A stretch of DNA of 48,344 bases, taken from positions 1 through 48,344 of IMG/VR virus record IMGVR_UViG_3300033149_002193; one strand, written 5' to 3'. The notes beneath the pieces were generated by a model. It ran no database searches. It had not been told where the DNA came from and saw only the letters and a program-made list of their open reading frames with translations. Shown in pieces: positions 1 through 48,344 of this stretch. Numbering within the stretch: position 1 is the stretch's first letter; each line of letters begins with the position of its first letter. The DNA is from a virus. The position numbers were made by a program, and so were the translations under genes.

Positions 1-46
1 TAGTTGGTTTAGCACTAATCACGGAAGACTGTATGAAAAAGGTTAA
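1..46 (+). CDS. 3' end of a small ORF if the contig is circular
   Basis: Joined to the right end of the window, the frame that starts at 48289 continues through position 1 and stops at TAA 44-46. This gives a peptide of about 33 residues with a hydrophobic N-terminus. It is only meaningful if the contig is circular or permuted. No independent evidence supports it. Confidence 0.3.
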   Translation, partial: SWFSTNHGRLYEKG

Positions 47-63
47 CCACCATCCTTGGGTGG
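47..63 (+). other. Small hairpin in the leader before the first gene
   Basis: CCACC at 47-51 pairs with GGTGG at 59-63 around a 7-base loop. No T-run follows, so it is not an intrinsic terminator. The rest of 64-123 holds only the leader and the GGGGGG ribosome binding site for the next frame. Confidence 0.3.
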
Positions 64-123
64 GAGAATCTTGTTCCTACCTAAGTGTGGGCAGTTAACT
101 ATTAACTTAAAAAGGGGGGATTT

Positions 124-303
124 ATGAAACTAGTAAAGCTCTTACTTGGGGGACGAACTGGCTGATGAATATGATAAGTGCCGTCCATGTTCAAGAGGGG
201 CCAGAACATTTCCAATGGATGCTATATTTGAATGGGCAAAAATGCAAACTGACAAGTTTCATGTGTCAGAGAAGGAAGGAACAGTTCATAAGATTATTTC
301 ATA
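124..303 (+). pseudogene. Frameshifted small CxxC protein gene
   Basis: An ATG at 124 follows a strong GGGGGG ribosome binding site, but this frame stops at 163-165 after 13 codons. The +1 frame from the run of five Gs at 148-152 is open to the TAA at 301-303 and reads as a sensible protein with a CRPC motif. It ends right before the ribosome binding site of the next gene. With four Gs instead of five, the two parts would form one gene of about 59 codons. It is either a homopolymer error in the assembly or a real frameshift. Function is unknown; the CxxC pair hints at metal binding. Confidence 0.5.
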
Positions 304-313
304 AGGAGGAAAA

Positions 314-505
314 ATGTCTAGAACAAGAAGTAAGGTAATCAATCTTCAAGTCCAAGCATTGGATAAGAATACGGATGCCAAAGACCTATTCATATTCTTG
401 AAAAACTGTGGCTTTACCTTTGGAGATATTTTACGCATAAGTCATAGTCTCCAAGGATATGCTAAAAGAGAATTAACAAGGAGGACAAAATGCAAAAAGA
501 ACTAA
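314..505 (+). CDS. Small basic hypothetical protein (63 aa)
   Basis: The ATG is preceded by AAGGAGGAAAA, a near-perfect ribosome binding site. The product is 63 residues with a lysine/arginine-rich C-terminus (RRTKCKKN) and no recognisable domain. It overlaps the start of the next gene by 16 bases, which indicates translation within one operon. It belongs to the run of small early genes that phages often use to modulate the host, but nothing in this sequence identifies a role. Confidence 0.75.
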   Translation: MSRTRSKVINLQVQALDKNTDAKDLFIFLKNCGFTFGDILRISHSLQGYAKRELTRRTKCKKN

Positions 506-912
506 TACGCGACCTTAAGATAGTTACAGTTCCTTATAATGGTCAAGACTTGTTAGAATACAGTAATAAGGCCACTAGACTTGTTGAAATGTTCATGCAA
601 CTTCATATGCCTGTTACTAATATTGAAAATGGGCCACATATGGCACCTGGGAAATTCTTAGTGGTTGAGGAGAGAATGACCACATACTTTCACTTACCAC
701 TAAACTGCCAAACAACTTGTAATTTGGCAGATTATTTCACATCAGAAGATCGGCTCAATTTTTGGGAAAATACTTTTGAGGTAAACAGGTTAGTTCTTAA
801 GGAGTGTTATAATCCTGATATAATTGGAAGGTTGGCACTGTCTTATAATGTTTATATAGGTGAAAGTGCTGACTTTATTATCGAAGTAGGATGGGAGGTA
901 GTAAGTGGCTAA
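490..912 (+). CDS. Hypothetical early protein (140 aa)
   Basis: The start follows AAGGAGGACAAA. The 140-residue product is soluble and slightly acidic, with no motif I recognise. Its 3' end overlaps the GTG start of the small membrane protein that follows, so the two are probably translationally coupled. It sits in the early operon with other unknown genes. Confidence 0.75.
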   Translation: MQKELIRDLKIVTVPYNGQDLLEYSNKATRLVEMFMQLHMPVTNIENGPHMAPGKFLVVEERMTTYFHLPLNCQTTCNLADYFTSEDRLNFWENTFEVNRLVLKECYNPDIIGRLALSYNVYIGESADFIIEVGWEVVSG

Positions 913-1039
913 CTTTATCACAGGTATTTTCTTTATCTCTGGTCTAATCTTAACAGGTAATGAGAGTGATCACCTCTGGGTAAACCTTATAGGAGTCACT
1001 CTTCTAGGACTTTCAACATTAATTGCAAAGAGGGGATAA
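905..1039 (+). CDS. Small two-helix membrane protein (44 aa)
   Basis: A GTG start at 905 lies 4-5 bases after GGGAGGTA and overlaps the end of the upstream gene. The 44-residue product has two hydrophobic stretches, roughly residues 3-17 and 25-41. A short polar turn (GNESDH) separates them and the C-terminus is positively charged (AKRG). This pattern is a two-segment inner-membrane hairpin. Candidate roles are superinfection exclusion, host membrane modulation or a holin-like function. None can be assigned, and its place among early genes argues against a holin. Confidence 0.65.
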   Translation: MANFITGIFFISGLILTGNESDHLWVNLIGVTLLGLSTLIAKRG

Positions 1040-1044
1040 CAACT

Positions 1045-1275
1045 ATGATGAATTATAGAAATTTGCAGGGGGTTGGTAAGGGCCTTAGTATTCAGCATAA
1101 AACTATTGTATCAGTATCTTTATGTAACTGGTATGATAATGGGAAATTAGATACGGATTACATAGATTATATCTCAATCTATTATGATCACACTGGCACT
1201 GTTAAATACTTCAAAACCAAAGCAGACTTAATCGAATACCTTACCCGTCAAAAGATCCTTTTTTACAAATTCTAA
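1045..1275 (+). CDS. Hypothetical protein (76 aa)
   Basis: There are two ATGs in a row at 1045 and 1048. GAGGGGAT, at the end of the previous gene, can serve as ribosome binding site. The 76-residue product is rich in tyrosine and aspartate in the middle (DYIDYISIYYDH) and ends with a hydrophobic or basic tail. No family was recognised. It is followed at a short distance by the next gene of the same operon. Confidence 0.65.
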   Translation: MMNYRNLQGVGKGLSIQHKTIVSVSLCNWYDNGKLDTDYIDYISIYYDHTGTVKYFKTKADLIEYLTRQKILFYKF

Positions 1276-1293
1276 CTAACAGGAGGACCAAAC

Positions 1294-1560
1294 ATGGCCC
1301 CACGCAAACTTGACTCATCCTTGCTTAACTGTAACACTGAAGTTCACCGCTTCTTTGATTGCCCCAAGTATGACGAATGTCTAATGTTTGCCTGTAAGAG
1401 AAATTGGAGAAGTTTCACCTGTCTGAATTGTCGCAGGTATATCAAACCTGAGGATCATAAGCCGATTGATCCAGATAACTCGAACCTTAATTATGACGAC
1501 ATGGACAGGCTTCCAACTCATTGCTCAATAGGGAGGATCAGTAATGCCATTCACTTCTAA
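1294..1560 (+). CDS. Cysteine-rich zinc-ribbon-like protein (88 aa)
   Basis: The start follows AACAGGAGGACC. The product contains CPKYDEC (about residues 23-29), a further Cys near residue 34, and CLNC near residues 43-46, all within 25 residues. This spacing suggests one or two zinc-binding sites. Such small zinc proteins in phage early regions are often nucleic-acid-binding or host-transcription modulators, but that is inference. The 3' end overlaps the next gene by 17 bases. Confidence 0.7.
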   Translation: MAPRKLDSSLLNCNTEVHRFFDCPKYDECLMFACKRNWRSFTCLNCRRYIKPEDHKPIDPDNSNLNYDDMDRLPTHCSIGRISNAIHF

Positions 1561-1867
1561 GATCAAAGAAGCTAAGGAGAAATTAAGAAAGGCTAATCAC
1601 ACTTACCTTAATGCAAGTCAGATTGCTCTACTTGCTGATCATCAAAGAGATAAGGCACAGAAGGAGGTTAATGAACTTAACAGAAAACAGTTTGAGGCGA
1701 CTAAAGGGGTCACAGTCTGTCCAGCGGTGAAAAGGGGAGAAAATAAGAAAGTAAGAAAACCTAATAAACCAACATCTCCATCAACTCCCGACGCCATGGT
1801 TGCTGAGCTTCAAAAGTGGGATAAGGATAAACTTGATAAACTTAAGAATCTTCTTAAAGTAGGTTAA
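1544..1867 (+). CDS. Lysine-rich helical protein (107 aa)
   Basis: The start follows AGGGAGGATCAGTA inside the previous gene. The product is strongly basic and mostly helical. An N-terminal coiled-coil-like segment (about residues 5-50) leads to a low-complexity linker rich in Pro, Ser and Thr and a C-terminal helix ending in KLKNLLKVG. It may bind nucleic acid or a partner protein. No family was recognised. Confidence 0.7.
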   Translation: MPFTSKIKEAKEKLRKANHTYLNASQIALLADHQRDKAQKEVNELNRKQFEATKGVTVCPAVKRGENKKVRKPNKPTSPSTPDAMVAELQKWDKDKLDKLKNLLKVG

Positions 1868-1875
1868 TGTCTGAA

Positions 1876-1906
1876 CCTAGGTATCATCTTAAGTGATGGT
1901 ACCTGG
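1876..1906 (+). other. Stable mRNA hairpin between two early genes
   Basis: AGGTA (1879-1883) pairs with TACCT (1900-1904). An outer CC/GG pair and an inner CATC/GATG stem (1885-1888 with 1895-1898) extend this to about 12 pairs with a 6-base loop. No T-run follows, so it is not an intrinsic terminator. It lies about 40 bases before the start of the 1947 gene and may act in mRNA processing or stability. Confidence 0.45.
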
Positions 1907-1946
1907 AGTTGAGTTATTAACTGTTAAAAAGAAAGGAGGATCAAAG

Positions 1947-2294
1947 ATGGGCACAGCTAAGGCATTAGCTAACTTTCAGTTCACCACCTTACAGCCGGAA
2001 GGTTTTGAGTGGGAGACAGGTCAAGGTAAGTGGATTGCCCTTAGTGAAATGCACACTGCTTATATGTTTAATACGATGAAGAAACTTTTTAACCATCTTT
2101 CAAAAGTAACACTGCTTGAGCCAGTAGATTATACAGTTAAGTATAAGAATATTTTGGGGATTGATCCTGGAAGTAATCCTCTTTGGTATATTGAGAGAAT
2201 TATCCTCTTCATCCTTGAGATTGAAAAACGAGAAGATTTACCTGAGAAGTATATTGAACCTTATCAGAAGATTATAAGACAACTCTTAACGTAA
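1947..2294 (+). CDS. Hypothetical early protein (115 aa)
   Basis: I place the start at 1947, because AAAGGAGGATCAAAG stands just before it. An upstream in-frame ATG at 1893 has no ribosome binding site and lies in the hairpin region. The product is 115 residues, soluble and mostly helical, with aromatic-rich segments. No domain was recognised. The first copy of the dispersed palindrome follows about 10 bases after its stop codon. Confidence 0.7.
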   Translation: MGTAKALANFQFTTLQPEGFEWETGQGKWIALSEMHTAYMFNTMKKLFNHLSKVTLLEPVDYTVKYKNILGIDPGSNPLWYIERIILFILEIEKREDLPEKYIEPYQKIIRQLLT

Positions 2295-2303
2295 TAAGTA
2301 AAA

Positions 2304-2336
2304 GGTTGCTACGTTCAAAAAATGATAATAGCAACC
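2304..2336. repeat. Dispersed palindrome, copy 1
   Basis: GGTTGCTA at 2304 and TAGCAACC at its right end flank the core TTCAAAAAATGA. It lies directly 5' of the ribosome binding site of the next gene. Family description is in the findings. Confidence 0.85.
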
Positions 2337-2351
2337 GAAAGGAAACTTAAA

Positions 2352-2612
2352 ATGGAAAAGTTAGAAATATCTAGAAAAGAGTTGCTACGTTCAAAAAATA
2401 TCGATAGCAACCAATCACCTCTGGCCCTTAAAAACCTTACCATCAAAATGCTTGACCAGAAGCATAAAGGCACAAAAGTTTACTTTATATATACTGGCTA
2501 CAAAGAGAAGTATTTCGTCCTAACTATCAGAAAGGTTAACTTCAACCTGGACATTCGTAACTTAGAGGTAATCTGTTCGATGTATCAACTTAAAAAGGAG
2601 AACTTTAAGTAA
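2352..2612 (+). CDS. Small protein carrying an in-frame palindrome copy (86 aa)
   Basis: The ATG at 2352 follows GAAAGGAAAC; an upstream in-frame ATG at 2322 lies inside the palindrome and is less likely. The 86-residue product is basic with a beta-rich C-terminal half. Palindrome copy 2 (2381-2411) is read in frame as LLRSKNIDS near residues 11-19. The same peptide type appears in the 43554-43760 protein. The inserted segment may be a tolerated linker near the N-terminus. Function is unknown. The stop overlaps the upstream ATG of the HNH frame that follows. Confidence 0.65.
   Translation: MEKLEISRKELLRSKNIDSNQSPLALKNLTIKMLDQKHKGTKVYFIYTGYKEKYFVLTIRKVNFNLDIRNLEVICSMYQLKKENFK
2381..2411. repeat. 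Dispersed palindrome, copy 2 (coding)
   Basis: GTTGCTACGTTC and ATAGCAAC flank an A-rich centre. This copy lies inside the 2352-2612 coding sequence, in frame. Confidence 0.85.
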
Positions 2613-2653
2613 TGAAGATGAATGACTCGCATAGGTTTTGAAGTAAGGTAGAC

Positions 2654-3013
2654 GTGAAGGAAGATGATGACTGTTGGGAGTGGCAGGGTGATAAGAATGC
2701 TGGAGGTTATGGGCGCTTTAGCTTACATGGGAAAAAGGTTTTGGCACATAGATTTGCCTTATTAGGATATGATGTACTTCTTCCTAAGCAACTTCTAGGT
2801 TTTAATAAGTTGGTCTGTCACAAGTGTGATAATCCTGCATGTTGTAACCCTAACCACCTTTACAGAGGAACACAAACTGATAACATGAAAGATCGTTTTG
2901 AAAGGAGTAATGATAAAATATCAATTAAAGTAAGGGGCATTAGAGATTTTAAAAAGTCTATAGAAATTTCTTGGGATATTGAAAACTTTTTGGATGGGAC
3001 TGATATTTCATAA
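2654..3013 (+). CDS. HNH endonuclease, possibly interrupted by a TGA
   Basis: Residues include CWEW and GGYGRF near the N-terminus, then LVCHKCDNPACCNPNHL with paired cysteines and histidines. This is the zinc-bound HNH fold of phage homing-type endonucleases. The GTG start at 2654 has only a weak AAGG site. An ATG at 2612, overlapping the previous stop and preceded by AAGGAG, is in the same frame. That frame reads MKMNDSHRF, then TGA (2639-2641), then SKVDVKEDDD. Related proteins usually have RFWSKV here, so the TGA stands where Trp (TGG) is expected. Either the gene is truncated to the GTG start or it carries a nonsense mutation. Confidence 0.7.
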   Translation: MKEDDDCWEWQGDKNAGGYGRFSLHGKKVLAHRFALLGYDVLLPKQLLGFNKLVCHKCDNPACCNPNHLYRGTQTDNMKDRFERSNDKISIKVRGIRDFKKSIEISWDIENFLDGTDIS

Positions 3014-3029
3014 CATGCTAATTTTTTGA

Positions 3030-3057
3030 TTGCAATTATTTTCAAATCATGTATACT
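3030..3057 (+). promoter_or_regulatory. Sigma-70-type promoter for the 3155 gene
   Basis: TTGCAA (3030-3035), a 16-base spacer and TATACT (3052-3057) form a good host-type promoter. The leader of about 95 bases to the ATG contains a GGGC/GCCC hairpin. Together with the terminator at 3672-3713 this makes the next gene a separate transcription unit. Confidence 0.65.
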
Positions 3058-3154
3058 GGTTACATAAACGGTCGGAAATGGCCAAATGAATAATCAAACG
3101 AACAACCCAAACCGGGCCTAATGCCCACCAACTAACCCTTATAAGGAGAAAATC

Positions 3155-3553
3155 ATGTCAAAAGAACTCATTACCGCACGTTACACTGTTAAGGACGCAG
3201 AAGGCAATGTGGAAAAGGACGCCGAGGGTAAGGCGGTTTATGCAGAATGTCAGGCTGAGTTTGACTTTGGAGACAACCTGTCTGACTTGACCGCAAAATG
3301 TGGCGAAGATGTCGTTCGTACGAACGCTATCGCCAACATGAAGGTTTCTCTCCAGTCTCGTATTCGTGCCCTGCATAAGGCCGGCCTTGACCAATCCACC
3401 CTTCAGGGCCAGATTGATCAGTGGGTACCTGGCGTCATTGCTCAGAAGGTTGCAGTTGATCCGATCGCGGCCACCATGAGTCAGTTTGCTAACTGGCCGA
3501 AAGAAAAACAGCAAGAATTCCTGGCCAAATTGCAAGGTGGTTCTGCCGAGTAA
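3155..3553 (+). CDS. Probable abundant early protein (132 aa)
   Basis: The start follows ATAAGGAGAAAATC. The 132-residue product opens with a beta-rich part (residues 5-40) leading to FDFGDNLSDL, then a helical part with EDVVRTNAIANMKVSLQSRIRAL. This FDFG-then-helix layout recurs in small phage proteins whose function I cannot state. The protein at 46087 shows a similar order (IDFEGITVGQL, then KDLVIRRQAVERKL). The gene has its own promoter and terminator and is richer in G and C at third codon positions than its neighbours. Those traits suggest strong expression. A nucleic-acid-binding role is possible but not shown. Confidence 0.75.
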   Translation: MSKELITARYTVKDAEGNVEKDAEGKAVYAECQAEFDFGDNLSDLTAKCGEDVVRTNAIANMKVSLQSRIRALHKAGLDQSTLQGQIDQWVPGVIAQKVAVDPIAATMSQFANWPKEKQQEFLAKLQGGSAE

Positions 3554-3671
3554 AACTTCAACTGTCGGGAAGATTTTATGATTTTAAAAACTTGGCATAC
3601 TGTGAGTCTGGCCAGTATCTAAGCTAAGAATAAGATAACATAAACTACCGATTGATGATGATGAAGAGTCT

Positions 3672-3713
3672 AGTCGGAAGGGAGATTACACGCTAATTCC
3701 TTCCGACTTTTTT
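3672..3713 (+). terminator. Intrinsic terminator after the 3155 gene
   Basis: GTCGGAAGG (3673-3681) pairs perfectly with CCTTCCGAC (3699-3707) and is followed by six Ts. The stretch 3554-3671 shows no coding potential that I can support. Confidence 0.9.
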
Positions 3714-3744
3714 AGGGTATTAAATGTAAAAAGTTATAGAAATT

Positions 3745-3852
3745 GAGCAAGCAAGTAGTGGTAAACTACAACGGATTATATAATAAACCCACTGAACGAT
3801 TACGTTCTTAAGAACCCGTTATTATTTATAGGATCGAACCCTATCTTGCTCA
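3745..3852 (+). tRNA. tRNA-like element with a 34-base anticodon-loop insertion
   Basis: A 7-bp acceptor stem is perfect (GAGCAAG 3745-3751 with CTTGCTC 3845-3851; discriminator A at 3852). The D-arm is GTAG/CTAC with loop TGGTAAA. The T-arm is ATAGG/CCTAT (3828-3832 with 3840-3844) with loop ATCGAAC. The anticodon stem is AACGG/CCGTT (3770-3774 with 3816-3820). The loop between is 41 bases, which is the normal 7 plus 34. If the extra bases lie after position 37, the loop reads A-T-TAT-A, giving anticodon UAU (Ile, codon AUA) with U33 and A37 in place. Oddities are C instead of U8 and A instead of U54. No CCA is encoded. It may be an unusual tRNA, a decayed one, or another tRNA-like RNA. Confidence 0.45.
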
Positions 3853-3892
3853 AATAAATAAAATTAATTAAGCCCATAAGGAGATAAGGATT

Positions 3893-4873
3893 ATGGCTAC
3901 TCGTAAAAATTTTATGTTTTGCTATCCCTTCAGTGAAAAACGTCTCAAGAAAAACGGTTTTCCAGTTTTATGTCAGCCTAAATTAGATGGTGAACGCACT
4001 GGTAATATTTATGACATTAACAGTGTTAAGTTAGAATCATCATCAGGCGAAATTATCAACTCAGTTCCCCACATTAATGAATTTCTTGAAGCATATAAGC
4101 CAAAAGGTCAGACCCTTCCCCCTTTAGACGGTGAACTCTATGTCCATGGTTGGACATGGGAAGATATTCATGGAGTAGTTTCCCGAACAGTTAATTTCCA
4201 TCCTAGGTTTAAGGAGATGGAATTTCATATTTTTGACCTTCGATATTTGGAAATGTTTGGTGGGCAGGCAGATAGGTTAACAGGTCTTTGGCACTTTTTA
4301 GATACTCTTCCTAAAGATGGCCCCATTAAGCGTGTTCGTACTGATATTGCTTTTAGTTTTGAGGATGTCTGGAAGTTTTATAATGAGTATGTTGAGCTTG
4401 GGTATGAGGGTATTGTAACTAGAGCCATTAACAATCAGTATCTTGACCGACGCTCAACCCAAGTAATGAAGTTTAAGCCGAAAAAGGATGACTGGTATGA
4501 TGTGATTGGTGTTGAAGAGGAGTATGGCTTTATTATGTCCCTTGGAATGGTAATGGATGTGATTGAGACCTCTTCAAAATTTACTGGTATTGATCCTTAC
4601 AGACTAAAAGCAGCACAACTTAGAGATTTAGATCCTCTTTTTAAGGCTCAAGAGCCGAAAGGGCGTCTTGGTTCAATCATTTGTAAGGGTTCAACAGGTG
4701 ATATTTTCTCAGTATATTCAGGAATGAGTGATAATATTAGAGAAAAATACTGGAACGTTGATATTACTGGTTGGCTTCTCCATGTTAAATATCAGCATAT
4801 TACACCTGGTAAAGGGATTCCTCTTTTTCCTGTTTTTATGGAGTTAGTTAATCCTGACATTATGATGAGATAG
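3893..4873 (+). CDS. ATP-dependent DNA ligase
   Basis: The product (326 aa) carries the nucleotidyltransferase motif QPKLDGER with the adenylated lysine at residue 30. It also has an FHIFDLR segment (motif III), EGIVTR (motif IV) and MKFKPK (motif V). It joins nicks in duplex DNA during replication and recombination through a ligase-AMP intermediate. The length fits small phage and viral ligases with a catalytic core plus a short C-terminal OB-type domain. The start follows CATAAGGAGATAAGGATT. It lies just downstream of the tRNA-like element and opens the replication and recombination gene run. Confidence 0.9.
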   Translation: MATRKNFMFCYPFSEKRLKKNGFPVLCQPKLDGERTGNIYDINSVKLESSSGEIINSVPHINEFLEAYKPKGQTLPPLDGELYVHGWTWEDIHGVVSRTVNFHPRFKEMEFHIFDLRYLEMFGGQADRLTGLWHFLDTLPKDGPIKRVRTDIAFSFEDVWKFYNEYVELGYEGIVTRAINNQYLDRRSTQVMKFKPKKDDWYDVIGVEEEYGFIMSLGMVMDVIETSSKFTGIDPYRLKAAQLRDLDPLFKAQEPKGRLGSIICKGSTGDIFSVYSGMSDNIREKYWNVDITGWLLHVKYQHITPGKGIPLFPVFMELVNPDIMMR

Positions 4874-4889
4874 TATTGGAGGCAATTAA

Positions 4890-5102
4890 ATGATCTTTAA
4901 ATTTTTTGATAGATTAACGAAAAGAAGATATGAAGTTATGTTTAATAGAGGCTATGATTGGGCAGCGGGACAATTGATAAGGGGGAGAACAATATCATAT
5001 ATTAGGATGTTTCAAAAAACAGCTTATGATTTTCAGTCAAATTCTATTTTTGATGATGGTGCAGAACAGGCCATTTATGATTTTAAAAGTTTAATAAAAT
5101 AA
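4890..5102 (+). CDS. Hypothetical protein (70 aa)
   Basis: The start follows TTGGAGGCAATTAA. The 70-residue product is basic in its first half and acidic in its second and contains several aromatic residues. No family was recognised. Palindrome copy 3 begins two bases after its stop codon. Confidence 0.65.
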   Translation: MIFKFFDRLTKRRYEVMFNRGYDWAAGQLIRGRTISYIRMFQKTAYDFQSNSIFDDGAEQAIYDFKSLIK

Positions 5103-5103
5103 C

Positions 5104-5128
5104 GCTACGTTCAAAAATTGAAGGAAGC
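5104..5128. repeat. Dispersed palindrome, copy 3
   Basis: GCTACGTTC on the left and GAAGGAAGC on the right flank an AAAAAT centre. It stands just before the AAAGGAG ribosome binding site of the small gene at 5155. Confidence 0.8.
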
Positions 5129-5154
5129 AATCCCAAACGAAAGGAGATTTTTAA

Positions 5155-5310
5155 ATGGATATTAAGTCAATACAAGAATTTATCAGGTATACTACTTCAA
5201 AGATTCAAAAGTTAAACCGCGCTACTACAATAAATTCTTCGCCGGACTACTTCATTTCAAAAAGTTATCGGCGCGGTAACTTCAAGCAGAATCAGCGAAA
5301 AGGTTTCTAA
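5155..5310 (+). CDS. Small basic protein (51 aa)
   Basis: The ATG at 5155 follows AAAGGAGATTTTTAA, and the frame runs 51 codons to TAA at 5308-5310. The product is strongly basic with a C-terminus rich in Arg, Lys, Asn and Gln (SYRRGNF, then QNQRKGF). It may bind nucleic acid; no family was recognised. It fills what would otherwise be a gap between the 4890 and 5352 genes. Confidence 0.6.
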   Translation: MDIKSIQEFIRYTTSKIQKLNRATTINSSPDYFISKSYRRGNFKQNQRKGF

Positions 5311-5351
5311 AGGGGTTAAATCCATAAATGAAAGGAGGTGAGATATCTAAT

Positions 5352-5732
5352 ATGAAAAGAAACGTATATATAATCAATAAGGGCTGCCATGATTACATTA
5401 AGGCAGAAAGTTTTGGTAACATTATCTTTTTAACCATTGGAAGTTTTAACATCTTATCGACTGGTAAGATGTATCGTAAGTTTACAAAAGCACTTGAAGG
5501 TTCTCATAAGGATGATCTAATTCTCCCAACTGGATTAAGTATCATGGGAAGTATCGCCTGTTCGATTTTCGCAGTTAAACATGGGAGAATTAATCTTCTT
5601 ATTTATTACACCAGAAATGGGAGAGGAATAGGAACTTATAAGGAAAGAACCATCATGCTTGAAGATCTTAATGGTGAAAATGTAAAGGGGGGTATAGATG
5701 GATGTCTTAGCGAACAGAACTTATCCAGTTGA
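5352..5732 (+). CDS. Hypothetical protein (126 aa)
   Basis: I place the start at 5352, 11 bases after AAAGGAGGTGAG; an upstream ATG at 5328 overlaps that ribosome binding site and is unlikely. The 126-residue product alternates beta strands and turns and has no motif I recognise. It overlaps the nuclease gene that follows by 35 bases, so the two are probably coupled in translation. Confidence 0.65.
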   Translation: MKRNVYIINKGCHDYIKAESFGNIIFLTIGSFNILSTGKMYRKFTKALEGSHKDDLILPTGLSIMGSIACSIFAVKHGRINLLIYYTRNGRGIGTYKERTIMLEDLNGENVKGGIDGCLSEQNLSS

Positions 5733-6708
5733 TACACATGAAACTTGGAATGTAGTTGATTCGACAAAGTTGCAATGTTTTAAGGATTGTCCCAGGAGAT
5801 ATTTTTATGAGTATGTTCTTGGCTGGCGGCCTGATAGACCTAACAATCACCTCCATTTCGGATCTGCAGTCCACATAGCAATGGAACACATTCTCCTCAA
5901 TGGCTATGGAACAGGATCAGTTAGTGATGCCTTTATGAAATTCTACCATTATTACCGGACAGTTTTCGGTGAAGAGACAGATGATATCTTCATGCCCAAA
6001 AACCCGGACCGTTTCCTTCTCATGCTCAGTGAGTATGTCACTCGTTATGCAAATGATTTGAGTAAGTATGAAGTAGTAGTTCTTAATGGCGATCCTTTGG
6101 TTGAAATCAGTGGGGTGGTGTCAGTTGATGGTTATTACAACCTTTACTTTAAGATGGACTCAGTACTTCGACGCCTCAGTGATGGGAAAATCTTCTCACT
6201 TGAACATAAGACAAAGGGCGGTTATTTCAGTAATCAGTGGAGAATGGAGTTTCCTTTAGGTACTCAGGTTGGTACTTATACTCACGCTCTTTATTGTATC
6301 TTCAACCCTGATGAAGTTCTTGGCGTAACTATTAATGGGATGAGTTTTAAGAAGACCAAGAAACCATCATTCGAGTTTGAACGTCTTCCTATCCGTAAAA
6401 CTCGTGAGCAGATGCAAGCATGGCAAGTCCACACTGTTTCATGGCTTAGATGGATGGAGAAAGAGTTTTATAATCTGGAATGCTCTTCGGAAGATGAAGA
6501 TGTTCTCAGCGCCTTTCCAATGAATGAGAGATCTTGTAATAAGTATTTTGGATGCCCCTATCATGACTTCTGTCTGGCTTGGCCGAATCCTCTTAAGCAA
6601 AGTTATGAACCTCCTATGGGCTTCATAGTAGATCGATGGGACCCAAGAAGTGATGATGATGAGCATTTGAATTTTAATCTTTCATTGGGAGAAAAAAGTG
6701 ATGGCTAG
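5698..6708 (+). CDS. PD-(D/E)XK nuclease, Cas4/RecB-like with Fe-S-type cysteines
   Basis: The 336-residue product has LQCFKDCPRRYFYEY near the N-terminus (about residues 23-37). The nuclease core follows as HFGSAVHIAMEH and then IFSLEHKTKG, where E and K would be catalytic. A C-terminal SCNKYFGCPYHDFC segment supplies three further cysteines. A Cys before the core and three after it is the arrangement that holds a 4Fe-4S cluster in Cas4 and AddB nucleases. The likely role is a 5'-end-resecting exonuclease feeding the Sak4-like ATPase encoded two genes downstream. The start follows AAAGGGGGGTATAG. Confidence 0.85.
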   Translation: MDVLANRTYPVDTHETWNVVDSTKLQCFKDCPRRYFYEYVLGWRPDRPNNHLHFGSAVHIAMEHILLNGYGTGSVSDAFMKFYHYYRTVFGEETDDIFMPKNPDRFLLMLSEYVTRYANDLSKYEVVVLNGDPLVEISGVVSVDGYYNLYFKMDSVLRRLSDGKIFSLEHKTKGGYFSNQWRMEFPLGTQVGTYTHALYCIFNPDEVLGVTINGMSFKKTKKPSFEFERLPIRKTREQMQAWQVHTVSWLRWMEKEFYNLECSSEDEDVLSAFPMNERSCNKYFGCPYHDFCLAWPNPLKQSYEPPMGFIVDRWDPRSDDDEHLNFNLSLGEKSDG

Positions 6709-7141
6709 AGTTACAGTGTTTATGGTAGACGGAGTACCTAGTAAAGTTTGTCCTATGTGCGAATTTCCTTTACCTTTAACTGCTTATGCTCAAGATAATA
6801 GTAAATCAGATGCGAGAACTTCACATTGTAAAGAGTGCCGTAATTTGATGAAAAGATTGAGAAGGGAAAAAGGGCATAAATTTAAGAAGTATAATCAAGA
6901 GCCACATAAAGTAAAGGCAAAAGCAAAGGTTAGACAGGCTTTAAAAGTTGGAATGCTTAAAAAGTCTAATCACTGTGAAGTATGTGACGCTCAGACAAAA
7001 CTTGAAGGGCATCATAAAGACTATTCAAAGCCTTATGAAGTTATCTGGGTATGTAAAGACTGTCACGCATTCATTCATAGTCAAGCATTTAAACGTCTCG
7101 GGGGAGGGAGAAATAATGGCAGAAGAAACCAAAGAAAGTAA
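6701..7141 (+). CDS. Double zinc-motif HNH-like protein (146 aa)
   Basis: The first zinc motif is VCPMCEFPLP with HCKECR downstream (about residues 16-45). The second is CEVCDAQTKLEGHHKDY with WVCKDCHAFIH (about residues 92-127), which is the pattern of phage HNH-type endonucleases with a two-Cys-pair zinc site and a His-His catalytic element. A basic linker joins the halves. It overlaps both neighbours (by 8 and 26 bases) and sits between the exonuclease and the ATPase. It could be a free-standing homing endonuclease or a structure-specific nuclease of the recombination module. Confidence 0.75.
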   Translation: MARVTVFMVDGVPSKVCPMCEFPLPLTAYAQDNSKSDARTSHCKECRNLMKRLRREKGHKFKKYNQEPHKVKAKAKVRQALKVGMLKKSNHCEVCDAQTKLEGHHKDYSKPYEVIWVCKDCHAFIHSQAFKRLGGGRNNGRRNQRK

Positions 7142-7937
7142 AGCCTTCTTGAATGCTCAGAAAATGGCTAAGGAACTTGCTGAGAAGTATAAGAATGATA
7201 AGAAGCAGCAAACTTTCAACCTTCTCCTTCTCGGTGAGATGGGTTCAGGTAAGACCTTTCTTGTAAGGACAGCCCGTAAACCCATTCACATAGACTCTTT
7301 TGATCCTGGAGGTTCTAAGGGCCTTGAGGACTATATTGCAAAGGGAGATATCATCGTCGACTCACGGTTTGAAAGTGAGAAGCCTATGAAACCCTTTGCA
7401 TTTAATGATTGGAAGGCGATCATGGATACTCGGGTTCGCGAAGGTTATTTTGATCACATCGGAACCTACATGTTGGACAGCAGTACTTCATGGTCAAAAG
7501 CAATCATGAATTCAATACTTAAAAAGGCTGGTTTGGCCGGAACAGCACCACGTTTTACGAAAGATTATACTCCACAAAAGGTAGCTATTGAAAACTCAAT
7601 CTATGAGTGTCTTGATCTTCCCTGTGACTTTATCCTTACAGGCCATTTAGAACCATTCAAAGATGAGTCCGACGGTGGGAGGGTAAGGTTTCGTTACATG
7701 ACTACTGGTAAAGGAGCGTTGGTAATACCTACATTATTTGACGAGATATGGGTTTGCGATCCGAAGGACTCAAGTAATGGAGTTGAATACAGAATACTAA
7801 CACAAAACACCGGAACAATCACTTGCCGTTCACGTCTAGCAAAGGAGGGGTTACTTAATCAGTACGAAAAGCCGGACATTAAGGCTATTCTTAAGAAGGC
7901 CAAACGTTCTTGTGAAGATAAACCTAAATTGTTGTAA
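7116..7937 (+). CDS. Sak4-like RecA-fold recombination ATPase
   Basis: I place the start at 7116 after GGGGAGGGAGAAATA; the frame is open further upstream, but that part overlaps the previous gene. The 273-residue product has Walker A GEMGSGKT (residues 40-47). It also has IHIDSFDPGG and a Walker-B-like TYMLDSS segment. Size and order fit Sak4-type single-strand annealing or strand-exchange ATPases of phages. The DUF669-like protein two genes downstream is the usual single-strand-binding partner, and a Cas4-like exonuclease lies upstream. Together they form a recombination cassette. Confidence 0.8.
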   Translation: MAEETKESKAFLNAQKMAKELAEKYKNDKKQQTFNLLLLGEMGSGKTFLVRTARKPIHIDSFDPGGSKGLEDYIAKGDIIVDSRFESEKPMKPFAFNDWKAIMDTRVREGYFDHIGTYMLDSSTSWSKAIMNSILKKAGLAGTAPRFTKDYTPQKVAIENSIYECLDLPCDFILTGHLEPFKDESDGGRVRFRYMTTGKGALVIPTLFDEIWVCDPKDSSNGVEYRILTQNTGTITCRSRLAKEGLLNQYEKPDIKAILKKAKRSCEDKPKLL

Positions 7938-7948
7938 GGAGGTGATTA

Positions 7949-8140
7949 ATGCCTGAAGTAAAAGAAATTAAGGTAATTCTTTCGGGCGGAACAGATGTTG
8001 AATTTACTGGTTTCTATCGAAGGGATTTGGAGACGGCAAATTGGCACTATTATCAAATAACAGATGGTGCTATTCTATCTTTTAGAAAGTCTAAGATGGA
8101 AGCAGTTCTTGAAGGCGATGATTATTTAACACTTACTTAA
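7949..8140 (+). CDS. Hypothetical protein (63 aa)
   Basis: The start follows AAGGAGGTGATTA. The 63-residue product is acidic and beta-rich. It sits between the Sak4-like ATPase and the DUF669-like protein and may be part of the recombination module. No family was recognised. Confidence 0.7.
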   Translation: MPEVKEIKVILSGGTDVEFTGFYRRDLETANWHYYQITDGAILSFRKSKMEAVLEGDDYLTLT

Positions 8141-8158
8141 TTTAATAAGGAGAACAAT

Positions 8159-8587
8159 ATGAGCTTTTTGGATGTAGACACTACTGATGCAATCGAACCC
8201 CAGGCAGTCGCAGGTGATAAAGAGTACAAAATTCGCATAGTTGGTTTCATCGAGAAACCGGATGAGGAGACTGGTGAACTGCAAAAGATCTGGATGACCA
8301 GGACCGGAAAACCTTGCTTCATGCCCATCTTTGAAATCCCTGATGAGCCGACCAGTAAGGAGTTTAACACTTATGTCGGCCTCCCGCATGATGATATGAC
8401 GGACAAGGAGAAGAATAATGCCTTATGGGCACTGGAATCCTTCAAGCGTTGCTTCTCTGTACCGGACGGAAGGATTGATCTTGAAGATGTTATCGGTAAT
8501 GAGGGTTGGGCTATCATAGGATTGAAAGAAGATCCTGAGTACGGAGAACAAAACTACATTAAGAAGTTGATTGTTCCTAAACGTTAA
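8159..8587 (+). CDS. DUF669-like single-strand DNA-binding candidate
   Basis: The 142-residue acidic protein begins MSFLDVDTTDAIEP. It continues with beta segments (EYKIRIVGF, CFMPIFEIP) and ends with NYIKKLIVPKR. The general layout and its place next to a Sak4-like ATPase fit the DUF669 family, which works as a phage ssDNA-binding partner for recombinases. The assignment rests on layout and context. A strong AATAAGGAGAACAAT site precedes it. Like the 3155 gene it is richer in G and C at third codon positions than its neighbours, suggesting high expression. Confidence 0.65.
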   Translation: MSFLDVDTTDAIEPQAVAGDKEYKIRIVGFIEKPDEETGELQKIWMTRTGKPCFMPIFEIPDEPTSKEFNTYVGLPHDDMTDKEKNNALWALESFKRCFSVPDGRIDLEDVIGNEGWAIIGLKEDPEYGEQNYIKKLIVPKR

Positions 8588-8596
8588 TCTAAATAT

Positions 8597-8618
8597 TGGG
8601 AGGGTTTCGGCTCTCCCA
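8597..8618 (+). other. Hairpin before the homing endonuclease gene
   Basis: TGGGAG (8597-8602) pairs with CTCCCA (8613-8618). No T-run follows. It separates the DUF669-like gene from the endonuclease and could attenuate readthrough or shield the downstream start. Confidence 0.35.
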
Positions 8619-8630
8619 TAAAGGTTAATT

Positions 8631-9107
8631 ATGCAAGAAATTTGGAAAACAGTTCCAAGATATCCTGATTGTGAAGTTTCTAATGCTGGAAGGGTTAGGT
8701 ATAAAGCACATATAAAACCTCCGATAAAGGGTACTACTAATGGACTACATGAACGTACTCAGCATAAAAATAGAGGTGGTTATCACAGTGTTAATATCTG
8801 TGGCAAAAAAGAGTTTGTCCATGTTTTAGTAATAGAATCTTTTATTGGTGCAAGACCTGTGGGTAACGTTTGCGATCATATTAATAAGAATCCTGCAGAT
8901 AACAACGTTAAGAACTTAAGATGGATTCCGGCTGGAACTAATCTGAAAAGGAGTAATGTAGGAAGTCCAGTTAAATTTAATACTGATAAAATGCAGAAAA
9001 TTAAAGACCTTTATAAACAAGGTTTTACACAAAGAGTTATCGCTATAAAATTTAATTGCAGTCAGGGTACAATATCTAATGTTATTAGAGGAAAGTTTGC
9101 TTACTAA
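8631..9107 (+). CDS. NUMOD4-HNH homing endonuclease (158 aa)
   Basis: The N-terminus (EIWKTVPRYPDCEVSNAGRVR) is the NUMOD4 DNA-binding module. It is followed by an HNH_3 core containing GGYHSVNI, HVLVIESFIG, VCDHINKNPADNNVKNLRW and NLKRSN. A C-terminal helix-turn-helix (GFTQRVIAIKFNCSQGTISNVI) completes the protein, as in typical free-standing phage homing endonucleases. It makes a site-specific break in a related genome lacking the gene and spreads by repair. Palindrome copy 4 and a terminator follow. A 5' fragment of a related gene is found at 11234. Confidence 0.9.
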   Translation: MQEIWKTVPRYPDCEVSNAGRVRYKAHIKPPIKGTTNGLHERTQHKNRGGYHSVNICGKKEFVHVLVIESFIGARPVGNVCDHINKNPADNNVKNLRWIPAGTNLKRSNVGSPVKFNTDKMQKIKDLYKQGFTQRVIAIKFNCSQGTISNVIRGKFAY

Positions 9108-9116
9108 TCGTTAATT

Positions 9117-9143
9117 TGCTACGTTCATAAAATGAATATAGCA
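9117..9143. repeat. Dispersed palindrome, copy 4
   Basis: TTGCTACGTTCA and TGAATATAGCA flank a TAAAA centre. It lies between the stop of the homing endonuclease and an intrinsic terminator. Confidence 0.8.
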
Positions 9144-9151
9144 TGACCACT

Positions 9152-9190
9152 AACCTTGGTCGGACTTAGTAACTCTGACCAAGGTTTTTT
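9152..9190 (+). terminator. Intrinsic terminator
   Basis: AACCTTGGTC (9152-9161) pairs with GACCAAGGTT (9177-9186), followed by further Ts to 9190. It closes the unit carrying the homing endonuclease; readthrough or an unseen promoter must serve the genes that follow. Confidence 0.85.
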
Positions 9191-9209
9191 ATACTTAGGG
9201 GATATATCT

Positions 9210-9443
9210 ATGACAAAGAGTGGGGGTAGTACACCGAACAGGTTAACTATTGACATAACCCCTGAACAGTACTATGATTTGAACAAGATCTTTGATTACG
9301 GAGAGCGCAAAATCTACTTTGCGGCCGTAGTTGATGCTACCATAGAACTGTACAATCGGGTTGGTAAGATAGGAATTTATGCAGTTATTTCAGGACAGGC
9401 AGAAATTCTCTCAACTTTGGCGAGTAATAAGGGAGTCGAGTGA
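9210..9443 (+). CDS. Hypothetical protein (77 aa)
   Basis: I place the start at 9210 (MTKSGG) after TAGGGGATATATCT; an in-frame ATG at 9156 lies inside the terminator and is rejected. The product is small with a mixed alpha-beta pattern. The stop overlaps the next start (TGATGG). No family was recognised. Confidence 0.6.
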   Translation: MTKSGGSTPNRLTIDITPEQYYDLNKIFDYGERKIYFAAVVDATIELYNRVGKIGIYAVISGQAEILSTLASNKGVE

Positions 9444-9691
9444 TGGCTACAATTGAAACTTTACACAGGAGCATTAGCAGTATGAGTGATGGGGAACTCT
9501 TTCCATTTATCCAAGAGATGCGAAATAGAAGGAGGGTTCCTAAGAAGGTTAAAAAGGCTACGGCAACGAAGATGGCAACAAATAAGAAGAGGGCCCAGCC
9601 TAAAGAGTTAGATCTTTTTGCACAGGCGGCTAATATGTCTAATGGTCAGAAGGCAGATCTTCTTAAAGCTCTTCAGGGCATGGTAAAGTGA
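9443..9691 (+). CDS. Small basic helical protein (82 aa)
   Basis: The ATG at 9443 overlaps the previous stop codon. The product has an acidic or neutral N-terminal helix, a very basic middle (RNRRRVPKKVKKATATK), and a C-terminal helix with LDLFAQAANMSNGQKADLLKAL. This looks like a DNA-binding or partner-binding protein. It resembles in style the H-NS-like or DNA-packing proteins of phages, but I cannot assign a family. Confidence 0.6.
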   Translation: MATIETLHRSISSMSDGELFPFIQEMRNRRRVPKKVKKATATKMATNKKRAQPKELDLFAQAANMSNGQKADLLKALQGMVK

Positions 9692-9699
9692 GGTGATGG

Positions 9700-9921
9700 A
9701 TGGTACTTATTTCTATAGACAGTAATACTATTCTAAACATTGGAAATGGTAATCTTAAAAGGGTTGAGCTTGACTTTTCATCATCAATAAAGGATTATAA
9801 AAGATTAGTAATTTATACTAATAATAGAGAATTTTATATTGAAGATCAGAAGCGTGTAGATTTGTTGTGGAGTTATTTTGCAGATAAAGCGATTGAAACG
9901 GAGGCGGAGTTATGCAGCTGA
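9700..9921 (+). CDS. Hypothetical protein (73 aa)
   Basis: The start follows GTGAGGTGATGG. The 73-residue product is beta-rich at the N-terminus with a C-terminal helix and overlaps the ParB-methyltransferase gene by 10 bases. The overlap suggests coupled translation. No family was recognised. Confidence 0.6.
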   Translation: MVLISIDSNTILNIGNGNLKRVELDFSSSIKDYKRLVIYTNNREFYIEDQKRVDLLWSYFADKAIETEAELCS

Positions 9922-11234
9922 TTAAAATATCACTCAGTGAAATAGAGTTTGGTGAAAGGTTTAGGGTTGAGTATGAGAACATAGATATGCTGGCAGAGAG
10001 TATTCGCTCAACTGGAAATCTCCAACTGATCTCTGTTAGTGTAAACCCTGAGAAGGAAGGTAAACCTTATCTCTTAGCTGTTGGTGGTAGGAGGTTTAAA
10101 GCCTTTGAATACCTCAATAAGCACTATGATGAAACGTATAAAGAGATCCAAGTCTGCTTCTATAACAAGGTACTCACCGAGTTGGAAAGGCGAAGTATTG
10201 AAGCGGCTGAAAATATTGAAAGGGAGAACTTTACCTACGCCGAGGAATGTGCTATTCTTAAGCACGTACATGATCTTCAGACCAGTATCCACGGCGAGAA
10301 GGTTGCGAAGACAGCAGACGCTCCTGGATGGAGTAAGAGTGATACTGCTAAGATGGTGGGTAAAAGTGCTGCTACAATTAGTCAGGATATAGAATTGGCT
10401 GATGCTATTGAGAAGTATCCTGAGCTTCAACTGGATAAGGCCAAGAATAAGTCTGATGCTAGGAAACGGCTTAAGAAGGCGCAAGATCTCCTGATGAAGC
10501 AGGAACTGGCCCGTAATTATGCTAATACCATTGGTAACAACGATGCGGTTAAGCAGAAGTTAATCAACTCATACATCGTCAAAGACTTTTTCGAAGGGGT
10601 TAAGACTGTACCTGATGGTTCCATTGATCTGGTTGAGATTGATCCACCATATGCTATTAACCTTAAGAAGAATAAGAAAGAAAATTCTTGCTACGGTTAC
10701 AATGAGGTTGATCTGAATGACTATGAAGAGTTCATGCGATCAACTCTTATTGAGACCGAAAGGGTTTTAAAATATTCTGGTTGGGTAATTCTCTGGTTTG
10801 CTCCTGAACCATGGTTTGAAGTAATGTTTAAACTTCTTGAAGAGGTCGGACTTAAAGCTACTCGTATGTGTGGTGTTTGGATGAAGGGGTCTGGTCAGTC
10901 TATGCAGCCTCAGCATCGGCTTGCTAACTCGTATGAGATGTTCTTTTATGCTACTAAAGGCAAACCTCATTTGGCAAAACCTGGAAGTACTAACCAGTTT
11001 GTTTACCCACCTATCCCTCACACCCAGAAAATTCATCCTACAGAACGGCCTACTGAGTTAATTGAAGATATAATAACTACATTTGTTCGGCCTGGCAGTC
11101 AAATAATGGTTCCTTTTCTAGGAAGTGGTAAAACTATTACCGCCGCACATAAGGTTAATGTAAATGCCTTTGGATTCGAAATTACTCAGTCATATAAGAA
11201 TAGTTTTATTATAAAAGTTCAAGAGGAGTTTTAA
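9912..11234 (+). CDS. ParB-like domain fused to an adenine/cytosine-N4 DNA methyltransferase
   Basis: The 440-residue product starts with a ParB/sulfiredoxin-type domain (about residues 1-110) with the GGRR signature near residues 58-61. A helix-turn-helix region follows (WSKSDTAKMVGKSAATISQDIELADAI, about residues 140-165). The C-terminal half is an amino-methyltransferase with DPPY near residue 244 and the AdoMet-binding FLGSG near residue 402, the order typical of beta-class enzymes. It probably methylates N6-adenine or N4-cytosine in DNA and is targeted by the ParB and HTH parts. Likely roles are protection from host restriction or control of phage DNA. The target site is unknown. Confidence 0.88.
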   Translation: MQLIKISLSEIEFGERFRVEYENIDMLAESIRSTGNLQLISVSVNPEKEGKPYLLAVGGRRFKAFEYLNKHYDETYKEIQVCFYNKVLTELERRSIEAAENIERENFTYAEECAILKHVHDLQTSIHGEKVAKTADAPGWSKSDTAKMVGKSAATISQDIELADAIEKYPELQLDKAKNKSDARKRLKKAQDLLMKQELARNYANTIGNNDAVKQKLINSYIVKDFFEGVKTVPDGSIDLVEIDPPYAINLKKNKKENSCYGYNEVDLNDYEEFMRSTLIETERVLKYSGWVILWFAPEPWFEVMFKLLEEVGLKATRMCGVWMKGSGQSMQPQHRLANSYEMFFYATKGKPHLAKPGSTNQFVYPPIPHTQKIHPTERPTELIEDIITTFVRPGSQIMVPFLGSGKTITAAHKVNVNAFGFEITQSYKNSFIIKVQEEF

Positions 11235-11419
11235 TGAAAGAAATATGGAAAACTATACCTAGATATCCTGATTGCGAAGCATCTAATTTAGGTAATGTTA
11301 GATATAAAGAAGGATGTGTTCCGGCTAAGTGCTATACTGGTCGATATAGACCAAAACATAAAAGTAATGTTGGATATTTCAATGTCCGTATTTGCTCTAA
11401 AGTAGAATTAATCCATTAA
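11234..11419 (+). pseudogene. 5' remnant of a NUMOD4-HNH homing endonuclease
   Basis: The 61-codon frame starts EIWKTIPRYPDCEASNLGNVRY. It matches the first third of the endonuclease at 8631, including GYFNVRICSKVELIH against GYHSVNICGKKEFVH. It stops exactly where the HNH core should begin. The nuclease catalytic part and HTH are missing, so only the NUMOD4 DNA-binding module could be made. The start overlaps the stop of the methyltransferase gene. It is a decayed copy left by an old homing event, or less likely a kept DNA-binding fragment. Confidence 0.75.
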
Positions 11420-11436
11420 TAAAAGGAGATATTACA

Positions 11437-12009
11437 TTGACTGAATTATTTTTTGACACCGAAACCTCAGGATTTCATCGTAAGGGGTTGGAACCTAATG
11501 ATCCTAATCAGGCATGGGTTGTTCAGTTAGGTGCTATACTTAGTGATAAAGATCACATTTATGCCGCAGTTAATATTACTATTCGGCCTCAAGGGAGAAC
11601 TATAAATCCTGGAGCACAGAAAATTCATGGAATCAGTGTGACTCAGGCTAATAATGGTGTAGGCGAGTTTGCCACCGCTGCCATGTTTGCTAATATGATA
11701 ATGCGCAGTGATACTCTTGTATGTCATAACTTCAATTTTGACATTAAAATGGTGAGAGATCTTCTTATTCGTAATGACATGAATCAGGCATCTGAAACTC
11801 TTAATAGTACTTCATCATACTGCACCATGCAAAACTCAACTGATTTATGTAAACTTCCTGGACGTTGGCCTGGTAAATTCAAGTGGCCGAAGTTGACTGA
11901 ACTGCACAAGTTCTTATTCAATGAAGATTTCTCTGATGCTCATAATGCAATGGCTGATGTCATGGCTACAAGAAGATGCTATTACGAATTAAGAAAAAGG
12001 GGGTACTGA
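11437..12009 (+). CDS. DnaQ-like DEDDh 3'-5' exonuclease
   Basis: A TTG start follows AAAAGGAGATATTACA. The 190-residue product has the three exonuclease motifs. Motif I is FFDTETSG (D7, E9), motif II is VCHNFNFDIKM and motif III is DAHNAMADVMA with the His four residues before the Asp. It would remove 3' nucleotides from single-stranded or mispaired ends. The polymerase encoded downstream also carries an exonuclease domain, so this one more likely serves recombination, RNA or nucleotide turnover. The stop overlaps the next ATG. Confidence 0.85.
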   Translation: MTELFFDTETSGFHRKGLEPNDPNQAWVVQLGAILSDKDHIYAAVNITIRPQGRTINPGAQKIHGISVTQANNGVGEFATAAMFANMIMRSDTLVCHNFNFDIKMVRDLLIRNDMNQASETLNSTSSYCTMQNSTDLCKLPGRWPGKFKWPKLTELHKFLFNEDFSDAHNAMADVMATRRCYYELRKRGY

Positions 12010-12209
12010 TGGATAACTGGAAATTTTATAGAAAGGCAATGGCTCAGGAAATGAGGCCTTATATTCCTGGTGAGGATTTGAGTGGGGTTTCAATAAGTTC
12101 TGAAGATACTCCTGAATTAGGTGGAATGATTGCTCGTAATGTAAACAATCATGCAGATCAGTGGTATATTGCAAAAAATTTTTTCATTGCTAATTATGTG
12201 GAGGTCTGA
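12009..12209 (+). CDS. Conserved phage protein (66 aa)
   Basis: The ATG at 12009 overlaps the previous stop (ACTGATGG). The 66-residue product contains EMRPYIPGEDLSGVSIS, then DTPELGGMIARN and NHADQWYIAKNFF. This is a pattern I associate with small conserved phage proteins encoded near nucleotide-metabolism genes. Its biochemical role is not known to me. Its stop overlaps the deaminase start. Confidence 0.7.
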   Translation: MDNWKFYRKAMAQEMRPYIPGEDLSGVSISSEDTPELGGMIARNVNNHADQWYIAKNFFIANYVEV

Positions 12210-12688
12210 TGATGGGTAAAGATGTGACATGGTCAGAGTATTTCATTCATGTGGCTGATCAAATAGCAATAAGAAGTAAATGTCTTAGTCGACAGATAGG
12301 AGCTGTGATTGTAAGAAATAAGTCTATTCTTAGTACCGGCTATAATGGCCCACCTAAGGGCTATTATCATTGTGGTGTTGAGTCAGGACTTAACAAATGC
12401 CCTCGGCAGGTTAAGGGTTATCGTTCAGGACAGGGACTCAGTGAATGCCCCGCTGCTCATGCGGAAGTTAATGCTATTGCTCAAGCGGCGTGTAATGGGG
12501 TGTCGGTAAGAGGGGCGACTCTTTACTTGAACACAGTAAGTCCCTGTAAAAACTGTATGGCAACTATTATTAACTCCGGGATTGCAAGAGTGATTTGTAA
12601 GGATAGGGGTTACTACGATGAACTCGGTCCTCATATGGCGAAAGTTTGTGGGATTAAGTTGTTACATTATAAAGAGGTTGATGAGTAA
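12209..12688 (+). CDS. dCMP deaminase
   Basis: The 159-residue product has the zinc and catalytic motif HAEVNAI (His84, Glu86) and SPCKNC (Cys113, Cys116). A Cys/His-rich insertion before the active site (residues 54-80) is typical of dCMP deaminases. It converts dCMP to dUMP, raising the dTTP supply. The polymerase of this phage carries a uracil-DNA-glycosylase domain, so control of dUMP in DNA may matter here. The gene overlaps both neighbours by one base. Confidence 0.9.
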   Translation: MMGKDVTWSEYFIHVADQIAIRSKCLSRQIGAVIVRNKSILSTGYNGPPKGYYHCGVESGLNKCPRQVKGYRSGQGLSECPAAHAEVNAIAQAACNGVSVRGATLYLNTVSPCKNCMATIINSGIARVICKDRGYYDELGPHMAKVCGIKLLHYKEVDE

Positions 12689-13071
12689 TGGAGAAATATA
12701 GTAGGCTTACTCAAGTAATAAATGAAGCAGCTGATCAGGCAATCATTGGTAAAGGTAAGCAACGTCATGCCTGTGATCAGAAGTTTGAAGATCAGCAGAT
12801 TTGTCAACTTAATCGTTGGTTAGATAAGTCTCCCATATCAGGAATACTTTTTCAATTATGTAAGAAGGCTCTTGAATGTAATCAGCTTGATCCTAAGGCA
12901 GCAATTCATGAGTTAAGAGGGGTGATTAACTATGCTGCAGCAGGGATTATTCTTATGGAGGAGCGTCATATTCCTAGTATGATTATAGATCCTAATATGA
13001 ATATAGAAGATCTTAAAGATGTAGAGCCTGGAAAATTAGTACGAGTTGAACCTCCAAGAATGTTTCCTTAA
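12688..13071 (+). CDS. MazG-like or dATP/dGTP diphosphohydrolase-type protein
   Basis: The 127-residue product contains GKGKQRHACDQKFEDQQI near the N-terminus. A helix follows with KKALECNQLDPKAAIHELRGVINYAAAGIILMEE, where acidic residues on a helix resemble the metal-binding site of all-alpha NTP pyrophosphohydrolases. Its place directly after dCMP deaminase supports a role in nucleotide pool control. The family assignment is tentative. Confidence 0.55.
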   Translation: MEKYSRLTQVINEAADQAIIGKGKQRHACDQKFEDQQICQLNRWLDKSPISGILFQLCKKALECNQLDPKAAIHELRGVINYAAAGIILMEERHIPSMIIDPNMNIEDLKDVEPGKLVRVEPPRMFP

Positions 13072-13088
13072 AGGTTAAAGGATCACTT

Positions 13089-13577
13089 ATGACTTATGAT
13101 AAATCATTCTTTAAGATTTTTGACCTATCTCATAAGTGGCAGTTTTATAACATGCTCCAGGAACATGCTTATGATCAAGGATTTGAGTATGTTTCTGAGG
13201 CAATATATTACTTTTATGTCACTGAGCAATTAAGCACGAAGGCAGTAGGGCAAAAAATAGGGATGGGGCATGGAGGTGTTCAAAGGATACTTGCAAAAAT
13301 GAAAGTTCCTGCCCGAAGTAATAAGTATCCTATGATTGCTACTTATGGGAAGTATAACTTTGGCGGACGCTTCCATATTAAAACTATTCACCAACAAAGA
13401 AGGATCTGGTTTACGTGTGGTAAGATTGACACTGAAAGAAACCTTTACAGCTGGATACGTTGCAGTCGTTGTTACATGCAAGTCGTGGCAGATGAGGAGT
13501 TAACTTATACTCAAGTAATAAAGACACTTAATAATCATATATGTAGAAAGAATGAAAATGCTACGTTCAAAAATTGA
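13089..13577 (+). CDS. Helix-turn-helix DNA-binding protein (162 aa)
   Basis: After an N-terminal alpha region, residues about 40-75 read AIYYFYVTEQLSTKAVGQKIGMGHGGVQRILAKMKV. This is a helix-turn-helix like those of Mor/sigma-type regulators or endonuclease-associated HTHs. The C-terminal half has CSRC and HICRK and may bind zinc. The last codons (NATFKN, stop) are encoded by palindrome copy 5, so the repeat supplies the end of the gene. It may regulate phage genes or be a homing-related protein lacking a nuclease core. Confidence 0.6.
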   Translation: MTYDKSFFKIFDLSHKWQFYNMLQEHAYDQGFEYVSEAIYYFYVTEQLSTKAVGQKIGMGHGGVQRILAKMKVPARSNKYPMIATYGKYNFGGRFHIKTIHQQRRIWFTCGKIDTERNLYSWIRCSRCYMQVVADEELTYTQVIKTLNNHICRKNENATFKN

Positions 13578-13585
13578 TAATAGCA
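13559..13585. repeat. Dispersed palindrome, copy 5
   Basis: TGCTACGTTC and GATAATAGCA flank an AAAAAT centre. It overlaps the 3' end of the upstream gene, supplying its TGA stop, and abuts the ribosome binding site of the polymerase gene. Confidence 0.85.
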
Positions 13586-13598
13586 AGGAGGTTTACTG

Positions 13599-16112
13599 AT
13601 GTTTAAAGAAATGAGGCGTAGGAAGAAAACCTTCATCTCACCGAGGGCAGGTACTGATTGCATTAAGTATGTGATTGTAGGTGAGCAGCCTGGTAGAAGG
13701 GAGATTGTTTTAGGTAAGCCTTTCGTCGGGCCAGCGGGGGAGGAACTTGATGATAGTTTAAGGAATGCAAAACTGGTTAAGAGTGAAGGGTACTTTACAA
13801 ATGTTATTAAAGATCTTGATAAACCCCTTGAGCATTACATAGAGTTTACCCGTAAAGGACCAGTGGTTTATCCTGAGGGGCAGGATTATATTAATCTTCT
13901 GGCGAAGGAACTTAATGCGATTAAACCTGATGTGGTCATTGCTTTGGGTAATGTTGCTCTGTTTGCCCTAACAGATCGTATGGGAATTACTAAGTGGAGA
14001 GGAAGTATTCTTAAATCAACTCTCTGTCCAAGCAAGACAGTAATTCCTACATTCCATCCTGCTACTGTAATCAGACCGAAGAATCAGTATCTTAATAAGC
14101 ACTGTATTCTATTTGATCTGAAGCGGGCAAAGAGTATTATTGAAGGTACTTACGAACCAACGGAACGTAAGCTTATCACTGGCCCTGGTTATTACGATAG
14201 TTTAAACTTTCTTGATGATTGTATGGTATTAGGAAGTAAAGGTCAACCCATCAGTTATGATATTGAGATTAGTAACATGGAGGTTAGTTGTATCTCATTC
14301 TCATATCAGTTAAAAAGTATTTGTATTCCATTCATAGATGGTAATGGTGATTATTTTACAGTTGAACAGGAAGCAGACATATGGAGAAAGATTGCTCAAC
14401 TCCTTGAAGATGAACATATTACTAAAGTCGGCCAGAACTTAACGTTCGACGTACACTTTCTCCTTAGAAAGTTTGGCATCGCCGCTAAAAATCTCCAAGA
14501 TACAATGATCAAGCAACGCATCCTCATGCCTGAGTTTAAGATTGGCCTTGACTTCATTACCTCAGTATGGACTGATCATCCTTATTACAAAGAAGACGGT
14601 AAGTTCTGGCTTGAAAAGGCAAGTCATGGTAGTTGGGTTCGGGGCTGGGAGTACAATGCTATTGACTCAATCATCTGTGATGAAGCCAGTCCTAAACAAG
14701 ATGATGCGTTGGTTAAGCAAGGGAATATGGATACTTATAACCGTTCAAGAAGGATTATTCTTCCCCTTGTATATATGATGGAGCGGGGTATCAAGATTAA
14801 TGTTAAAGCAATGGCGCGTGACTATAAGAAAATGGGAGAAGCGATCAATGAGATGGAACTTGAACTTAACCGTCTCGCAAGTCAACCCCTTAATGCTAAG
14901 TCACCCAAGCAGCTTAAGGATTACTTTTATAAAAAGTGCGGACTTAAACCTTATAAGAAAAAAGGTAAACCTTCTACTGATGAAATGGCTATGAAGCGAA
15001 TTAGTAGGTTAGGTTATCCTGAAGCCGCACAAGTACTTAAAATCCGTGGAGCGACAAAGGAAAGGAGTACATATCTGGATGTTGAAAAGGTTGATAAAGA
15101 TGAGAGGATGCGTTGTTCATATAACCCTGCGGGGACAAGGTTCAGTCGTCTTAGTTCGAGTGTAAGTATTTTTGGAACTGGGAATAACATGCAGAACCAG
15201 CCGCATCATATTCTTAAATACTTTTACGCAGACCCAGGCTACATTGTCTATGAAATTGACTTAAGTCAGGCCGAGAACAGGATCGTTGCTTACGTTGGCC
15301 GCATTGATCCTATGATTGAGGCCTTTGAAACTGGTAAGGATGTTCATTCTTTAACTGGCGCACTTATTAGTGGGAAAACACCTGAGGAAATTAAGTGGGA
15401 GAATGATCATGATATCTTTTGTTCTTTAGGAAGTGGAGATAAAACCTGGAGGATGTGGGGAAAGCGTGGAAATCACGGCTTGAACTACGATCTTGGTTAT
15501 CGACAGTTTGCTTTGTACTATGAAATCCCAGAGTCACAAGGTAAAGTAATTGTTAACCGCTATCATATGGCGTATCCTGGAGTACGTCAGAACTTCCATT
15601 CTTATGTTAAGCAAAACTTAATTAAGAACCGAACCCTTACCAACTTAATGGGAAGGAAAACTCTCTTCCTTGGTGACCTTAAGGATCAGCGCCAAAGAGA
15701 TCAAGTCTTTAAGGAGGCTTATGCTTGTATTCCTCAAGGAACGGTGGGTGATCTTATCAACGAAAGGGGAATGAATTTCGTTTATTACCAGCATGGGTTT
15801 GAGGAACTTGAACTCATAATGCAAGTTCATGACTCAATTAAGTTTCAGATTCCCATAAGTATTGGGTGGAAGAGACATGCTGAAATGCTTATTAGAATCA
15901 AGCAGTCACTTGAGATTCCATTGGTCACTCATTACGGTCGTGAGTTTGTGGTCCCTGCTGACCTTAGCATAGGTTACTGCCTTGATGCTTCGCAGATGAA
16001 GGAGCTTAAGGGTAAGGCATTCAGTGAGAATGTGAGTGAACTTTCTGATAGACTTGAGCAGGTTAGTGAGAATCTTCGGCCAATGAAAGACTTTAAATTT
16101 ATGTGGGAGTAA
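13599..16112 (+). CDS. Uracil-DNA-glycosylase / 3'-5' exonuclease / family A DNA polymerase fusion
   Basis: The 837-residue product is the replicative polymerase. Residues about 20-190 form a uracil-DNA-glycosylase domain (GEQPGRRE near 27, KPFVGPAG, HPATV near 152). Residues about 215-400 are a proofreading exonuclease (YDIEIS near 220, NLTFDVHFL, YNAID). The rest is polymerase A: motif A DLSQAENRI near 554, motif B KRGNHGLNYDLGY near 621, motif C VHDS near 743. All key residues seem present. A UDG domain joined to a phage polymerase I is known from SPO1-like phages, but the role of the pairing is not settled. AAGGAGG, touching palindrome copy 5, sets the start. Confidence 0.93.
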   Translation: MFKEMRRRKKTFISPRAGTDCIKYVIVGEQPGRREIVLGKPFVGPAGEELDDSLRNAKLVKSEGYFTNVIKDLDKPLEHYIEFTRKGPVVYPEGQDYINLLAKELNAIKPDVVIALGNVALFALTDRMGITKWRGSILKSTLCPSKTVIPTFHPATVIRPKNQYLNKHCILFDLKRAKSIIEGTYEPTERKLITGPGYYDSLNFLDDCMVLGSKGQPISYDIEISNMEVSCISFSYQLKSICIPFIDGNGDYFTVEQEADIWRKIAQLLEDEHITKVGQNLTFDVHFLLRKFGIAAKNLQDTMIKQRILMPEFKIGLDFITSVWTDHPYYKEDGKFWLEKASHGSWVRGWEYNAIDSIICDEASPKQDDALVKQGNMDTYNRSRRIILPLVYMMERGIKINVKAMARDYKKMGEAINEMELELNRLASQPLNAKSPKQLKDYFYKKCGLKPYKKKGKPSTDEMAMKRISRLGYPEAAQVLKIRGATKERSTYLDVEKVDKDERMRCSYNPAGTRFSRLSSSVSIFGTGNNMQNQPHHILKYFYADPGYIVYEIDLSQAENRIVAYVGRIDPMIEAFETGKDVHSLTGALISGKTPEEIKWENDHDIFCSLGSGDKTWRMWGKRGNHGLNYDLGYRQFALYYEIPESQGKVIVNRYHMAYPGVRQNFHSYVKQNLIKNRTLTNLMGRKTLFLGDLKDQRQRDQVFKEAYACIPQGTVGDLINERGMNFVYYQHGFEELELIMQVHDSIKFQIPISIGWKRHAEMLIRIKQSLEIPLVTHYGREFVVPADLSIGYCLDASQMKELKGKAFSENVSELSDRLEQVSENLRPMKDFKFMWE

Positions 16113-16133
16113 TGCTGGGCGGAAATGTAAAAA

Positions 16134-16209
16134 GTGTGTGTTTGACAATGTAATATATATTTGTTATGATTGTTTTATAACATAAATTACCAATATAAAT
16201 AACACACAC
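16134..16209. promoter_or_regulatory. 9-bp inverted repeat framing the helicase promoter
   Basis: GTGTGTGTT at 16134-16142 and AACACACAC at 16201-16209 are perfect reverse complements. The left arm overlaps the first base of the -35 box and the right arm lies just before the ribosome binding site of the 16228 gene. It may be an operator or an mRNA stem. Confidence 0.45.
16142..16170 (+). promoter_or_regulatory. Near-consensus sigma-70 promoter for the helicase operon
   Basis: TTGACA (16142-16147), a 17-base spacer and TATGAT (16165-16170) match the bacterial housekeeping consensus almost exactly. It lies in the 115-base gap after the polymerase gene and would drive the 16228, 17198 and 18387 genes. 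Confidence 0.8.
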
Positions 16210-16227
16210 AATAACGGAGAATTAAAG

Positions 16228-17148
16228 ATGATTAGGCTTGCTAAAGGAGTTGAAGCAATGAAAAACATTAAACCATTAGAATGGATTTGGGAACCTTTAA
16301 TACCTCGTAGTAGTGTATCAATACTAGCTTCACGTGGAGGTGTAGGTAAGAGTGGGTTTGCTTTATGGCTTGCAGATAAGTTAGCAGGAAAGGGTAAGAA
16401 TATTCTTTACATTGATGCCGAACGCTGTGGTTATCATATTAAACAACGGTCAGAGGATTGGGCACTTAAGCATTTAGATAAAATAATGTTTACAATCTCT
16501 GACTTGGCTGATGGATCAAGCCAAACAGCCGCGCCAAATACTTTAATTGAGCTATATAACATAATTAAAGAATGCGATCCATCTCCAGATTTAGTTATAT
16601 TAGATTCTCTTACTATTTTTGCTAGAGGATTAGATACTAATAGACGTGATATCATGGCAACATATTTTGAAGAGATGACAAAGATTGCAGTTGAGTGTGA
16701 TACTGGTATTCTTATGCTTGCACATACTAAGAAACGACAGTCTCCTGATGATGCTCTTAATCTTGATTCTGTGGCTGGAAGTGGAGCCATTACAGATTTA
16801 GTTCGATCTGTAATGATTATGGATTTTGATGCTGGAGAGAATGGTAGAATTATTACCCAGCAAAAACTTAACTTAACCGCTAAAGCAAAACCGCTCACAT
16901 TTAAAATAACGGCTACGGGCATTATAGATGTTAGCTTTATGGAAAATCTTTCAAGATCAACTGGAACTAAAGCAGATAACTTTCGTACAATAGCAATAAC
17001 ACTATTAAAAGATGGTTACAGTAAGAAGGAGGTTAGATCATCATTAAAGCTTGAAGGTGCAACACCTGTTGAGTATGGTCGTGCGATAGATTGGGCTAGT
17101 GAAAAATTAAAGATTAAATGGGATAATGATATTAGACAAGATAGCTAA
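16228..17148 (+). CDS. RepA-like RecA-fold replicative helicase ATPase
   Basis: The 306-residue product has Walker A SRGGVGKS (residues 35-42), LYIDAE after the next strand and Walker B LVILDSL (about residues 125-131). A LMLAHTKK segment follows and then GSGAITDLVRSVMIM. This is the AAA_25/RepA type of hexameric DNA helicase or replication ATPase. It likely unwinds DNA ahead of the family A polymerase. The start at 16228 follows AACGGAGAATTAAAG; a second ATG at 16258 is possible. The gene is the first after a strong promoter. Confidence 0.8.
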   Translation: MIRLAKGVEAMKNIKPLEWIWEPLIPRSSVSILASRGGVGKSGFALWLADKLAGKGKNILYIDAERCGYHIKQRSEDWALKHLDKIMFTISDLADGSSQTAAPNTLIELYNIIKECDPSPDLVILDSLTIFARGLDTNRRDIMATYFEEMTKIAVECDTGILMLAHTKKRQSPDDALNLDSVAGSGAITDLVRSVMIMDFDAGENGRIITQQKLNLTAKAKPLTFKITATGIIDVSFMENLSRSTGTKADNFRTIAITLLKDGYSKKEVRSSLKLEGATPVEYGRAIDWASEKLKIKWDNDIRQDS

Positions 17149-17157
17149 GGAAAAGGA

Positions 17158-17184
17158 TGCTACCTTCAAAATTTGAACATAGCA
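17158..17184. repeat. Dispersed palindrome, copy 6
   Basis: TGCTACCTTCA and TGAACATAGCA flank an AAATT centre. It lies between the helicase stop codon and the AAAAGGAGC ribosome binding site of the next gene. Confidence 0.85.
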
Positions 17185-17197
17185 AAAGGAGCAGCCT

Positions 17198-18382
17198 ATG
17201 TCAACACGTAAAGTAAGCGACTGGCTTGAGGGGTTCCTTGAGTACACTGACAACTCAGAACCTCCAGCTACTTTCAGAATGTGGACGGGAATAAGTACAA
17301 TCGCCAGTATGCTTAAGCGTAAGTGCTTAATCCGCTGGGGACCGATCAGGTTTTACCCAAACATATACATCATTCTCGTTTCACCTCCTGGTCAGGCCCG
17401 TAAGGGAACAGCCATGAGTTTTGGGATTGACTTCTTGATTAAGTCAGGTATTAAAATGTGTGCTGATTCAATAACTAAAGAGGCATTAGTTATGAAAATT
17501 GCTGAGGCCACAAGTACTGATATTCAAGATGATGGGACGATGAGCTTTCATAGTTCCTACACTATTGTCTCACCTGAATTAACTTCACTCTTAGGTAATG
17601 GCGATCCTCAAATGATAAGCTGGCTGACCGACTGGTTTGATTGTGGCAAGGGTGATGATGGACTTTGGGAATATGTGACTAAACATCAAGGGGAAGATCG
17701 TATTAATGGTATCTGGATTAACCTTCTCGGTGCAACAACTCCTGACTTAATAGGTAAAATTCCAGACATAATTGGATCAGGACTTAGTTCACGAATCATC
17801 TTCATTTACGAACACCGGCAGGAGAAGATTGTACCTCAACCTTTCTTAAGCAAAGCACAGAAAATATTAAAGGAGGACCTTTATCATGACTTAGAACAGA
17901 TGCAACTGATGCAGGGGGAGTTTAAACTTACTCCTGATTTCTGTGAAGTTTGGAACGAATGGTATGTGGAACAGACAACGAACCCACCTTTTAAGGATAA
18001 GCGTCTTGCTCGCTACTGTACCCGGCGTGGTACTCATGTGATGAAACTTTGCATGGTGAATAGTGCAAGTCGAAGTAATGACATGATAGTTGATGCAGGT
18101 GATCTTAAACGGGCCATAGGTTTTTTAGAGCACATTGAGACAAAGATGCCTTATACTTTTGGGAGTATGGGTGACTCACCAATGGCTAAGACGCTTAATA
18201 ACCTTATGATGGATATAGGTATGGCAGGTGAGATTACTCAATCTGAACTGTTGCAACGGCACTATTATGATATAGGTAATGCTCGCATTTTTGACGACAT
18301 GCTTTCCATTCTTGAGAAGCAAGGGTTCTGTAAGATTAGTCAGAGGAAAGGTGTTACTACAATCAAACACTCGAAGAGGTAA
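17198..18382 (+). CDS. DUF3987-like replication ATPase candidate
   Basis: The 394-residue product begins with a helical region, then WGPIRFYPNIYIILVSPPGQARKGT, where SPPGQARKGT resembles the modified P-loop of DUF3987-type phage ATPases. A segment TIVSPELTSLL could carry the second ATPase motif, and GIWINLLGATTP fits sensor-type residues. The C-terminal part looks like a winged-helix DNA-binding region. It lies next to the RepA-like ATPase and probably assists replication initiation or priming. No separate primase catalytic motif was seen. Confidence 0.6.
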   Translation: MSTRKVSDWLEGFLEYTDNSEPPATFRMWTGISTIASMLKRKCLIRWGPIRFYPNIYIILVSPPGQARKGTAMSFGIDFLIKSGIKMCADSITKEALVMKIAEATSTDIQDDGTMSFHSSYTIVSPELTSLLGNGDPQMISWLTDWFDCGKGDDGLWEYVTKHQGEDRINGIWINLLGATTPDLIGKIPDIIGSGLSSRIIFIYEHRQEKIVPQPFLSKAQKILKEDLYHDLEQMQLMQGEFKLTPDFCEVWNEWYVEQTTNPPFKDKRLARYCTRRGTHVMKLCMVNSASRSNDMIVDAGDLKRAIGFLEHIETKMPYTFGSMGDSPMAKTLNNLMMDIGMAGEITQSELLQRHYYDIGNARIFDDMLSILEKQGFCKISQRKGVTTIKHSKR

Positions 18383-18386
18383 GATT

Positions 18387-18713
18387 ATGGAAGAAGAACT
18401 TAAACGTTTTACTAATTTACTCCATGCTTTTTTATGCCGGAAGAAGCATCCCGATGCTACACCTGACGAACTTGATAACCACTACCCTGGCATGTGTTAT
18501 TTTGATGTAGAGAATAATCGCACTGACAGGTGGGAACTTGAAGATCATAAGTTTTGGCTTGCTCGAGCAGGTGAGATTATGAAGGATCTGGAATGCTCTG
18601 ATGTTGAGAAAGCATCTAAGAAGTTTAAAGAGTTAGTCCACTATATTAGAAAGATAAATGAACTAACTCCTGAATCAGGAAAGGCGATGGAAATATTAAT
18701 GGATATAGTTTAA
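18387..18713 (+). CDS. Hypothetical protein (108 aa), last gene of the plus-strand unit
   Basis: I place the start at 18387 after AAGAGGTAAGATT; the frame upstream of it overlaps the previous gene. The 108-residue product is acidic and helical with no family I recognise. Its TAA at 18711-18713 overlaps the TAA of the convergent minus-strand gene by two bases. Confidence 0.65.
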   Translation: MEEELKRFTNLLHAFLCRKKHPDATPDELDNHYPGMCYFDVENNRTDRWELEDHKFWLARAGEIMKDLECSDVEKASKKFKELVHYIRKINELTPESGKAMEILMDIV

Positions 18714-21700
18714 CGGCTAGGTCTCGATGGTCTTCTTTTCCGTCGAGATCTTTTTTCTTCAGGACGATATCTACCTATTAACATACCATAGATATCCTCA
18801 CCTCTCTTACCTGCCTTAATCATTTTATAAACCTGATTAGCCATAGGAACACCTCCTACCATAACAACTAATTCAAGAATATTTTTCTTAAAAGGATCAT
18901 CAGTTAACTGTTTACTAATTTCATTTACTACTTCAGCAGTTGGGCCAAGCATAGTTGAGCCATACCTCATACCACCGATTACTGGGATTGGTTCAAGAAG
19001 CTCTTTAGTAACATCAAGACCTATTCTAAAAGGATCTTTATCTTCTTTAATACCTTTATACAACGCCCTTGCTGGAGTAGGGAATGGTGAAGTAGTTCCC
19101 AAGCCATCTTCAAAAATTGATGTTATTAATGAAGTAGCTAATATATACTTAAATGTTCGAGTAAATGCTTCTTTATTAGTTAAGTTTCTATTTCTAATTC
19201 CAAGTACGTCCTTAGTAAATAAATTCCAATCATTAATAACAAAGGTCTGAAATAGAGTAAGAGCCTTACCTAAAAGACTTCCTTGAATAGGGGCAATATC
19301 AACTACAGAACTTGAAGCATTTACTTTAACTGTAATATCATCAGCATACTGTCGGAGTTTTTCACCACTAAGTTTTAATTTAGTTTTACCGTGATGGTGA
19401 GCAGCTTCCCAAGTAATCTGTCTGGCTATAGGGTCAAGAAACACTGTTGTTTCAAGAACTTTTTTACCTATATCCGTCTTAACCTTTTCAAGACTACCTA
19501 AGGCTTTACCGACTTTACCTAATTTAGTTAACTTACCATGACCCCCATAACTTCCTAAAGCAAGTGAGTCATAAATATCACTAATTGCAACCTCCATTGA
19601 GTTGCTTTCTATTACATGCGAAAGTTTTCTTGCATTAGATTTTCCAAATAAAACTTTCTTAATCCCAATTCCAGCACTTTTAAGTGGGACATATATAGGA
19701 AGATTTCTAGCTACTGCTAACTGAACTATACCAGTTCTAATATTGCCCGCTAAAATAGAAAGTGCTAAATTACTATTAACCTTTTTTACAATCTTTTTTA
19801 TTAATGCTGGTTGTGGGTGCTCTTCTAAACCAGCAAGTCTATTACTCCATTTACGAAAGAACTCAGCGGCATTAGGTTTATAATCCTTAAGTGATCCAAA
19901 TTTACCTGTTTTTGGATCTTTAATTGGGCGTAGAAATTCAGCAATAGTAGCTATAACGGGAGACATATGAATATGACGTAAACTAGAGTTAATATAGTGA
20001 GAATAAATATCAACTGGATTAAGTTCAACAAAACCTTTATATCCTGTACGACGTTTACCAAAGCGAAAACCTGTCATAGATGCCTGAGGCTTATGTTTTT
20101 CATTAATAATAAATGCTTTATCATTTATTATATTAGGCTGGAGACCTAATTCCTCAAGTATTCCATTTTGTCTAAAGAATGTAAGATAATTTTTGGTCTT
20201 TGTATATGGTCGTTGACCTATAGAAAGACGAGTATGATTACCTCTATTATAATGATTAGCAAATTTTTCCTCAAGTCTTGCTTTTGCTCTTAACTGTTTT
20301 TTATTAAGTGTGGGTATTTTAGTAATACCACCACCCTTAAGAATTTCAGGACCATGTTTTTCTGTATTAATCCACTCAATTCCAACCTCTTCCCATTCTT
20401 TACGTGAAAGATCTTTTTTAAGTTCACGTATAAAAGTCTGTTCAGCTTTAAGTTCTTTTACGTAACTGTGATTAGCCTCCCTTGCTTTATAATAAATCTC
20501 TTTAGCAAGACCTCCCATTCTTTCAACCTGATAAATGGTTCCAGTATAAGATCCCTTAAAAATCCCATCAGGAATTTCATAGATATCTTTAAGTCCACGA
20601 AGAATTTTCTTTGTTATTGGAGGTTTATAATATTTCTTACCATTAACAATGATCTTTCTCTGCTTAATAATTTCAGAGCCTTCTGCGAAAAGGAGTTGTT
20701 TGGGATTATTCTTAATCTCATCAGGAGATTCTCCAAACTTCTTTGCCGCTTCTGCTGCAACCCGAGGATCAATTCCCATCTCAACCATCGTATCGAAAAC
20801 TTTCCTACCACCCTGTTTAAGCTTAGCTTGAACTCGTTCAACTGCAGCAAACTTTTCCGGACCTAATACTTCACGACTGAATGATCCTCTTTCCTCTTTA
20901 AGAACAGAGAACAAATCCTCCACCAAACCCGGATCACGAAAGTCCATTTCAGGAGTAAGTTCTGTCGGCTCAAAAGCGTCATAGATGTCTTCGCCTGATG
21001 GGGTTTCAAACTCGTCGTCATAGTAATCCTTGATGGAACTTTCATCAACACTCTTAGCATCCTCCTTACGAAGTTCCTTACGGATCTCACCAAGTTCGAA
21101 TTCCTTCTTGTTAATGAAGTCTTCATACTCAAACTGATCCCTAAAATTCTCAGGCTTCGCAGCTTGGTACTCCTTAAGAAGTGCTGCTTCCTGCTGTCTT
21201 AAAGCATCCATATTAACAGGAGATTTACCTTCTACAGGAGCCTCATCTTTAAGTAGTGCAAGGATATTATCAGCAGCAGTATCAACGCTACGTTCAATTT
21301 TTGAAGGGAGCATTTCAGGCTCAACTGATTTAATTTCTGGTTCAAGTTCGGGTGTAACTTTAGGTTTAATAATATCTTTTCCAACAAGATCAACAGGTTT
21401 GCTATCATCAATTTTTGAAGGTAGCATGTCAGGTTCAGCTTTAAGTATAGGCTCTTCAATAACAGGTTTAGCCTCAGCCTTAACTTTCTCCTCTTTAATC
21501 TTATTAAGAGTTTCAAGCAAACTAGACTCAACTTGCTCACCAACTCTCTTACCTGCCTCAACATTAATGGGATCAGTAAGTTTTGCTTTAGCATTCATCT
21601 CAACTTCAGCTTCCTTAACTGCTTCCATTATCAAATCCTTCTCTGGAGTGGTAAGGTCTTCAGCCTTTGTTATTTCACCCTTAAGTTTACGTTTTGCTCT

Positions 21701-22240
21701 GCGGGTAAGAATTCCTGATTTCGCAAGCTTAACTGTCCCACTATGGAGACCTGCAAGAGTGACAAGTTCACCTGTAAGTCCGAGAAGATAAGCCATCTTA
21801 GGATGAGTTTTCTCTAATTCTTGAGTAGCCATAGTTGTAGGAATAAGGGCAGTCTCAAATCCCTTACCTATAAACTCCATAGTACGCTTGCCAAGCTCAG
21901 TTCTTGGTTGATAAGGAATAGCGGCTCCTGCAACTGCTTCAGCTCTCTGTTTAGCCTCTTCAGCACTCCCACCAAGAGCAAGAGTTCCTACTCCAGCAGC
22001 AGCAGAGAAGGGATAAGCAAGCATACCTGCACCTAAACCTACTGCTGCTTCACCTACTGCTACTGGATACTTAGCAACTTCCCATGCTTTTTTTAATGGG
22101 TCTGTTGGCTTGACCTGTTCAGGATATTCAATGTCAGGACTCACTTGCTTATCAAGCATTCCTTCACCAATAAGATCAAGCGGCCCCTGAGTTGTTGAAC
22201 TACCTGAGATCATGCCTTGTTTGACAAGATCAATCGGCAT
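18710..22240 (-). CDS. Large internal virion protein candidate (1176 aa)
   Basis: The last gene of the minus-strand unit starts at an ATG overlapping the previous stop, after AGGAGCAAC. Residues about 50-90 and 120-160 hold small-residue-rich hydrophobic helices (AVGEAAVGLGAGMLAY and similar). A charged, repetitive spacer follows (about 215-330), and a long C-terminal domain contains LALSILAGNIRTG and LVVMVGGVPMANQVY. It ends in a very basic tail (EEKRSRRKRRPSRPSR). Size and position as last of the internal virion genes fit podovirus ejection proteins. Two palindrome copies are read in frame in the spacer (MLPSKIERS and MLPSKIDDS). Confidence 0.7.
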   Translation of the reverse strand: MPIDLVKQGMISGSSTTQGPLDLIGEGMLDKQVSPDIEYPEQVKPTDPLKKAWEVAKYPVAVGEAAVGLGAGMLAYPFSAAAGVGTLALGGSAEEAKQRAEAVAGAAIPYQPRTELGKRTMEFIGKGFETALIPTTMATQELEKTHPKMAYLLGLTGELVTLAGLHSGTVKLAKSGILTRRAKRKLKGEITKAEDLTTPEKDLIMEAVKEAEVEMNAKAKLTDPINVEAGKRVGEQVESSLLETLNKIKEEKVKAEAKPVIEEPILKAEPDMLPSKIDDSKPVDLVGKDIIKPKVTPELEPEIKSVEPEMLPSKIERSVDTAADNILALLKDEAPVEGKSPVNMDALRQQEAALLKEYQAAKPENFRDQFEYEDFINKKEFELGEIRKELRKEDAKSVDESSIKDYYDDEFETPSGEDIYDAFEPTELTPEMDFRDPGLVEDLFSVLKEERGSFSREVLGPEKFAAVERVQAKLKQGGRKVFDTMVEMGIDPRVAAEAAKKFGESPDEIKNNPKQLLFAEGSEIIKQRKIIVNGKKYYKPPITKKILRGLKDIYEIPDGIFKGSYTGTIYQVERMGGLAKEIYYKAREANHSYVKELKAEQTFIRELKKDLSRKEWEEVGIEWINTEKHGPEILKGGGITKIPTLNKKQLRAKARLEEKFANHYNRGNHTRLSIGQRPYTKTKNYLTFFRQNGILEELGLQPNIINDKAFIINEKHKPQASMTGFRFGKRRTGYKGFVELNPVDIYSHYINSSLRHIHMSPVIATIAEFLRPIKDPKTGKFGSLKDYKPNAAEFFRKWSNRLAGLEEHPQPALIKKIVKKVNSNLALSILAGNIRTGIVQLAVARNLPIYVPLKSAGIGIKKVLFGKSNARKLSHVIESNSMEVAISDIYDSLALGSYGGHGKLTKLGKVGKALGSLEKVKTDIGKKVLETTVFLDPIARQITWEAAHHHGKTKLKLSGEKLRQYADDITVKVNASSSVVDIAPIQGSLLGKALTLFQTFVINDWNLFTKDVLGIRNRNLTNKEAFTRTFKYILATSLITSIFEDGLGTTSPFPTPARALYKGIKEDKDPFRIGLDVTKELLEPIPVIGGMRYGSTMLGPTAEVVNEISKQLTDDPFKKNILELVVMVGGVPMANQVYKMIKAGKRGEDIYGMLIGRYRPEEKRSRRKRRPSRPSR
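18722..18756 (+). terminator. Intrinsic terminator of the plus-strand unit inside a minus-strand gene
   Basis: TCTCGATGG (18722-18730) pairs with CCGTCGAGA (18740-18748), with one T-G wobble, followed by TCTTTTTT. It acts on plus-strand transcripts only. On the other strand the same bases encode the Arg/Lys-rich C-terminus of the 1176-residue protein. Confidence 0.8.
21287..21312. repeat. Dispersed palindrome, copy 7 (coding)
   Basis: CGCTACGTTCA and TGAAGGGAGCA flank the reverse-oriented T-rich centre. It is read in frame on the minus strand as MLPSKIERS within the spacer of the 1176-residue protein. Confidence 0.8.
21399..21426. repeat. Dispersed palindrome, copy 8 (coding)
   Basis: TTGCTATCATCA and TGAAGGTAGCA flank a T-rich centre. 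On the minus strand it reads MLPSKIDDS, a second copy within the same protein about 37 residues before copy 7. Confidence 0.8.
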
Positions 22241-22994
22241 TAGTTGCTCCTATCCGTTTAAGGATTTCATCTACAGACATATTATTTATTTCAGCAGTAT
22301 GGATAATGTCCTTGGAAGTAATTTGTTTTCCTTTAATCTTAGGAAGCATGACCCTCTGCCCTTCCATATTAGTACCATAAATAGCGCCTGGAACTTCCTT
22401 TCGGATATACACATAAGGATTATTAGCATATTTATTAACTAAATCCATATGCCCTTTAATCCCAGGATCATTAAGGTTACTCTTCACAAGATCCTCAGAT
22501 TTGGCAACTGTTCCCGAAATCCTTGAACGCTCAAGTTCAGTAAGTTCTCGAGCAGGTTTTTGGTAAGGAGTATAACCTTCAGGTATAGGCTCTCCTCTTC
22601 GATGCTCAACTACGTCACCAGTAGGCCCTTGAATATATCCAAATTGTTTGCCTGGTTGAACTCCTAAAAGTGAACGAGCTCCGATATCCAGTTGACTAGG
22701 GTCAGTTATCTGCTCCTGCTCAAGACGATCAAGGAGTTCTGATTTTCTATCCATCTCCCCTATCTCTCGCCCAAGTTTAAGCGTTGATAAATGATCCCTC
22801 TTATTCATCGCTTCATTACGTAAAGCACTTAACTGATACTTTTGCATATCAAGTGCCATACGCATCTGGGACATACTATGCTTACGAATAGCATTTTCTT
22901 GCTGTTGAGATAGTTGTCTATCTCTAAAGCGTTCACCAAGAACTTGAGTTACCATACTATTACGTAATTGACTTTGAGTATTACTCTGTCCCAT
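22230..22994 (-). CDS. Internal virion protein part, probably made by -1 frameshift (254 aa from first ATG)
   Basis: From the first ATG at 22994 the product has 254 residues, with a long glutamine-rich coiled coil (about residues 1-85) and a mixed C-terminal part. That ATG has no good ribosome binding site. The frame is open upstream past the stop of the 23057 gene and reads VGPAGLTAGDYAGLDPEDIKFLMGQ across the gap, which looks like true protein sequence. A slippery heptamer and stem-loop at 23021-23069 would join the two genes. It probably works as a virion or ejection protein, given its neighbours. Confidence 0.7.
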   Translation of the reverse strand: MGQSNTQSQLRNSMVTQVLGERFRDRQLSQQQENAIRKHSMSQMRMALDMQKYQLSALRNEAMNKRDHLSTLKLGREIGEMDRKSELLDRLEQEQITDPSQLDIGARSLLGVQPGKQFGYIQGPTGDVVEHRRGEPIPEGYTPYQKPARELTELERSRISGTVAKSEDLVKSNLNDPGIKGHMDLVNKYANNPYVYIRKEVPGAIYGTNMEGQRVMLPKIKGKQITSKDIIHTAEINNMSVDEILKRIGATNAD

Positions 22995-23020
22995 AAGGAA
23001 CTTAATATCTTCCGGATCAA

Positions 23021-23069
23021 GCCCTGCATAATCACCAGCTGTTAAACCTGCAGGGCCTACTGGAAAGGG
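23021..23069 (-). promoter_or_regulatory. Programmed -1 ribosomal frameshift signal
   Basis: On the minus strand the zero frame reads TCC CCT TTC CAG TAG. CCCTTTC fits the X XXY YYZ pattern in the correct frame. Six bases later, GCCCTGCA (23049-23056) pairs perfectly with TGCAGGGC (23021-23028) around a 20-base loop. Weak pairs can extend the stem into the spacer. Confidence 0.7.
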
Positions 23070-23563
23070 GAGCGGGGTTCCTCCTGTTGACCAGTAGGTT
23101 GTACTGGAGCGCTTGGTTGAGGTTGTTGACTACCTCCCATCTCAAGTGCCTTATTAGTGCCAAAAGAAGATTGTCCTCCTGGACGTGGCATCTTAATAGT
23201 CAATCCTTTGTCATTCAAACTAAGAGAATCAATACCTTTCATATCCCCTTGAGGTGTAACATTAAGACTGGAAAGATCACCCCCGCCTAAAGCCTGAAGA
23301 ACCTTATCCATAAAGGCACCCTGTCCGGTAGTTTGTTTCTCAGCTGCCTGCCCCATCTGTTGTGATCGAATCATTTGAGAGGTAGGCACACCAATTGCCT
23401 CACCTGCCCCACCTGCGCCAAAACGTGAACCCATTTCAGCCATAAGGCGAAGGTTAGCGGGGTTACTGAGAAAACCACCAATACCACCTTGAGGAGCAAG
23501 GTTTGCTCCAGTCTCTGCTACTGGTGTAAAGTTTGGATCTTGCAAAAAATCATAAGCTCCCAT
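23057..23563 (-). CDS. Virion-associated protein, frameshift donor (168 aa)
   Basis: The start follows AACAAGGAGATAT. The product is rich in Gly, Gln and Pro and begins MGAYDFLQDPNFTP. It continues with a glycine-rich stretch near residues 22-55 and ends in a proline/glutamine-rich tail. The layout fits small structural or internal virion proteins lying before the ejection proteins. The gene stops at TAG just past the frameshift site, so two products are predicted: the 168-residue short form and a fusion of about 444 residues. Confidence 0.65.
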   Translation of the reverse strand: MGAYDFLQDPNFTPVAETGANLAPQGGIGGFLSNPANLRLMAEMGSRFGAGGAGEAIGVPTSQMIRSQQMGQAAEKQTTGQGAFMDKVLQALGGGDLSSLNVTPQGDMKGIDSLSLNDKGLTIKMPRPGGQSSFGTNKALEMGGSQQPQPSAPVQPTGQQEEPRSPFQ

Positions 23564-23581
23564 AACATATCTCCTTGTTAT

Positions 23582-24466
23582 CTAAAAGAATGAAGCTGCT
23601 GCACCAAGAACACCGCCAATTGCGGCACCAGGAGCGCCTCCTACTGAAGCACCTAATGCTGCACCACTTAAAGCACCCCCAATTGCCTGACTTGTTTGAG
23701 ATGGTTGATTACTCCCTCCTGTTGCACCCATTGCTCCGTTAAGAGCGCCTAAAAATGCACGAGCATAATCAAACAATGAGAGATCCCAAAGAATATCTTT
23801 TGACTGATATTCATAAGCAATCTTATCTAAATCCATTTTGGCCGAATAATACAGTTTATGGAGATCAGCATAAGACATAACCACTGCCTTATTCCAGTCA
23901 AGGTGTTTAGCCCATACTTGTGTTGAAATATCTAAAGTATGAATTCTTAAATCCCCAGCAAATTTATTAACTGCTTTAACATGTGTGCTTTGAATGATTG
24001 ATTTACCAACTACAAAAGCAGTCGATTGAACGGCATTAATATCTCTCATCCCTGCCAGAAAAGAAGGTAAAACTTTAGAGTTAATATCATCTTGAAGTAG
24101 TTCAGAATGGGCCGCAACTGCATTATTAATCTCAGGCCCATTAGTTATGTTCTCATAGACCTGACCCCATAAGTCACATACATCAACACCTCCTATAAAC
24201 TTACCAAACATATCCCATAGACTTGGAAAGTTCTTAATTTCATATACTATACTTGAGTCATTTTTATCAACACCAAAGAAACCTTCATTATAGTTAATAG
24301 CCTCATAAGAATTATAAGGTGATTGATTCAATGCAGCATTAAAGGCATAATTAAGTCCATGAGTAACTGTGACACGATCAGGTTCAAAAATCATCTCATG
24401 ATGTGCAGCTTCTAAATAAGGTGCATAACGAACCTCTCCAGCATCTGCAGCACTTGACCCTCCCAT
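23582..24466 (-). CDS. Internal virion protein with glycine-rich membrane-active C-terminus (294 aa)
   Basis: The start follows AAAGGAGAGAAGTT. Most of the product is helical. The last 45 residues are a GG/GA-rich hydrophobic stretch (GGALSGAALGASVGG and on), like the glycine-zipper segments of podovirus ejection proteins that insert into the host membrane. The gene lies in the internal virion cluster. The role as a DNA-ejection channel or conduit component is an inference from layout. Confidence 0.65.
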   Translation of the reverse strand: MGGSSAADAGEVRYAPYLEAAHHEMIFEPDRVTVTHGLNYAFNAALNQSPYNSYEAINYNEGFFGVDKNDSSIVYEIKNFPSLWDMFGKFIGGVDVCDLWGQVYENITNGPEINNAVAAHSELLQDDINSKVLPSFLAGMRDINAVQSTAFVVGKSIIQSTHVKAVNKFAGDLRIHTLDISTQVWAKHLDWNKAVVMSYADLHKLYYSAKMDLDKIAYEYQSKDILWDLSLFDYARAFLGALNGAMGATGGSNQPSQTSQAIGGALSGAALGASVGGAPGAAIGGVLGAAASFF

Positions 24467-24478
24467 AACTTCTCTCCT

Positions 24479-24922
24479 TTAAAGTTTGAGATTAAGAATG
24501 GTTTTTATCTCAAGAAATCCCGTAAGTTTAGCCAATTCTTTAACTCGATCATTACTTGTTTCAGCAGTTATATTTTTACAGCTATTTGTCTTAGCAAATA
24601 TTTTAAGACCATTAATAGCATCAATTGCTGTTTGATTATCCATCTTACGAAGTCCGTAGAGTGCATTGATGCTTAATGATAAATAACCAAAGAGGTTATT
24701 TTGTACTATACTAGTTACACTAATTGCATGTGCTATTTTCTCATTATCGGGATTGTAACTAAAAATTAACCAGCATTGAAATTTTCCTGAAAGGATATTA
24801 CTAAGTACCTGGTTAGTATATTCTATATCATCTTCCCTAGAAATATCATTCGCTGCTACAATAGCAATCTTAATAGCATCCCAGAAGTCTGGAATCTGAT
24901 CAGGCTGAAGTTGGATTAGCAT
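24479..24922 (-). CDS. GNAT-like fold virion-cluster protein (147 aa)
   Basis: The 147-residue product runs from LIQLQPDQIPDFWDAI through a central beta region to NITAETSNDRVKELAKLTGFLEIKTIL. This end pattern is that of GNAT acetyltransferases (Asn-x-x-Val, then Gly-Phe). Such proteins occur between tail and internal virion genes of several podovirus-like phages. Whether it is an enzyme or a structural adaptor is unknown. The start follows GGAGGGTAAATAA. Confidence 0.6.
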   Translation of the reverse strand: MLIQLQPDQIPDFWDAIKIAIVAANDISREDDIEYTNQVLSNILSGKFQCWLIFSYNPDNEKIAHAISVTSIVQNNLFGYLSLSINALYGLRKMDNQTAIDAINGLKIFAKTNSCKNITAETSNDRVKELAKLTGFLEIKTILNLKL

Positions 24923-26017
24923 TTATTTACCCTCCACGGTTCCCATAAAACTTCTTGCGAACCTTCTATCTGTATATTTTACTTGCATATTAATATAGTG
25001 AAGTTCAGAATAATAATTATTCAAATTCCTTAATCTCACCCTAAACTCAATCCCGACAATTCTAAGGAATGCCACACCTTCTTCATTTAATCTAATCCAA
25101 GGTGAAGTTCGAAATGGTTCCTTTTTATTATACCTAAAGTCAACTGCACACCAAAAATCATCAGCCGAGTCAAGACCAAACTGAAGATTTTCAAGAGTTT
25201 TAGTCCCTCGACGACCGAAGTCAAAAACATTAGTCATAATATGCATAGGTGGTGTATCAATAACTCCAGGACTTATAGATAATTGAATATCAGATACATA
25301 CTGAATACCTGTTAAGTTTCCATACCCCCCACCTAATGCAGAATCTTTAAATATATAACCCTTACTCGCATCACTAATAAGAAGTTGTTCTTCAATAGAA
25401 TCAAGAATCATAACAGGATTAGTAAGTTTAGAAAGAAACTCTTTATAACCTAAATTCTTTATCCCCTCTTCTGAATTAATCCAAAGATCTCCTTTAGAAC
25501 TAATAAAAAAATGCTTTTTATCATCTCCTGCTATTGCAGTTTTATTCATTACTCCTATATCAAGTAATTCCTTAAAACCAAATGTAGGCATTGGAGATCC
25601 TACTGGAAGCATTAAAGTAATCCCATCACTTCCATAAACAATAGCATTTTTACCTAGACGTAGGATTTGATAAACATACCCTGACCAACTCATTGGCCGA
25701 TAGCCAGCGTCATTAGTTAAGTTAACCTCAAATGATGCATGACCTATCTGACTCCATGCTACCCAACTCGCTTTATTAACATCAGCAATTGCCCAACCAG
25801 TTATACCTGTAACAACGGTGAAGTCAGTATCAGTATGAATAACATGAGATTCAACTACATATCCTGTAATACCAGTGATTATGACTAATTCATTCGCACT
25901 AAGAGTATAAGTATTACTTTGAGGCGCACCAGTAATACTAGTTATAGTTATTGGCGTGCCTGCATATATATTAGTAAAACAGTCAAAAGTTGTATTAAGT
26001 GTAGGATCTACAGCCAA
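24923..26017 (-). CDS. Tail hub or nozzle protein candidate (364 aa)
   Basis: A TTG start follows AAGGAGGGCTAACCA. The product is beta-rich. After an N-terminal part with repeated ITGITG-type segments it has WVAWSQIG, AGYRPMSWSGYVYQILRLGKNAIVYGSDG and a C-terminal domain. The pattern of propeller-like strands (KNAIVYG, KHFFISSKGDLWI) suggests a tail nozzle or hub protein. The 29062 product ends in a similar style (GQLLIGGPEVTISN). The two could be halves of one ancestral hub protein now separated by the 26031-29058 genes. Confidence 0.6.
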   Translation of the reverse strand: MAVDPTLNTTFDCFTNIYAGTPITITSITGAPQSNTYTLSANELVIITGITGYVVESHVIHTDTDFTVVTGITGWAIADVNKASWVAWSQIGHASFEVNLTNDAGYRPMSWSGYVYQILRLGKNAIVYGSDGITLMLPVGSPMPTFGFKELLDIGVMNKTAIAGDDKKHFFISSKGDLWINSEEGIKNLGYKEFLSKLTNPVMILDSIEEQLLISDASKGYIFKDSALGGGYGNLTGIQYVSDIQLSISPGVIDTPPMHIMTNVFDFGRRGTKTLENLQFGLDSADDFWCAVDFRYNKKEPFRTSPWIRLNEEGVAFLRIVGIEFRVRLRNLNNYYSELHYINMQVKYTDRRFARSFMGTVEGK

Positions 26018-26030
26018 TGGTTAGCCCTCC

Positions 26031-26462
26031 TTAAGTGATGGGCACTGTTACATTTGCGATTGCATGAGTTCCGCCATCATAAGTAAGGATTGCTTCTGCA
26101 TAGTCAATGTAGCCAATAATGGGTTTAGCAGTTGGTGCAGCTACAGTGTCATCATAGATGATTGCGCCCTGAGCTTCAATATTCCCATCTGCAGCCAACC
26201 AACTTGGATTATTCCAACTTGCATATGCTATATTGTTAACATCGTCTCTGGTAATTGTAATGCCAACCAATACTGCCCCACCCATAGTATACCCATTGGC
26301 TGTAGGTAATTCTTCAGCACTTATATCAGCATAAGCATTTTGGGTTGCTTGATTATAGGCAAAGCCTGGGGCCATTAAGATAATCTTAAAGGTATCATTT
26401 GCGAAGTCAATAACCTTCTTTAATAACAACTCTTTAAACTCATTACTTGTTACTGATGCCAT
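26031..26462 (-). CDS. Small beta-rich virion protein candidate (143 aa)
   Basis: The start follows AAGGAGATTAACTA. The product begins MASVTSNEFKELLLKKVIDFANDTFKIILM and continues as beta strands. This resembles small phage proteins that accompany capsid or tail fibres. The C-terminal segment (YDGGTHAIANVTVPIT) is fibre-like. It lies between two tail-protein genes and directly downstream of palindrome copy 9. Confidence 0.6.
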   Translation of the reverse strand: MASVTSNEFKELLLKKVIDFANDTFKIILMAPGFAYNQATQNAYADISAEELPTANGYTMGGAVLVGITITRDDVNNIAYASWNNPSWLAADGNIEAQGAIIYDDTVAAPTAKPIIGYIDYAEAILTYDGGTHAIANVTVPIT

Positions 26463-26479
26463 TAGTTAATCTCCTTATC

Positions 26480-26505
26480 GCTACGTTCAAAAAATGAACA
26501 TAGCA
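26480..26505. repeat. Dispersed palindrome, copy 9
   Basis: CGCTACGTTCA and TGAACATAGCA flank an AAAAA centre. It stands between the stop of the RCC1-BNR gene and the ribosome binding site of the 26462 gene. Confidence 0.85.
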
Positions 26506-29058
26506 TTAAAATTTATCATGCTGTTTTTGGAAATTTGAGTTCCATTTATCTTTGGTAAAAACATTAGGCCAGTTAGTTGGTGCTTTAAATAGTGGATCAC
26601 ATCCTATTGCTACGTTATCAATCCAATGTCTAAAAGGTGTAGACATAACATTCCAATGCTCACCATTATCAGTACTTATAAGAATTGATGTTGAAATTGC
26701 CTGCCCTTTATCATTATAAAGATATTGATTATTAGCAGTATATGCAAAGTAACCCATATCCTCATCAAGAGTTCCTTTATCAACACTTAATTTAACTCCT
26801 TCTAGAGTAATCTGAGGCTTAACATAACCAGTATTATTATAATCATTTGTATGATAGAAATTAAATTTTCCGGTCTCATCTAATACTATAAAGTTATTAT
26901 ATTCAGAACCAGCTACCACTGTTGTACCACCATCAAGAGTTACTGCATATAAATCGTTTAATAATGACCCTCTAAATACCCTATCATAAGTACCGGATAT
27001 AGCAAGAAAATATTTATTTTCAATAGATGAAATAAAAAACTTAAGATTTACTATTCCTGATGTATTTTTATCCGTCGGAATTTCCCAACTATTACCAAGA
27101 TCAGATGAAACATTAAACTGAACATATCCATTACTCTTAATATGAACAGTTATGAGTTTATCATTCCAGTCGAATAAAACTCCAAAATCTGTAAGATATG
27201 ATTGATAAGCATAACGATTAACCTCAATAAAACTCATACCTAGGTCAGATGAAATCATTACTACAGCATCCCCAGTTGAATCTTCAGTATACATAACAGC
27301 AATATTACCAGAAGAATTAATGGCCATTCTATTATGTCCGGACTCATAACGTGAGCCAGGAAAATAATAATAGTTTGAAGTATATTCTTCCACATCAAGA
27401 TAACAAATTAAAATACCCATCCCAACATTTGACCAAGCAGGTTGTAAGGGATTATCTCTATTTATAAGTGCATGATTGTTATAATATCCATAAATATTTT
27501 GTCCTGAAGCTTTGGCAACTGCTCCTTTATTTTCTGCATAGTAAACATTTGTACTAGAAAAAAGAACTGCCCATTTATTATGAGATATATCATATACTGT
27601 AAGAACTAGATCAAATCCTTTACTTGTGTCACCATAATCTGGATACTTTCCAGCAACTGCATAGATAATCTCTCCATCTTGAACACATAACGAAGGCATC
27701 CAACAGTTAATAGGAAGTTGGAATAGTTCCTCTTTATCCCACCTACGCACATGCCAGTGCCCACAAGGTTCATGAGCAGCCAACTGCAGATCAGGTTGAG
27801 TGTAAGGTGAAGTCCCTTCAAAAAGTATATTAACATCAAGACCATTTCCTGATGAATCTACAAACTCAATACATCTCTGGGGTGCACAAGAGTATGAAAG
27901 ATCCTCATATCTTAATCCTAAACCTAAATTAGCACCCCACCCCTGATAACCCCAACTCCAAACATATCCATCTGTATCTATTGCTAAATAACAATAATGA
28001 TAAGTATTAATCTCAAAATCAATAAATTTCCGCTCACCTACAGCCTCACAACCGGTTATAGTAGGAATCCAAAAGGCATCATCGCAGTTTGAAAATCCAA
28101 ACTGATACGAACCCCAACCCCAAGACCAAATATTACCTTCATCATCAAGACAAAAGACACACTCAAACTGGTTTGTTTTAATCTTAGTAATAAACTTATC
28201 ACCAAGAGTAGTTATTTGATGGAAAGTTGTAAGGTCGCCATCTGAACCATTTTGGCAATAAGTCTCCTCTCCCATTGCCCACACAGTGCCATTTGAAAGA
28301 AGAACTACTACACCTGAATAACTTACTCCAAAATCAACTATAGTTTCTCCATCTGGAATTATTAATCCTTCCACCCTAGTAGGCCGGTCGTAATCTAATG
28401 AAGGACTAAAACCCCAGCCCCATGATCCCCAGACATAAACTTTATCATCCACAGTTACACAACCATTAAGAAGAAACTCACAACCCAGGAATTTAATCTT
28501 ATCAGTTAAATAAGGATTCTTTGTAGGATTTTTAATTAACTCATCTATACTGGCATAAATACCTAAGCCTAAAGCATCAGATATATTCTTACCGAAAGTA
28601 TAAAGATAATCATCGTTGCCTATTATTATAGTATGATAATAATCATGGTAGAAATCTTTAAACGTATATTCTGGGGCGCACCTAATCGGTGTATAGAATA
28701 TATTATTAGGCATTACATTCTCATCTAATCCAAAAGCCGACCCACTCTCAGGCTTACCAAAACCCCAAAGCTCTCCTTTAGAATTCATTATTATAGCAGA
28801 GTACTCACCCTGAGTAGCTTTAACCCAGTTACATTGAATACCTACCCGAGTAAATGTTGGGATATCCTTAAAATCATCCCCATATAAATGCCAATCACCT
28901 AACCCACATTCACCACTATAATTATAACCGCAAGTAAATAGTCGGCCAAGTTCGTCTATAATAACGGATGCCTGACCAAGCCCATAGCTACAGTTTGTAG
29001 CTTTAATTCTTAATCCTTTAGTTAAACACTTAGCATTTTTTACTAGTTCATATGGCAT
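26506..29058 (-). CDS. RCC1-BNR double beta-propeller tail protein (850 aa)
   Basis: Residues about 20-400 contain about seven RCC1-type repeats, each with a turn like GELWGFGK, DYLYTFGKN, KVYVWGSWG, GNIWSWGWG or GYVWSWGY. Residues about 430-850 contain Asp-box/BNR motifs such as SSDLGMSF, SSDLGNSW and STDNGEHW, typical of sialidase-like propellers. Two propellers in one phage tail protein suggest receptor or glycan binding at the tail tip. The start is MPYELV at 29058 with weak GGGATAAG. The frame is the same as the upstream gene, separated by one TAA. Confidence 0.8.
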   Translation of the reverse strand: MPYELVKNAKCLTKGLRIKATNCSYGLGQASVIIDELGRLFTCGYNYSGECGLGDWHLYGDDFKDIPTFTRVGIQCNWVKATQGEYSAIIMNSKGELWGFGKPESGSAFGLDENVMPNNIFYTPIRCAPEYTFKDFYHDYYHTIIIGNDDYLYTFGKNISDALGLGIYASIDELIKNPTKNPYLTDKIKFLGCEFLLNGCVTVDDKVYVWGSWGWGFSPSLDYDRPTRVEGLIIPDGETIVDFGVSYSGVVVLLSNGTVWAMGEETYCQNGSDGDLTTFHQITTLGDKFITKIKTNQFECVFCLDDEGNIWSWGWGSYQFGFSNCDDAFWIPTITGCEAVGERKFIDFEINTYHYCYLAIDTDGYVWSWGYQGWGANLGLGLRYEDLSYSCAPQRCIEFVDSSGNGLDVNILFEGTSPYTQPDLQLAAHEPCGHWHVRRWDKEELFQLPINCWMPSLCVQDGEIIYAVAGKYPDYGDTSKGFDLVLTVYDISHNKWAVLFSSTNVYYAENKGAVAKASGQNIYGYYNNHALINRDNPLQPAWSNVGMGILICYLDVEEYTSNYYYFPGSRYESGHNRMAINSSGNIAVMYTEDSTGDAVVMISSDLGMSFIEVNRYAYQSYLTDFGVLFDWNDKLITVHIKSNGYVQFNVSSDLGNSWEIPTDKNTSGIVNLKFFISSIENKYFLAISGTYDRVFRGSLLNDLYAVTLDGGTTVVAGSEYNNFIVLDETGKFNFYHTNDYNNTGYVKPQITLEGVKLSVDKGTLDEDMGYFAYTANNQYLYNDKGQAISTSILISTDNGEHWNVMSTPFRHWIDNVAIGCDPLFKAPTNWPNVFTKDKWNSNFQKQHDKF

Positions 29059-29061
29059 AAC

Positions 29062-29556
29062 TTATCCCAAAAACCCATTTGAAATCGTTACCTCAGGCCC
29101 ACCGATAAGGAGTTGGCCATTAAGGTTACAAACACAAAGACCGTTTGGAATCTCACAGCCCACATATTTTGCCCATGTCCCAGTCTGGGGATCACGAATC
29201 ACCATCACTGCACCATTAGTCATAACAATATAGAATTCATAATCAGCATAGGTCCACGTACTTCCAGCATTAAGCTCGCCAAGCAGGAGGGTGATGACTG
29301 AGTTACGATATTCATAGATGGCAGTTTCTGTACAGACTAAAGTAAACTGTTTTAGTTTGAGAATCTGAGGAAAAGGAAAACTACAGTCTAATTCAGAGGT
29401 ATCAATCTTATCTAATACATCTAATGTCCGTAATATTCTGTTTTCAGAATAAGCCCCATCACTATGAACCATAACCTGAGTATTCTTAGGCGAACGCTCA
29501 TTAGAACGAAGTCCTGCTCCAAGGCCATCTCTGAATATCGTAGTATACTCTCTCAT
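29062..29556 (-). CDS. Tail hub N-terminal-like protein (164 aa)
   Basis: The product starts MREYTTIFRDGLGAG. It runs through beta strands (FTLVCTETAIYEY, YEFYIVMTNGAVMVI) to LLIGGPEVTISNGFLG. This looks like the first propeller blades of a podovirus tail hub or nozzle rather than a full protein. It ends in TAA, in the same frame as the RCC1-BNR gene that follows. The missing remainder may be the 24923 protein. It overlaps the 29969 gene's stop by one base. Confidence 0.6.
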   Translation of the reverse strand: MREYTTIFRDGLGAGLRSNERSPKNTQVMVHSDGAYSENRILRTLDVLDKIDTSELDCSFPFPQILKLKQFTLVCTETAIYEYRNSVITLLLGELNAGSTWTYADYEFYIVMTNGAVMVIRDPQTGTWAKYVGCEIPNGLCVCNLNGQLLIGGPEVTISNGFLG

Positions 29557-29969
29557 TAGAGTTCTCCAAGGGAGTGATCAATATCTGTTAAAGCAAAAGA
29601 ACCTTTTTCTTTCTTTTTGGTATTCTTAATATGGTGCAAGTTTTCACGAGTTCTTTCCGCTGCCATTGAGAGAACCTTATCATAACCGATACCAGGATGT
29701 TCAGCTTCAACCTGCTCTATCATACGTGATACAGCAGGCTTTTCATCCATAAGGTCTGAATGGTCTTCATAGAATTTAGTTGAGAGTTTCTTAAGATAAA
29801 CTGCCTGTCTATTAACATGACTTACCACACCAGGAATCATCTTAAGTGCTTGTTCAACAGCAGCCTTCTGGGTTTGATATAGCATCATATCAAGGTCATT
29901 AGCCTCAAGAGTTCCATCCCTCATCTTCTTAATAATCTCTACAGAATTTAAATGTTTTCGCTTTTCCAC
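29556..29969 (-). CDS. Helical virion-cluster protein (137 aa)
   Basis: A GTG start follows TGGAGGGATAA. The product is mostly charged helices (MEKRKHLNSVEIIKKMRDG and on), with a Lys-rich KNTKKKEKG segment near the C-terminus. Position between the adaptor and tail-hub genes suggests a tail assembly or chaperone role. No family was recognised. Confidence 0.6.
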   Translation of the reverse strand: MEKRKHLNSVEIIKKMRDGTLEANDLDMMLYQTQKAAVEQALKMIPGVVSHVNRQAVYLKKLSTKFYEDHSDLMDEKPAVSRMIEQVEAEHPGIGYDKVLSMAAERTRENLHHIKNTKKKEKGSFALTDIDHSLGEL

Positions 29970-30689
29970 TTATCCCTCCATCTGATCAATCTCAGCAATC
30001 TCTTCCTCGATTGATGTAAAGTTAATACTCCTCAGTTCCTGAATAAGAGCAGCCATCCAATCTTTCGCTCCCTCAGTATTCCGATAAAAAACTTCAAGTT
30101 GATAAAGAGCTGCTAGGAGTAAGACATTATCATAATTAGCGTCCCAGAAACTGGTATCATCATCAGCTGAAAGTGTTGGTGAGAAAAACTTTCCAACTAC
30201 CTCTACAACTAACTTTTCATCTCCAGGAGGAAAGATTAATAAACCCTGTACAGTATCAGCACTAGTCTCATTTAGAACAAGATTAAGAAAAGTTCCCAAC
30301 TCATTCATATCAGTGATATCAATTCCTCTATGTTTCGAGGGAGCATAATAAAGAGGAGTTCCTGATGTAGTTGAAGAGGCCACTTCTGAGTACTGTGTTC
30401 TAAGCCAAGCTAAGTTTCTTTTCTCTAACTTTGAACGTCCAGTAGTATTATTAACCCAGACCTCATGAATCGCTCTACAACGCTCCATAGTAATATAAAA
30501 TCCGTTAGCATCAATCCTATCAAACACCCGACCAAAGATGTCAGGAGTTTCAGGGTGAAGATCAAGCATGCGCTGACCCTTATTAATGTACCAATTGGCG
30601 CCATCATCTTTATAATCAACAGTATCTTTAACCAGATCATAACGGCCTGAGAGTTTGATCAACTGCTTACGGAGTGTAAGAAGACTCAT
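29970..30689 (-). CDS. Head-tail adaptor protein candidate (239 aa)
   Basis: The product begins MSLLTLRKQLIKLSGRYDLVKD and continues with NWYINKGQRMLDLHPETP, a start typical of phage adaptor or gp4-type connector proteins that bind under the portal. Later strands (VEVVGKFFSPTL) precede a helical C-terminus. The ATG lies in the end of the previous gene after GAGGATTG. The order capsid, adaptor, tail hub supports the call. Confidence 0.65.
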   Translation of the reverse strand: MSLLTLRKQLIKLSGRYDLVKDTVDYKDDGANWYINKGQRMLDLHPETPDIFGRVFDRIDANGFYITMERCRAIHEVWVNNTTGRSKLEKRNLAWLRTQYSEVASSTTSGTPLYYAPSKHRGIDITDMNELGTFLNLVLNETSADTVQGLLIFPPGDEKLVVEVVGKFFSPTLSADDDTSFWDANYDNVLLLAALYQLEVFYRNTEGAKDWMAALIQELRSINFTSIEEEIAEIDQMEG

Positions 30690-30919
30690 ATATCAATCCT
30701 CATTTCAATAGTAACATTGTTAATTGCTCCTTTTCTTTCTACATAAGCAAGATTACCACTCTTCTCTGCTTTCTTTTCCTTATCAGTCATCTTTCTCTCA
30801 AAGTTTATATAACTGAGATATGTAGTGGTCTTTTTTTCAAAGTCCTGAAGGAGCTTAGCTATTGCAGACTCAAGTTTAATCTTTTCCTTCTTAACCTGTT
30901 CAATAGTCATATCTGCCAT
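30686..30919 (-). CDS. Small coiled-coil protein (77 aa)
   Basis: The start follows AGGAGAATGAG. Residues 1-50 form a charged coiled coil (EQVKKEKIKLESAIAKLLQDFEK). The gene follows the major capsid gene, across palindrome copy 10, and overlaps the adaptor gene. It could be a small neck or head-completion protein. Confidence 0.6.
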   Translation of the reverse strand: MADMTIEQVKKEKIKLESAIAKLLQDFEKKTTTYLSYINFERKMTDKEKKAEKSGNLAYVERKGAINNVTIEMRIDI

Positions 30920-30929
30920 CTCATTCTCC

Positions 30930-30956
30930 TGCTATATTCAAAAATTGAACATAGCA
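30930..30956. repeat. Dispersed palindrome, copy 10
   Basis: TGCTATATTCA and TGAACATAGCA flank an AAAAT centre. It lies in the gap after the capsid gene and before the ribosome binding site of the 30919 gene. Confidence 0.85.
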
Positions 30957-30991
30957 AGGATCACATAGTGACCCCTGCCAATTAATTACTA

Positions 30992-32296
30992 CTACAGGTT
31001 ATTATCACTTCCAACCCCAGTGAGATATCCCCAACTAATCGGATGATGATACTCAATCCCCATCTCAGTAAGATATTCCTCCTTCGTACCATCACGACGA
31101 GTATAGCCAGTATTCTTCTGTAAGTCATCGTTGTAAAAAGTAGTATCAGTAATGGTTCTGGTCTTCAAGTTCTTCGGTTCGAAGATGACCATACAGTTAC
31201 GCATCGTAGACTCGTAGTTAAACAGAGGGTGCATCTTCATATTGATACGGCCGAAAGGGGTAATCCACTCAACTACATCAATACCATAGGAAGCGGTCTT
31301 CGGAGTATAATCAAAATTACCTCCATTCTTCACTAGACGATTAATACCCAGAAGCGCACCGGAGCCACAAAGAGCGATCTTATCACTTGCACCATAGCGA
31401 AAGATGATCTCAAGATAAGTATCCAACCAATGCTCACCACCCTGCAGCCAGGTATATCCAGCATAAGCACTGTTCAGAGCAAAGTTATCAACCGTACCTG
31501 CTGCACCTCCATGACCAGTATATCCACCACGAATAGCAGGAATCAGGCCCAGAGTTGTACGTTCCGGTTTGCCATTATCTCCAACTTTCTCAGTCGGAAT
31601 ACCAAAAAGCATTGCCTTCTCCATTTCGATAGAATGAAGTTCCAATGCTTCACGCTTCGCCTCTTTCTTTTGATCACCTGTTCGAAGACGGGTAAGAGCA
31701 GCCGTTCGAGTAATCTCCAACGGAGTGCGAAAAATCTGAGTAAAGTTGTACCACTTGGTCGGATCATATGCAATTGCATCAGGCATACCAGCACCCTCAG
31801 CATTGATATTACCTATGATCATAATTCTATCAGCATCACTCAGGTCATTGGAAGTTGAGTTATCATCATCTTCCAGCAGCTTAACTGCAGCATAAGAACT
31901 GGCACCATTCTCCTGACGGGCAATAACTTTACCAATACAGTCAACGGTCAAGTCATCAGAATCACGAAGAAGGACTTGATGCCCAATACGAAACTCAGTA
32001 ATACTGGCGGCAGCCATCTTCACATAAAGTACTGTACCATCAACTGCACCAGTATCATATGCACTGGACAATGCTACATCAGTATAAACTCCAGTAATAT
32101 CAGCTGCCTGAGTCGGAAGTGCTTTAGTCCACCAGTTAAACTCAGGATCATCAACTCCCTCATTCCCCATCATACTGAGGATTGCAGTAAGTGGTGCCGT
32201 ACCATTAGGATAACGAAACAGAATAGTTTCTCTCCAGTTTTTCGGCCGCTGATCAATTGCCCAGTCGCCATTTCCTCTCATTCCTAGGAAGGCCAT
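30992..32296 (-). CDS. Major capsid protein (DUF5309-like)
   Basis: The 434-residue product has the size, composition and context of a HK97-fold major capsid protein. It follows portal, scaffold and decoration genes and starts after a strong AAGGAGATTAAAG site. Segments such as FNWWTKALPTQA, YNFTQIFRTPLEITRTA and ALELHSIEMEKAMLFG recall the DUF5309 group of phage capsid proteins. Its codons are more GC-rich than those of neighbouring genes, as expected for the most abundant protein. Palindrome copy 11 stands just upstream of its ribosome binding site. Confidence 0.85.
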   Translation of the reverse strand: MAFLGMRGNGDWAIDQRPKNWRETILFRYPNGTAPLTAILSMMGNEGVDDPEFNWWTKALPTQAADITGVYTDVALSSAYDTGAVDGTVLYVKMAAASITEFRIGHQVLLRDSDDLTVDCIGKVIARQENGASSYAAVKLLEDDDNSTSNDLSDADRIMIIGNINAEGAGMPDAIAYDPTKWYNFTQIFRTPLEITRTAALTRLRTGDQKKEAKREALELHSIEMEKAMLFGIPTEKVGDNGKPERTTLGLIPAIRGGYTGHGGAAGTVDNFALNSAYAGYTWLQGGEHWLDTYLEIIFRYGASDKIALCGSGALLGINRLVKNGGNFDYTPKTASYGIDVVEWITPFGRINMKMHPLFNYESTMRNCMVIFEPKNLKTRTITDTTFYNDDLQKNTGYTRRDGTKEEYLTEMGIEYHHPISWGYLTGVGSDNNL

Positions 32297-32330
32297 CTTT
32301 AATCTCCTTACATAAAAGTGTTTTGATTAA

Positions 32331-32359
32331 TTGCTATTATCAAAAATTGAACGTAGCAA
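32331..32359. repeat. Dispersed palindrome, copy 11
   Basis: TTGCTATTATCA and TGAACGTAGCAA flank an AAAAT centre. It lies between the decoration gene and the ribosome binding site of the major capsid gene. Confidence 0.85.
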
Positions 32360-32362
32360 TCA

Positions 32363-33205
32363 TTAACTAAAATCATGGACGCGATAAGCGACCTTGCAAG
32401 TAACAGGACTGTCACCAGTAGTTGATTCACCAGTTGCCATGGTAAGAACTAATGGCACATTAGCTGAGACTGTTGCGTCTGCTACTATGGGTGGAACAAA
32501 CTTAATAGTATCAGCAGTTTTTGCAAGAAAATCAGCTAAAGCTACAGTGTCACTTACGAGAACCCCAGTGGAATCTGTCTCATAGACACCAAGAATACCA
32601 TTACTGTCATAAGCCACACTGCCGTAATCAAGGAACATGGTCAAACTGATCAGTTCAATAACAGTGTTTACTCCTTGTGCTGCAACCAGAGTTTTCGGTG
32701 TAGCATTAAGAGCCTTAATTTCAGCAGAACTTACTTCAACTGTAGCATATTGAATATGAGTATTTACTAACTCAGCATTGCCAATCTTATCATCACTGAT
32801 AGTTACTACACCTGCATTAGTCATAGTAATATCACCACTAAGAGTAATGGCAGCTGCGACACCCGAAGCATTACCAATTAAGACTTTACCATCAGCAATG
32901 GCAATTTCAGCTTCGGTAATATCTCCGATTCTGTTAAAGTTACATGAAGTAGTAGAACCAATATTCTCATAAAGTCCATTAGTTCCAGCCTCTACATTCG
33001 TATCAATGTGAAGAGCGCCTTTAGCAAAACCAGATGTAGTTGCCGTAGGAACTTCGGTACCAGTGGAGACAAGAATCTTACGATTACCATCATAAATTAA
33101 GGCATTGATAACATTCGTCGTCCCTGCCTTAGTTGCTGAGATAACTGTACCACTAAGATTCAGACTTCTCAACAACATAGTTTGAAGTTTACCTTCGAGT
33201 GACAT
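32363..33205 (-). CDS. Capsid decoration or head-fibre candidate (280 aa)
   Basis: The product is beta-rich with runs like GDITMTNAGVVTISDDKIGNAE, a repeat pattern common in phage head fibres and fibre shafts. The C-terminal half has FLDYGSVAYDSNGI and VPLVLTMATGEST. It lies just before the capsid gene, which is common for decoration proteins. The start follows GGAGGTAATAA. The function is inferred from composition and place. Confidence 0.6.
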   Translation of the reverse strand: MSLEGKLQTMLLRSLNLSGTVISATKAGTTNVINALIYDGNRKILVSTGTEVPTATTSGFAKGALHIDTNVEAGTNGLYENIGSTTSCNFNRIGDITEAEIAIADGKVLIGNASGVAAAITLSGDITMTNAGVVTISDDKIGNAELVNTHIQYATVEVSSAEIKALNATPKTLVAAQGVNTVIELISLTMFLDYGSVAYDSNGILGVYETDSTGVLVSDTVALADFLAKTADTIKFVPPIVADATVSANVPLVLTMATGESTTGDSPVTCKVAYRVHDFS

Positions 33206-33215
33206 TTATTACCTC

Positions 33216-34250
33216 CTACAGCAAACCACATTCAAAGTGTTTCAGGACAAGTGCCCCAGTTTGAGCTGCATTTGCCTGAAGCATAAAGAAAAAGGGAACA
33301 ACCACTTCAGTATCATCAAAAGTAAATACGGCCGTAGTTGTCGGAGCAACTCCATCAATACGATAAGTTACCACCCCATCAATATCAACCCTTACTTCAA
33401 GCTCATGCGTTTCAGCATCAACCCAATCATCAGTTGAGTCAGTTGTAGTAGTATCACCACCATTAAGAATGGTCTCAAGAGTAATGTTACCACTAATAAC
33501 ATTCAATGAGGCCAACTCATCATAATCATCAAAGTTCGCCTGATAAGCTTCAGCCTTACGAAACCCAAAGGCGCAGTCATCAGTACCAGCCACAGTAGTG
33601 ATGGAAAACTTAAGTTTGGCATAAAAGGCATCAGTACCTACGACAAAGGCAGCAGGGGAAATTGCTGAGATACCAACAGTAAATTCTACTCCATCATTGT
33701 CAGTCTGATCCATACCTACATCAAGACCAGTAGCGGCCAACTGAGGTAGGATAATATCTTGAGTCCCTTTAATATTATACTCAAAATTCATATCAGGAAG
33801 AATCATTACATTGGTTTCACCTGCAGTACCTGAGGCAAAGGTGCCATCACTCTGAATTGCAATCGGTTGAACCTTAAATAACTGGACAATCTTTCTTGTA
33901 TCGACAAGTACCGAAGTTGCGAGAATAGCCCATGAGATACCATCCGAGTAGAGAACTACAAAGTCATTCGGACCAGTAAGAGAAATATCTCCACCCTGAG
34001 ATGACCAGTTTTTACTATCATCCAAATTCTGAATTTTAACAGGATATGTTGCATTAGCATCGGTGGTAAAGATAGTGAAGATCTTACCCTCTGCCAAACT
34101 TACTGGGGGCAGAGAAAGAGTCACAGTAGCAGTAGTAGCTGAAGCAGAGACTACTCGATCCCGAATAGTCATAGTGCAATCAGCAGTCTTTACTGCAAAT
34201 TTATCCTTAACCAATCCATCATCAATCATTTTCTGAATAGATTCCAGCAT
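33216..34250 (-). CDS. Beta-rich structural protein (344 aa)
   Basis: The start follows AAGGAGAAGTAAT. After a short helix (MLESIQKMIDDGLV), residues about 20-110 resemble a jelly-roll fibre domain (ATTATVTLSLPPVSLAEGKIFTI, FVVLYSDGISWAI). The remainder has KLKFSITTVAGTDDCAFGF and VDIDGVVTYRIDG, like a lectin-type beta sandwich. It lies between scaffold and decoration genes, so it is likely on the capsid surface or a fibre. Confidence 0.6.
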   Translation of the reverse strand: MLESIQKMIDDGLVKDKFAVKTADCTMTIRDRVVSASATTATVTLSLPPVSLAEGKIFTIFTTDANATYPVKIQNLDDSKNWSSQGGDISLTGPNDFVVLYSDGISWAILATSVLVDTRKIVQLFKVQPIAIQSDGTFASGTAGETNVMILPDMNFEYNIKGTQDIILPQLAATGLDVGMDQTDNDGVEFTVGISAISPAAFVVGTDAFYAKLKFSITTVAGTDDCAFGFRKAEAYQANFDDYDELASLNVISGNITLETILNGGDTTTTDSTDDWVDAETHELEVRVDIDGVVTYRIDGVAPTTTAVFTFDDTEVVVPFFFMLQANAAQTGALVLKHFECGLL

Positions 34251-34264
34251 ATTACTTCTCCTTA

Positions 34265-35131
34265 TTAATTAAAAATATCACTGTTGAAGTCATCAAGCTC
34301 CTGCTGTAAGGCTGACTTTTGGGGCGCCTTCTTTCCCCGATTACTCCCTCCTGCTTTAGGAAAGGATGGTCTCTGTTTTTCTGACTTTTCCTTTTTAGGA
34401 AGAGTTGCCGTGTTGATACCAAGAGTTTCCTTCGAAGATGCTGCCGCTTGTTCGAGTACATCTTCCATAGATAAGTTAGGGTTCGACTCAGCAATATCAT
34501 TTGCTACAGAAGCAACATACTTTTTAACTGGAGCAAGTTCGGGATACTTCTCATAAAAGCCATTCCTTACCTGACTAATACGTTCCCTCTCAGAAATCAC
34601 ATTACTGGTAACTGTAGGTAATTGATTCATAGTTGACTGTAATGTCTGCTCACGAATACTCTCAGCAAACTTAGTCATGAATGCCTTGAAATTATCCTCA
34701 TTTTCGAGAATATTATCAAGATTAAGCTCATCAAAGACTTTATCAATTGAAGGTTTTTCTTCCTCCTTCTCAGGCAACTTCTGTGCACTTACCAGTTCAT
34801 CAATCCTCTTTGAAAGAGAAGAGTTTTGCTCCCTTAAAGTGGCAATTACTTGGGTGAGTTCAGTAGCGATGCCACTATTCGATTCAGCAGGTATTCCAGC
34901 AGCGGGAACATTAGAATCAGACTGATCGGAATTGTTATCGTCTTCCCCTTCAGCCGGAGCAGCTTCATCATTACTGACCTCATTATTCTCATCAGCTTGT
35001 GAGTCATCTTCCTGATGTTCCCCTTCTCCTTTATCCGAGTTGTCTGCGTCAGAATTGTCTCCACTAACATCACCCTCCTCAAGTTCAAAATCAAACAGGT
35101 CATTTATTTCATCCTGTAACTTTCCTTTCAT
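34265..35131 (-). CDS. Scaffolding protein (288 aa)
   Basis: The product starts with a very acidic, low-complexity region (about residues 10-80, rich in Asp, Glu, Asn and Ser). A coiled coil (TQVIATLREQNSSLSKRIDEL) follows, and then a basic C-terminus. This charge layout and the place between portal and capsid genes are the hallmarks of phage scaffolds. They guide procapsid assembly and leave before DNA packaging. I place the start at 35131, where the ATG overlaps the previous stop; an in-frame TTG one codon earlier is less likely. Confidence 0.8.
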   Translation of the reverse strand: MKGKLQDEINDLFDFELEEGDVSGDNSDADNSDKGEGEHQEDDSQADENNEVSNDEAAPAEGEDDNNSDQSDSNVPAAGIPAESNSGIATELTQVIATLREQNSSLSKRIDELVSAQKLPEKEEEKPSIDKVFDELNLDNILENEDNFKAFMTKFAESIREQTLQSTMNQLPTVTSNVISERERISQVRNGFYEKYPELAPVKKYVASVANDIAESNPNLSMEDVLEQAAASSKETLGINTATLPKKEKSEKQRPSFPKAGGSNRGKKAPQKSALQQELDDFNSDIFN

Positions 35132-35394
35132 CAAGTTTTCCTTTCTTTATCTGTTAATGCATTATCTTCTAAGTTCTTAAATACATAGTAAATTTGACGT
35201 AAGACTTTTACTGCCCCTCTTATCATATCATGAGAGTCAGTTTCAAGTTCTTTCTCCGAAGCTTCAAGCATGTCCCTCATGGTATCTATTCGAACTGTAA
35301 GTTCCGCCTGAAAGTCTTTATGGATTGAAGTTTCTTGAAAACTCTTAAGAGCTCCAGAGGAAGATATTGGACTATAATCACGAACACCATTCAC
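35131..35394 (-). CDS. Small helical protein between portal and scaffold (87 aa)
   Basis: A GTG start lies after GGAGGT at the end of the portal gene. The product is helical and charged (LTVRIDTMRDMLEASEKELE). Position suggests a head-assembly helper. No family was recognised. It overlaps both neighbours by a few bases. Confidence 0.65.
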   Translation of the reverse strand: MNGVRDYSPISSSGALKSFQETSIHKDFQAELTVRIDTMRDMLEASEKELETDSHDMIRGAVKVLRQIYYVFKNLEDNALTDKERKT

Positions 35395-37253
35395 ATTGCA
35401 CCTCCCATAGGCATAATATTACCTGCAGCAACTCCCTGATTAACCTGATCAGATGTCTGCATATTAGGCTGAATATTCCCTCCTCGACGTACAAAGTCAT
35501 TAACATTCTTCGCACCCATATTACGGGCGATATGCTTAAAAACCCTTACTACATCAAACTCCTGAGCGAGTTCAGGATTCTTCCCAAGGATATCAAAAAG
35601 CCTAATCCAAGCATCAGAGAAATTCCCGCCAGGAACAGAGCCATCCCTGACCAATACATCGAAGTTAATGTTAAGGTCATTCGGATTGACTGGAATTCGT
35701 CCTCTTTCATGGGCAAACTCTTCGAGTAACAATTCCTGCCAATCTCCAGCTGCTTTAACATAAGTTGATTCCTCCATCATTTGTTGAGTATGCGCGGCAA
35801 AGAAATAACCAATATCCTGCATTGATTGAAGACCAATTACACGAGCGAGACGTTCGAGACGAGAGACAGAACCTGCTCTGGTTCCTTGATATTCAGCGCC
35901 AGTGAGTCGTTCAGGACCGCCTTGACGAAGTGAGCCCATCATTGAATCGTCAGAACCACTGATTTTCTGCATCCACTGGACAATCCAGGAGGAGTCAGCA
36001 ATATTTCCACGAGTGATATCATTCACCTGAAGCTGCTGAACAGCATCCTTAACACCTTTACCCCAAGCCGGACGACGTAAGCGGATGATTTTCCCTGGCT
36101 CAGGTGACTCAATATCTTTAACATTTACTAAGAAAGGGTCAACAACAAGCATATCATTAATGGCTTTACGTACATTAGCGATATGTGAGTTGAAGAGCCA
36201 GTCGAGAGTTCCCTGAAGACCTTGAAGCATTTCGAGGCGACTTAAGGGAACAGAAGAATAGCCGTCAAAGTCTGGCGCACATACAGTAATGGGAAACATA
36301 CCATGATCAAAGCCAGCAGGCCGTGCCTTAATAACCACTTCATCAGATGCAAGACCAAAGTGCCATATTTCAGGATACTCACTGGAGCCAAGTTCCCAAT
36401 CTTTAGGAATGATCTTAACATATTTATAGATTACATCAACAGGGAAAGTGGTATATTCTGTTTGTGTCTTACTAAAGCCAGACTTCTTATTTCGTGCTGA
36501 ATTATCTCCTTGATATATAGATGTCTTGCGCCCTCTAAGACGTTTCAAATACTTGACATTAAACAGATCATTCCCCTGCTGTTCTTCAGTAAGGAGATCC
36601 ATATAGTTAGTCTTACTTACCCAACCAGAGTACTCACCCTTCTGCACTTCATGCACAGCAACGTTCACATCAGGAAGATAGAGATAAGGATCAATATTCT
36701 CAAGAGCATTCCCTGAGAAGCGTTTATTTGTCTTCCATGTTGGAGCAACAACCCCAAGGCCATAACCAAGACTATCACGGAGCATAGTGTGAAGGTTAAG
36801 GGCGACCTTATTCTTATTACACTGTATGTCAATGATCTTCTCAAGAAGTATAGCACCGACTACATCTTCAGGTCCTGTACCTTCGTAACGAAAGATTGGG
36901 TCTTGAAAGAAAGCACCGACTAAATAACTAAGCAATGTCTCCATAATGGCATAAGTATAAGGGAAGACTATACTCACTGGTTTACGAGAATCTTTTTCCT
37001 TTACCAGATTCTCTTTCTTATCTGTCTCAATATAACAAGTGAGAACTTTATCTATATCATTCCAAGAAGAGAAACGAGAACTCATAACATTAGCACTTTC
37101 GCGCGCCCGACTTAGAACCTCATCCTTAATCCTCTGATGGAGTTTTGAAGATGGGCGTAGGTCTAACTCCTCAGGATAGTCATATCCTAAATCTACCTTA
37201 AGATCAGGCCCTTGCTGTTTTCCCTCAGTATTTCCCATTATAACTGCTGGCAT
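35391..37253 (-). CDS. Portal protein
   Basis: The 620-residue product follows the order expected of a podovirus portal. It has an N-terminal region with SARESANVMSSRFSSWND, a long central part with MLQGLQGTLDWLFNSHIANVRKAIND, and a helical stem and wing region with GAEYQGTRAGSVSRLERLARVIGLQSMQDIG. The portal forms the dodecameric ring at one vertex through which DNA is packed and ejected. Neighbours (terminase upstream, scaffold downstream) agree. The ATG at 37253 has only a weak upstream GGAAAT site. Confidence 0.85.
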   Translation of the reverse strand: MPAVIMGNTEGKQQGPDLKVDLGYDYPEELDLRPSSKLHQRIKDEVLSRARESANVMSSRFSSWNDIDKVLTCYIETDKKENLVKEKDSRKPVSIVFPYTYAIMETLLSYLVGAFFQDPIFRYEGTGPEDVVGAILLEKIIDIQCNKNKVALNLHTMLRDSLGYGLGVVAPTWKTNKRFSGNALENIDPYLYLPDVNVAVHEVQKGEYSGWVSKTNYMDLLTEEQQGNDLFNVKYLKRLRGRKTSIYQGDNSARNKKSGFSKTQTEYTTFPVDVIYKYVKIIPKDWELGSSEYPEIWHFGLASDEVVIKARPAGFDHGMFPITVCAPDFDGYSSVPLSRLEMLQGLQGTLDWLFNSHIANVRKAINDMLVVDPFLVNVKDIESPEPGKIIRLRRPAWGKGVKDAVQQLQVNDITRGNIADSSWIVQWMQKISGSDDSMMGSLRQGGPERLTGAEYQGTRAGSVSRLERLARVIGLQSMQDIGYFFAAHTQQMMEESTYVKAAGDWQELLLEEFAHERGRIPVNPNDLNINFDVLVRDGSVPGGNFSDAWIRLFDILGKNPELAQEFDVVRVFKHIARNMGAKNVNDFVRRGGNIQPNMQTSDQVNQGVAAGNIMPMGGAM

Positions 37254-37266
37254 AAGTTATTTCCTT

Positions 37267-37782
37267 TTATACACAGAGAAGATCGATTAACCAATCTGCC
37301 CAATTATCTGATGCTGTATTGTTTGTTAGTTTAAAGAGATATAATGACTCAGCAGGAATTATTAATCCACGACTTATACCTGTACCACCGCCAGCCTTTT
37401 TACCAGATCCCATTTTATACTGGGCTATTTGAGTGCCATCATCAGAAACTGCCACACCTTTAAATAGTTGGTGAACTGTAGTATTTGTACTTGCTATATA
37501 CCTATTTAAAAGATTACACTTAGTACCATAATCAGTAATTGTCGGGCTTTTATAAATCGTAAGGGTAGCTTCAGTTTCTGACTCAAAAGAGAAGGTGAAG
37601 TAATTTTCTAAGTCGCAATCTCCTAACTTAAGCAGTAAATAATAAGATTCACTTCCCCCTATAGAATCTATAATCTCCTTATTATAAAACCTATGCATTT
37701 TAAAAATAGCATAATCATCAAACTGTACTGTAACACTACTCTGAATTTTAGTTAATGGATGAAGCGGTGAATATCCTGACAT
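37267..37782 (-). CDS. Beta-rich protein of unknown role (171 aa)
   Basis: I place the start at 37782 (MSGYSPLH) because ATAGGAGATCTT stands before it; an in-frame TTG at 37800 lies inside palindrome copy 12. The product has alternating strands and a glycine-rich loop (GSGKKAGGGTG) before a C-terminal part with LFKLTNNTASDNWADWLIDL. It lies between a small membrane protein and the portal gene. It may be a virion component; no family was recognised. Confidence 0.6.
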   Translation of the reverse strand: MSGYSPLHPLTKIQSSVTVQFDDYAIFKMHRFYNKEIIDSIGGSESYYLLLKLGDCDLENYFTFSFESETEATLTIYKSPTITDYGTKCNLLNRYIASTNTTVHQLFKGVAVSDDGTQIAQYKMGSGKKAGGGTGISRGLIIPAESLYLFKLTNNTASDNWADWLIDLLCV

Positions 37783-37790
37783 AAGATCTC

Positions 37791-37815
37791 CTATGTTCAA
37801 AAATTGAACGTAGCA
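37791..37815. repeat. Dispersed palindrome, copy 12
   Basis: CTATGTTCA and TGAACGTAGCA flank an AAAAT centre. It directly abuts the ribosome binding site of the 37782 gene. Confidence 0.85.
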
Positions 37816-38028
37816 TTATTTTCTCTTCTTAATATTCTCTTCGAGCTGGTCAAATCTTTGGTTGATTAGATCTTGTGTAACCTTATGAATACTTTTACAA
37901 GAACCTCTCCGCTCCTTACAAGTCTTTTCATCAACCTTACCCTCTCCACCCCAAGCCCTTCCGATCACCAAAGTTATCATCCCACTGAGAGTGGTTGTTA
38001 AAAAGGCAACCTCAGCACTTACTTGCAT
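37816..38028 (-). CDS. Single-TM protein, holin candidate (70 aa)
   Basis: The ATG overlaps the TAA of the large terminase gene. The product has one hydrophobic segment (residues about 8-24, FLTTTLSGMITLVIG). A short polar loop follows, and then a charged C-terminal coiled coil ending NIKKRK. A single segment followed by a basic tail fits small holins or related lysis membrane proteins. The lysozyme lies 6 kb away, so the assignment is weak. Confidence 0.5.
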   Translation of the reverse strand: MQVSAEVAFLTTTLSGMITLVIGRAWGGEGKVDEKTCKERRGSCKSIHKVTQDLINQRFDQLEENIKKRK

Positions 38029-39551
38029 TAGATTATTCCTCCGTGAACAAGTGCTTTATCATTATCAAGTTCCGCAAACTCATCATCCCCTTCGTAAAGA
38101 TCATCTGAGGGATCGAAGTAATAACTTAACTCATCCATGATCTTGGGAATGTAAGCAGTAGCATCCATAACGTCCCATAACTTACTCCGCGGAAAACTAA
38201 GAAGCTGCGTCTCAAGTTGCGCACAGTTATCCTTATTATGATACATATAACCCAGACGATAATTAGGAGCAAGATTAGCAATTCGTTCTGGCTTCTTACC
38301 AATAGCTTTAAGCTCTAAGTAAAAAGGAAAAAGTCCTCGAACCCTCATCTCATTCTCAATCGGTTGTGAAATAAACTGGTGAAGTGATGTTACCTCAACT
38401 GCAAGAATTCGAGCATCAAATCGGGTAACTGCATCAAACATCGTGTTATATAACTCATCAGGACGCACACGTTCACTTATAATGTCCCGCTCAAATATGC
38501 GATGAGTTTCACGGTCCACACTAATGACGACAACTGCACTTTCCGCCGAATGCATCTGAACAGTTTTCGCAGGATCAACAATTACTACCGTCATAAGATT
38601 ACGAGTTCGAACTAGGACTTCCCCATCCTTCTCATAAACACGAAGAAACTCACCCTCATCGCGAAAGTATTTAAAGTATGATTGCTTGAAAACTGCATCT
38701 TCAGTACTAATAGGTAAATTCATCCGCTCCATATAGAATAGATCAATAATCCCCTTCTCTCTATGCTCTTCAACTTCTGCCTTTATTTCTTCAGTAGTCA
38801 TATAGTTCGGATCAAGTGAATTATACTTCGAATCACAAATGCTTAACCTAACTGATTCCCAATCACTAGAATCAATAAGTAACTGAAGCAAACTGTCTTC
38901 ATGCTTAACAGTATCAATATAAATAAACTCAGCAGGTTTACCGTACTTATCTTCTGTCTTCATGAGATCAGAAAAAAACCATTCCTTAAGTTTCGCCCGC
39001 TGTTCCTCACTCTTAACTGTTTCCTTATCTTCCAAATCATCGATGATAACTAATTCGGGCCGACAACCTGCCCAGTTCAACCCTCGAACTTGCTGACCCG
39101 CCCCACGAGGGAGAACAAAAGTATTACCAAAAGCAACCCAAGCCATCTTACTAAAGGTCTCATCAAGTCCCTCATAATCACTCGTCCTGATGTTACCAAA
39201 GAGGCGCCTCACCTTACGATTTGAAAGAAGTTCCCTCTTAATATTCTCAGTCTGCATTTCCGCCGAAGTTGCTGAACAACTAACGTAAACAATAAACTTG
39301 TACTCACGGAAGAGGATTCCCTTCATAGCCTTTGTTCGACAGATGGTAGTCTTACCAATCCCACGAGGTGCAGCTAGTGCTTTGCGCTTAAAAGAAGGAT
39401 CATCAATAATATTAAAAACCTGATCATGCAAGATTGAAAAAGGCGCAGTGAAAAGATTATCAAAAAGTACTTTGCCCGTAACCTTAGTACTCTGCGAGCA
39501 TTTCATCAGAACTTTTTTAATCTCTTCATTTTCCGTGATAAGTTCGTTCAA
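38028..39551 (-). CDS. Terminase large subunit
   Basis: The motor of DNA packaging. Walker A APRGIGKTT lies near residues 61-69, Walker B LVIIDDLED near 167-175, and the nuclease domain starts around MTVVIVDPAKT (about residue 325). The ATPase pumps DNA through the portal and the nuclease cuts concatemers. I prefer the TTG at 39551 after AAGGAAATTAAA; another TTG at 39569 adds six residues but lacks a ribosome binding site. In that reading the product is 507 residues, normal for the family. Confidence 0.9.
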   Translation of the reverse strand: MNELITENEEIKKVLMKCSQSTKVTGKVLFDNLFTAPFSILHDQVFNIIDDPSFKRKALAAPRGIGKTTICRTKAMKGILFREYKFIVYVSCSATSAEMQTENIKRELLSNRKVRRLFGNIRTSDYEGLDETFSKMAWVAFGNTFVLPRGAGQQVRGLNWAGCRPELVIIDDLEDKETVKSEEQRAKLKEWFFSDLMKTEDKYGKPAEFIYIDTVKHEDSLLQLLIDSSDWESVRLSICDSKYNSLDPNYMTTEEIKAEVEEHREKGIIDLFYMERMNLPISTEDAVFKQSYFKYFRDEGEFLRVYEKDGEVLVRTRNLMTVVIVDPAKTVQMHSAESAVVVISVDRETHRIFERDIISERVRPDELYNTMFDAVTRFDARILAVEVTSLHQFISQPIENEMRVRGLFPFYLELKAIGKKPERIANLAPNYRLGYMYHNKDNCAQLETQLLSFPRSKLWDVMDATAYIPKIMDELSYYFDPSDDLYEGDDEFAELDNDKALVHGGII

Positions 39552-39561
39552 TTTAATTTCC

Positions 39562-39903
39562 TTATGCAATCACAGGGACTGATTGGAAGAAAGGAGTTAC
39601 CTGGAGGGTAAAGTTTGCTCCCTCAGCAGCATTGGCAAAACTCACCTTACCGAACATTTCACTGGGAATTTGAAAACTACTCGCAGCTGCCTTAATGTGC
39701 CCTAAAGCCTGCGTTGTATCAGCAGTAAAGGCCGCCCTTAAAGCATTCGTCTCAACTGACACATAGATACTTTTCGCCCTCTGATTATTATCATCCTTAA
39801 GCACCAACCCAGTAATATCACTCAAGTCATAGTTCGTATTACCTGCTGCTGTAAAGGTAACAGTAGTTCCTGGAATTCCCTCAAAAACTGAATTAGCCTG
39901 CAT
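39562..39903 (-). CDS. Small beta-rich virion protein candidate (113 aa)
   Basis: The start follows AAGGAGTATTATA. The product is beta-rich (GTTVTFTAAGNTNYDLSD, ANFTLQVTPFF) and neutral, in line with small decoration or head-completion proteins. It lies just before the large terminase and just after palindrome copy 13. No family was recognised. Confidence 0.55.
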   Translation of the reverse strand: MQANSVFEGIPGTTVTFTAAGNTNYDLSDITGLVLKDDNNQRAKSIYVSVETNALRAAFTADTTQALGHIKAAASSFQIPSEMFGKVSFANAAEGANFTLQVTPFFQSVPVIA

Positions 39904-39920
39904 TATAATACTCCTTATAT

Positions 39921-39947
39921 TGCTATATTCATAAAATGAACGTAGCA
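39921..39947. repeat. Dispersed palindrome, copy 13
   Basis: TGCTATATTCA and TGAACGTAGCA flank a TAAAA centre. It lies in the gap just upstream of the ribosome binding site of the 39903 gene. Confidence 0.85.
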
Positions 39948-39952
39948 GAATT

Positions 39953-40297
39953 TTAACTTATATTAACCAGATTCTCAATCTTAAAATGTGCCTCTGCTTT
40001 GAGGGGAAGATCATTACCATAAGAGGAATCATAAACTGCATTCACTGTTAGGATTCGATCTTTGTCAGAATAAGTAGCTGTGAATGCAAGGTCATCGCCA
40101 CTTAAGACGATATTAACAGTTGTGGCCAGACTACTTATAACCACATCTTCACGTAAGTTTACTATATTCCCAAACTCATCACTCAAAGTCCATGTCGCAC
40201 TCTTCGGAGTGATTAAGTTTTCATCCTCATCTTTGAAGGTCACACTTATGACAAACGAAGATTCTTCAACTGCACTTTTTGTTAATAAAGTAGGCAT
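39953..40297 (-). CDS. Ig-like beta-sandwich protein (114 aa)
   Basis: The start follows GAGGGTGAA. The product reads as successive strands (FVISVTFKDEDENLI, SATWTLSDEFGNIV, TTVNIVLSGDDLAF, RILTVNAVYDSS, LKAEAHFKIENL). This is the pattern of an immunoglobulin-like or fibre-base domain. It probably belongs to the virion. It overlaps the upstream gene by 16 bases. Confidence 0.55.
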   Translation of the reverse strand: MPTLLTKSAVEESSFVISVTFKDEDENLITPKSATWTLSDEFGNIVNLREDVVISSLATTVNIVLSGDDLAFTATYSDKDRILTVNAVYDSSYGNDLPLKAEAHFKIENLVNIS

Positions 40298-40695
40298 TTC
40301 ACCCTCGGATGAATGTGTTGTTTGAGTTGAGTTATGGGTGCCTTATACTCCTTAAGAGGTCGGCCCGTATAGAAGTCAATATCCTTTAGGAAACAATTAA
40401 CTCCATCACTCCAGCCAATGGTCCAGATATTAATAGTTTTATGGCCGATATACTCACTCCTTCGATACTGTGCCTCTTGACCACCCCAACGAAAGCGCAT
40501 GAAGAAACGAAACGAAGGTTTACCTGCCACTTTTAATTCATGCTTATGCCCCTCAATTGAAGCGACCAGTTTGATCACCCGTTCCCAATTAATCTCACGC
40601 CAGTTAACTTTACGTGAATCAAAGACCTTCCCATCAAGAGTATGATACTCCTCCCAACGTCTACGATATTCAGAGTCAAGGTGTAACTTAGTCAA
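40282..40695 (-). CDS. Basic hypothetical protein (137 aa)
   Basis: A TTG start (MTKLHLDSEYRRRWEEYHTL) lies after AGGATCTGAAC. The product is basic and rich in aromatic residues (FRFFMRFRWGG, INIWTIGW). It contains a LKEYKAPITQLKQHIHP segment near the C-terminus. No family was recognised. It lies within the run of beta-rich virion genes. Confidence 0.55.
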   Translation of the reverse strand: MTKLHLDSEYRRRWEEYHTLDGKVFDSRKVNWREINWERVIKLVASIEGHKHELKVAGKPSFRFFMRFRWGGQEAQYRRSEYIGHKTINIWTIGWSDGVNCFLKDIDFYTGRPLKEYKAPITQLKQHIHPRVKCLLY

Positions 40696-40705
40696 AGTTC
40701 AGATC

Positions 40706-41284
40706 CTATGAGTAAGAATATTTGAATGAGTGCTGGAATTCATAACCAGCCGTTGTCCCCTTGTAGGTACCAGTAGTTTCACTTGCTGCTACGGCAACAT
40801 AAAGGGCAATCAAGATAACGTCATCAGCCGCCCCACTAAGTACCATACTGGCCCCTTCATCTGATGGATAAACATTTTGACTCCCAGGATCAGCTTCAGG
40901 AGCGTTTGCCCAAGTATATGAACCCGTAACTGCACTGGCCACATAGTTTTCAGTTAAACTTGGCGCTCCTTGATCTCCACCTGAAACAGGTTGCATCTTA
41001 AGAACAGTGCCTGCTTGATCCCATCCATTACTGCTTAACCAAAAGCGGAAGTCCTCAACTGAAGTATTACCTCCATCAGCTGTTACATCCCAGATTAAGT
41101 GCTTTACAGCAGAGTTGGCGGCGCCGCCACTGATGTCCACCGTACCAAAGTCCAACTCATTCCCATCACCAGTTGAAATAATACTTTGGCCATCGATAGC
41201 TGCAAGTCGCTCAGCAGCAGTATCAAGTGCTGCAGCCGCCACAGTATTTGGAAATGTTCTAAAGCGTGTTGTAGGTGCTGCCAT
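40706..41284 (-). CDS. Beta-rich structural protein (192 aa)
   Basis: The start follows AGAAGGAAA. The product is small-residue-rich and beta-rich. It has AAAALDTAAERLAAIDGQSI near the N-terminus and strands with DFRFWLSSNGW, GSYTWANAPEA and GYEFQHSFKYSYS. Composition and place point to a virion surface protein. It directly follows the LLDGKV-repeat gene. No family was recognised. Confidence 0.55.
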   Translation of the reverse strand: MAAPTTRFRTFPNTVAAAALDTAAERLAAIDGQSIISTGDGNELDFGTVDISGGAANSAVKHLIWDVTADGGNTSVEDFRFWLSSNGWDQAGTVLKMQPVSGGDQGAPSLTENYVASAVTGSYTWANAPEADPGSQNVYPSDEGASMVLSGAADDVILIALYVAVAASETTGTYKGTTAGYEFQHSFKYSYS

Positions 41285-41295
41285 TTTCCTTCTCC

Positions 41296-43116
41296 CTATT
41301 CAAATATGATTTTAGCAAGTTTTGCTTTAAATTCTGCTAATGACTGTTTTTCATTGAAGCTAAGGTTGGGCTCGGAGGACTTAAAGACTGTCTCAAGAAG
41401 TCCGGTTGCATCCTCGAGAACAAGAACTTTACCATCGAGAAGCTGTAAGTTTAAGTTACTAATTACCAAAAGACCATCAAACTGGCCAGGAGTGAAAGTT
41501 CTAACCGCCACTTTCCCGTCAAGAAGTTTTATGGTTGTATCCTTGAGATTAATCTTACCATCCAACAGACGGGTTTTACTACTTAAGACTTCAACTGACC
41601 CATCAAGAAGATCAGAAGTACTTATGATTACATCTACTTTTCCATTGAGAAGATTAGTATCAAGAATATAGTTAACATAAACCTTACCATCAAGAAGATC
41701 AGTGGTCTTTCCTTGGATGATTACCTTCCCATCCAAAATGTCAGCATCATAAGATCCGATAACTAACTTACCGTCAAGCAATGATTGGGTTAAAGATGTA
41801 AGTTGAATCTTACCATCAACTAAATCTGTTCCATCAGTTTTAACCTGAACTTTGCCATCAATAAGATTATGCCCTTGAGTTTCAATCATAACCTTACCAT
41901 CAACTAAATCCATATTAACCAGATGAACATGAATCTTTCCATCAACCAGTTCGGCGTCATCACTTAAGACAATAACCTTACCATCAAGCAGATTTGTACC
42001 AAACTGTCGGATATTAACTTTACTATTCGCTAAAAGAATTTCCCTGATTTTAATCCAGATCTTACCATCAAGCAGTTTAGTGTCTAACTTATGGATTTCA
42101 ACTAAACCGTCAAGAAGTTGTTCCGTCCCTTCGTTTACATAAAGAAGACCATCTGCCAAATTTGTGGCCTCACTTTTGACGATTGCTTTTCCATCAAATA
42201 AGTTAGTGCCTGCAGTAATCTCCTCAATAACTGTTTTACCATCAAGTAAGTTTGTCTCCTTATTTCCAACAATTACTTTCCCATCAAAGTTTAAAGTTGC
42301 CAGATCTTTTAGTCTAACCTTACCATCAAGAAGAGATGTCTCAAAATTTCCTGTAGCTGAAGGTAAGAAAAAAACTGGTTGGCTTGTCTTCTCAAACATA
42401 GCGTAAGGTTGTTCATTAATTAAAGCAATCTGATCTTGAGAAAGTACTATATTAAAAATATAAGCATAATAAAAATCAGCTTTAAGACTTCTTTTTGATG
42501 TTAAATCATAATACGACCCTAAAAAAATTGGATCTGTACTTGTTGGTGTGGCATCCCCAATAGATGTATTTTGTGATCGTAATAAGCCGTTCACATACAA
42601 TTTAAGCGCTATATTGGTTTCCCATGTTGCCGCGAACGAAAATTTTGTAGCATTGAGGTTTATGTGTAAAACGGTATTCTCATCAACGTCGGAACCGCTG
42701 ATAACAAAAGCCAAGCGATCATCCTGCAAAGAAGTTTGCACCCACCTACTACCATCAGTTACTCTATTTGAAATAATACCTTCATCATCACCCCCTAAAT
42801 CAAAAGGTGTTAATGATGCAACTATTGACCCTATTCCTGTATGTGGCAAACAATCACCACAAGAAATATAATCATTATCACCATCAAAAAATATAGAGTT
42901 ATATGTGTATAATGGATCTCCTATAAACACCCCATGATAGTTTTTCCCACTATAATCAAAAAGTGTAGTACCTGCACCTTCCCATATAGGCATCACTAAA
43001 ACAGGCATCGGCGCACCAAGTTTATTCTCACACCAATCACGAATTGCAGAGCTTACTTGATCAGGTGGACCCCAAAGTTTAGGCTTAACTTGTGGGCGTG
43101 ATATTACAGGAAACAT
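41296..43116 (-). CDS. LamG-like domain plus 22 tandem 14-residue repeats (606 aa)
   Basis: Residues about 50-245 resemble a concanavalin/LamG-type lectin sandwich (YHGVFIGDPLY, NDYISCGD, ALKLYVNGLLRS, PIFLGSYYD). From about residue 260 to 573 the protein is built of 22 repeats with consensus LLDGKVxV plus about seven variable residues. Nearly all are exactly 14 residues, with two of 16 and one of 15. A regular period with conserved Asp-Gly-Lys suggests a beta-solenoid or fibre shaft. A short charged helix closes the protein. A virion fibre or receptor-binding role is likely but not shown. Confidence 0.75.
   Translation of the reverse strand: MFPVISRPQVKPKLWGPPDQVSSAIRDWCENKLGAPMPVLVMPIWEGAGTTLFDYSGKNYHGVFIGDPLYTYNSIFFDGDNDYISCGDCLPHTGIGSIVASLTPFDLGGDDEGIISNRVTDGSRWVQTSLQDDRLAFVISGSDVDENTVLHINLNATKFSFAATWETNIALKLYVNGLLRSQNTSIGDATPTSTDPIFLGSYYDLTSKRSLKADFYYAYIFNIVLSQDQIALINEQPYAMFEKTSQPVFFLPSATGNFETSLLDGKVRLKDLATLNFDGKVIVGNKETNLLDGKTVIEEITAGTNLFDGKAIVKSEATNLADGLLYVNEGTEQLLDGLVEIHKLDTKLLDGKIWIKIREILLANSKVNIRQFGTNLLDGKVIVLSDDAELVDGKIHVHLVNMDLVDGKVMIETQGHNLIDGKVQVKTDGTDLVDGKIQLTSLTQSLLDGKLVIGSYDADILDGKVIIQGKTTDLLDGKVYVNYILDTNLLNGKVDVIISTSDLLDGSVEVLSSKTRLLDGKINLKDTTIKLLDGKVAVRTFTPGQFDGLLVISNLNLQLLDGKVLVLEDATGLLETVFKSSEPNLSFNEKQSLAEFKAKLAKIIFE
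41398..42339 (-). repeat. Coding tandem repeat, 14-codon period
   Basis: About 22 units of 42 bases encode the LLDGKV repeats. DNA identity between units is moderate: the Asp-Gly-Lys codons stay fixed while the rest has diverged. The array is therefore old rather than freshly expanded. Confidence 0.85.
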
Positions 43117-43550
43117 TAATTAGACTCCACACTAAACGTCCGATATTTCAAAGTATTCCCACTGGATGCAAAAGCCGCGCCGGTCACATTCTCGATATTA
43201 ATCTTAAACTTCCCAGGTGGGATGGTACAGATAGCTGAAACCTCACGATGTGCCGCACTAGTGGCCGCAACTCCTATGGTCGCCAAATGCTTGTAGGCCA
43301 AAGTATTGGTGTCCGCATAGTTGGTCCCATCCAAACTCTCGATCAAAAACAGATTAACGGCGGGATTAGTTTGGGCAGAGAGATCAACCGATGCCAGGAG
43401 AAGTTCGAACTTGACATACATATCCCTCCCAGTTGTATTATCAATCTCACTCCCCAAAGATGTACCATCATCTGCCAATGCGTCAAGACTGGCCGTAGCA
43501 ATTACATCATTTAACGTATCATAAGATGTCCAAGTATGAGTTGTTGTCAT
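43116..43550 (-). CDS. Beta-rich structural protein (144 aa)
   Basis: The start follows CAGGAGTAAGG. The product reads as a beta sandwich ([40 protein letters not shown]). It is similar in style to phage decoration or fibre-associated proteins. It ends at the start of the LLDGKV-repeat gene and may assemble with it. It is less AT-rich than the flanking genes. No family was recognised. Confidence 0.55.
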
Positions 43551-43553
43551 TCC

Positions 43554-43760
43554 TTACTCCTGCGCGCTATCTTCATTTTTTGAACGAAGCAAATCAAAAC
43601 CCAAAGTGTTCACATCAACTCCGAGACTTTCAGCAACTTTAACAGCAATTCCGAGAAGTTCATAAACTGTGATCTTCCCATCTTTCGCGGCGTCAAGTAT
43701 GCCATTAACCACTGTTGTCCCGATTCGAATGTAAGTCATGATCTTAAGAAAATTCATCAT
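43554..43760 (-). CDS. Small lysis-cluster protein with in-frame palindrome (68 aa)
   Basis: The ATG overlaps the lysozyme stop after ATAGGGAGATT. The product has IMTYIRIGTTVVNGILDAAKDGKITVYELLGIAVKVAESLG, helical with an acidic turn (DGKIT), and follows the lysozyme. A holin-accessory role is possible but no clear membrane span is present. The C-terminal LLRSKNEDS is encoded by palindrome copy 14, matching the peptide in the 2352 gene. Confidence 0.55.
   Translation of the reverse strand: MMNFLKIMTYIRIGTTVVNGILDAAKDGKITVYELLGIAVKVAESLGVDVNTLGFDLLRSKNEDSAQE
43566..43592. repeat. Dispersed palindrome, copy 14 (coding)
   Basis: GCTATCTTCA and TGAACGAAGCAA flank a T-rich centre. It lies near the 3' end of the 43554-43760 gene, read in frame on the minus strand. 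Confidence 0.8.
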
Positions 43761-44176
43761 AATCTCCCTATCCTCAAAGCATTAACATTCGCAACTGCAC
43801 GGCCCCTTCCTTTGTGGTCAATCCAGTAATACTTACTATCCTTCAGCTCATTTGCGGCCCGAACATAATCTCTATTATGAAGAGCGGCGAGCATCTTTCG
43901 GAATCTAAGTAAACTGTTTATGCCCATGTTAAAGATTAAGTCAATAAGTACAATTCGCCTTATAGGGTCAAGTGAAAGGCCTAAGTTATTGAACTCCTCT
44001 TCTGACCTCGCGTAGTCATGTTTAAAGAGAATCTGTGATGCTTCTTTAGGAAAATGACTTTTAACTGCAAGATGATGGCCCCATCCGGTTGTGAGTTTCT
44101 TATTTGGGCATAAGTAGATATGATCCCTAAACCCTTCAAATTGTTTCGTCATCTGTATGCCACGCTTATTACTCAT
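43757..44176 (-). CDS. Endolysin, T4-lysozyme-type (GH24)
   Basis: The 139-residue product carries the glycoside hydrolase 24 triad spacing: Glu14, Cys23 in the usual Asp/Cys position, and Thr29 (FEGFRDHIYLCPNKKLTTGWG). It continues with AVANVNALRIGRL. It cleaves the peptidoglycan glycan backbone for host lysis. I place the start at the ATG at 44176, which overlaps the previous stop; the frame extends to a TTG at 44191 with no good site. No signal peptide is seen, so release by a holin is expected. Confidence 0.9.
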   Translation of the reverse strand: MSNKRGIQMTKQFEGFRDHIYLCPNKKLTTGWGHHLAVKSHFPKEASQILFKHDYARSEEEFNNLGLSLDPIRRIVLIDLIFNMGINSLLRFRKMLAALHNRDYVRAANELKDSKYYWIDHKGRGRAVANVNALRIGRL

Positions 44177-44343
44177 ACCACTGATCCCCAAATAAGAACG
44201 GCCCGAAGTCCTTGTGCTCGCATGTTATTCTGATAATTCCTTGCAGCCTCCTTATCCTCAGCATATGGTCCGAACTCTCTCATCCACGAGTCGTATGCTT
44301 CATCAGATTCAGGATTAGTCACAACTACTAAGTATTTACGCAT
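44173..44343 (-). CDS. Hypothetical protein between small terminase and lysozyme (56 aa)
   Basis: The ATG at 44343 overlaps the end of the small terminase gene and follows GGGGGACTCT. The 56-residue product reads MRKYLVVVTNPESDEAY, then YAEDKEAARNYQNNMRAQGLRAVLIWG. This is a small beta-alpha-beta domain resembling short phage proteins of unknown function. Its stop overlaps the lysozyme start (ATGA), so the two are coupled. Confidence 0.65.
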   Translation of the reverse strand: MRKYLVVVTNPESDEAYDSWMREFGPYAEDKEAARNYQNNMRAQGLRAVLIWGSVV

Positions 44344-44896
44344 TCTCAGAGTCCCCCAAAATTTCGGCGTCAATTACTTCAGCATCTTCCACTTGTGTGG
44401 CGGCCTGTTTAAGTTTAAAAATTTCATCTGCAGTAAAATGCGCGTGCGTGTGAACACCTTTAATGGTCTGAGCCGGTTTCCCCATATGCCGGTCGAGCAT
44501 AGTATTACACTCTTTGAGGACCGTAGCGGCTTTCATATCTTCGCCATTCAAACTACCGGTTTCGATAACTTCCTTAATATTCTGAAGAGCCTTCGGTGCA
44601 ATTTCAGCAATTTGAGCCTGCAGATCAATAGCATCTGAATCCGCAGCCTTTTGCATAAGTTTGAGTTGCTGCTTTACGATAGGGCTGTTTTTCACCAATG
44701 TAATCATCTGTGCCGTAACGCCTAACTTATCAGCAATGGCCTTATTACTCATCCCAAGGAAAAGAAGGCGCTTAATAGTATGGTGAATATCTTGCATTTC
44801 CTTAAGAGTCCATGACTTCCTCTCATGCCCCGCAACTCGACGCCCATCACTTTCTTGCGCCGCTAAGTTGGTCTCACCTGTAGTGAAATCAAGCAT
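44336..44896 (-). CDS. Terminase small subunit
   Basis: The 186-residue product has an N-terminal helix-turn-helix (LFLGMSNKAIADKLGVTAQMITLVKNSP, about residues 45-72). Oligomerising helices follow, and then an acidic C-terminal tail. This is the layout of small terminases that recognise the packaging site and hand DNA to the large subunit. It is the first gene of the minus-strand late unit, directly after a strong promoter, with AAAGGAGGGG as ribosome binding site. Confidence 0.8.
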   Translation of the reverse strand: MLDFTTGETNLAAQESDGRRVAGHERKSWTLKEMQDIHHTIKRLLFLGMSNKAIADKLGVTAQMITLVKNSPIVKQQLKLMQKAADSDAIDLQAQIAEIAPKALQNIKEVIETGSLNGEDMKAATVLKECNTMLDRHMGKPAQTIKGVHTHAHFTADEIFKLKQAATQVEDAEVIDAEILGDSENA

Positions 44897-44950
44897 CTTT
44901 TAAAACCCCTCCTTTCATTAAATAATAAGTTTTATTTCCTTGTTATCATT

Positions 44951-44980
44951 ATCATACCTGAAAACCCCACCCGTTGTCAA
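44951..44980 (-). promoter_or_regulatory. Sigma-70 promoter of the minus-strand late unit
   Basis: On the minus strand, TTGACA (44980-44975), an 18-base spacer and TATGAT (44956-44951) precede the small terminase gene. No other strong minus-strand promoter was found downstream, so it probably drives the 26 kb structural unit. Confidence 0.75.
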
Positions 44981-45090
44981 ATTATAAGTTTCTCCATTTT
45001 AAGTTTCTGATCAGAAAAACCTTTACGAAAACTTCTACAAAGTGCTTCAGCCGTTTTATTAAGTTGTGGTACTCAAAGAATGGCCCGTAA

Positions 45091-45117
45091 TGCTTCTTTC
45101 AATTAATGAAGGTAGCA
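45091..45117. repeat. Dispersed palindrome, copy 15
   Basis: TGCTTCTTTCA and TGAAGGTAGCA flank an ATTAA centre. It lies in the divergent control region, upstream of the late promoter. Confidence 0.75.
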
Positions 45118-45149
45118 AACCGATTAAGCAAGTTGCCCCACTTATGAGT

Positions 45150-45230
45150 TTTAACCTAACCCCATTGTTCCGGCCTTTGTTCGCTTCGCTCACTGGCCTT
45201 CACGTCGCTGCGCGACATGCTTAGGTTAAA
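45150..45230. other. Structured non-coding element in the control region
   Basis: A perfect 10-bp stem (TTTAACCTAA at 45150-45159 with TTAGGTTAAA at 45221-45230) encloses inner pairs GGCC/GGCC (45172-45175 with 45195-45198) and GTCGC/GCGAC (45204-45208 with 45212-45216). The inner part is GC-rich. A second inverted repeat, ATTTAGA/TCTAAAT, lies just after it (about 45247-45276). This could be a small RNA, a protein-binding or packaging site, or an mRNA leader element. Confidence 0.45.
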
Positions 45231-45340
45231 TACGAAACTTTTTACATTTAGAAAAACTTGGTACAAAATCTAAATAGGGCTATTGGGGCGGGTTTCATCT
45301 GGTTTTCCCCCATTGGTTTTGTCCATCTGGACCTGAAAAA

Positions 45341-45745
45341 CATGTGTGGATAACATGTTGATATTGTTGAGGTTTCATGTTTATGTTGACATGTGGGTGG
45401 GTTGTGGTAACATGGGAACCATCAATGAGCACGGACAACGTTGTGGGATACATGACGGGAACGTGTTTGAACGACATGTTGAGGGTTAATGTTGGCCACC
45501 ATGTGGGTTCTTTTACAATTGAATACCGCGACCGTTTGGGGTGGTTCACGGGCATGGGAATTTCATCCATGTGGTTATATGTGAATCATTGACGGACGGC
45601 ATGTGCGGGGGATTGGCCCACCGGAACGGGCAATGTCGGGCAATAACCAACGTGACGTTGGGATCATGACCGGGCGGGCTGGTTACATGGTGCAATGTTG
45701 GGATAACATGCATGATCCAGCCATTAACCACAACGTTGTGAAACG
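45341..45745. other. CATG-rich control region without a supported gene
   Basis: CATG occurs 15 times between 45341 and 45715. ACAACGTTGT occurs at 45435-45444 and 45730-45739, and a CCAACGT-G-ACGTTGG palindrome lies at 45647-45661. CAATGTCGGG and CAATGTTGGG form an imperfect direct repeat. G and T dominate the plus strand and GC is visibly higher than in the flanks. Reading frames of 60-90 codons exist on both strands but lack convincing protein character. It may be an origin, packaging or regulatory region. Confidence 0.5.
45345..45353 (-). promoter_or_regulatory. DnaA box
   Basis: TGTGGATAA on the plus strand is the exact complement of the consensus DnaA box TTATCCACA. It stands at the left edge of the CATG-rich region. 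A single box can occur by chance. Confidence 0.4.
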
Positions 45746-45810
45746 TCGTGAAGGGCTTATCTTCTTATCACCTCATATGGGTAATGATTTTATGATGGGG
45801 AGGGTTTTTT

Positions 45811-45978
45811 ATGAAAGTATATGAGATTATTGAGATGTTGAAAAGATTTGATGGTAATGTTGAGGTTGAGTTAGGTGTTATGGATTATGAGACGGAGGAA
45901 GCGGTTTATTATGAAGTAGGAGAGGCATTTAGTTTTAAGGATTTTAATGGGATTGAAAGAGTGATCATTCGTAATTAA
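45811..45978 (+). CDS. Small acidic phage protein (55 aa)
   Basis: The ATG follows GGGGAGGGTTTTTT, and the frame runs 55 codons to TAA at 45976-45978. The product reads MKVYEIIEMLKRFDGNVEVELGVMD, then YETEEAVYYEVGEAF and IERVIIRN. This is a compact alpha-beta pattern common among short phage early proteins with no known function. It is the first gene of the plus-strand unit right of the control region. The gap 45979-46086 holds only the ribosome binding site of the next gene. Confidence 0.65.
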   Translation: MKVYEIIEMLKRFDGNVEVELGVMDYETEEAVYYEVGEAFSFKDFNGIERVIIRN

Positions 45979-46086
45979 GGGTTAAATTATGTAACCGCCC
46001 ATATGTGGTGATAAGGGGATAAGTCATTAAGGGATTGTAACCTCTAATGGTGCCATGAAGTTGAGGTAAAATGAGGAAGGTGTTAA

Positions 46087-46461
46087 ATGACGAAACTTAA
46101 TGAAGATGGTACTGTTACTGGATTGACCGTTAAGAGGGCATGGAGTACGAAGAATGAAGATGGTGATAAGGGTAAGATGAATGCTACGATTGACTTCGAG
46201 GGGATTACAGTTGGTCAGCTTGCTGAGCTTGCGAGTAAGGATTTGGTCATTAGAAGGCAAGCGGTTGAGAGGAAGTTGAGTAAGGAGGAAATCGAAGCTA
46301 ATGACGGTCAAGTTATTCATTGGAGTCAAATGGGGCTTAAGGTTAAGTCACATGCTGAGAAGTTGGCAGGGCTTGTTGCGTTAGGTATTCCGACTCAGGT
46401 TGCTGAATTAATGCTGAGTGATCCTGAGAAGGCTAAGGAGTTGATGGAGAGTATGAGTTGA
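46087..46461 (+). CDS. Small protein resembling the 3155 product in layout (124 aa)
   Basis: The start follows GAGGAAGGTGTTAA. The product opens with strands (GTVTGLTVKRAW, KMNATIDFEG), then helices (TVGQLAELASKDLVIRRQAVERKL), and a C-terminal part with GIPTQVAELMLSDPEKAKELMESM. Strand-FD/DF-helix order and the charged helix after it recall the 3155-3553 protein. Both could be distant paralogues with a shared, unknown role. Two palindrome copies follow its stop. Confidence 0.65.
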   Translation: MTKLNEDGTVTGLTVKRAWSTKNEDGDKGKMNATIDFEGITVGQLAELASKDLVIRRQAVERKLSKEEIEANDGQVIHWSQMGLKVKSHAEKLAGLVALGIPTQVAELMLSDPEKAKELMESMS

Positions 46462-46469
46462 GGTTAAGG

Positions 46470-46497
46470 TTGCTACCTTCAGTTAATGAAAGTAGCA
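46470..46497. repeat. Dispersed palindrome, copy 16
   Basis: TTGCTACCTTCA and TGAAAGTAGCA flank a GTTAA centre. It is eight bases from copy 17, the only close pair of intergenic copies. Confidence 0.8.
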
Positions 46498-46505
46498 TCA
46501 GGGCG

Positions 46506-46537
46506 GTTGCTATCATCAAAAAATGAAGGTAGCAAAC
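46506..46537. repeat. Dispersed palindrome, copy 17
   Basis: GGTTGCTATCATCA and TGAAGGTAGCAAACC flank an AAAAA centre. It stands at the left edge of the origin-like region. Confidence 0.8.
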
Positions 46538-46656
46538 CGGTGTTAAGGGTGAAATAACTTAATAAGAACCTCCTTCATGGTATCATTAGATGTTACAATT
46601 CCTCACCCTGAATCCGTGAGAATGTAGAAAGGGGTTTTATTTAATTACGGGTTTTT

Positions 46657-46963
46657 GGTGTAATTTGTAATGTGTAATTTGTCCGTTGTAATCGTATGCG
46701 GTAACCTGTAATACGGGGGGGTGGTCCATACACACCGGCGTTTTCCCACTCATCTTCCCATTTCCCTCTAAATATATCATCAACTATTTAAAAAAATATT
46801 CTTAAGAGAAAAAATTATTAGTTGAATAAATAACTAGATATATATTGAGAGAGAGGGAGAACTCTTCCCCTCATTAGGGGAGGAGAATTATATCGGTGTG
46901 TTGGGAGTGGGAGGGGGTATTACAGGATACCGGATACAATTACAATTATGATTACGATTACGC
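46657..46963. other. Origin-like region with long inverted repeat and AT-rich centre
   Basis: The left arm (46686-46718) and right arm (46913-46945) are imperfect reverse complements over about 33 bp, both built around TTGTAAT, GGTA and CCTGTAATAC. TGTAAT-type short repeats extend outward on both sides (three copies at 46658-46680 on the left, three ATTAC copies on the right). Between the arms lie a very AT-rich stretch (about 46773-46848) and a 10-bp CTCTTCCCCT/AGGGGAGGAG hairpin (46862-46885). No gene is supported between 46462 and 47107. Iterons, dyad symmetry and an AT-rich segment together suggest a replication origin. Confidence 0.5.
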
Positions 46964-47015
46964 ACAACCACCTTAATTACTTAACTAATGTTTAATTAGG
47001 TTAAGGGTCAAGGTA

Positions 47016-47044
47016 TTGACTTTGGTTTGTGGTTGTGATATGGT
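47016..47044 (+). promoter_or_regulatory. Sigma-70-type promoter of the rightmost operon
   Basis: TTGACT (47016-47021), a 17-base spacer and TATGGT (47039-47044) lie about 60 bases before the ATG at 47108. Confidence 0.65.
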
Positions 47045-47107
47045 GTTATTATTACGGTGGTTGATACATTAAACCAAATCCAACCCATAACTTAGGAGAT
47101 TAAACTG

Positions 47108-47434
47108 ATGCAAGTTAATAGGGAAGTGTTTAAGGATAAGGCCAAAGGCTTTATTCAACTCAAGTGTAAGTTGGCATTAGGTAAGAAACGAAAAGATGAT
47201 GAAATGACTGTTGGCTTTCGTAAGGACTTTAAGGAGAAGTTCATCAGGGTGAAATTAATACAGATTGAGAATGGCCTTGATGACATATCTTCGGCGAAAT
47301 TAGGAGTCTTCTTCAAGGGTTTTGAAAATGCCCTGATGATGGAACTTGAGATTCTAACAGAGACCCTTAAAACCGGACCTTATAGTGAGAAAGTCTACTG
47401 GAAACATTTAAAAAGGGTAAAAGAAGATGATTAA
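47108..47434 (+). CDS. Basic hypothetical protein (108 aa)
   Basis: The start follows TTAGGAGATTAAACT. The 108-residue product is strongly basic in its first half (KDKAKGFIQLKCKLALGKKRKDD) and helical in its second, suggesting nucleic-acid binding. It is the first gene after the 47016 promoter and next to the origin-like region. The stop overlaps the following start by 8 bases. No family was recognised. Confidence 0.65.
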   Translation: MQVNREVFKDKAKGFIQLKCKLALGKKRKDDEMTVGFRKDFKEKFIRVKLIQIENGLDDISSAKLGVFFKGFENALMMELEILTETLKTGPYSEKVYWKHLKRVKEDD

Positions 47435-47939
47435 AAGGCCAGCAACGTTAGTTACCAGTGCCAGGGTGAGTATTACTACACTTGCGGAGTTGCATGATTA
47501 TTGGCAACGTCAAGGGGAGGACATTCTAACCCTTTCTGAACTGGTAAGGACAAGTATTGAGGGGCTAAGGGTTATCCTTGAGATGAATGACATGCTTAAT
47601 CCAATTAAGGGGTTGAGTGAAGCACGGGGATATCTCCTCAGTCAGGGCTTAGGCAGTAAGGCATTAAGAGAAGTCACTGGTAAGTCAAAGAATATTTATT
47701 TTAACCAACTCAAGATTGAACAGGATATTCATAAGAAGGAAATTAACATTGGTGAAGATTTTGATGACCAGGTACTTCAGGCCTCACTTGCACTTCAACA
47801 ACTTCAAAGTAAACGAGAGGGAGAGAAAAAAGTTCAAGAGATTGAAGATAGTGGAACATTCTCAAACACTGGCTCGGAGGGGGATAAGATGGATGTCCTC
47901 CTTGGGTCAACACCACTAACGCCTAATGAGGAGGAATAA
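47427..47939 (+). CDS. Ribbon-helix-helix-like DNA-binding candidate (170 aa)
   Basis: The N-terminal part (ARVSITTLAELHDYW, then LTLSELVRTSIEGLRVILE, about residues 12-55) has the strand-helix-helix spacing of RHH DNA-binding domains. A coiled coil and an acidic, low-complexity tail follow. It is encoded beside the origin-like region and the palindrome pair, so it could be a replication, partition or repressor-type protein acting on one of these repeats. This is inference from layout. Confidence 0.55.
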   Translation: MIKRPATLVTSARVSITTLAELHDYWQRQGEDILTLSELVRTSIEGLRVILEMNDMLNPIKGLSEARGYLLSQGLGSKALREVTGKSKNIYFNQLKIEQDIHKKEINIGEDFDDQVLQASLALQQLQSKREGEKKVQEIEDSGTFSNTGSEGDKMDVLLGSTPLTPNEEE

Positions 47940-47941
47940 CC

Positions 47942-48202
47942 ATGAATAAGTCACTAACCATGCAAAACCTTAACGCGCGAAAACTGGCGTCACGAACCTA
48001 TGCCAAAGAACTATTGGCGAAACGTAAGGTGGGAGAGAATCTTTCCCTTAAAATGAAAGAGGTTTTTGACCTAACGACTAAATACCGTATTCAAATGATA
48101 TATTTAACCGGAAGTAGTTCAATAAGAACTCAGGAAGAAATTAACCGGAGCATTAAGAGGTTAGAAGATATCCTTAACCAACTCGAAGAATTAATCTCAT
48201 AA
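47942..48202 (+). CDS. Helical hypothetical protein (86 aa)
   Basis: The start follows GAGGAGGAATAACC. The 86-residue product is helical, with a basic N-terminal half and a C-terminal coiled coil (EINRSIKRLEDILNQLEELI). It is part of the rightmost operon. No family was recognised. Confidence 0.6.
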   Translation: MNKSLTMQNLNARKLASRTYAKELLAKRKVGENLSLKMKEVFDLTTKYRIQMIYLTGSSSIRTQEEINRSIKRLEDILNQLEELIS

Positions 48203-48205
48203 AGG

Positions 48206-48262
48206 TTAAACCATCAACCTACTCATGAGTAACCTTATTCGTGAGTAGACTTGGCGGTTTAA
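48206..48262 (+). other. Two-tier hairpin in an intergenic leader
   Basis: TTAAACC (48206-48212) pairs with GGTTTAA (48256-48262), and inside it CTACTCA (48219-48225) pairs with TGAGTAG (48242-48248). ACTCATGAGT at 48221-48230 is itself a palindrome that could form a competing hairpin. No T-run follows. It may be a regulatory leader for the 48289 frame. Confidence 0.45.
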
Positions 48263-48288
48263 AACTAACCTTAAAAGAGGAGTAAATC

Positions 48289-48344
48289 ATGAATACAATT
48301 AGTATCGTTGCATTGTCACTGATAACTACCATATGTACTAGCCT
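48289..48344 (+). CDS. Start of a small hydrophobic-leader protein, cut by the window end
   Basis: The ATG follows AAGAGGAGTAAATC, and the frame is open to the window end (MNTISIVALSLITTICTS). The start resembles a signal or single-membrane peptide. If the contig is circular it closes at position 46 and would be about 33 residues. Confidence 0.5.
   Translation, partial: MNTISIVALSLITTICTS

Follow-up and report, generated by a model that had tools for sequence, protein, structure and literature searches.

Dispersed 27-bp palindromes as candidate binding sites for a phage ParB-methyltransferase fusion protein

Palindrome family in the viral genome

The window analyzed was the whole 48,344-nt virus genome IMGVR_UViG_3300033149_002193, which harbors 17 copies of a 27-bp palindrome, TGCTAYNTTCA-N5-TGAANRTAGCA (Table 1). 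A comparison of its first 25 kb with named phages by megablast gave no match. All 17 copies claimed in the first-pass annotation were recovered within 3 bp of where it had placed them; the family which it described as about 26 bp long with a centre of about five A/T bases was real, with an exact length of 27 bp and an A/T centre of exactly 5 bases in every copy. A pattern search allowing up to 3 mismatches returned 18 matches as against 0 for the reversed control pattern, and the 18th match, at 36658 with 3 mismatches, was chance-like. Six copies had no mismatch in either half, 10 had one, and the copy at 2383 had 3. Two close pairs are present among the copies, 2307/2383 and 46471/46508.

The copies were found mostly 0–40 nt 5′ of start codons, and those at 21286, 21400 and 2383 lie inside genes. 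The earlier view that they are not intrinsic terminators was supported. With one copy per about 3–4 kb, the sites were far more evenly spaced than expected at random (CV 0.40 vs 0.91, p = 0.0005), a regularity absent from the first-pass annotation.

Table 1. Coordinates of the palindrome copies and of the ParB-methyltransferase gene with its relevant segments
Feature	Position	Strand	Context
Copy 1	2307..2333	+	5′ of gene starting at about 2352
Copy 2	2383..2409	+	Degenerate near-duplicate of copy 1; within gene starting at about 2352
Copy 3	5103..5129	+	Genes 4890-5102 and 5155-5310 on either side
Copy 4	9117..9143	+	5′ of small RHH-like gene 9156/9210-9443
ParB-CTPase/HTH/N6-N4 methyltransferase fusion	9912..11234	+	Putative binder; PHROG and Pfam matches, covariation, structure-profile matches
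Loop before HTH (codons 127-140)	10290..10331	+	Tracks outer half-site
HTH recognition helix (codons 149-160)	10356..10391	+	Tracks inner half-site
Methyltransferase motif IV, DPPY (residues 244-247)	10641..10652	+	
Copy 5	13559..13585	+	Adjoins 5′ side of ribosome-binding site of DNA polymerase gene 13599
Copy 6	17158..17184	+	5′ of primase-like gene 17198
Copy 7	21286..21312	-	Within gene 18710-22240
Copy 8	21400..21426	-	Within gene 18710-22240
Copy 9	26479..26505	-	5′ of gene 26031-26462
Copy 10	30930..30956	-	Between capsid gene 30992-32296 and gene 30686-30919
Copy 11	32332..32358	-	5′ of major capsid gene
Copy 12	37789..37815	-	5′ of gene 37267-37782
Copy 13	39921..39947	-	5′ of gene 39562-39903, upstream of terminase large subunit
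Copy 14	43565..43591	-	5′ of gene 43116-43550
Copy 15	45091..45117	.	Divergent control region
Copy 16	46471..46497	.	Control region
Copy 17	46508..46534	.	Control region; 37 bp from copy 16

Palindrome sets of related phages

Searching related genomes for the same motif, as had been suggested, revealed a common geometry and not a common spelling. About 50 relatives (capsid identity roughly 50–80%), including Desulfofustis phage LS06-2018-MD01 (OP947158), carried their own palindrome set of 5–24 copies each, in which the 27-bp geometry was constant and the letters differed from genome to genome. The first set comprised 22 genomes with palindromes, extended to about 50 by adding more; in eight (G001, G003, G022, G028, G035, G037, G043, and G054) the palindromes were found only after better seeding. 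In all, at least 500 polymerase-bearing contigs exist. The major capsid junction that holds copy 11 is also occupied in the relative L011, by a palindrome of that phage's own set. The 10 sites of G022 were best found with the matrix of G028; the two genomes encode nearly identical HTHs, but the prediction is only partly independent as G028 is also the nearest relative of G022 (83%). Related degenerate sites were seen in G056, and no convincing palindrome set was found in G051, where the fusion protein is present. Even spacing was likewise observed across the relatives: the median CV was 0.48, against 1.02 when gene starts were picked at random (from heuristic gene calls), and 34 of the 37 genomes reached p<0.05. 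This suggests a genome-covering function, beyond what stoperators and promoters explain.

The dispersal of the copies, their two short-distance pairs and the intragenic location of some would be compatible with a small mobile palindromic repeat, as had also been proposed. Copying, however, should leave the sets alike in sequence and randomly spaced, whereas the sets of the relatives are each re-spelled at the same fixed geometry and evenly spaced, and such an origin is exceedingly improbable.

Symmetric DNA site versus RNA hairpin

As the first-pass annotation had rightly stated, the bases at the two inner variable positions of one arm vary independently of those in the other. In transcript orientation they were biased, with C or T upstream and mostly A downstream, so that the commonest mismatch was C.A, which breaks an RNA stem. 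That annotation had argued for a symmetric DNA-binding site as much as for an RNA hairpin, and the former part was supported. Hairpins acting in translation or RNA processing would agree with the adjacency of copies to ribosome-binding sites and with the transcript-oriented asymmetry at position d8, but C.A exceeded G.U mismatches, on per-genome totals in transcript orientation, by 157 to 68, and by 114 to 53 near start codons after removal of near-duplicate genomes; where direction was unclear, the counts were 44 C.A and 45 G.U (near-duplicates likewise removed). Conserved pairing with G.U tolerated over C.A was thus not found. In addition, the loop in this genome is mostly A-rich on the + strand whichever the direction of transcription, and the asymmetry itself fits hairpin avoidance beside the ribosome-binding site. 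The RNA reading is therefore highly improbable.

Domain organization of the ParB-methyltransferase

Three candidate binders had been named earlier: the ParB-methyltransferase, the HTH protein 13089 and the RHH protein 47427. The N-terminal region of the first gave profile matches to solved structures of Noc (1.7e-17), Spo0J, ParB, and KorB (2.7e-6), and the NTP-box residues G58, R60, R61, E100, N101, and R104 were invariant in 10 aligned members; the ParB_N match of this genome's protein alone was under the Pfam cut-off. The C-terminal part is an N6/N4 methyltransferase, and the ParB C-terminal dimerisation domain is absent; the protein is therefore a ParB-fold fusion and not a canonical ParB. 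No PF13614 match above cut-off, indicative of a cognate ParA, was found in 19 genomes, and a ParABS arrangement was not recovered. Nearly all members retain the methyltransferase domain. About five lineages with palindromes (G008, G054, G017, G025/26, and L092) have an altered motif IV, so methylation may not be the sole function.

Phage ParB-N6/N4-methyltransferase fusions of the same domain architecture have been surveyed and are among the common phage ParB fusions (PMC12704722); we found no DNA sites or function given for them in that survey. Our literature search found no report of DNA sites for such fusions. The fusions themselves were known, and a set of cognate sites is proposed for them here.

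Covariation of protein and site

An unbiased scan was carried out on 3,033 ten-residue windows from all conserved proteins, with core-gene distance controlled. For the inner half-site, the top windows were residues 149–158 (r 0.33) and 151–160 (r 0.32) of the ParB-methyltransferase, against a background SD of 0.084; for the outer half-site, they were residues 129–138 (r 0.62) and 127–136 (r 0.58) of the same protein (SD 0.136). Residues 127–140 tracked the outer half-site in every subset tested, the windows ranking 1, 3, and 4 of 2,958 among representatives with <62% core identity and 4, 8, and 11 without the AG clade. The correspondence between recognition helix and inner half-site was seen in the full set and was weaker in subsets (ranks 22 and 24 once the AG clade was removed; 118 and 296 of 2,958 among 26 representatives). 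Column-level mutual information by itself was confounded by the AG clade.

His153 was present in 6 genomes, all with G at position d6 and representing about four lineages, and in 0 of 35 genomes without G at d6 (Fisher p 4.6e-6), and of the 12 AG-outer genomes, 10 have a PG-type loop at 129–140, as against none of the 31 others (p 3.4e-8). Neither value is corrected for kinship, and the alignment had been inspected before the loop and residue classes were defined. G150-K151-S152-A153 of this genome aligns with G170-K171-S172-R173 of Caulobacter ParB, in which R173/Q173 is the proven ParB/Noc specificity residue (PMC7383237). In G039, a CT outer half-site goes with a CT-type loop while the other HTH parts are of the AG-clade type; the loop is therefore separable from the rest of the HTH.

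Over the whole protein, the correlation of the ParB-methyltransferase with palindrome distance was near zero (0.04), a value presumably lowered by the methyltransferase and CTPase parts, which would dilute the signal. By this measure, the small terminase subunit (44336-44896) ranked top among widely held families (partial r 0.42, 41 genomes; 0.64 in the first set), as would be expected if the copies were its binding sites for packaging. Nearly all of that signal came from the outer half-site, however, and it was 0.00 within the AG clade; the ParB loop outranked the subunit in the window scan, and the subunit was not found in palindrome-bearing G009, G024, G025, and G026, records that are possibly incomplete. 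A packaging role is accordingly very improbable.

The copies had also been likened to stoperators, the dispersed, genome-specific repressor sites of Cluster A mycobacteriophages. The binder would then be the RHH protein 47427 (or the RHH-like 9210). Both RHH families broadly follow the palindrome-bearing genomes, and the model of 47427 has an RHH-like helix pair, and the best, though weak, structure matches of this model are RHH proteins; no significant match to solved structures was obtained with the predicted structures of 47427 and 9210. Against such a binder, the phages G011 and G013 have 99% identical capsids and one common palindrome but different 47427 N-terminal domains, covariation of the two families was weak (0.14 and 0.09), and no integrase or resolvase was found (PF00589 in 22 genomes, PF00239 in 19). 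This assignment is improbable. The HTH protein 13089 is a very unlikely binder, as it was not found in 26 relatives. Among the three candidates, the ParB-methyltransferase was the one supported, by residue-level covariation and by alignment with ParB specificity residues.

Proposed function

Based on these sequence comparisons, the palindromes are probably dispersed parS/OB-like sites at which the ParB-CTPase-HTH-methyltransferase fusion encoded by the phage itself binds and loads, an assessment that concerns the identity of sites and binder and is separate from any downstream effect. That the spellings track the DNA-reading parts of the ParB-methyltransferase makes docking of this protein throughout the genome the most likely role of the copies. 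We infer binding, clamp loading, sliding, methylation and a biological effect as follows. In this genome, TTCA as the inner half-site would be read by the HTH recognition helix, and TGCTA as the outer one by the loop that immediately precedes the HTH. If the ParB-methyltransferase behaves like ParB, Noc, and KorB, its dimers would load at the sites when bound to NTP and then slide along the DNA; a site every 3–4 kb would let them cover the genome evenly throughout. Such coating probably carries the methyltransferase domain to the DNA of the phage itself, modulates phage transcription, or does both.

With the ParB-methyltransferase as binder, two roles were considered. It is possible, though on balance unlikely, that the clamps silence or time phage transcription in the manner of KorB or Noc, methylation being secondary. 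On both transcription units the sites are placed mostly 0–40 nt 5′ of start codons, the divergent control region contains sites as well, the lineages with altered motif IV keep their sites, and KorB is known to silence by sliding from dispersed operators (PMC11790492). On the other hand, the even spacing along long late operons and the intragenic copies fit coverage better than promoter control, and the fused methyltransferase domain is retained nearly throughout. The other role, self-specific marking, is advanced tentatively as a rather doubtful possibility: clamps would load only at the palindromes of their own phage, slide out from sites a few kb apart, and methylate the whole phage genome. 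If this were true, the site spelling would define self, methylation would protect against host restriction, and rapid re-spelling would stop co-infecting relatives from sharing the mark.

The assignment of sites and binder would supply cognate DNA sites for one large phage family and would offer an apparently modular reading code, with the helix for the inner and the preceding loop for the outer half-site. Some 50 natural protein-site pairs would allow tests of how ParB-type specificity evolves, and phages would join the short list of replicons with ParB-like clamps outside DNA segregation.

Comparison with known systems

Similar to the proposed system, KorB of plasmid RK2 is a ParB-family CTPase with an HTH, whose short operators (OB) occupy several positions in a single replicon, both close to promoters and distant from them (PMC11790492). 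However, OB is 16 bp (PMC11790492) and KorB has no methyltransferase, whereas the phage sites measure 27 bp, recur at even intervals, and have a spelling of their own in every phage. Chromosomal ParB/parS and Noc/NBS share with it the palindromic site, the profile matches to solved Noc, ParB, and Spo0J, and the alignment of residue 153 with R173/Q173 (PMC7383237); the phage system differs in its additional outer half-site with a tracking loop, its fused methyltransferase, and the lack of a ParA match above cut-off.

Stoperators of Cluster A phages (L5, Bxb1), 20–30 dispersed genome-specific repressor sites co-evolving with one DNA-binding protein (PMC6550527), offer the nearest known analogy, a repressor role. 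They come from temperate phages, measure 13–14 bp, and lack dyad symmetry, whereas the present sites are palindromic and cover the genome evenly, with no integrase found; a Cluster A-type immunity arrangement was not recovered. SPBRE of the Bacillus phage SPbeta, bound by the repressor MrpR (PMC10516654), is a 15-bp motif in about ten promoter regions of a temperate phage, with a binder of the tyrosine-recombinase fold; similar to what is proposed for the palindromes, it is a repeated intergenic element with one phage protein as the binder.

Palindromes in the window and its relatives

The 17 copies reported by the first-pass annotation were all present at the coordinates it gave, each of 27 bp with the structure TGCTAYNTTCA, five bases and TGAANRTAGCA (centre of five bases in 17/17 copies). 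A pattern search of the window allowing ≤3 mismatches returned these copies and one doubtful site, and the reversed control pattern gave no match in the same search. Sixteen copies had ≤1 mismatch, and copy 2383 was a degenerate near-duplicate of copy 2307. After merging of neighbors ≤400 bp apart, the gaps were even: their CV was 0.40, whereas randomly placed positions gave 0.91 (p = 0.0005).

The first-pass annotation had suggested a search of related phage genomes for the same motif. The exact window spelling occurred in six viral contigs only (motif scan), whereas de novo dyad searches revealed an own dispersed palindrome in nearly every capsid relative. Half-sites, read from outside to center, were TGCTATGTTACA in genome G002, CTNTGTTCAAA in G005, CTATGGGGA in G014, TAGACTGTTTAA in G010, TGAGCGGTCAA in G017 and GCTATGTCCCAA in the Desulfofustis phage. 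Palindrome sets were found in 48 genomes once 28 further genomes had been read, and later in G022, with 5–24 copies per genome; none was seen in the distant L093–L096 contigs. The geometry was constant, with an A/T-rich center, inner bases at d3–d7 (d, distance from the center) and an outer CT or AG at d10–d12. In 37 genomes ≥40 kb long, the spacing of copies was more even than that of randomly chosen gene starts (median CV 0.48 vs 1.02; p < 0.05 in 34/37). In the first genome set, 46 of 242 non-redundant copies lay within genes, and 118 of the 153 intergenic copies with a clear direction lay 0–40 nt 5' of a start codon. In G042 (L271–L273), the palindrome deviates (half-site ~CAACTCA-NN-GTAAA, 17 copies), as does the ParB loop (KAAPAIKTD).

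The first-pass annotation had weighed a DNA-binding site against an RNA hairpin. An RNA stem would tolerate G.U; in transcript orientation, mismatches at d3–13 comprised 157 C.A and 68 G.U (per-genome totals). With near-duplicate genomes left out, C.A:G.U was 114:53 for copies close to a start codon, 37:21 for distant ones and 44:45 for copies of unclear direction. The C.A excess suggests a DNA site, with a hairpin apparently avoided beside ribosome-binding sites.

Features of the window and their coordinates
Feature	Coordinates	Observation
Conserved ~128-aa protein	3155–3553	Present in 48 genomes
NUMOD4/HNH homing-type endonuclease	8631–9107	
Second small RHH-like family (~80 aa)	9210–9443	Just 3' of palindrome 9117; in 43 genomes (BLAST); no Pfam match
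ParB-methyltransferase	9912–11234 (+)	
Short second ORF	11234–11419	Directly after ParB-methyltransferase gene; N-terminus resembles the NUMOD4/HNH endonuclease
Gene containing two palindromes (21286–21426)	18710–22240	Palindromes encode a repeated MLPSKI[DE] peptide
Small terminase	44336–44896	
Protein resembling 3155–3553 product (by eye)	46087–46461	
RHH-like protein	47427–47939	

The probable reader of the palindromes

The palindromes, which are dispersed, evenly spaced and specific to each lineage, covary with two putative DNA-reading segments of the ParB-methyltransferase. Whole-protein distance correlations with the palindromes indicated the small terminase, though not cleanly (0.42, and 0.64 for the first genome set). 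Small-terminase distances also correlate with the outer half-site (0.49 over 41 genomes), possibly for phylogenetic reasons. A covariation scan of 3,033 ten-residue windows from all conserved families, with core-gene distance controlled, placed ParB-methyltransferase residues 149–158 and 151–160 (HTH recognition helix) at the top for the inner half-site and 129–138 and 127–136 (loop before the HTH) for the outer, in support of its first-pass listing as a candidate binder. Among 26 representatives the outer windows still ranked 1, 3 and 4; with the AG clade (AG outer half-site) left out, they ranked 4, 8 and 11. The inner windows dropped to 118 and 296, and to 22 and 24, respectively. Hence, the link of the loop to the outer half-site is robust, and that of the recognition helix to the inner half-site rests partly on specific residues.

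His153 was found in six genomes (G006, G014, G033, G036, G038, and G040), each of which carries G at d6, and in 0/35 genomes lacking that base (p 4.6e-6, which overstates independence because the six represent about four lineages). The helix start DHK is common to G014 and G036 (both GGGGA), and SK[AS]SIISD to G017 and G058 (both GGTCA). Position 153 is preceded by GKS, as is R173 of Caulobacter ParB by G170-K171-S172; R173/Q173 sets parS vs NBS preference in that protein (PMC7383237). A PG-type loop, a class drawn up after the alignment had been seen, was present in 10/12 AG-outer genomes and 0/31 others (p 3.4e-8). G039 combines an AG-clade-type helix with a CT-type loop and CT outer half-site, a sequence combination that separates the two putative readers, helix and loop.

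Domains, known systems and proposed mechanism

A profile built on residues 1–222 of the ParB-methyltransferase matched the solved structures of Noc (1.7e-17), Spo0J, ParB and KorB (2.7e-6). The C-terminal part matched N6/N4 methyltransferases and carries DPPY (residue 244) and FLGSG (residue 402). Methyltransferase motif IV variants occur in genomes with palindromes: DPDW (G008, G054), DPDF (G017), DIDY (G025/26) and DFPY (L092). Judging from these motifs, either methylation would not be the sole function or the variants may still be active.

By analogy, the system would work like KorB/OB and ParB/parS. It fits neither that type nor the Cluster A stoperators (PMC6550527) as an ordinary member, because the methyltransferase stands in place of the ParB dimerization domain, no ParA was found in 19 genomes, the sites are longer and carry an outer element, and Cluster A stoperators lack symmetry. 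The distribution of the palindromes over the genome resembles that of the stoperators, to which the first-pass annotation had compared them. The passages of a ParB-fold survey on phage ParB-methyltransferase fusions (PMC12704722) suggest anti-defence or host interaction for them and give no DNA sites; no description of these palindromes was found in open-licence literature.

As in ParB and KorB, ParB-methyltransferase clamps would load NTP-dependently and slide on DNA. KorB acts on promoters up to 1.5 kb distant (PMC11790492), and with a palindrome every 3 kb, sliding clamps would cover the genome. The outcome could be methylation of the phage's own DNA, transcription control, or both; methyltransferase delivery is rated slightly ahead of KorB-like silencing.

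Gene content of the virus

The window (48.3 kb) codes for polymerase, primase-like, Cas4-like and Sak4/RecA-like proteins, terminase, portal and capsid. Among named phages, its best match is Desulfofustis phage LS06-2018-MD01 (capsid 50%, polymerase 43%), and Pseudomonas phage PaP2 is one of the more distant relatives. Searches for integrase (PF00589) in 22 genomes and for resolvase (PF00239) in 19 gave no match; capsid matches in the genome collection were entire 48–50 kb contigs binned into MAGs, none being a prophage inside a larger contig. The ParB-methyltransferase gene of G012 (L130, L132) and the capsid gene of G048 (L289, L291) are divided between contig ends; therefore, the maps are circular or circularly permuted. 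Between G011 and G013, whose capsid proteins are 99% identical, the RHH-like protein has a nearly identical C-terminus and a different N-terminal DNA-binding domain (L127:7272–7874, L134:11761–12426), a pattern suggestive of domain swapping within the control region.

Follow-up and report, generated by a model that had tools for sequence, protein, structure and literature searches.

The window, which is the entire 48,344-bp virus record and has no terminal repeats, is 93% coding and holds a tailed phage that encodes a PolA-type polymerase, a helicase-like ATPase, a primase, a Sak4-like protein, a ligase, a ParB-methyltransferase fusion, a terminase, and a portal. The genes are rightward in two stretches, from about 45.8 kb to the end of the record and from its start to 18.7 kb, and leftward across 18.7-44.9 kb. 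Rfam and tRNA searches gave no match. The closest annotated record is Desulfofustis phage LS06-2018-MD01 (OP947158), with a terminase identity of 48.5%. Many relatives were found through the terminase, in two scans of IMG/VR and one scan of genome contigs, and their records were examined whole or as large pieces. The features considered here are collected in Table 1.

Table 1. Positions in the window of the features discussed in the text.
Feature	Positions	Strand	Remarks
PolA-type polymerase	13599-16112		
AAA_25 helicase-like ATPase	16228-17148		
Primase	17198-18382		
Second panhandle unit	45751-46028	+	Arms 45751-45781 / 45998-46028 around 55-aa gene 45811-45978
5' panhandle arm of gene 46087-46461	46030-46067	+	
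Panhandle gene	46087-46461	+	124 aa; orphan family beside terS in relatives
Two copies of dispersed palindrome TGCTANNNTCA-n5-TGANNNTAGCA	46471-46534	.	Directly left of element
3' panhandle arm	46568-46603	+	Complementary to 46030-46067
Left arm of element	46640-46714	+	Five TGTAAT (46659, 46666, 46673, 46687, 46707) toward core; 46686-46714 near-perfect IR arm
G-tract GGGGGGGTGG	46715-46724	+	Inner end of left arm
AT-rich core with A-tracts	46770-46849	.	Putative unwinding element
GC-rich hairpin CTCTTCCCC-TCATTA-GGGGAGGAG	about 46862-46886	.	Inside element
Right arm of element	46917-46963	-	TGTAAT 46919, 46939; GTAAT 46951, 46957; 46917-46945 near-perfect IR arm
Sigma70-like promoter TTGACT-17-TATGGT	47016-47044	+	Rightward early operon; consensus match only
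RHH-like protein, 170 aa	47427-47939	+	Candidate iteron binder, by position; among early genes right of element

An earlier note on this DNA had described a 33-bp inverted repeat (IR) at 46657-46963. The repeat is real, but its ungapped part is 29 bp, with 26 of the 29 positions paired (90% complementary) and a spacer of 202 bp; the symmetry reaches beyond these arms, through the outer iterons. Seven TGTAAT words were found in the arms, in mirror orientation and facing inward, which agrees with the iterons described on the outer flanks. This word occurs 41 times in the window, counting both strands, and the element holds its densest cluster. The very AT-rich stretch and the GC-rich hairpin said to lie between the arms are both present, and just 0.11% of the genome is less stable than the core. 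Folded as single-stranded DNA, 46640-46980 gives one long interrupted hairpin at -50 kcal/mol, compared with -30 kcal/mol for shuffles (z = -5.6). When the two 200-bp sides were shuffled with their dinucleotides kept, 1 of 2000 shuffles reached the observed arm score, and the spaced-IR score of the element is 30.5, as compared with a maximum of 20.5 in the locally shuffled genome. The surroundings needed some adjustment: a sigma70-like promoter is present but is found about 70 bp rightward of the element, and the RHH-like gene is the second gene rightward, not the first. What had been called a tandem palindrome pair is there and consists of two copies of a palindrome that occurs 17 times in the genome.

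Conservation of the arms had been named as a point on which the origin proposal could fail. The arms are conserved in architecture but not in sequence. DNA searches with the element gave no convincing match to relatives or phage records, and about 18 non-redundant relatives are built alike at the homologous place, in unrelated letters. Most relatives that hold the region have inverted arms and an AT-rich core between the small gene beside terS and the early operon, and their iterons are mostly present and point inward. In a scan for inverted arms at least 60 bp apart, the element ranks first among the spaced IRs of the record in G003, G004, G006, G007, G008, G009, G017, OP947158, G019, G020, G022, G024, G025, G026, G027, G028, and G032; near-duplicate records, set apart from these, also rank it first. 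It comes second in G001, behind the panhandle arms, and in the window the panhandle arms likewise score higher (34). In relatives, the element scores about 30-63, while the maxima after local shuffling are about 20-26. The same scan showed no IR of this kind in G005 and G021. No 120-bp stretch of the record is less stable than the element in ten relatives (G006, G008, G017, OP947158, G019, G020, G025, G026, G027, and G032), whereas in G004, G007, G009, G022, and G028 2-8% of the genome is less stable than the core. Repeated words fill the outer arm halves in most relatives. TGTAAT is the arm word in G025, G026, and G028 as in the window, GTAACC in G004 and G009, TATGTC in G006, and TGTCAT or TGTCAG in G020 and G017. 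Several relatives have TGTAAT-like words (GTAACC, TTGTAA, TGTCAT) in both arms, and G001, G007, and G008 have repeated words dissimilar to TGTAAT. The inner arms of G019, G020, and G032 have AATGGTACATTT in common, and many relatives have comparable G or C tracts. An assembly artefact was considered and ruled out, as imperfect arms occur across many independent assemblies.

Does the symmetry belong to the DNA or to a transcript? If the arms paired in RNA, the surviving mismatches would be expected to be of the G.U and not the A.C type. In 20 phages taken together, the arm mismatches of the element are 87 G.T, 91 A.C, and 264 others, a count that includes for G023 its panhandle pair (1 G.T, 0 A.C, and 2 others), with no change in the result. 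Because the mismatches have no G.T bias, we take the symmetry to be a property of the DNA. The + strand could receive transcription from upstream, and the region is AT-rich in relatives, so that one might think of a leader or terminator acting as RNA, or of chance symmetry in a low-complexity intergenic region. However, the lack of a G.U bias, unlike in the neighbouring panhandle arms, the rarity of the score among shuffles, and the return of the same build in the relatives make either of these very improbable.

We suggest that 46640-46963 is probably the replication origin of the phage, bidirectional and of the iteron type with dyad symmetry. This is the best-supported reading of the element, given that its architecture recurs in about 18 relatives, as the leading inverted repeat and often as the least stable DNA of the genome. 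The dense array of a short word and the easily unwound AT-rich stretch beside it are features of iteron origins, and arrays similar to the seven TGTAAT words are found in most relatives. The polymerase, primase, and helicase-like ATPase encoded in the genome also count in favour of an origin. In the mechanism that we infer, a phage-encoded initiator would bind both iteron arrays, which face inward and consist of TGTAAT in the window and of different short words in the relatives, and would then melt the AT-rich core between them. The phage replisome, consisting of the PolA-type polymerase, the AAA_25 helicase-like ATPase, and the primase, would be loaded on both strands to give bidirectional replication, and transcription from the adjoining early promoter may assist the opening of the element. 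The GC-skew switch predicted for an origin was found at 45203, 1.6 kb left of the element. Since this minimum coincides with the switch in gene direction, GC skew does not decide the matter. No protein of this genome matched a known initiator family, and the RHH-like protein is the sole candidate. Because of its position, it is a candidate for binding the iterons. Its model is good only over about 75 N-terminal residues, where the N-terminus is predicted to be helix-helix, and the model has no significant fold match in the PDB, the best being MazE-type antitoxin chains with E above 1. Single-protein scans for relatives of the early proteins 47108-47434 and 47427-47939 found none.

The same RHH protein could act at the element in another way. 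ParR acts at parC in a comparable manner, and an RHH protein such as 47427-47939 on both iteron sides might serve segregation or repress the early promoter, with the AT-rich core as an UP-like promoter element. Of 15 genomes, 9 have a member of an RHH-like family among the early genes rightward of the element, the promoter is near, and half-sites of the dispersed palindrome lie in the inner arms of three relatives. Nevertheless, we regard such a partition or regulatory site as unlikely. The arrays are in mirror rather than tandem arrangement, the least stable DNA is the core and not the promoter, and there is no clear ParA/ParM partner, the weak ParA-like matches being to the helicase-like ATPase only. 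Furthermore, the RHH family went undetected in 6 of the 15 genomes, some of which carry the element. A packaging site (pac or cos), in which the small terminase would bind the mirror arms and cut in or near the core, is quite unlikely as well. The element is on the terS side of the genome, and 5 of 24 linear contigs (G011, L147, L008, L038, and G002) end within 800 bp of the panhandle gene on the element's side (IR-A), with about 1.3 expected and none on the other side; these ends may be either assembly failures or true ends. Yet the element is neither in nor directly beside the small terminase gene; terS, identified by homology, is 1.7 kb and two small genes away, and the element adjoins the early promoter. 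The circular assemblies G001, G006, G020, G027, and OP947158 cross the element, and it is not obvious what a melting core would do in packaging. The contig of G002 does end at the element, but the same virus appears to be assembled through it as L045, and because L045 appears to bridge it, the break in G002 is best explained as an assembly failure at the repeat. A protelomerase telomere, which is a long palindrome without a spacer that goes with a protelomerase gene, does not fit, as the arms are 202 bp apart.

An origin of the kind that we prefer for the element has counterparts elsewhere. The phage lambda ori is an iteron-type origin in which the iterons are those of the O protein. The satellite PLE of phage ICP1 has a RepA_N-type origin, and RepA_N iterons contain inverted repeats that converge on a poly-A tract (PMC7145576). 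As in these phage and satellite genomes, short repeated words adjoin AT-rich DNA, but here two entire iteron arrays are turned toward each other with the core between them, and an initiator of those families was not found. Archaeal origins have inverted ORB elements around an AT-rich region, with G-rich tracts. The inverted arrays of putative initiator sites around an AT-rich core and the G-rich tracts of the present element are a resemblance only, in view of the bacterial-type promoter, the arm words that differ in each phage, and the absence of any Orc1/Cdc6 that we could see. Nothing of this build was found in the literature searched for phage origins. For most environmental phages the origin is unknown, and sequence similarity cannot find it; here an origin-like element is recognisable by its build alone in a family without common letters, and it offers a direct test case for the coevolution of initiator and iterons.

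To the left of the element, arms of 36-38 nt pair the 5' and 3' UTRs of gene 46087-46461. Duplex scoring without a loop limit was uninformative, and a stricter scoring was used instead. When 1014 ORFs of 20 genomes were compared, and those inside or adjoining the origin-like element were set aside, the 5' and 3' flanks paired most strongly for this gene, its positional counterparts, and the 55-aa gene 45811-45978. A profile built from family members recovered most homologues of the panhandle protein. Strong arms are present in 22 of 27 entries, with positional counterparts counted in and with G002 and L045, which are the same virus, both included; elsewhere, the arms are 15 bp in OP947158, borderline in G020, and absent in G009, G019, and L147. 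The arm sequences are unrelated between homologues. The mismatches in the homologues and in four more small genes add up to 62 G.U, 5 A.C, and 21 others, unlike those of the DNA element (Fisher P = 3e-11). The element controls for strand-biased mutation in this comparison, because it is in the same skewed region. The arms covary between related phages: three comparisons gave 4, 6, and 3 double compensatory changes, and the pairs lost numbered 1, 0, and 1. For the window transcript, the stem is in both the MFE and centroid folds (z = -5.3), and the second unit has z = -4.9. In most cases the 5' arm ends upstream of the SD, a short way ahead of the start codon, and the 3' arm begins at most about 31 nt past the stop; in the window the distance is 106 nt, with two dispersed palindromes intervening. 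Two relatives, L008 and L155, have two or three panhandle units in series.

Thus, judging from these pairings, the two ends of the mRNA of gene 46087-46461 appear to pair and close it into a loop, as a conserved panhandle. A likely role would be to protect or process an autonomous mRNA, or to make translation self-limiting. In the icaR mRNA of Staphylococcus aureus, pairing of the 5' and 3' UTRs, through a short UCCCCUG/SD motif, blocks translation and yields an RNase III substrate (PMC3868564). Here too the UTRs of one mRNA pair, but the duplex is mostly 20-38 nt, lies mostly upstream of the SD, and is kept across the phage family in unrelated sequence; with the 5' arm ending upstream of the SD in most genes, the SD is not sequestered as in icaR. 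Within the literature searched, this is an unusual way to build an mRNA; the evolutionary evidence for it is strong, and testing it would be easy. The protein had no match of note in Pfam or PHROG, and its model (pLDDT 89.7) had no significant fold match in the PDB or among viral models. A single-protein scan gave no relatives, alignment scans returned just the records known already, and two homologues had no match among phage isolate records. The 132-aa early protein 3155-3553, of a family in 11 of 15 genomes, has a profile E of 0.002 with the panhandle protein and is possibly its paralogue.

The palindrome TGCTANNNTCA-n5-TGANNNTAGCA has 13 of its 17 copies in the window between genes (for example 2307-2333, 9117-9143, 17158-17184, 32332-32358, 39921-39947, 45091-45117, 46471-46497, and 46508-46534), while shuffled sequence has 1-4 copies. 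Its arms are often unlike each other at one fixed position. Each of seven relatives examined has its own palindrome family of about 8-15 copies, such as GCTATGTCCCAAATTGGGACATAGC in OP947158 and CTATGGTAAA...TTTACCATAG in G001. Inside-out half-sites flank the origin-like core in G001 (40610/40728), G006 (41804/41984), and G007 (14257/14376), where 0.11-0.27 half-sites are expected per element and the second site follows partly from the symmetry; the element of the window has no half-site inside. If this is a true association, one protein could connect the start of replication with sites across the genome. Mycobacteriophage stoperators are located in short intergenic gaps. They are many copies of one site across the phage genome, asymmetric and bound by a monomeric repressor (PMC9283540). 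The dispersed palindromes too are many copies of one site genome-wide, mostly between genes, but they are about 25 bp long and palindromic, and nothing matching them was found in the literature searched for dispersed phage palindromes. Tentatively, we put forward that these parts may form an undescribed phage module: a mirror-iteron origin in which the letters are wholly turned over from phage to phage and the build is kept, bounded in some phages by inside-out half-sites of the phage's own dispersed palindrome, with one to three adjoining panhandle genes that have long, coevolving UTR duplexes. This is possible rather than likely. The panhandle genes may serve the origin.

A few further features of these genomes were observed. 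The 142-aa protein 8159-8587 belongs to a family present in 14 of 15 genomes and presumably resembles phage DUF669-type ssDNA-binding proteins. Gene 41296-43116, for a 606-aa protein of unknown function, has repeats with a 42-nt period at 41627-42340. The relatives L155, L156, and L157 are contigs of about 49-51 kb inside MAGs labelled Nanohaloarchaea, WOR-3, and Nitrospirae, a placement that is perhaps due to mis-binning. The start of an HNH endonuclease gene is duplicated, at 8631-8706 and 11234-11309, with 79% identity over 76 nt, and the second copy is short.
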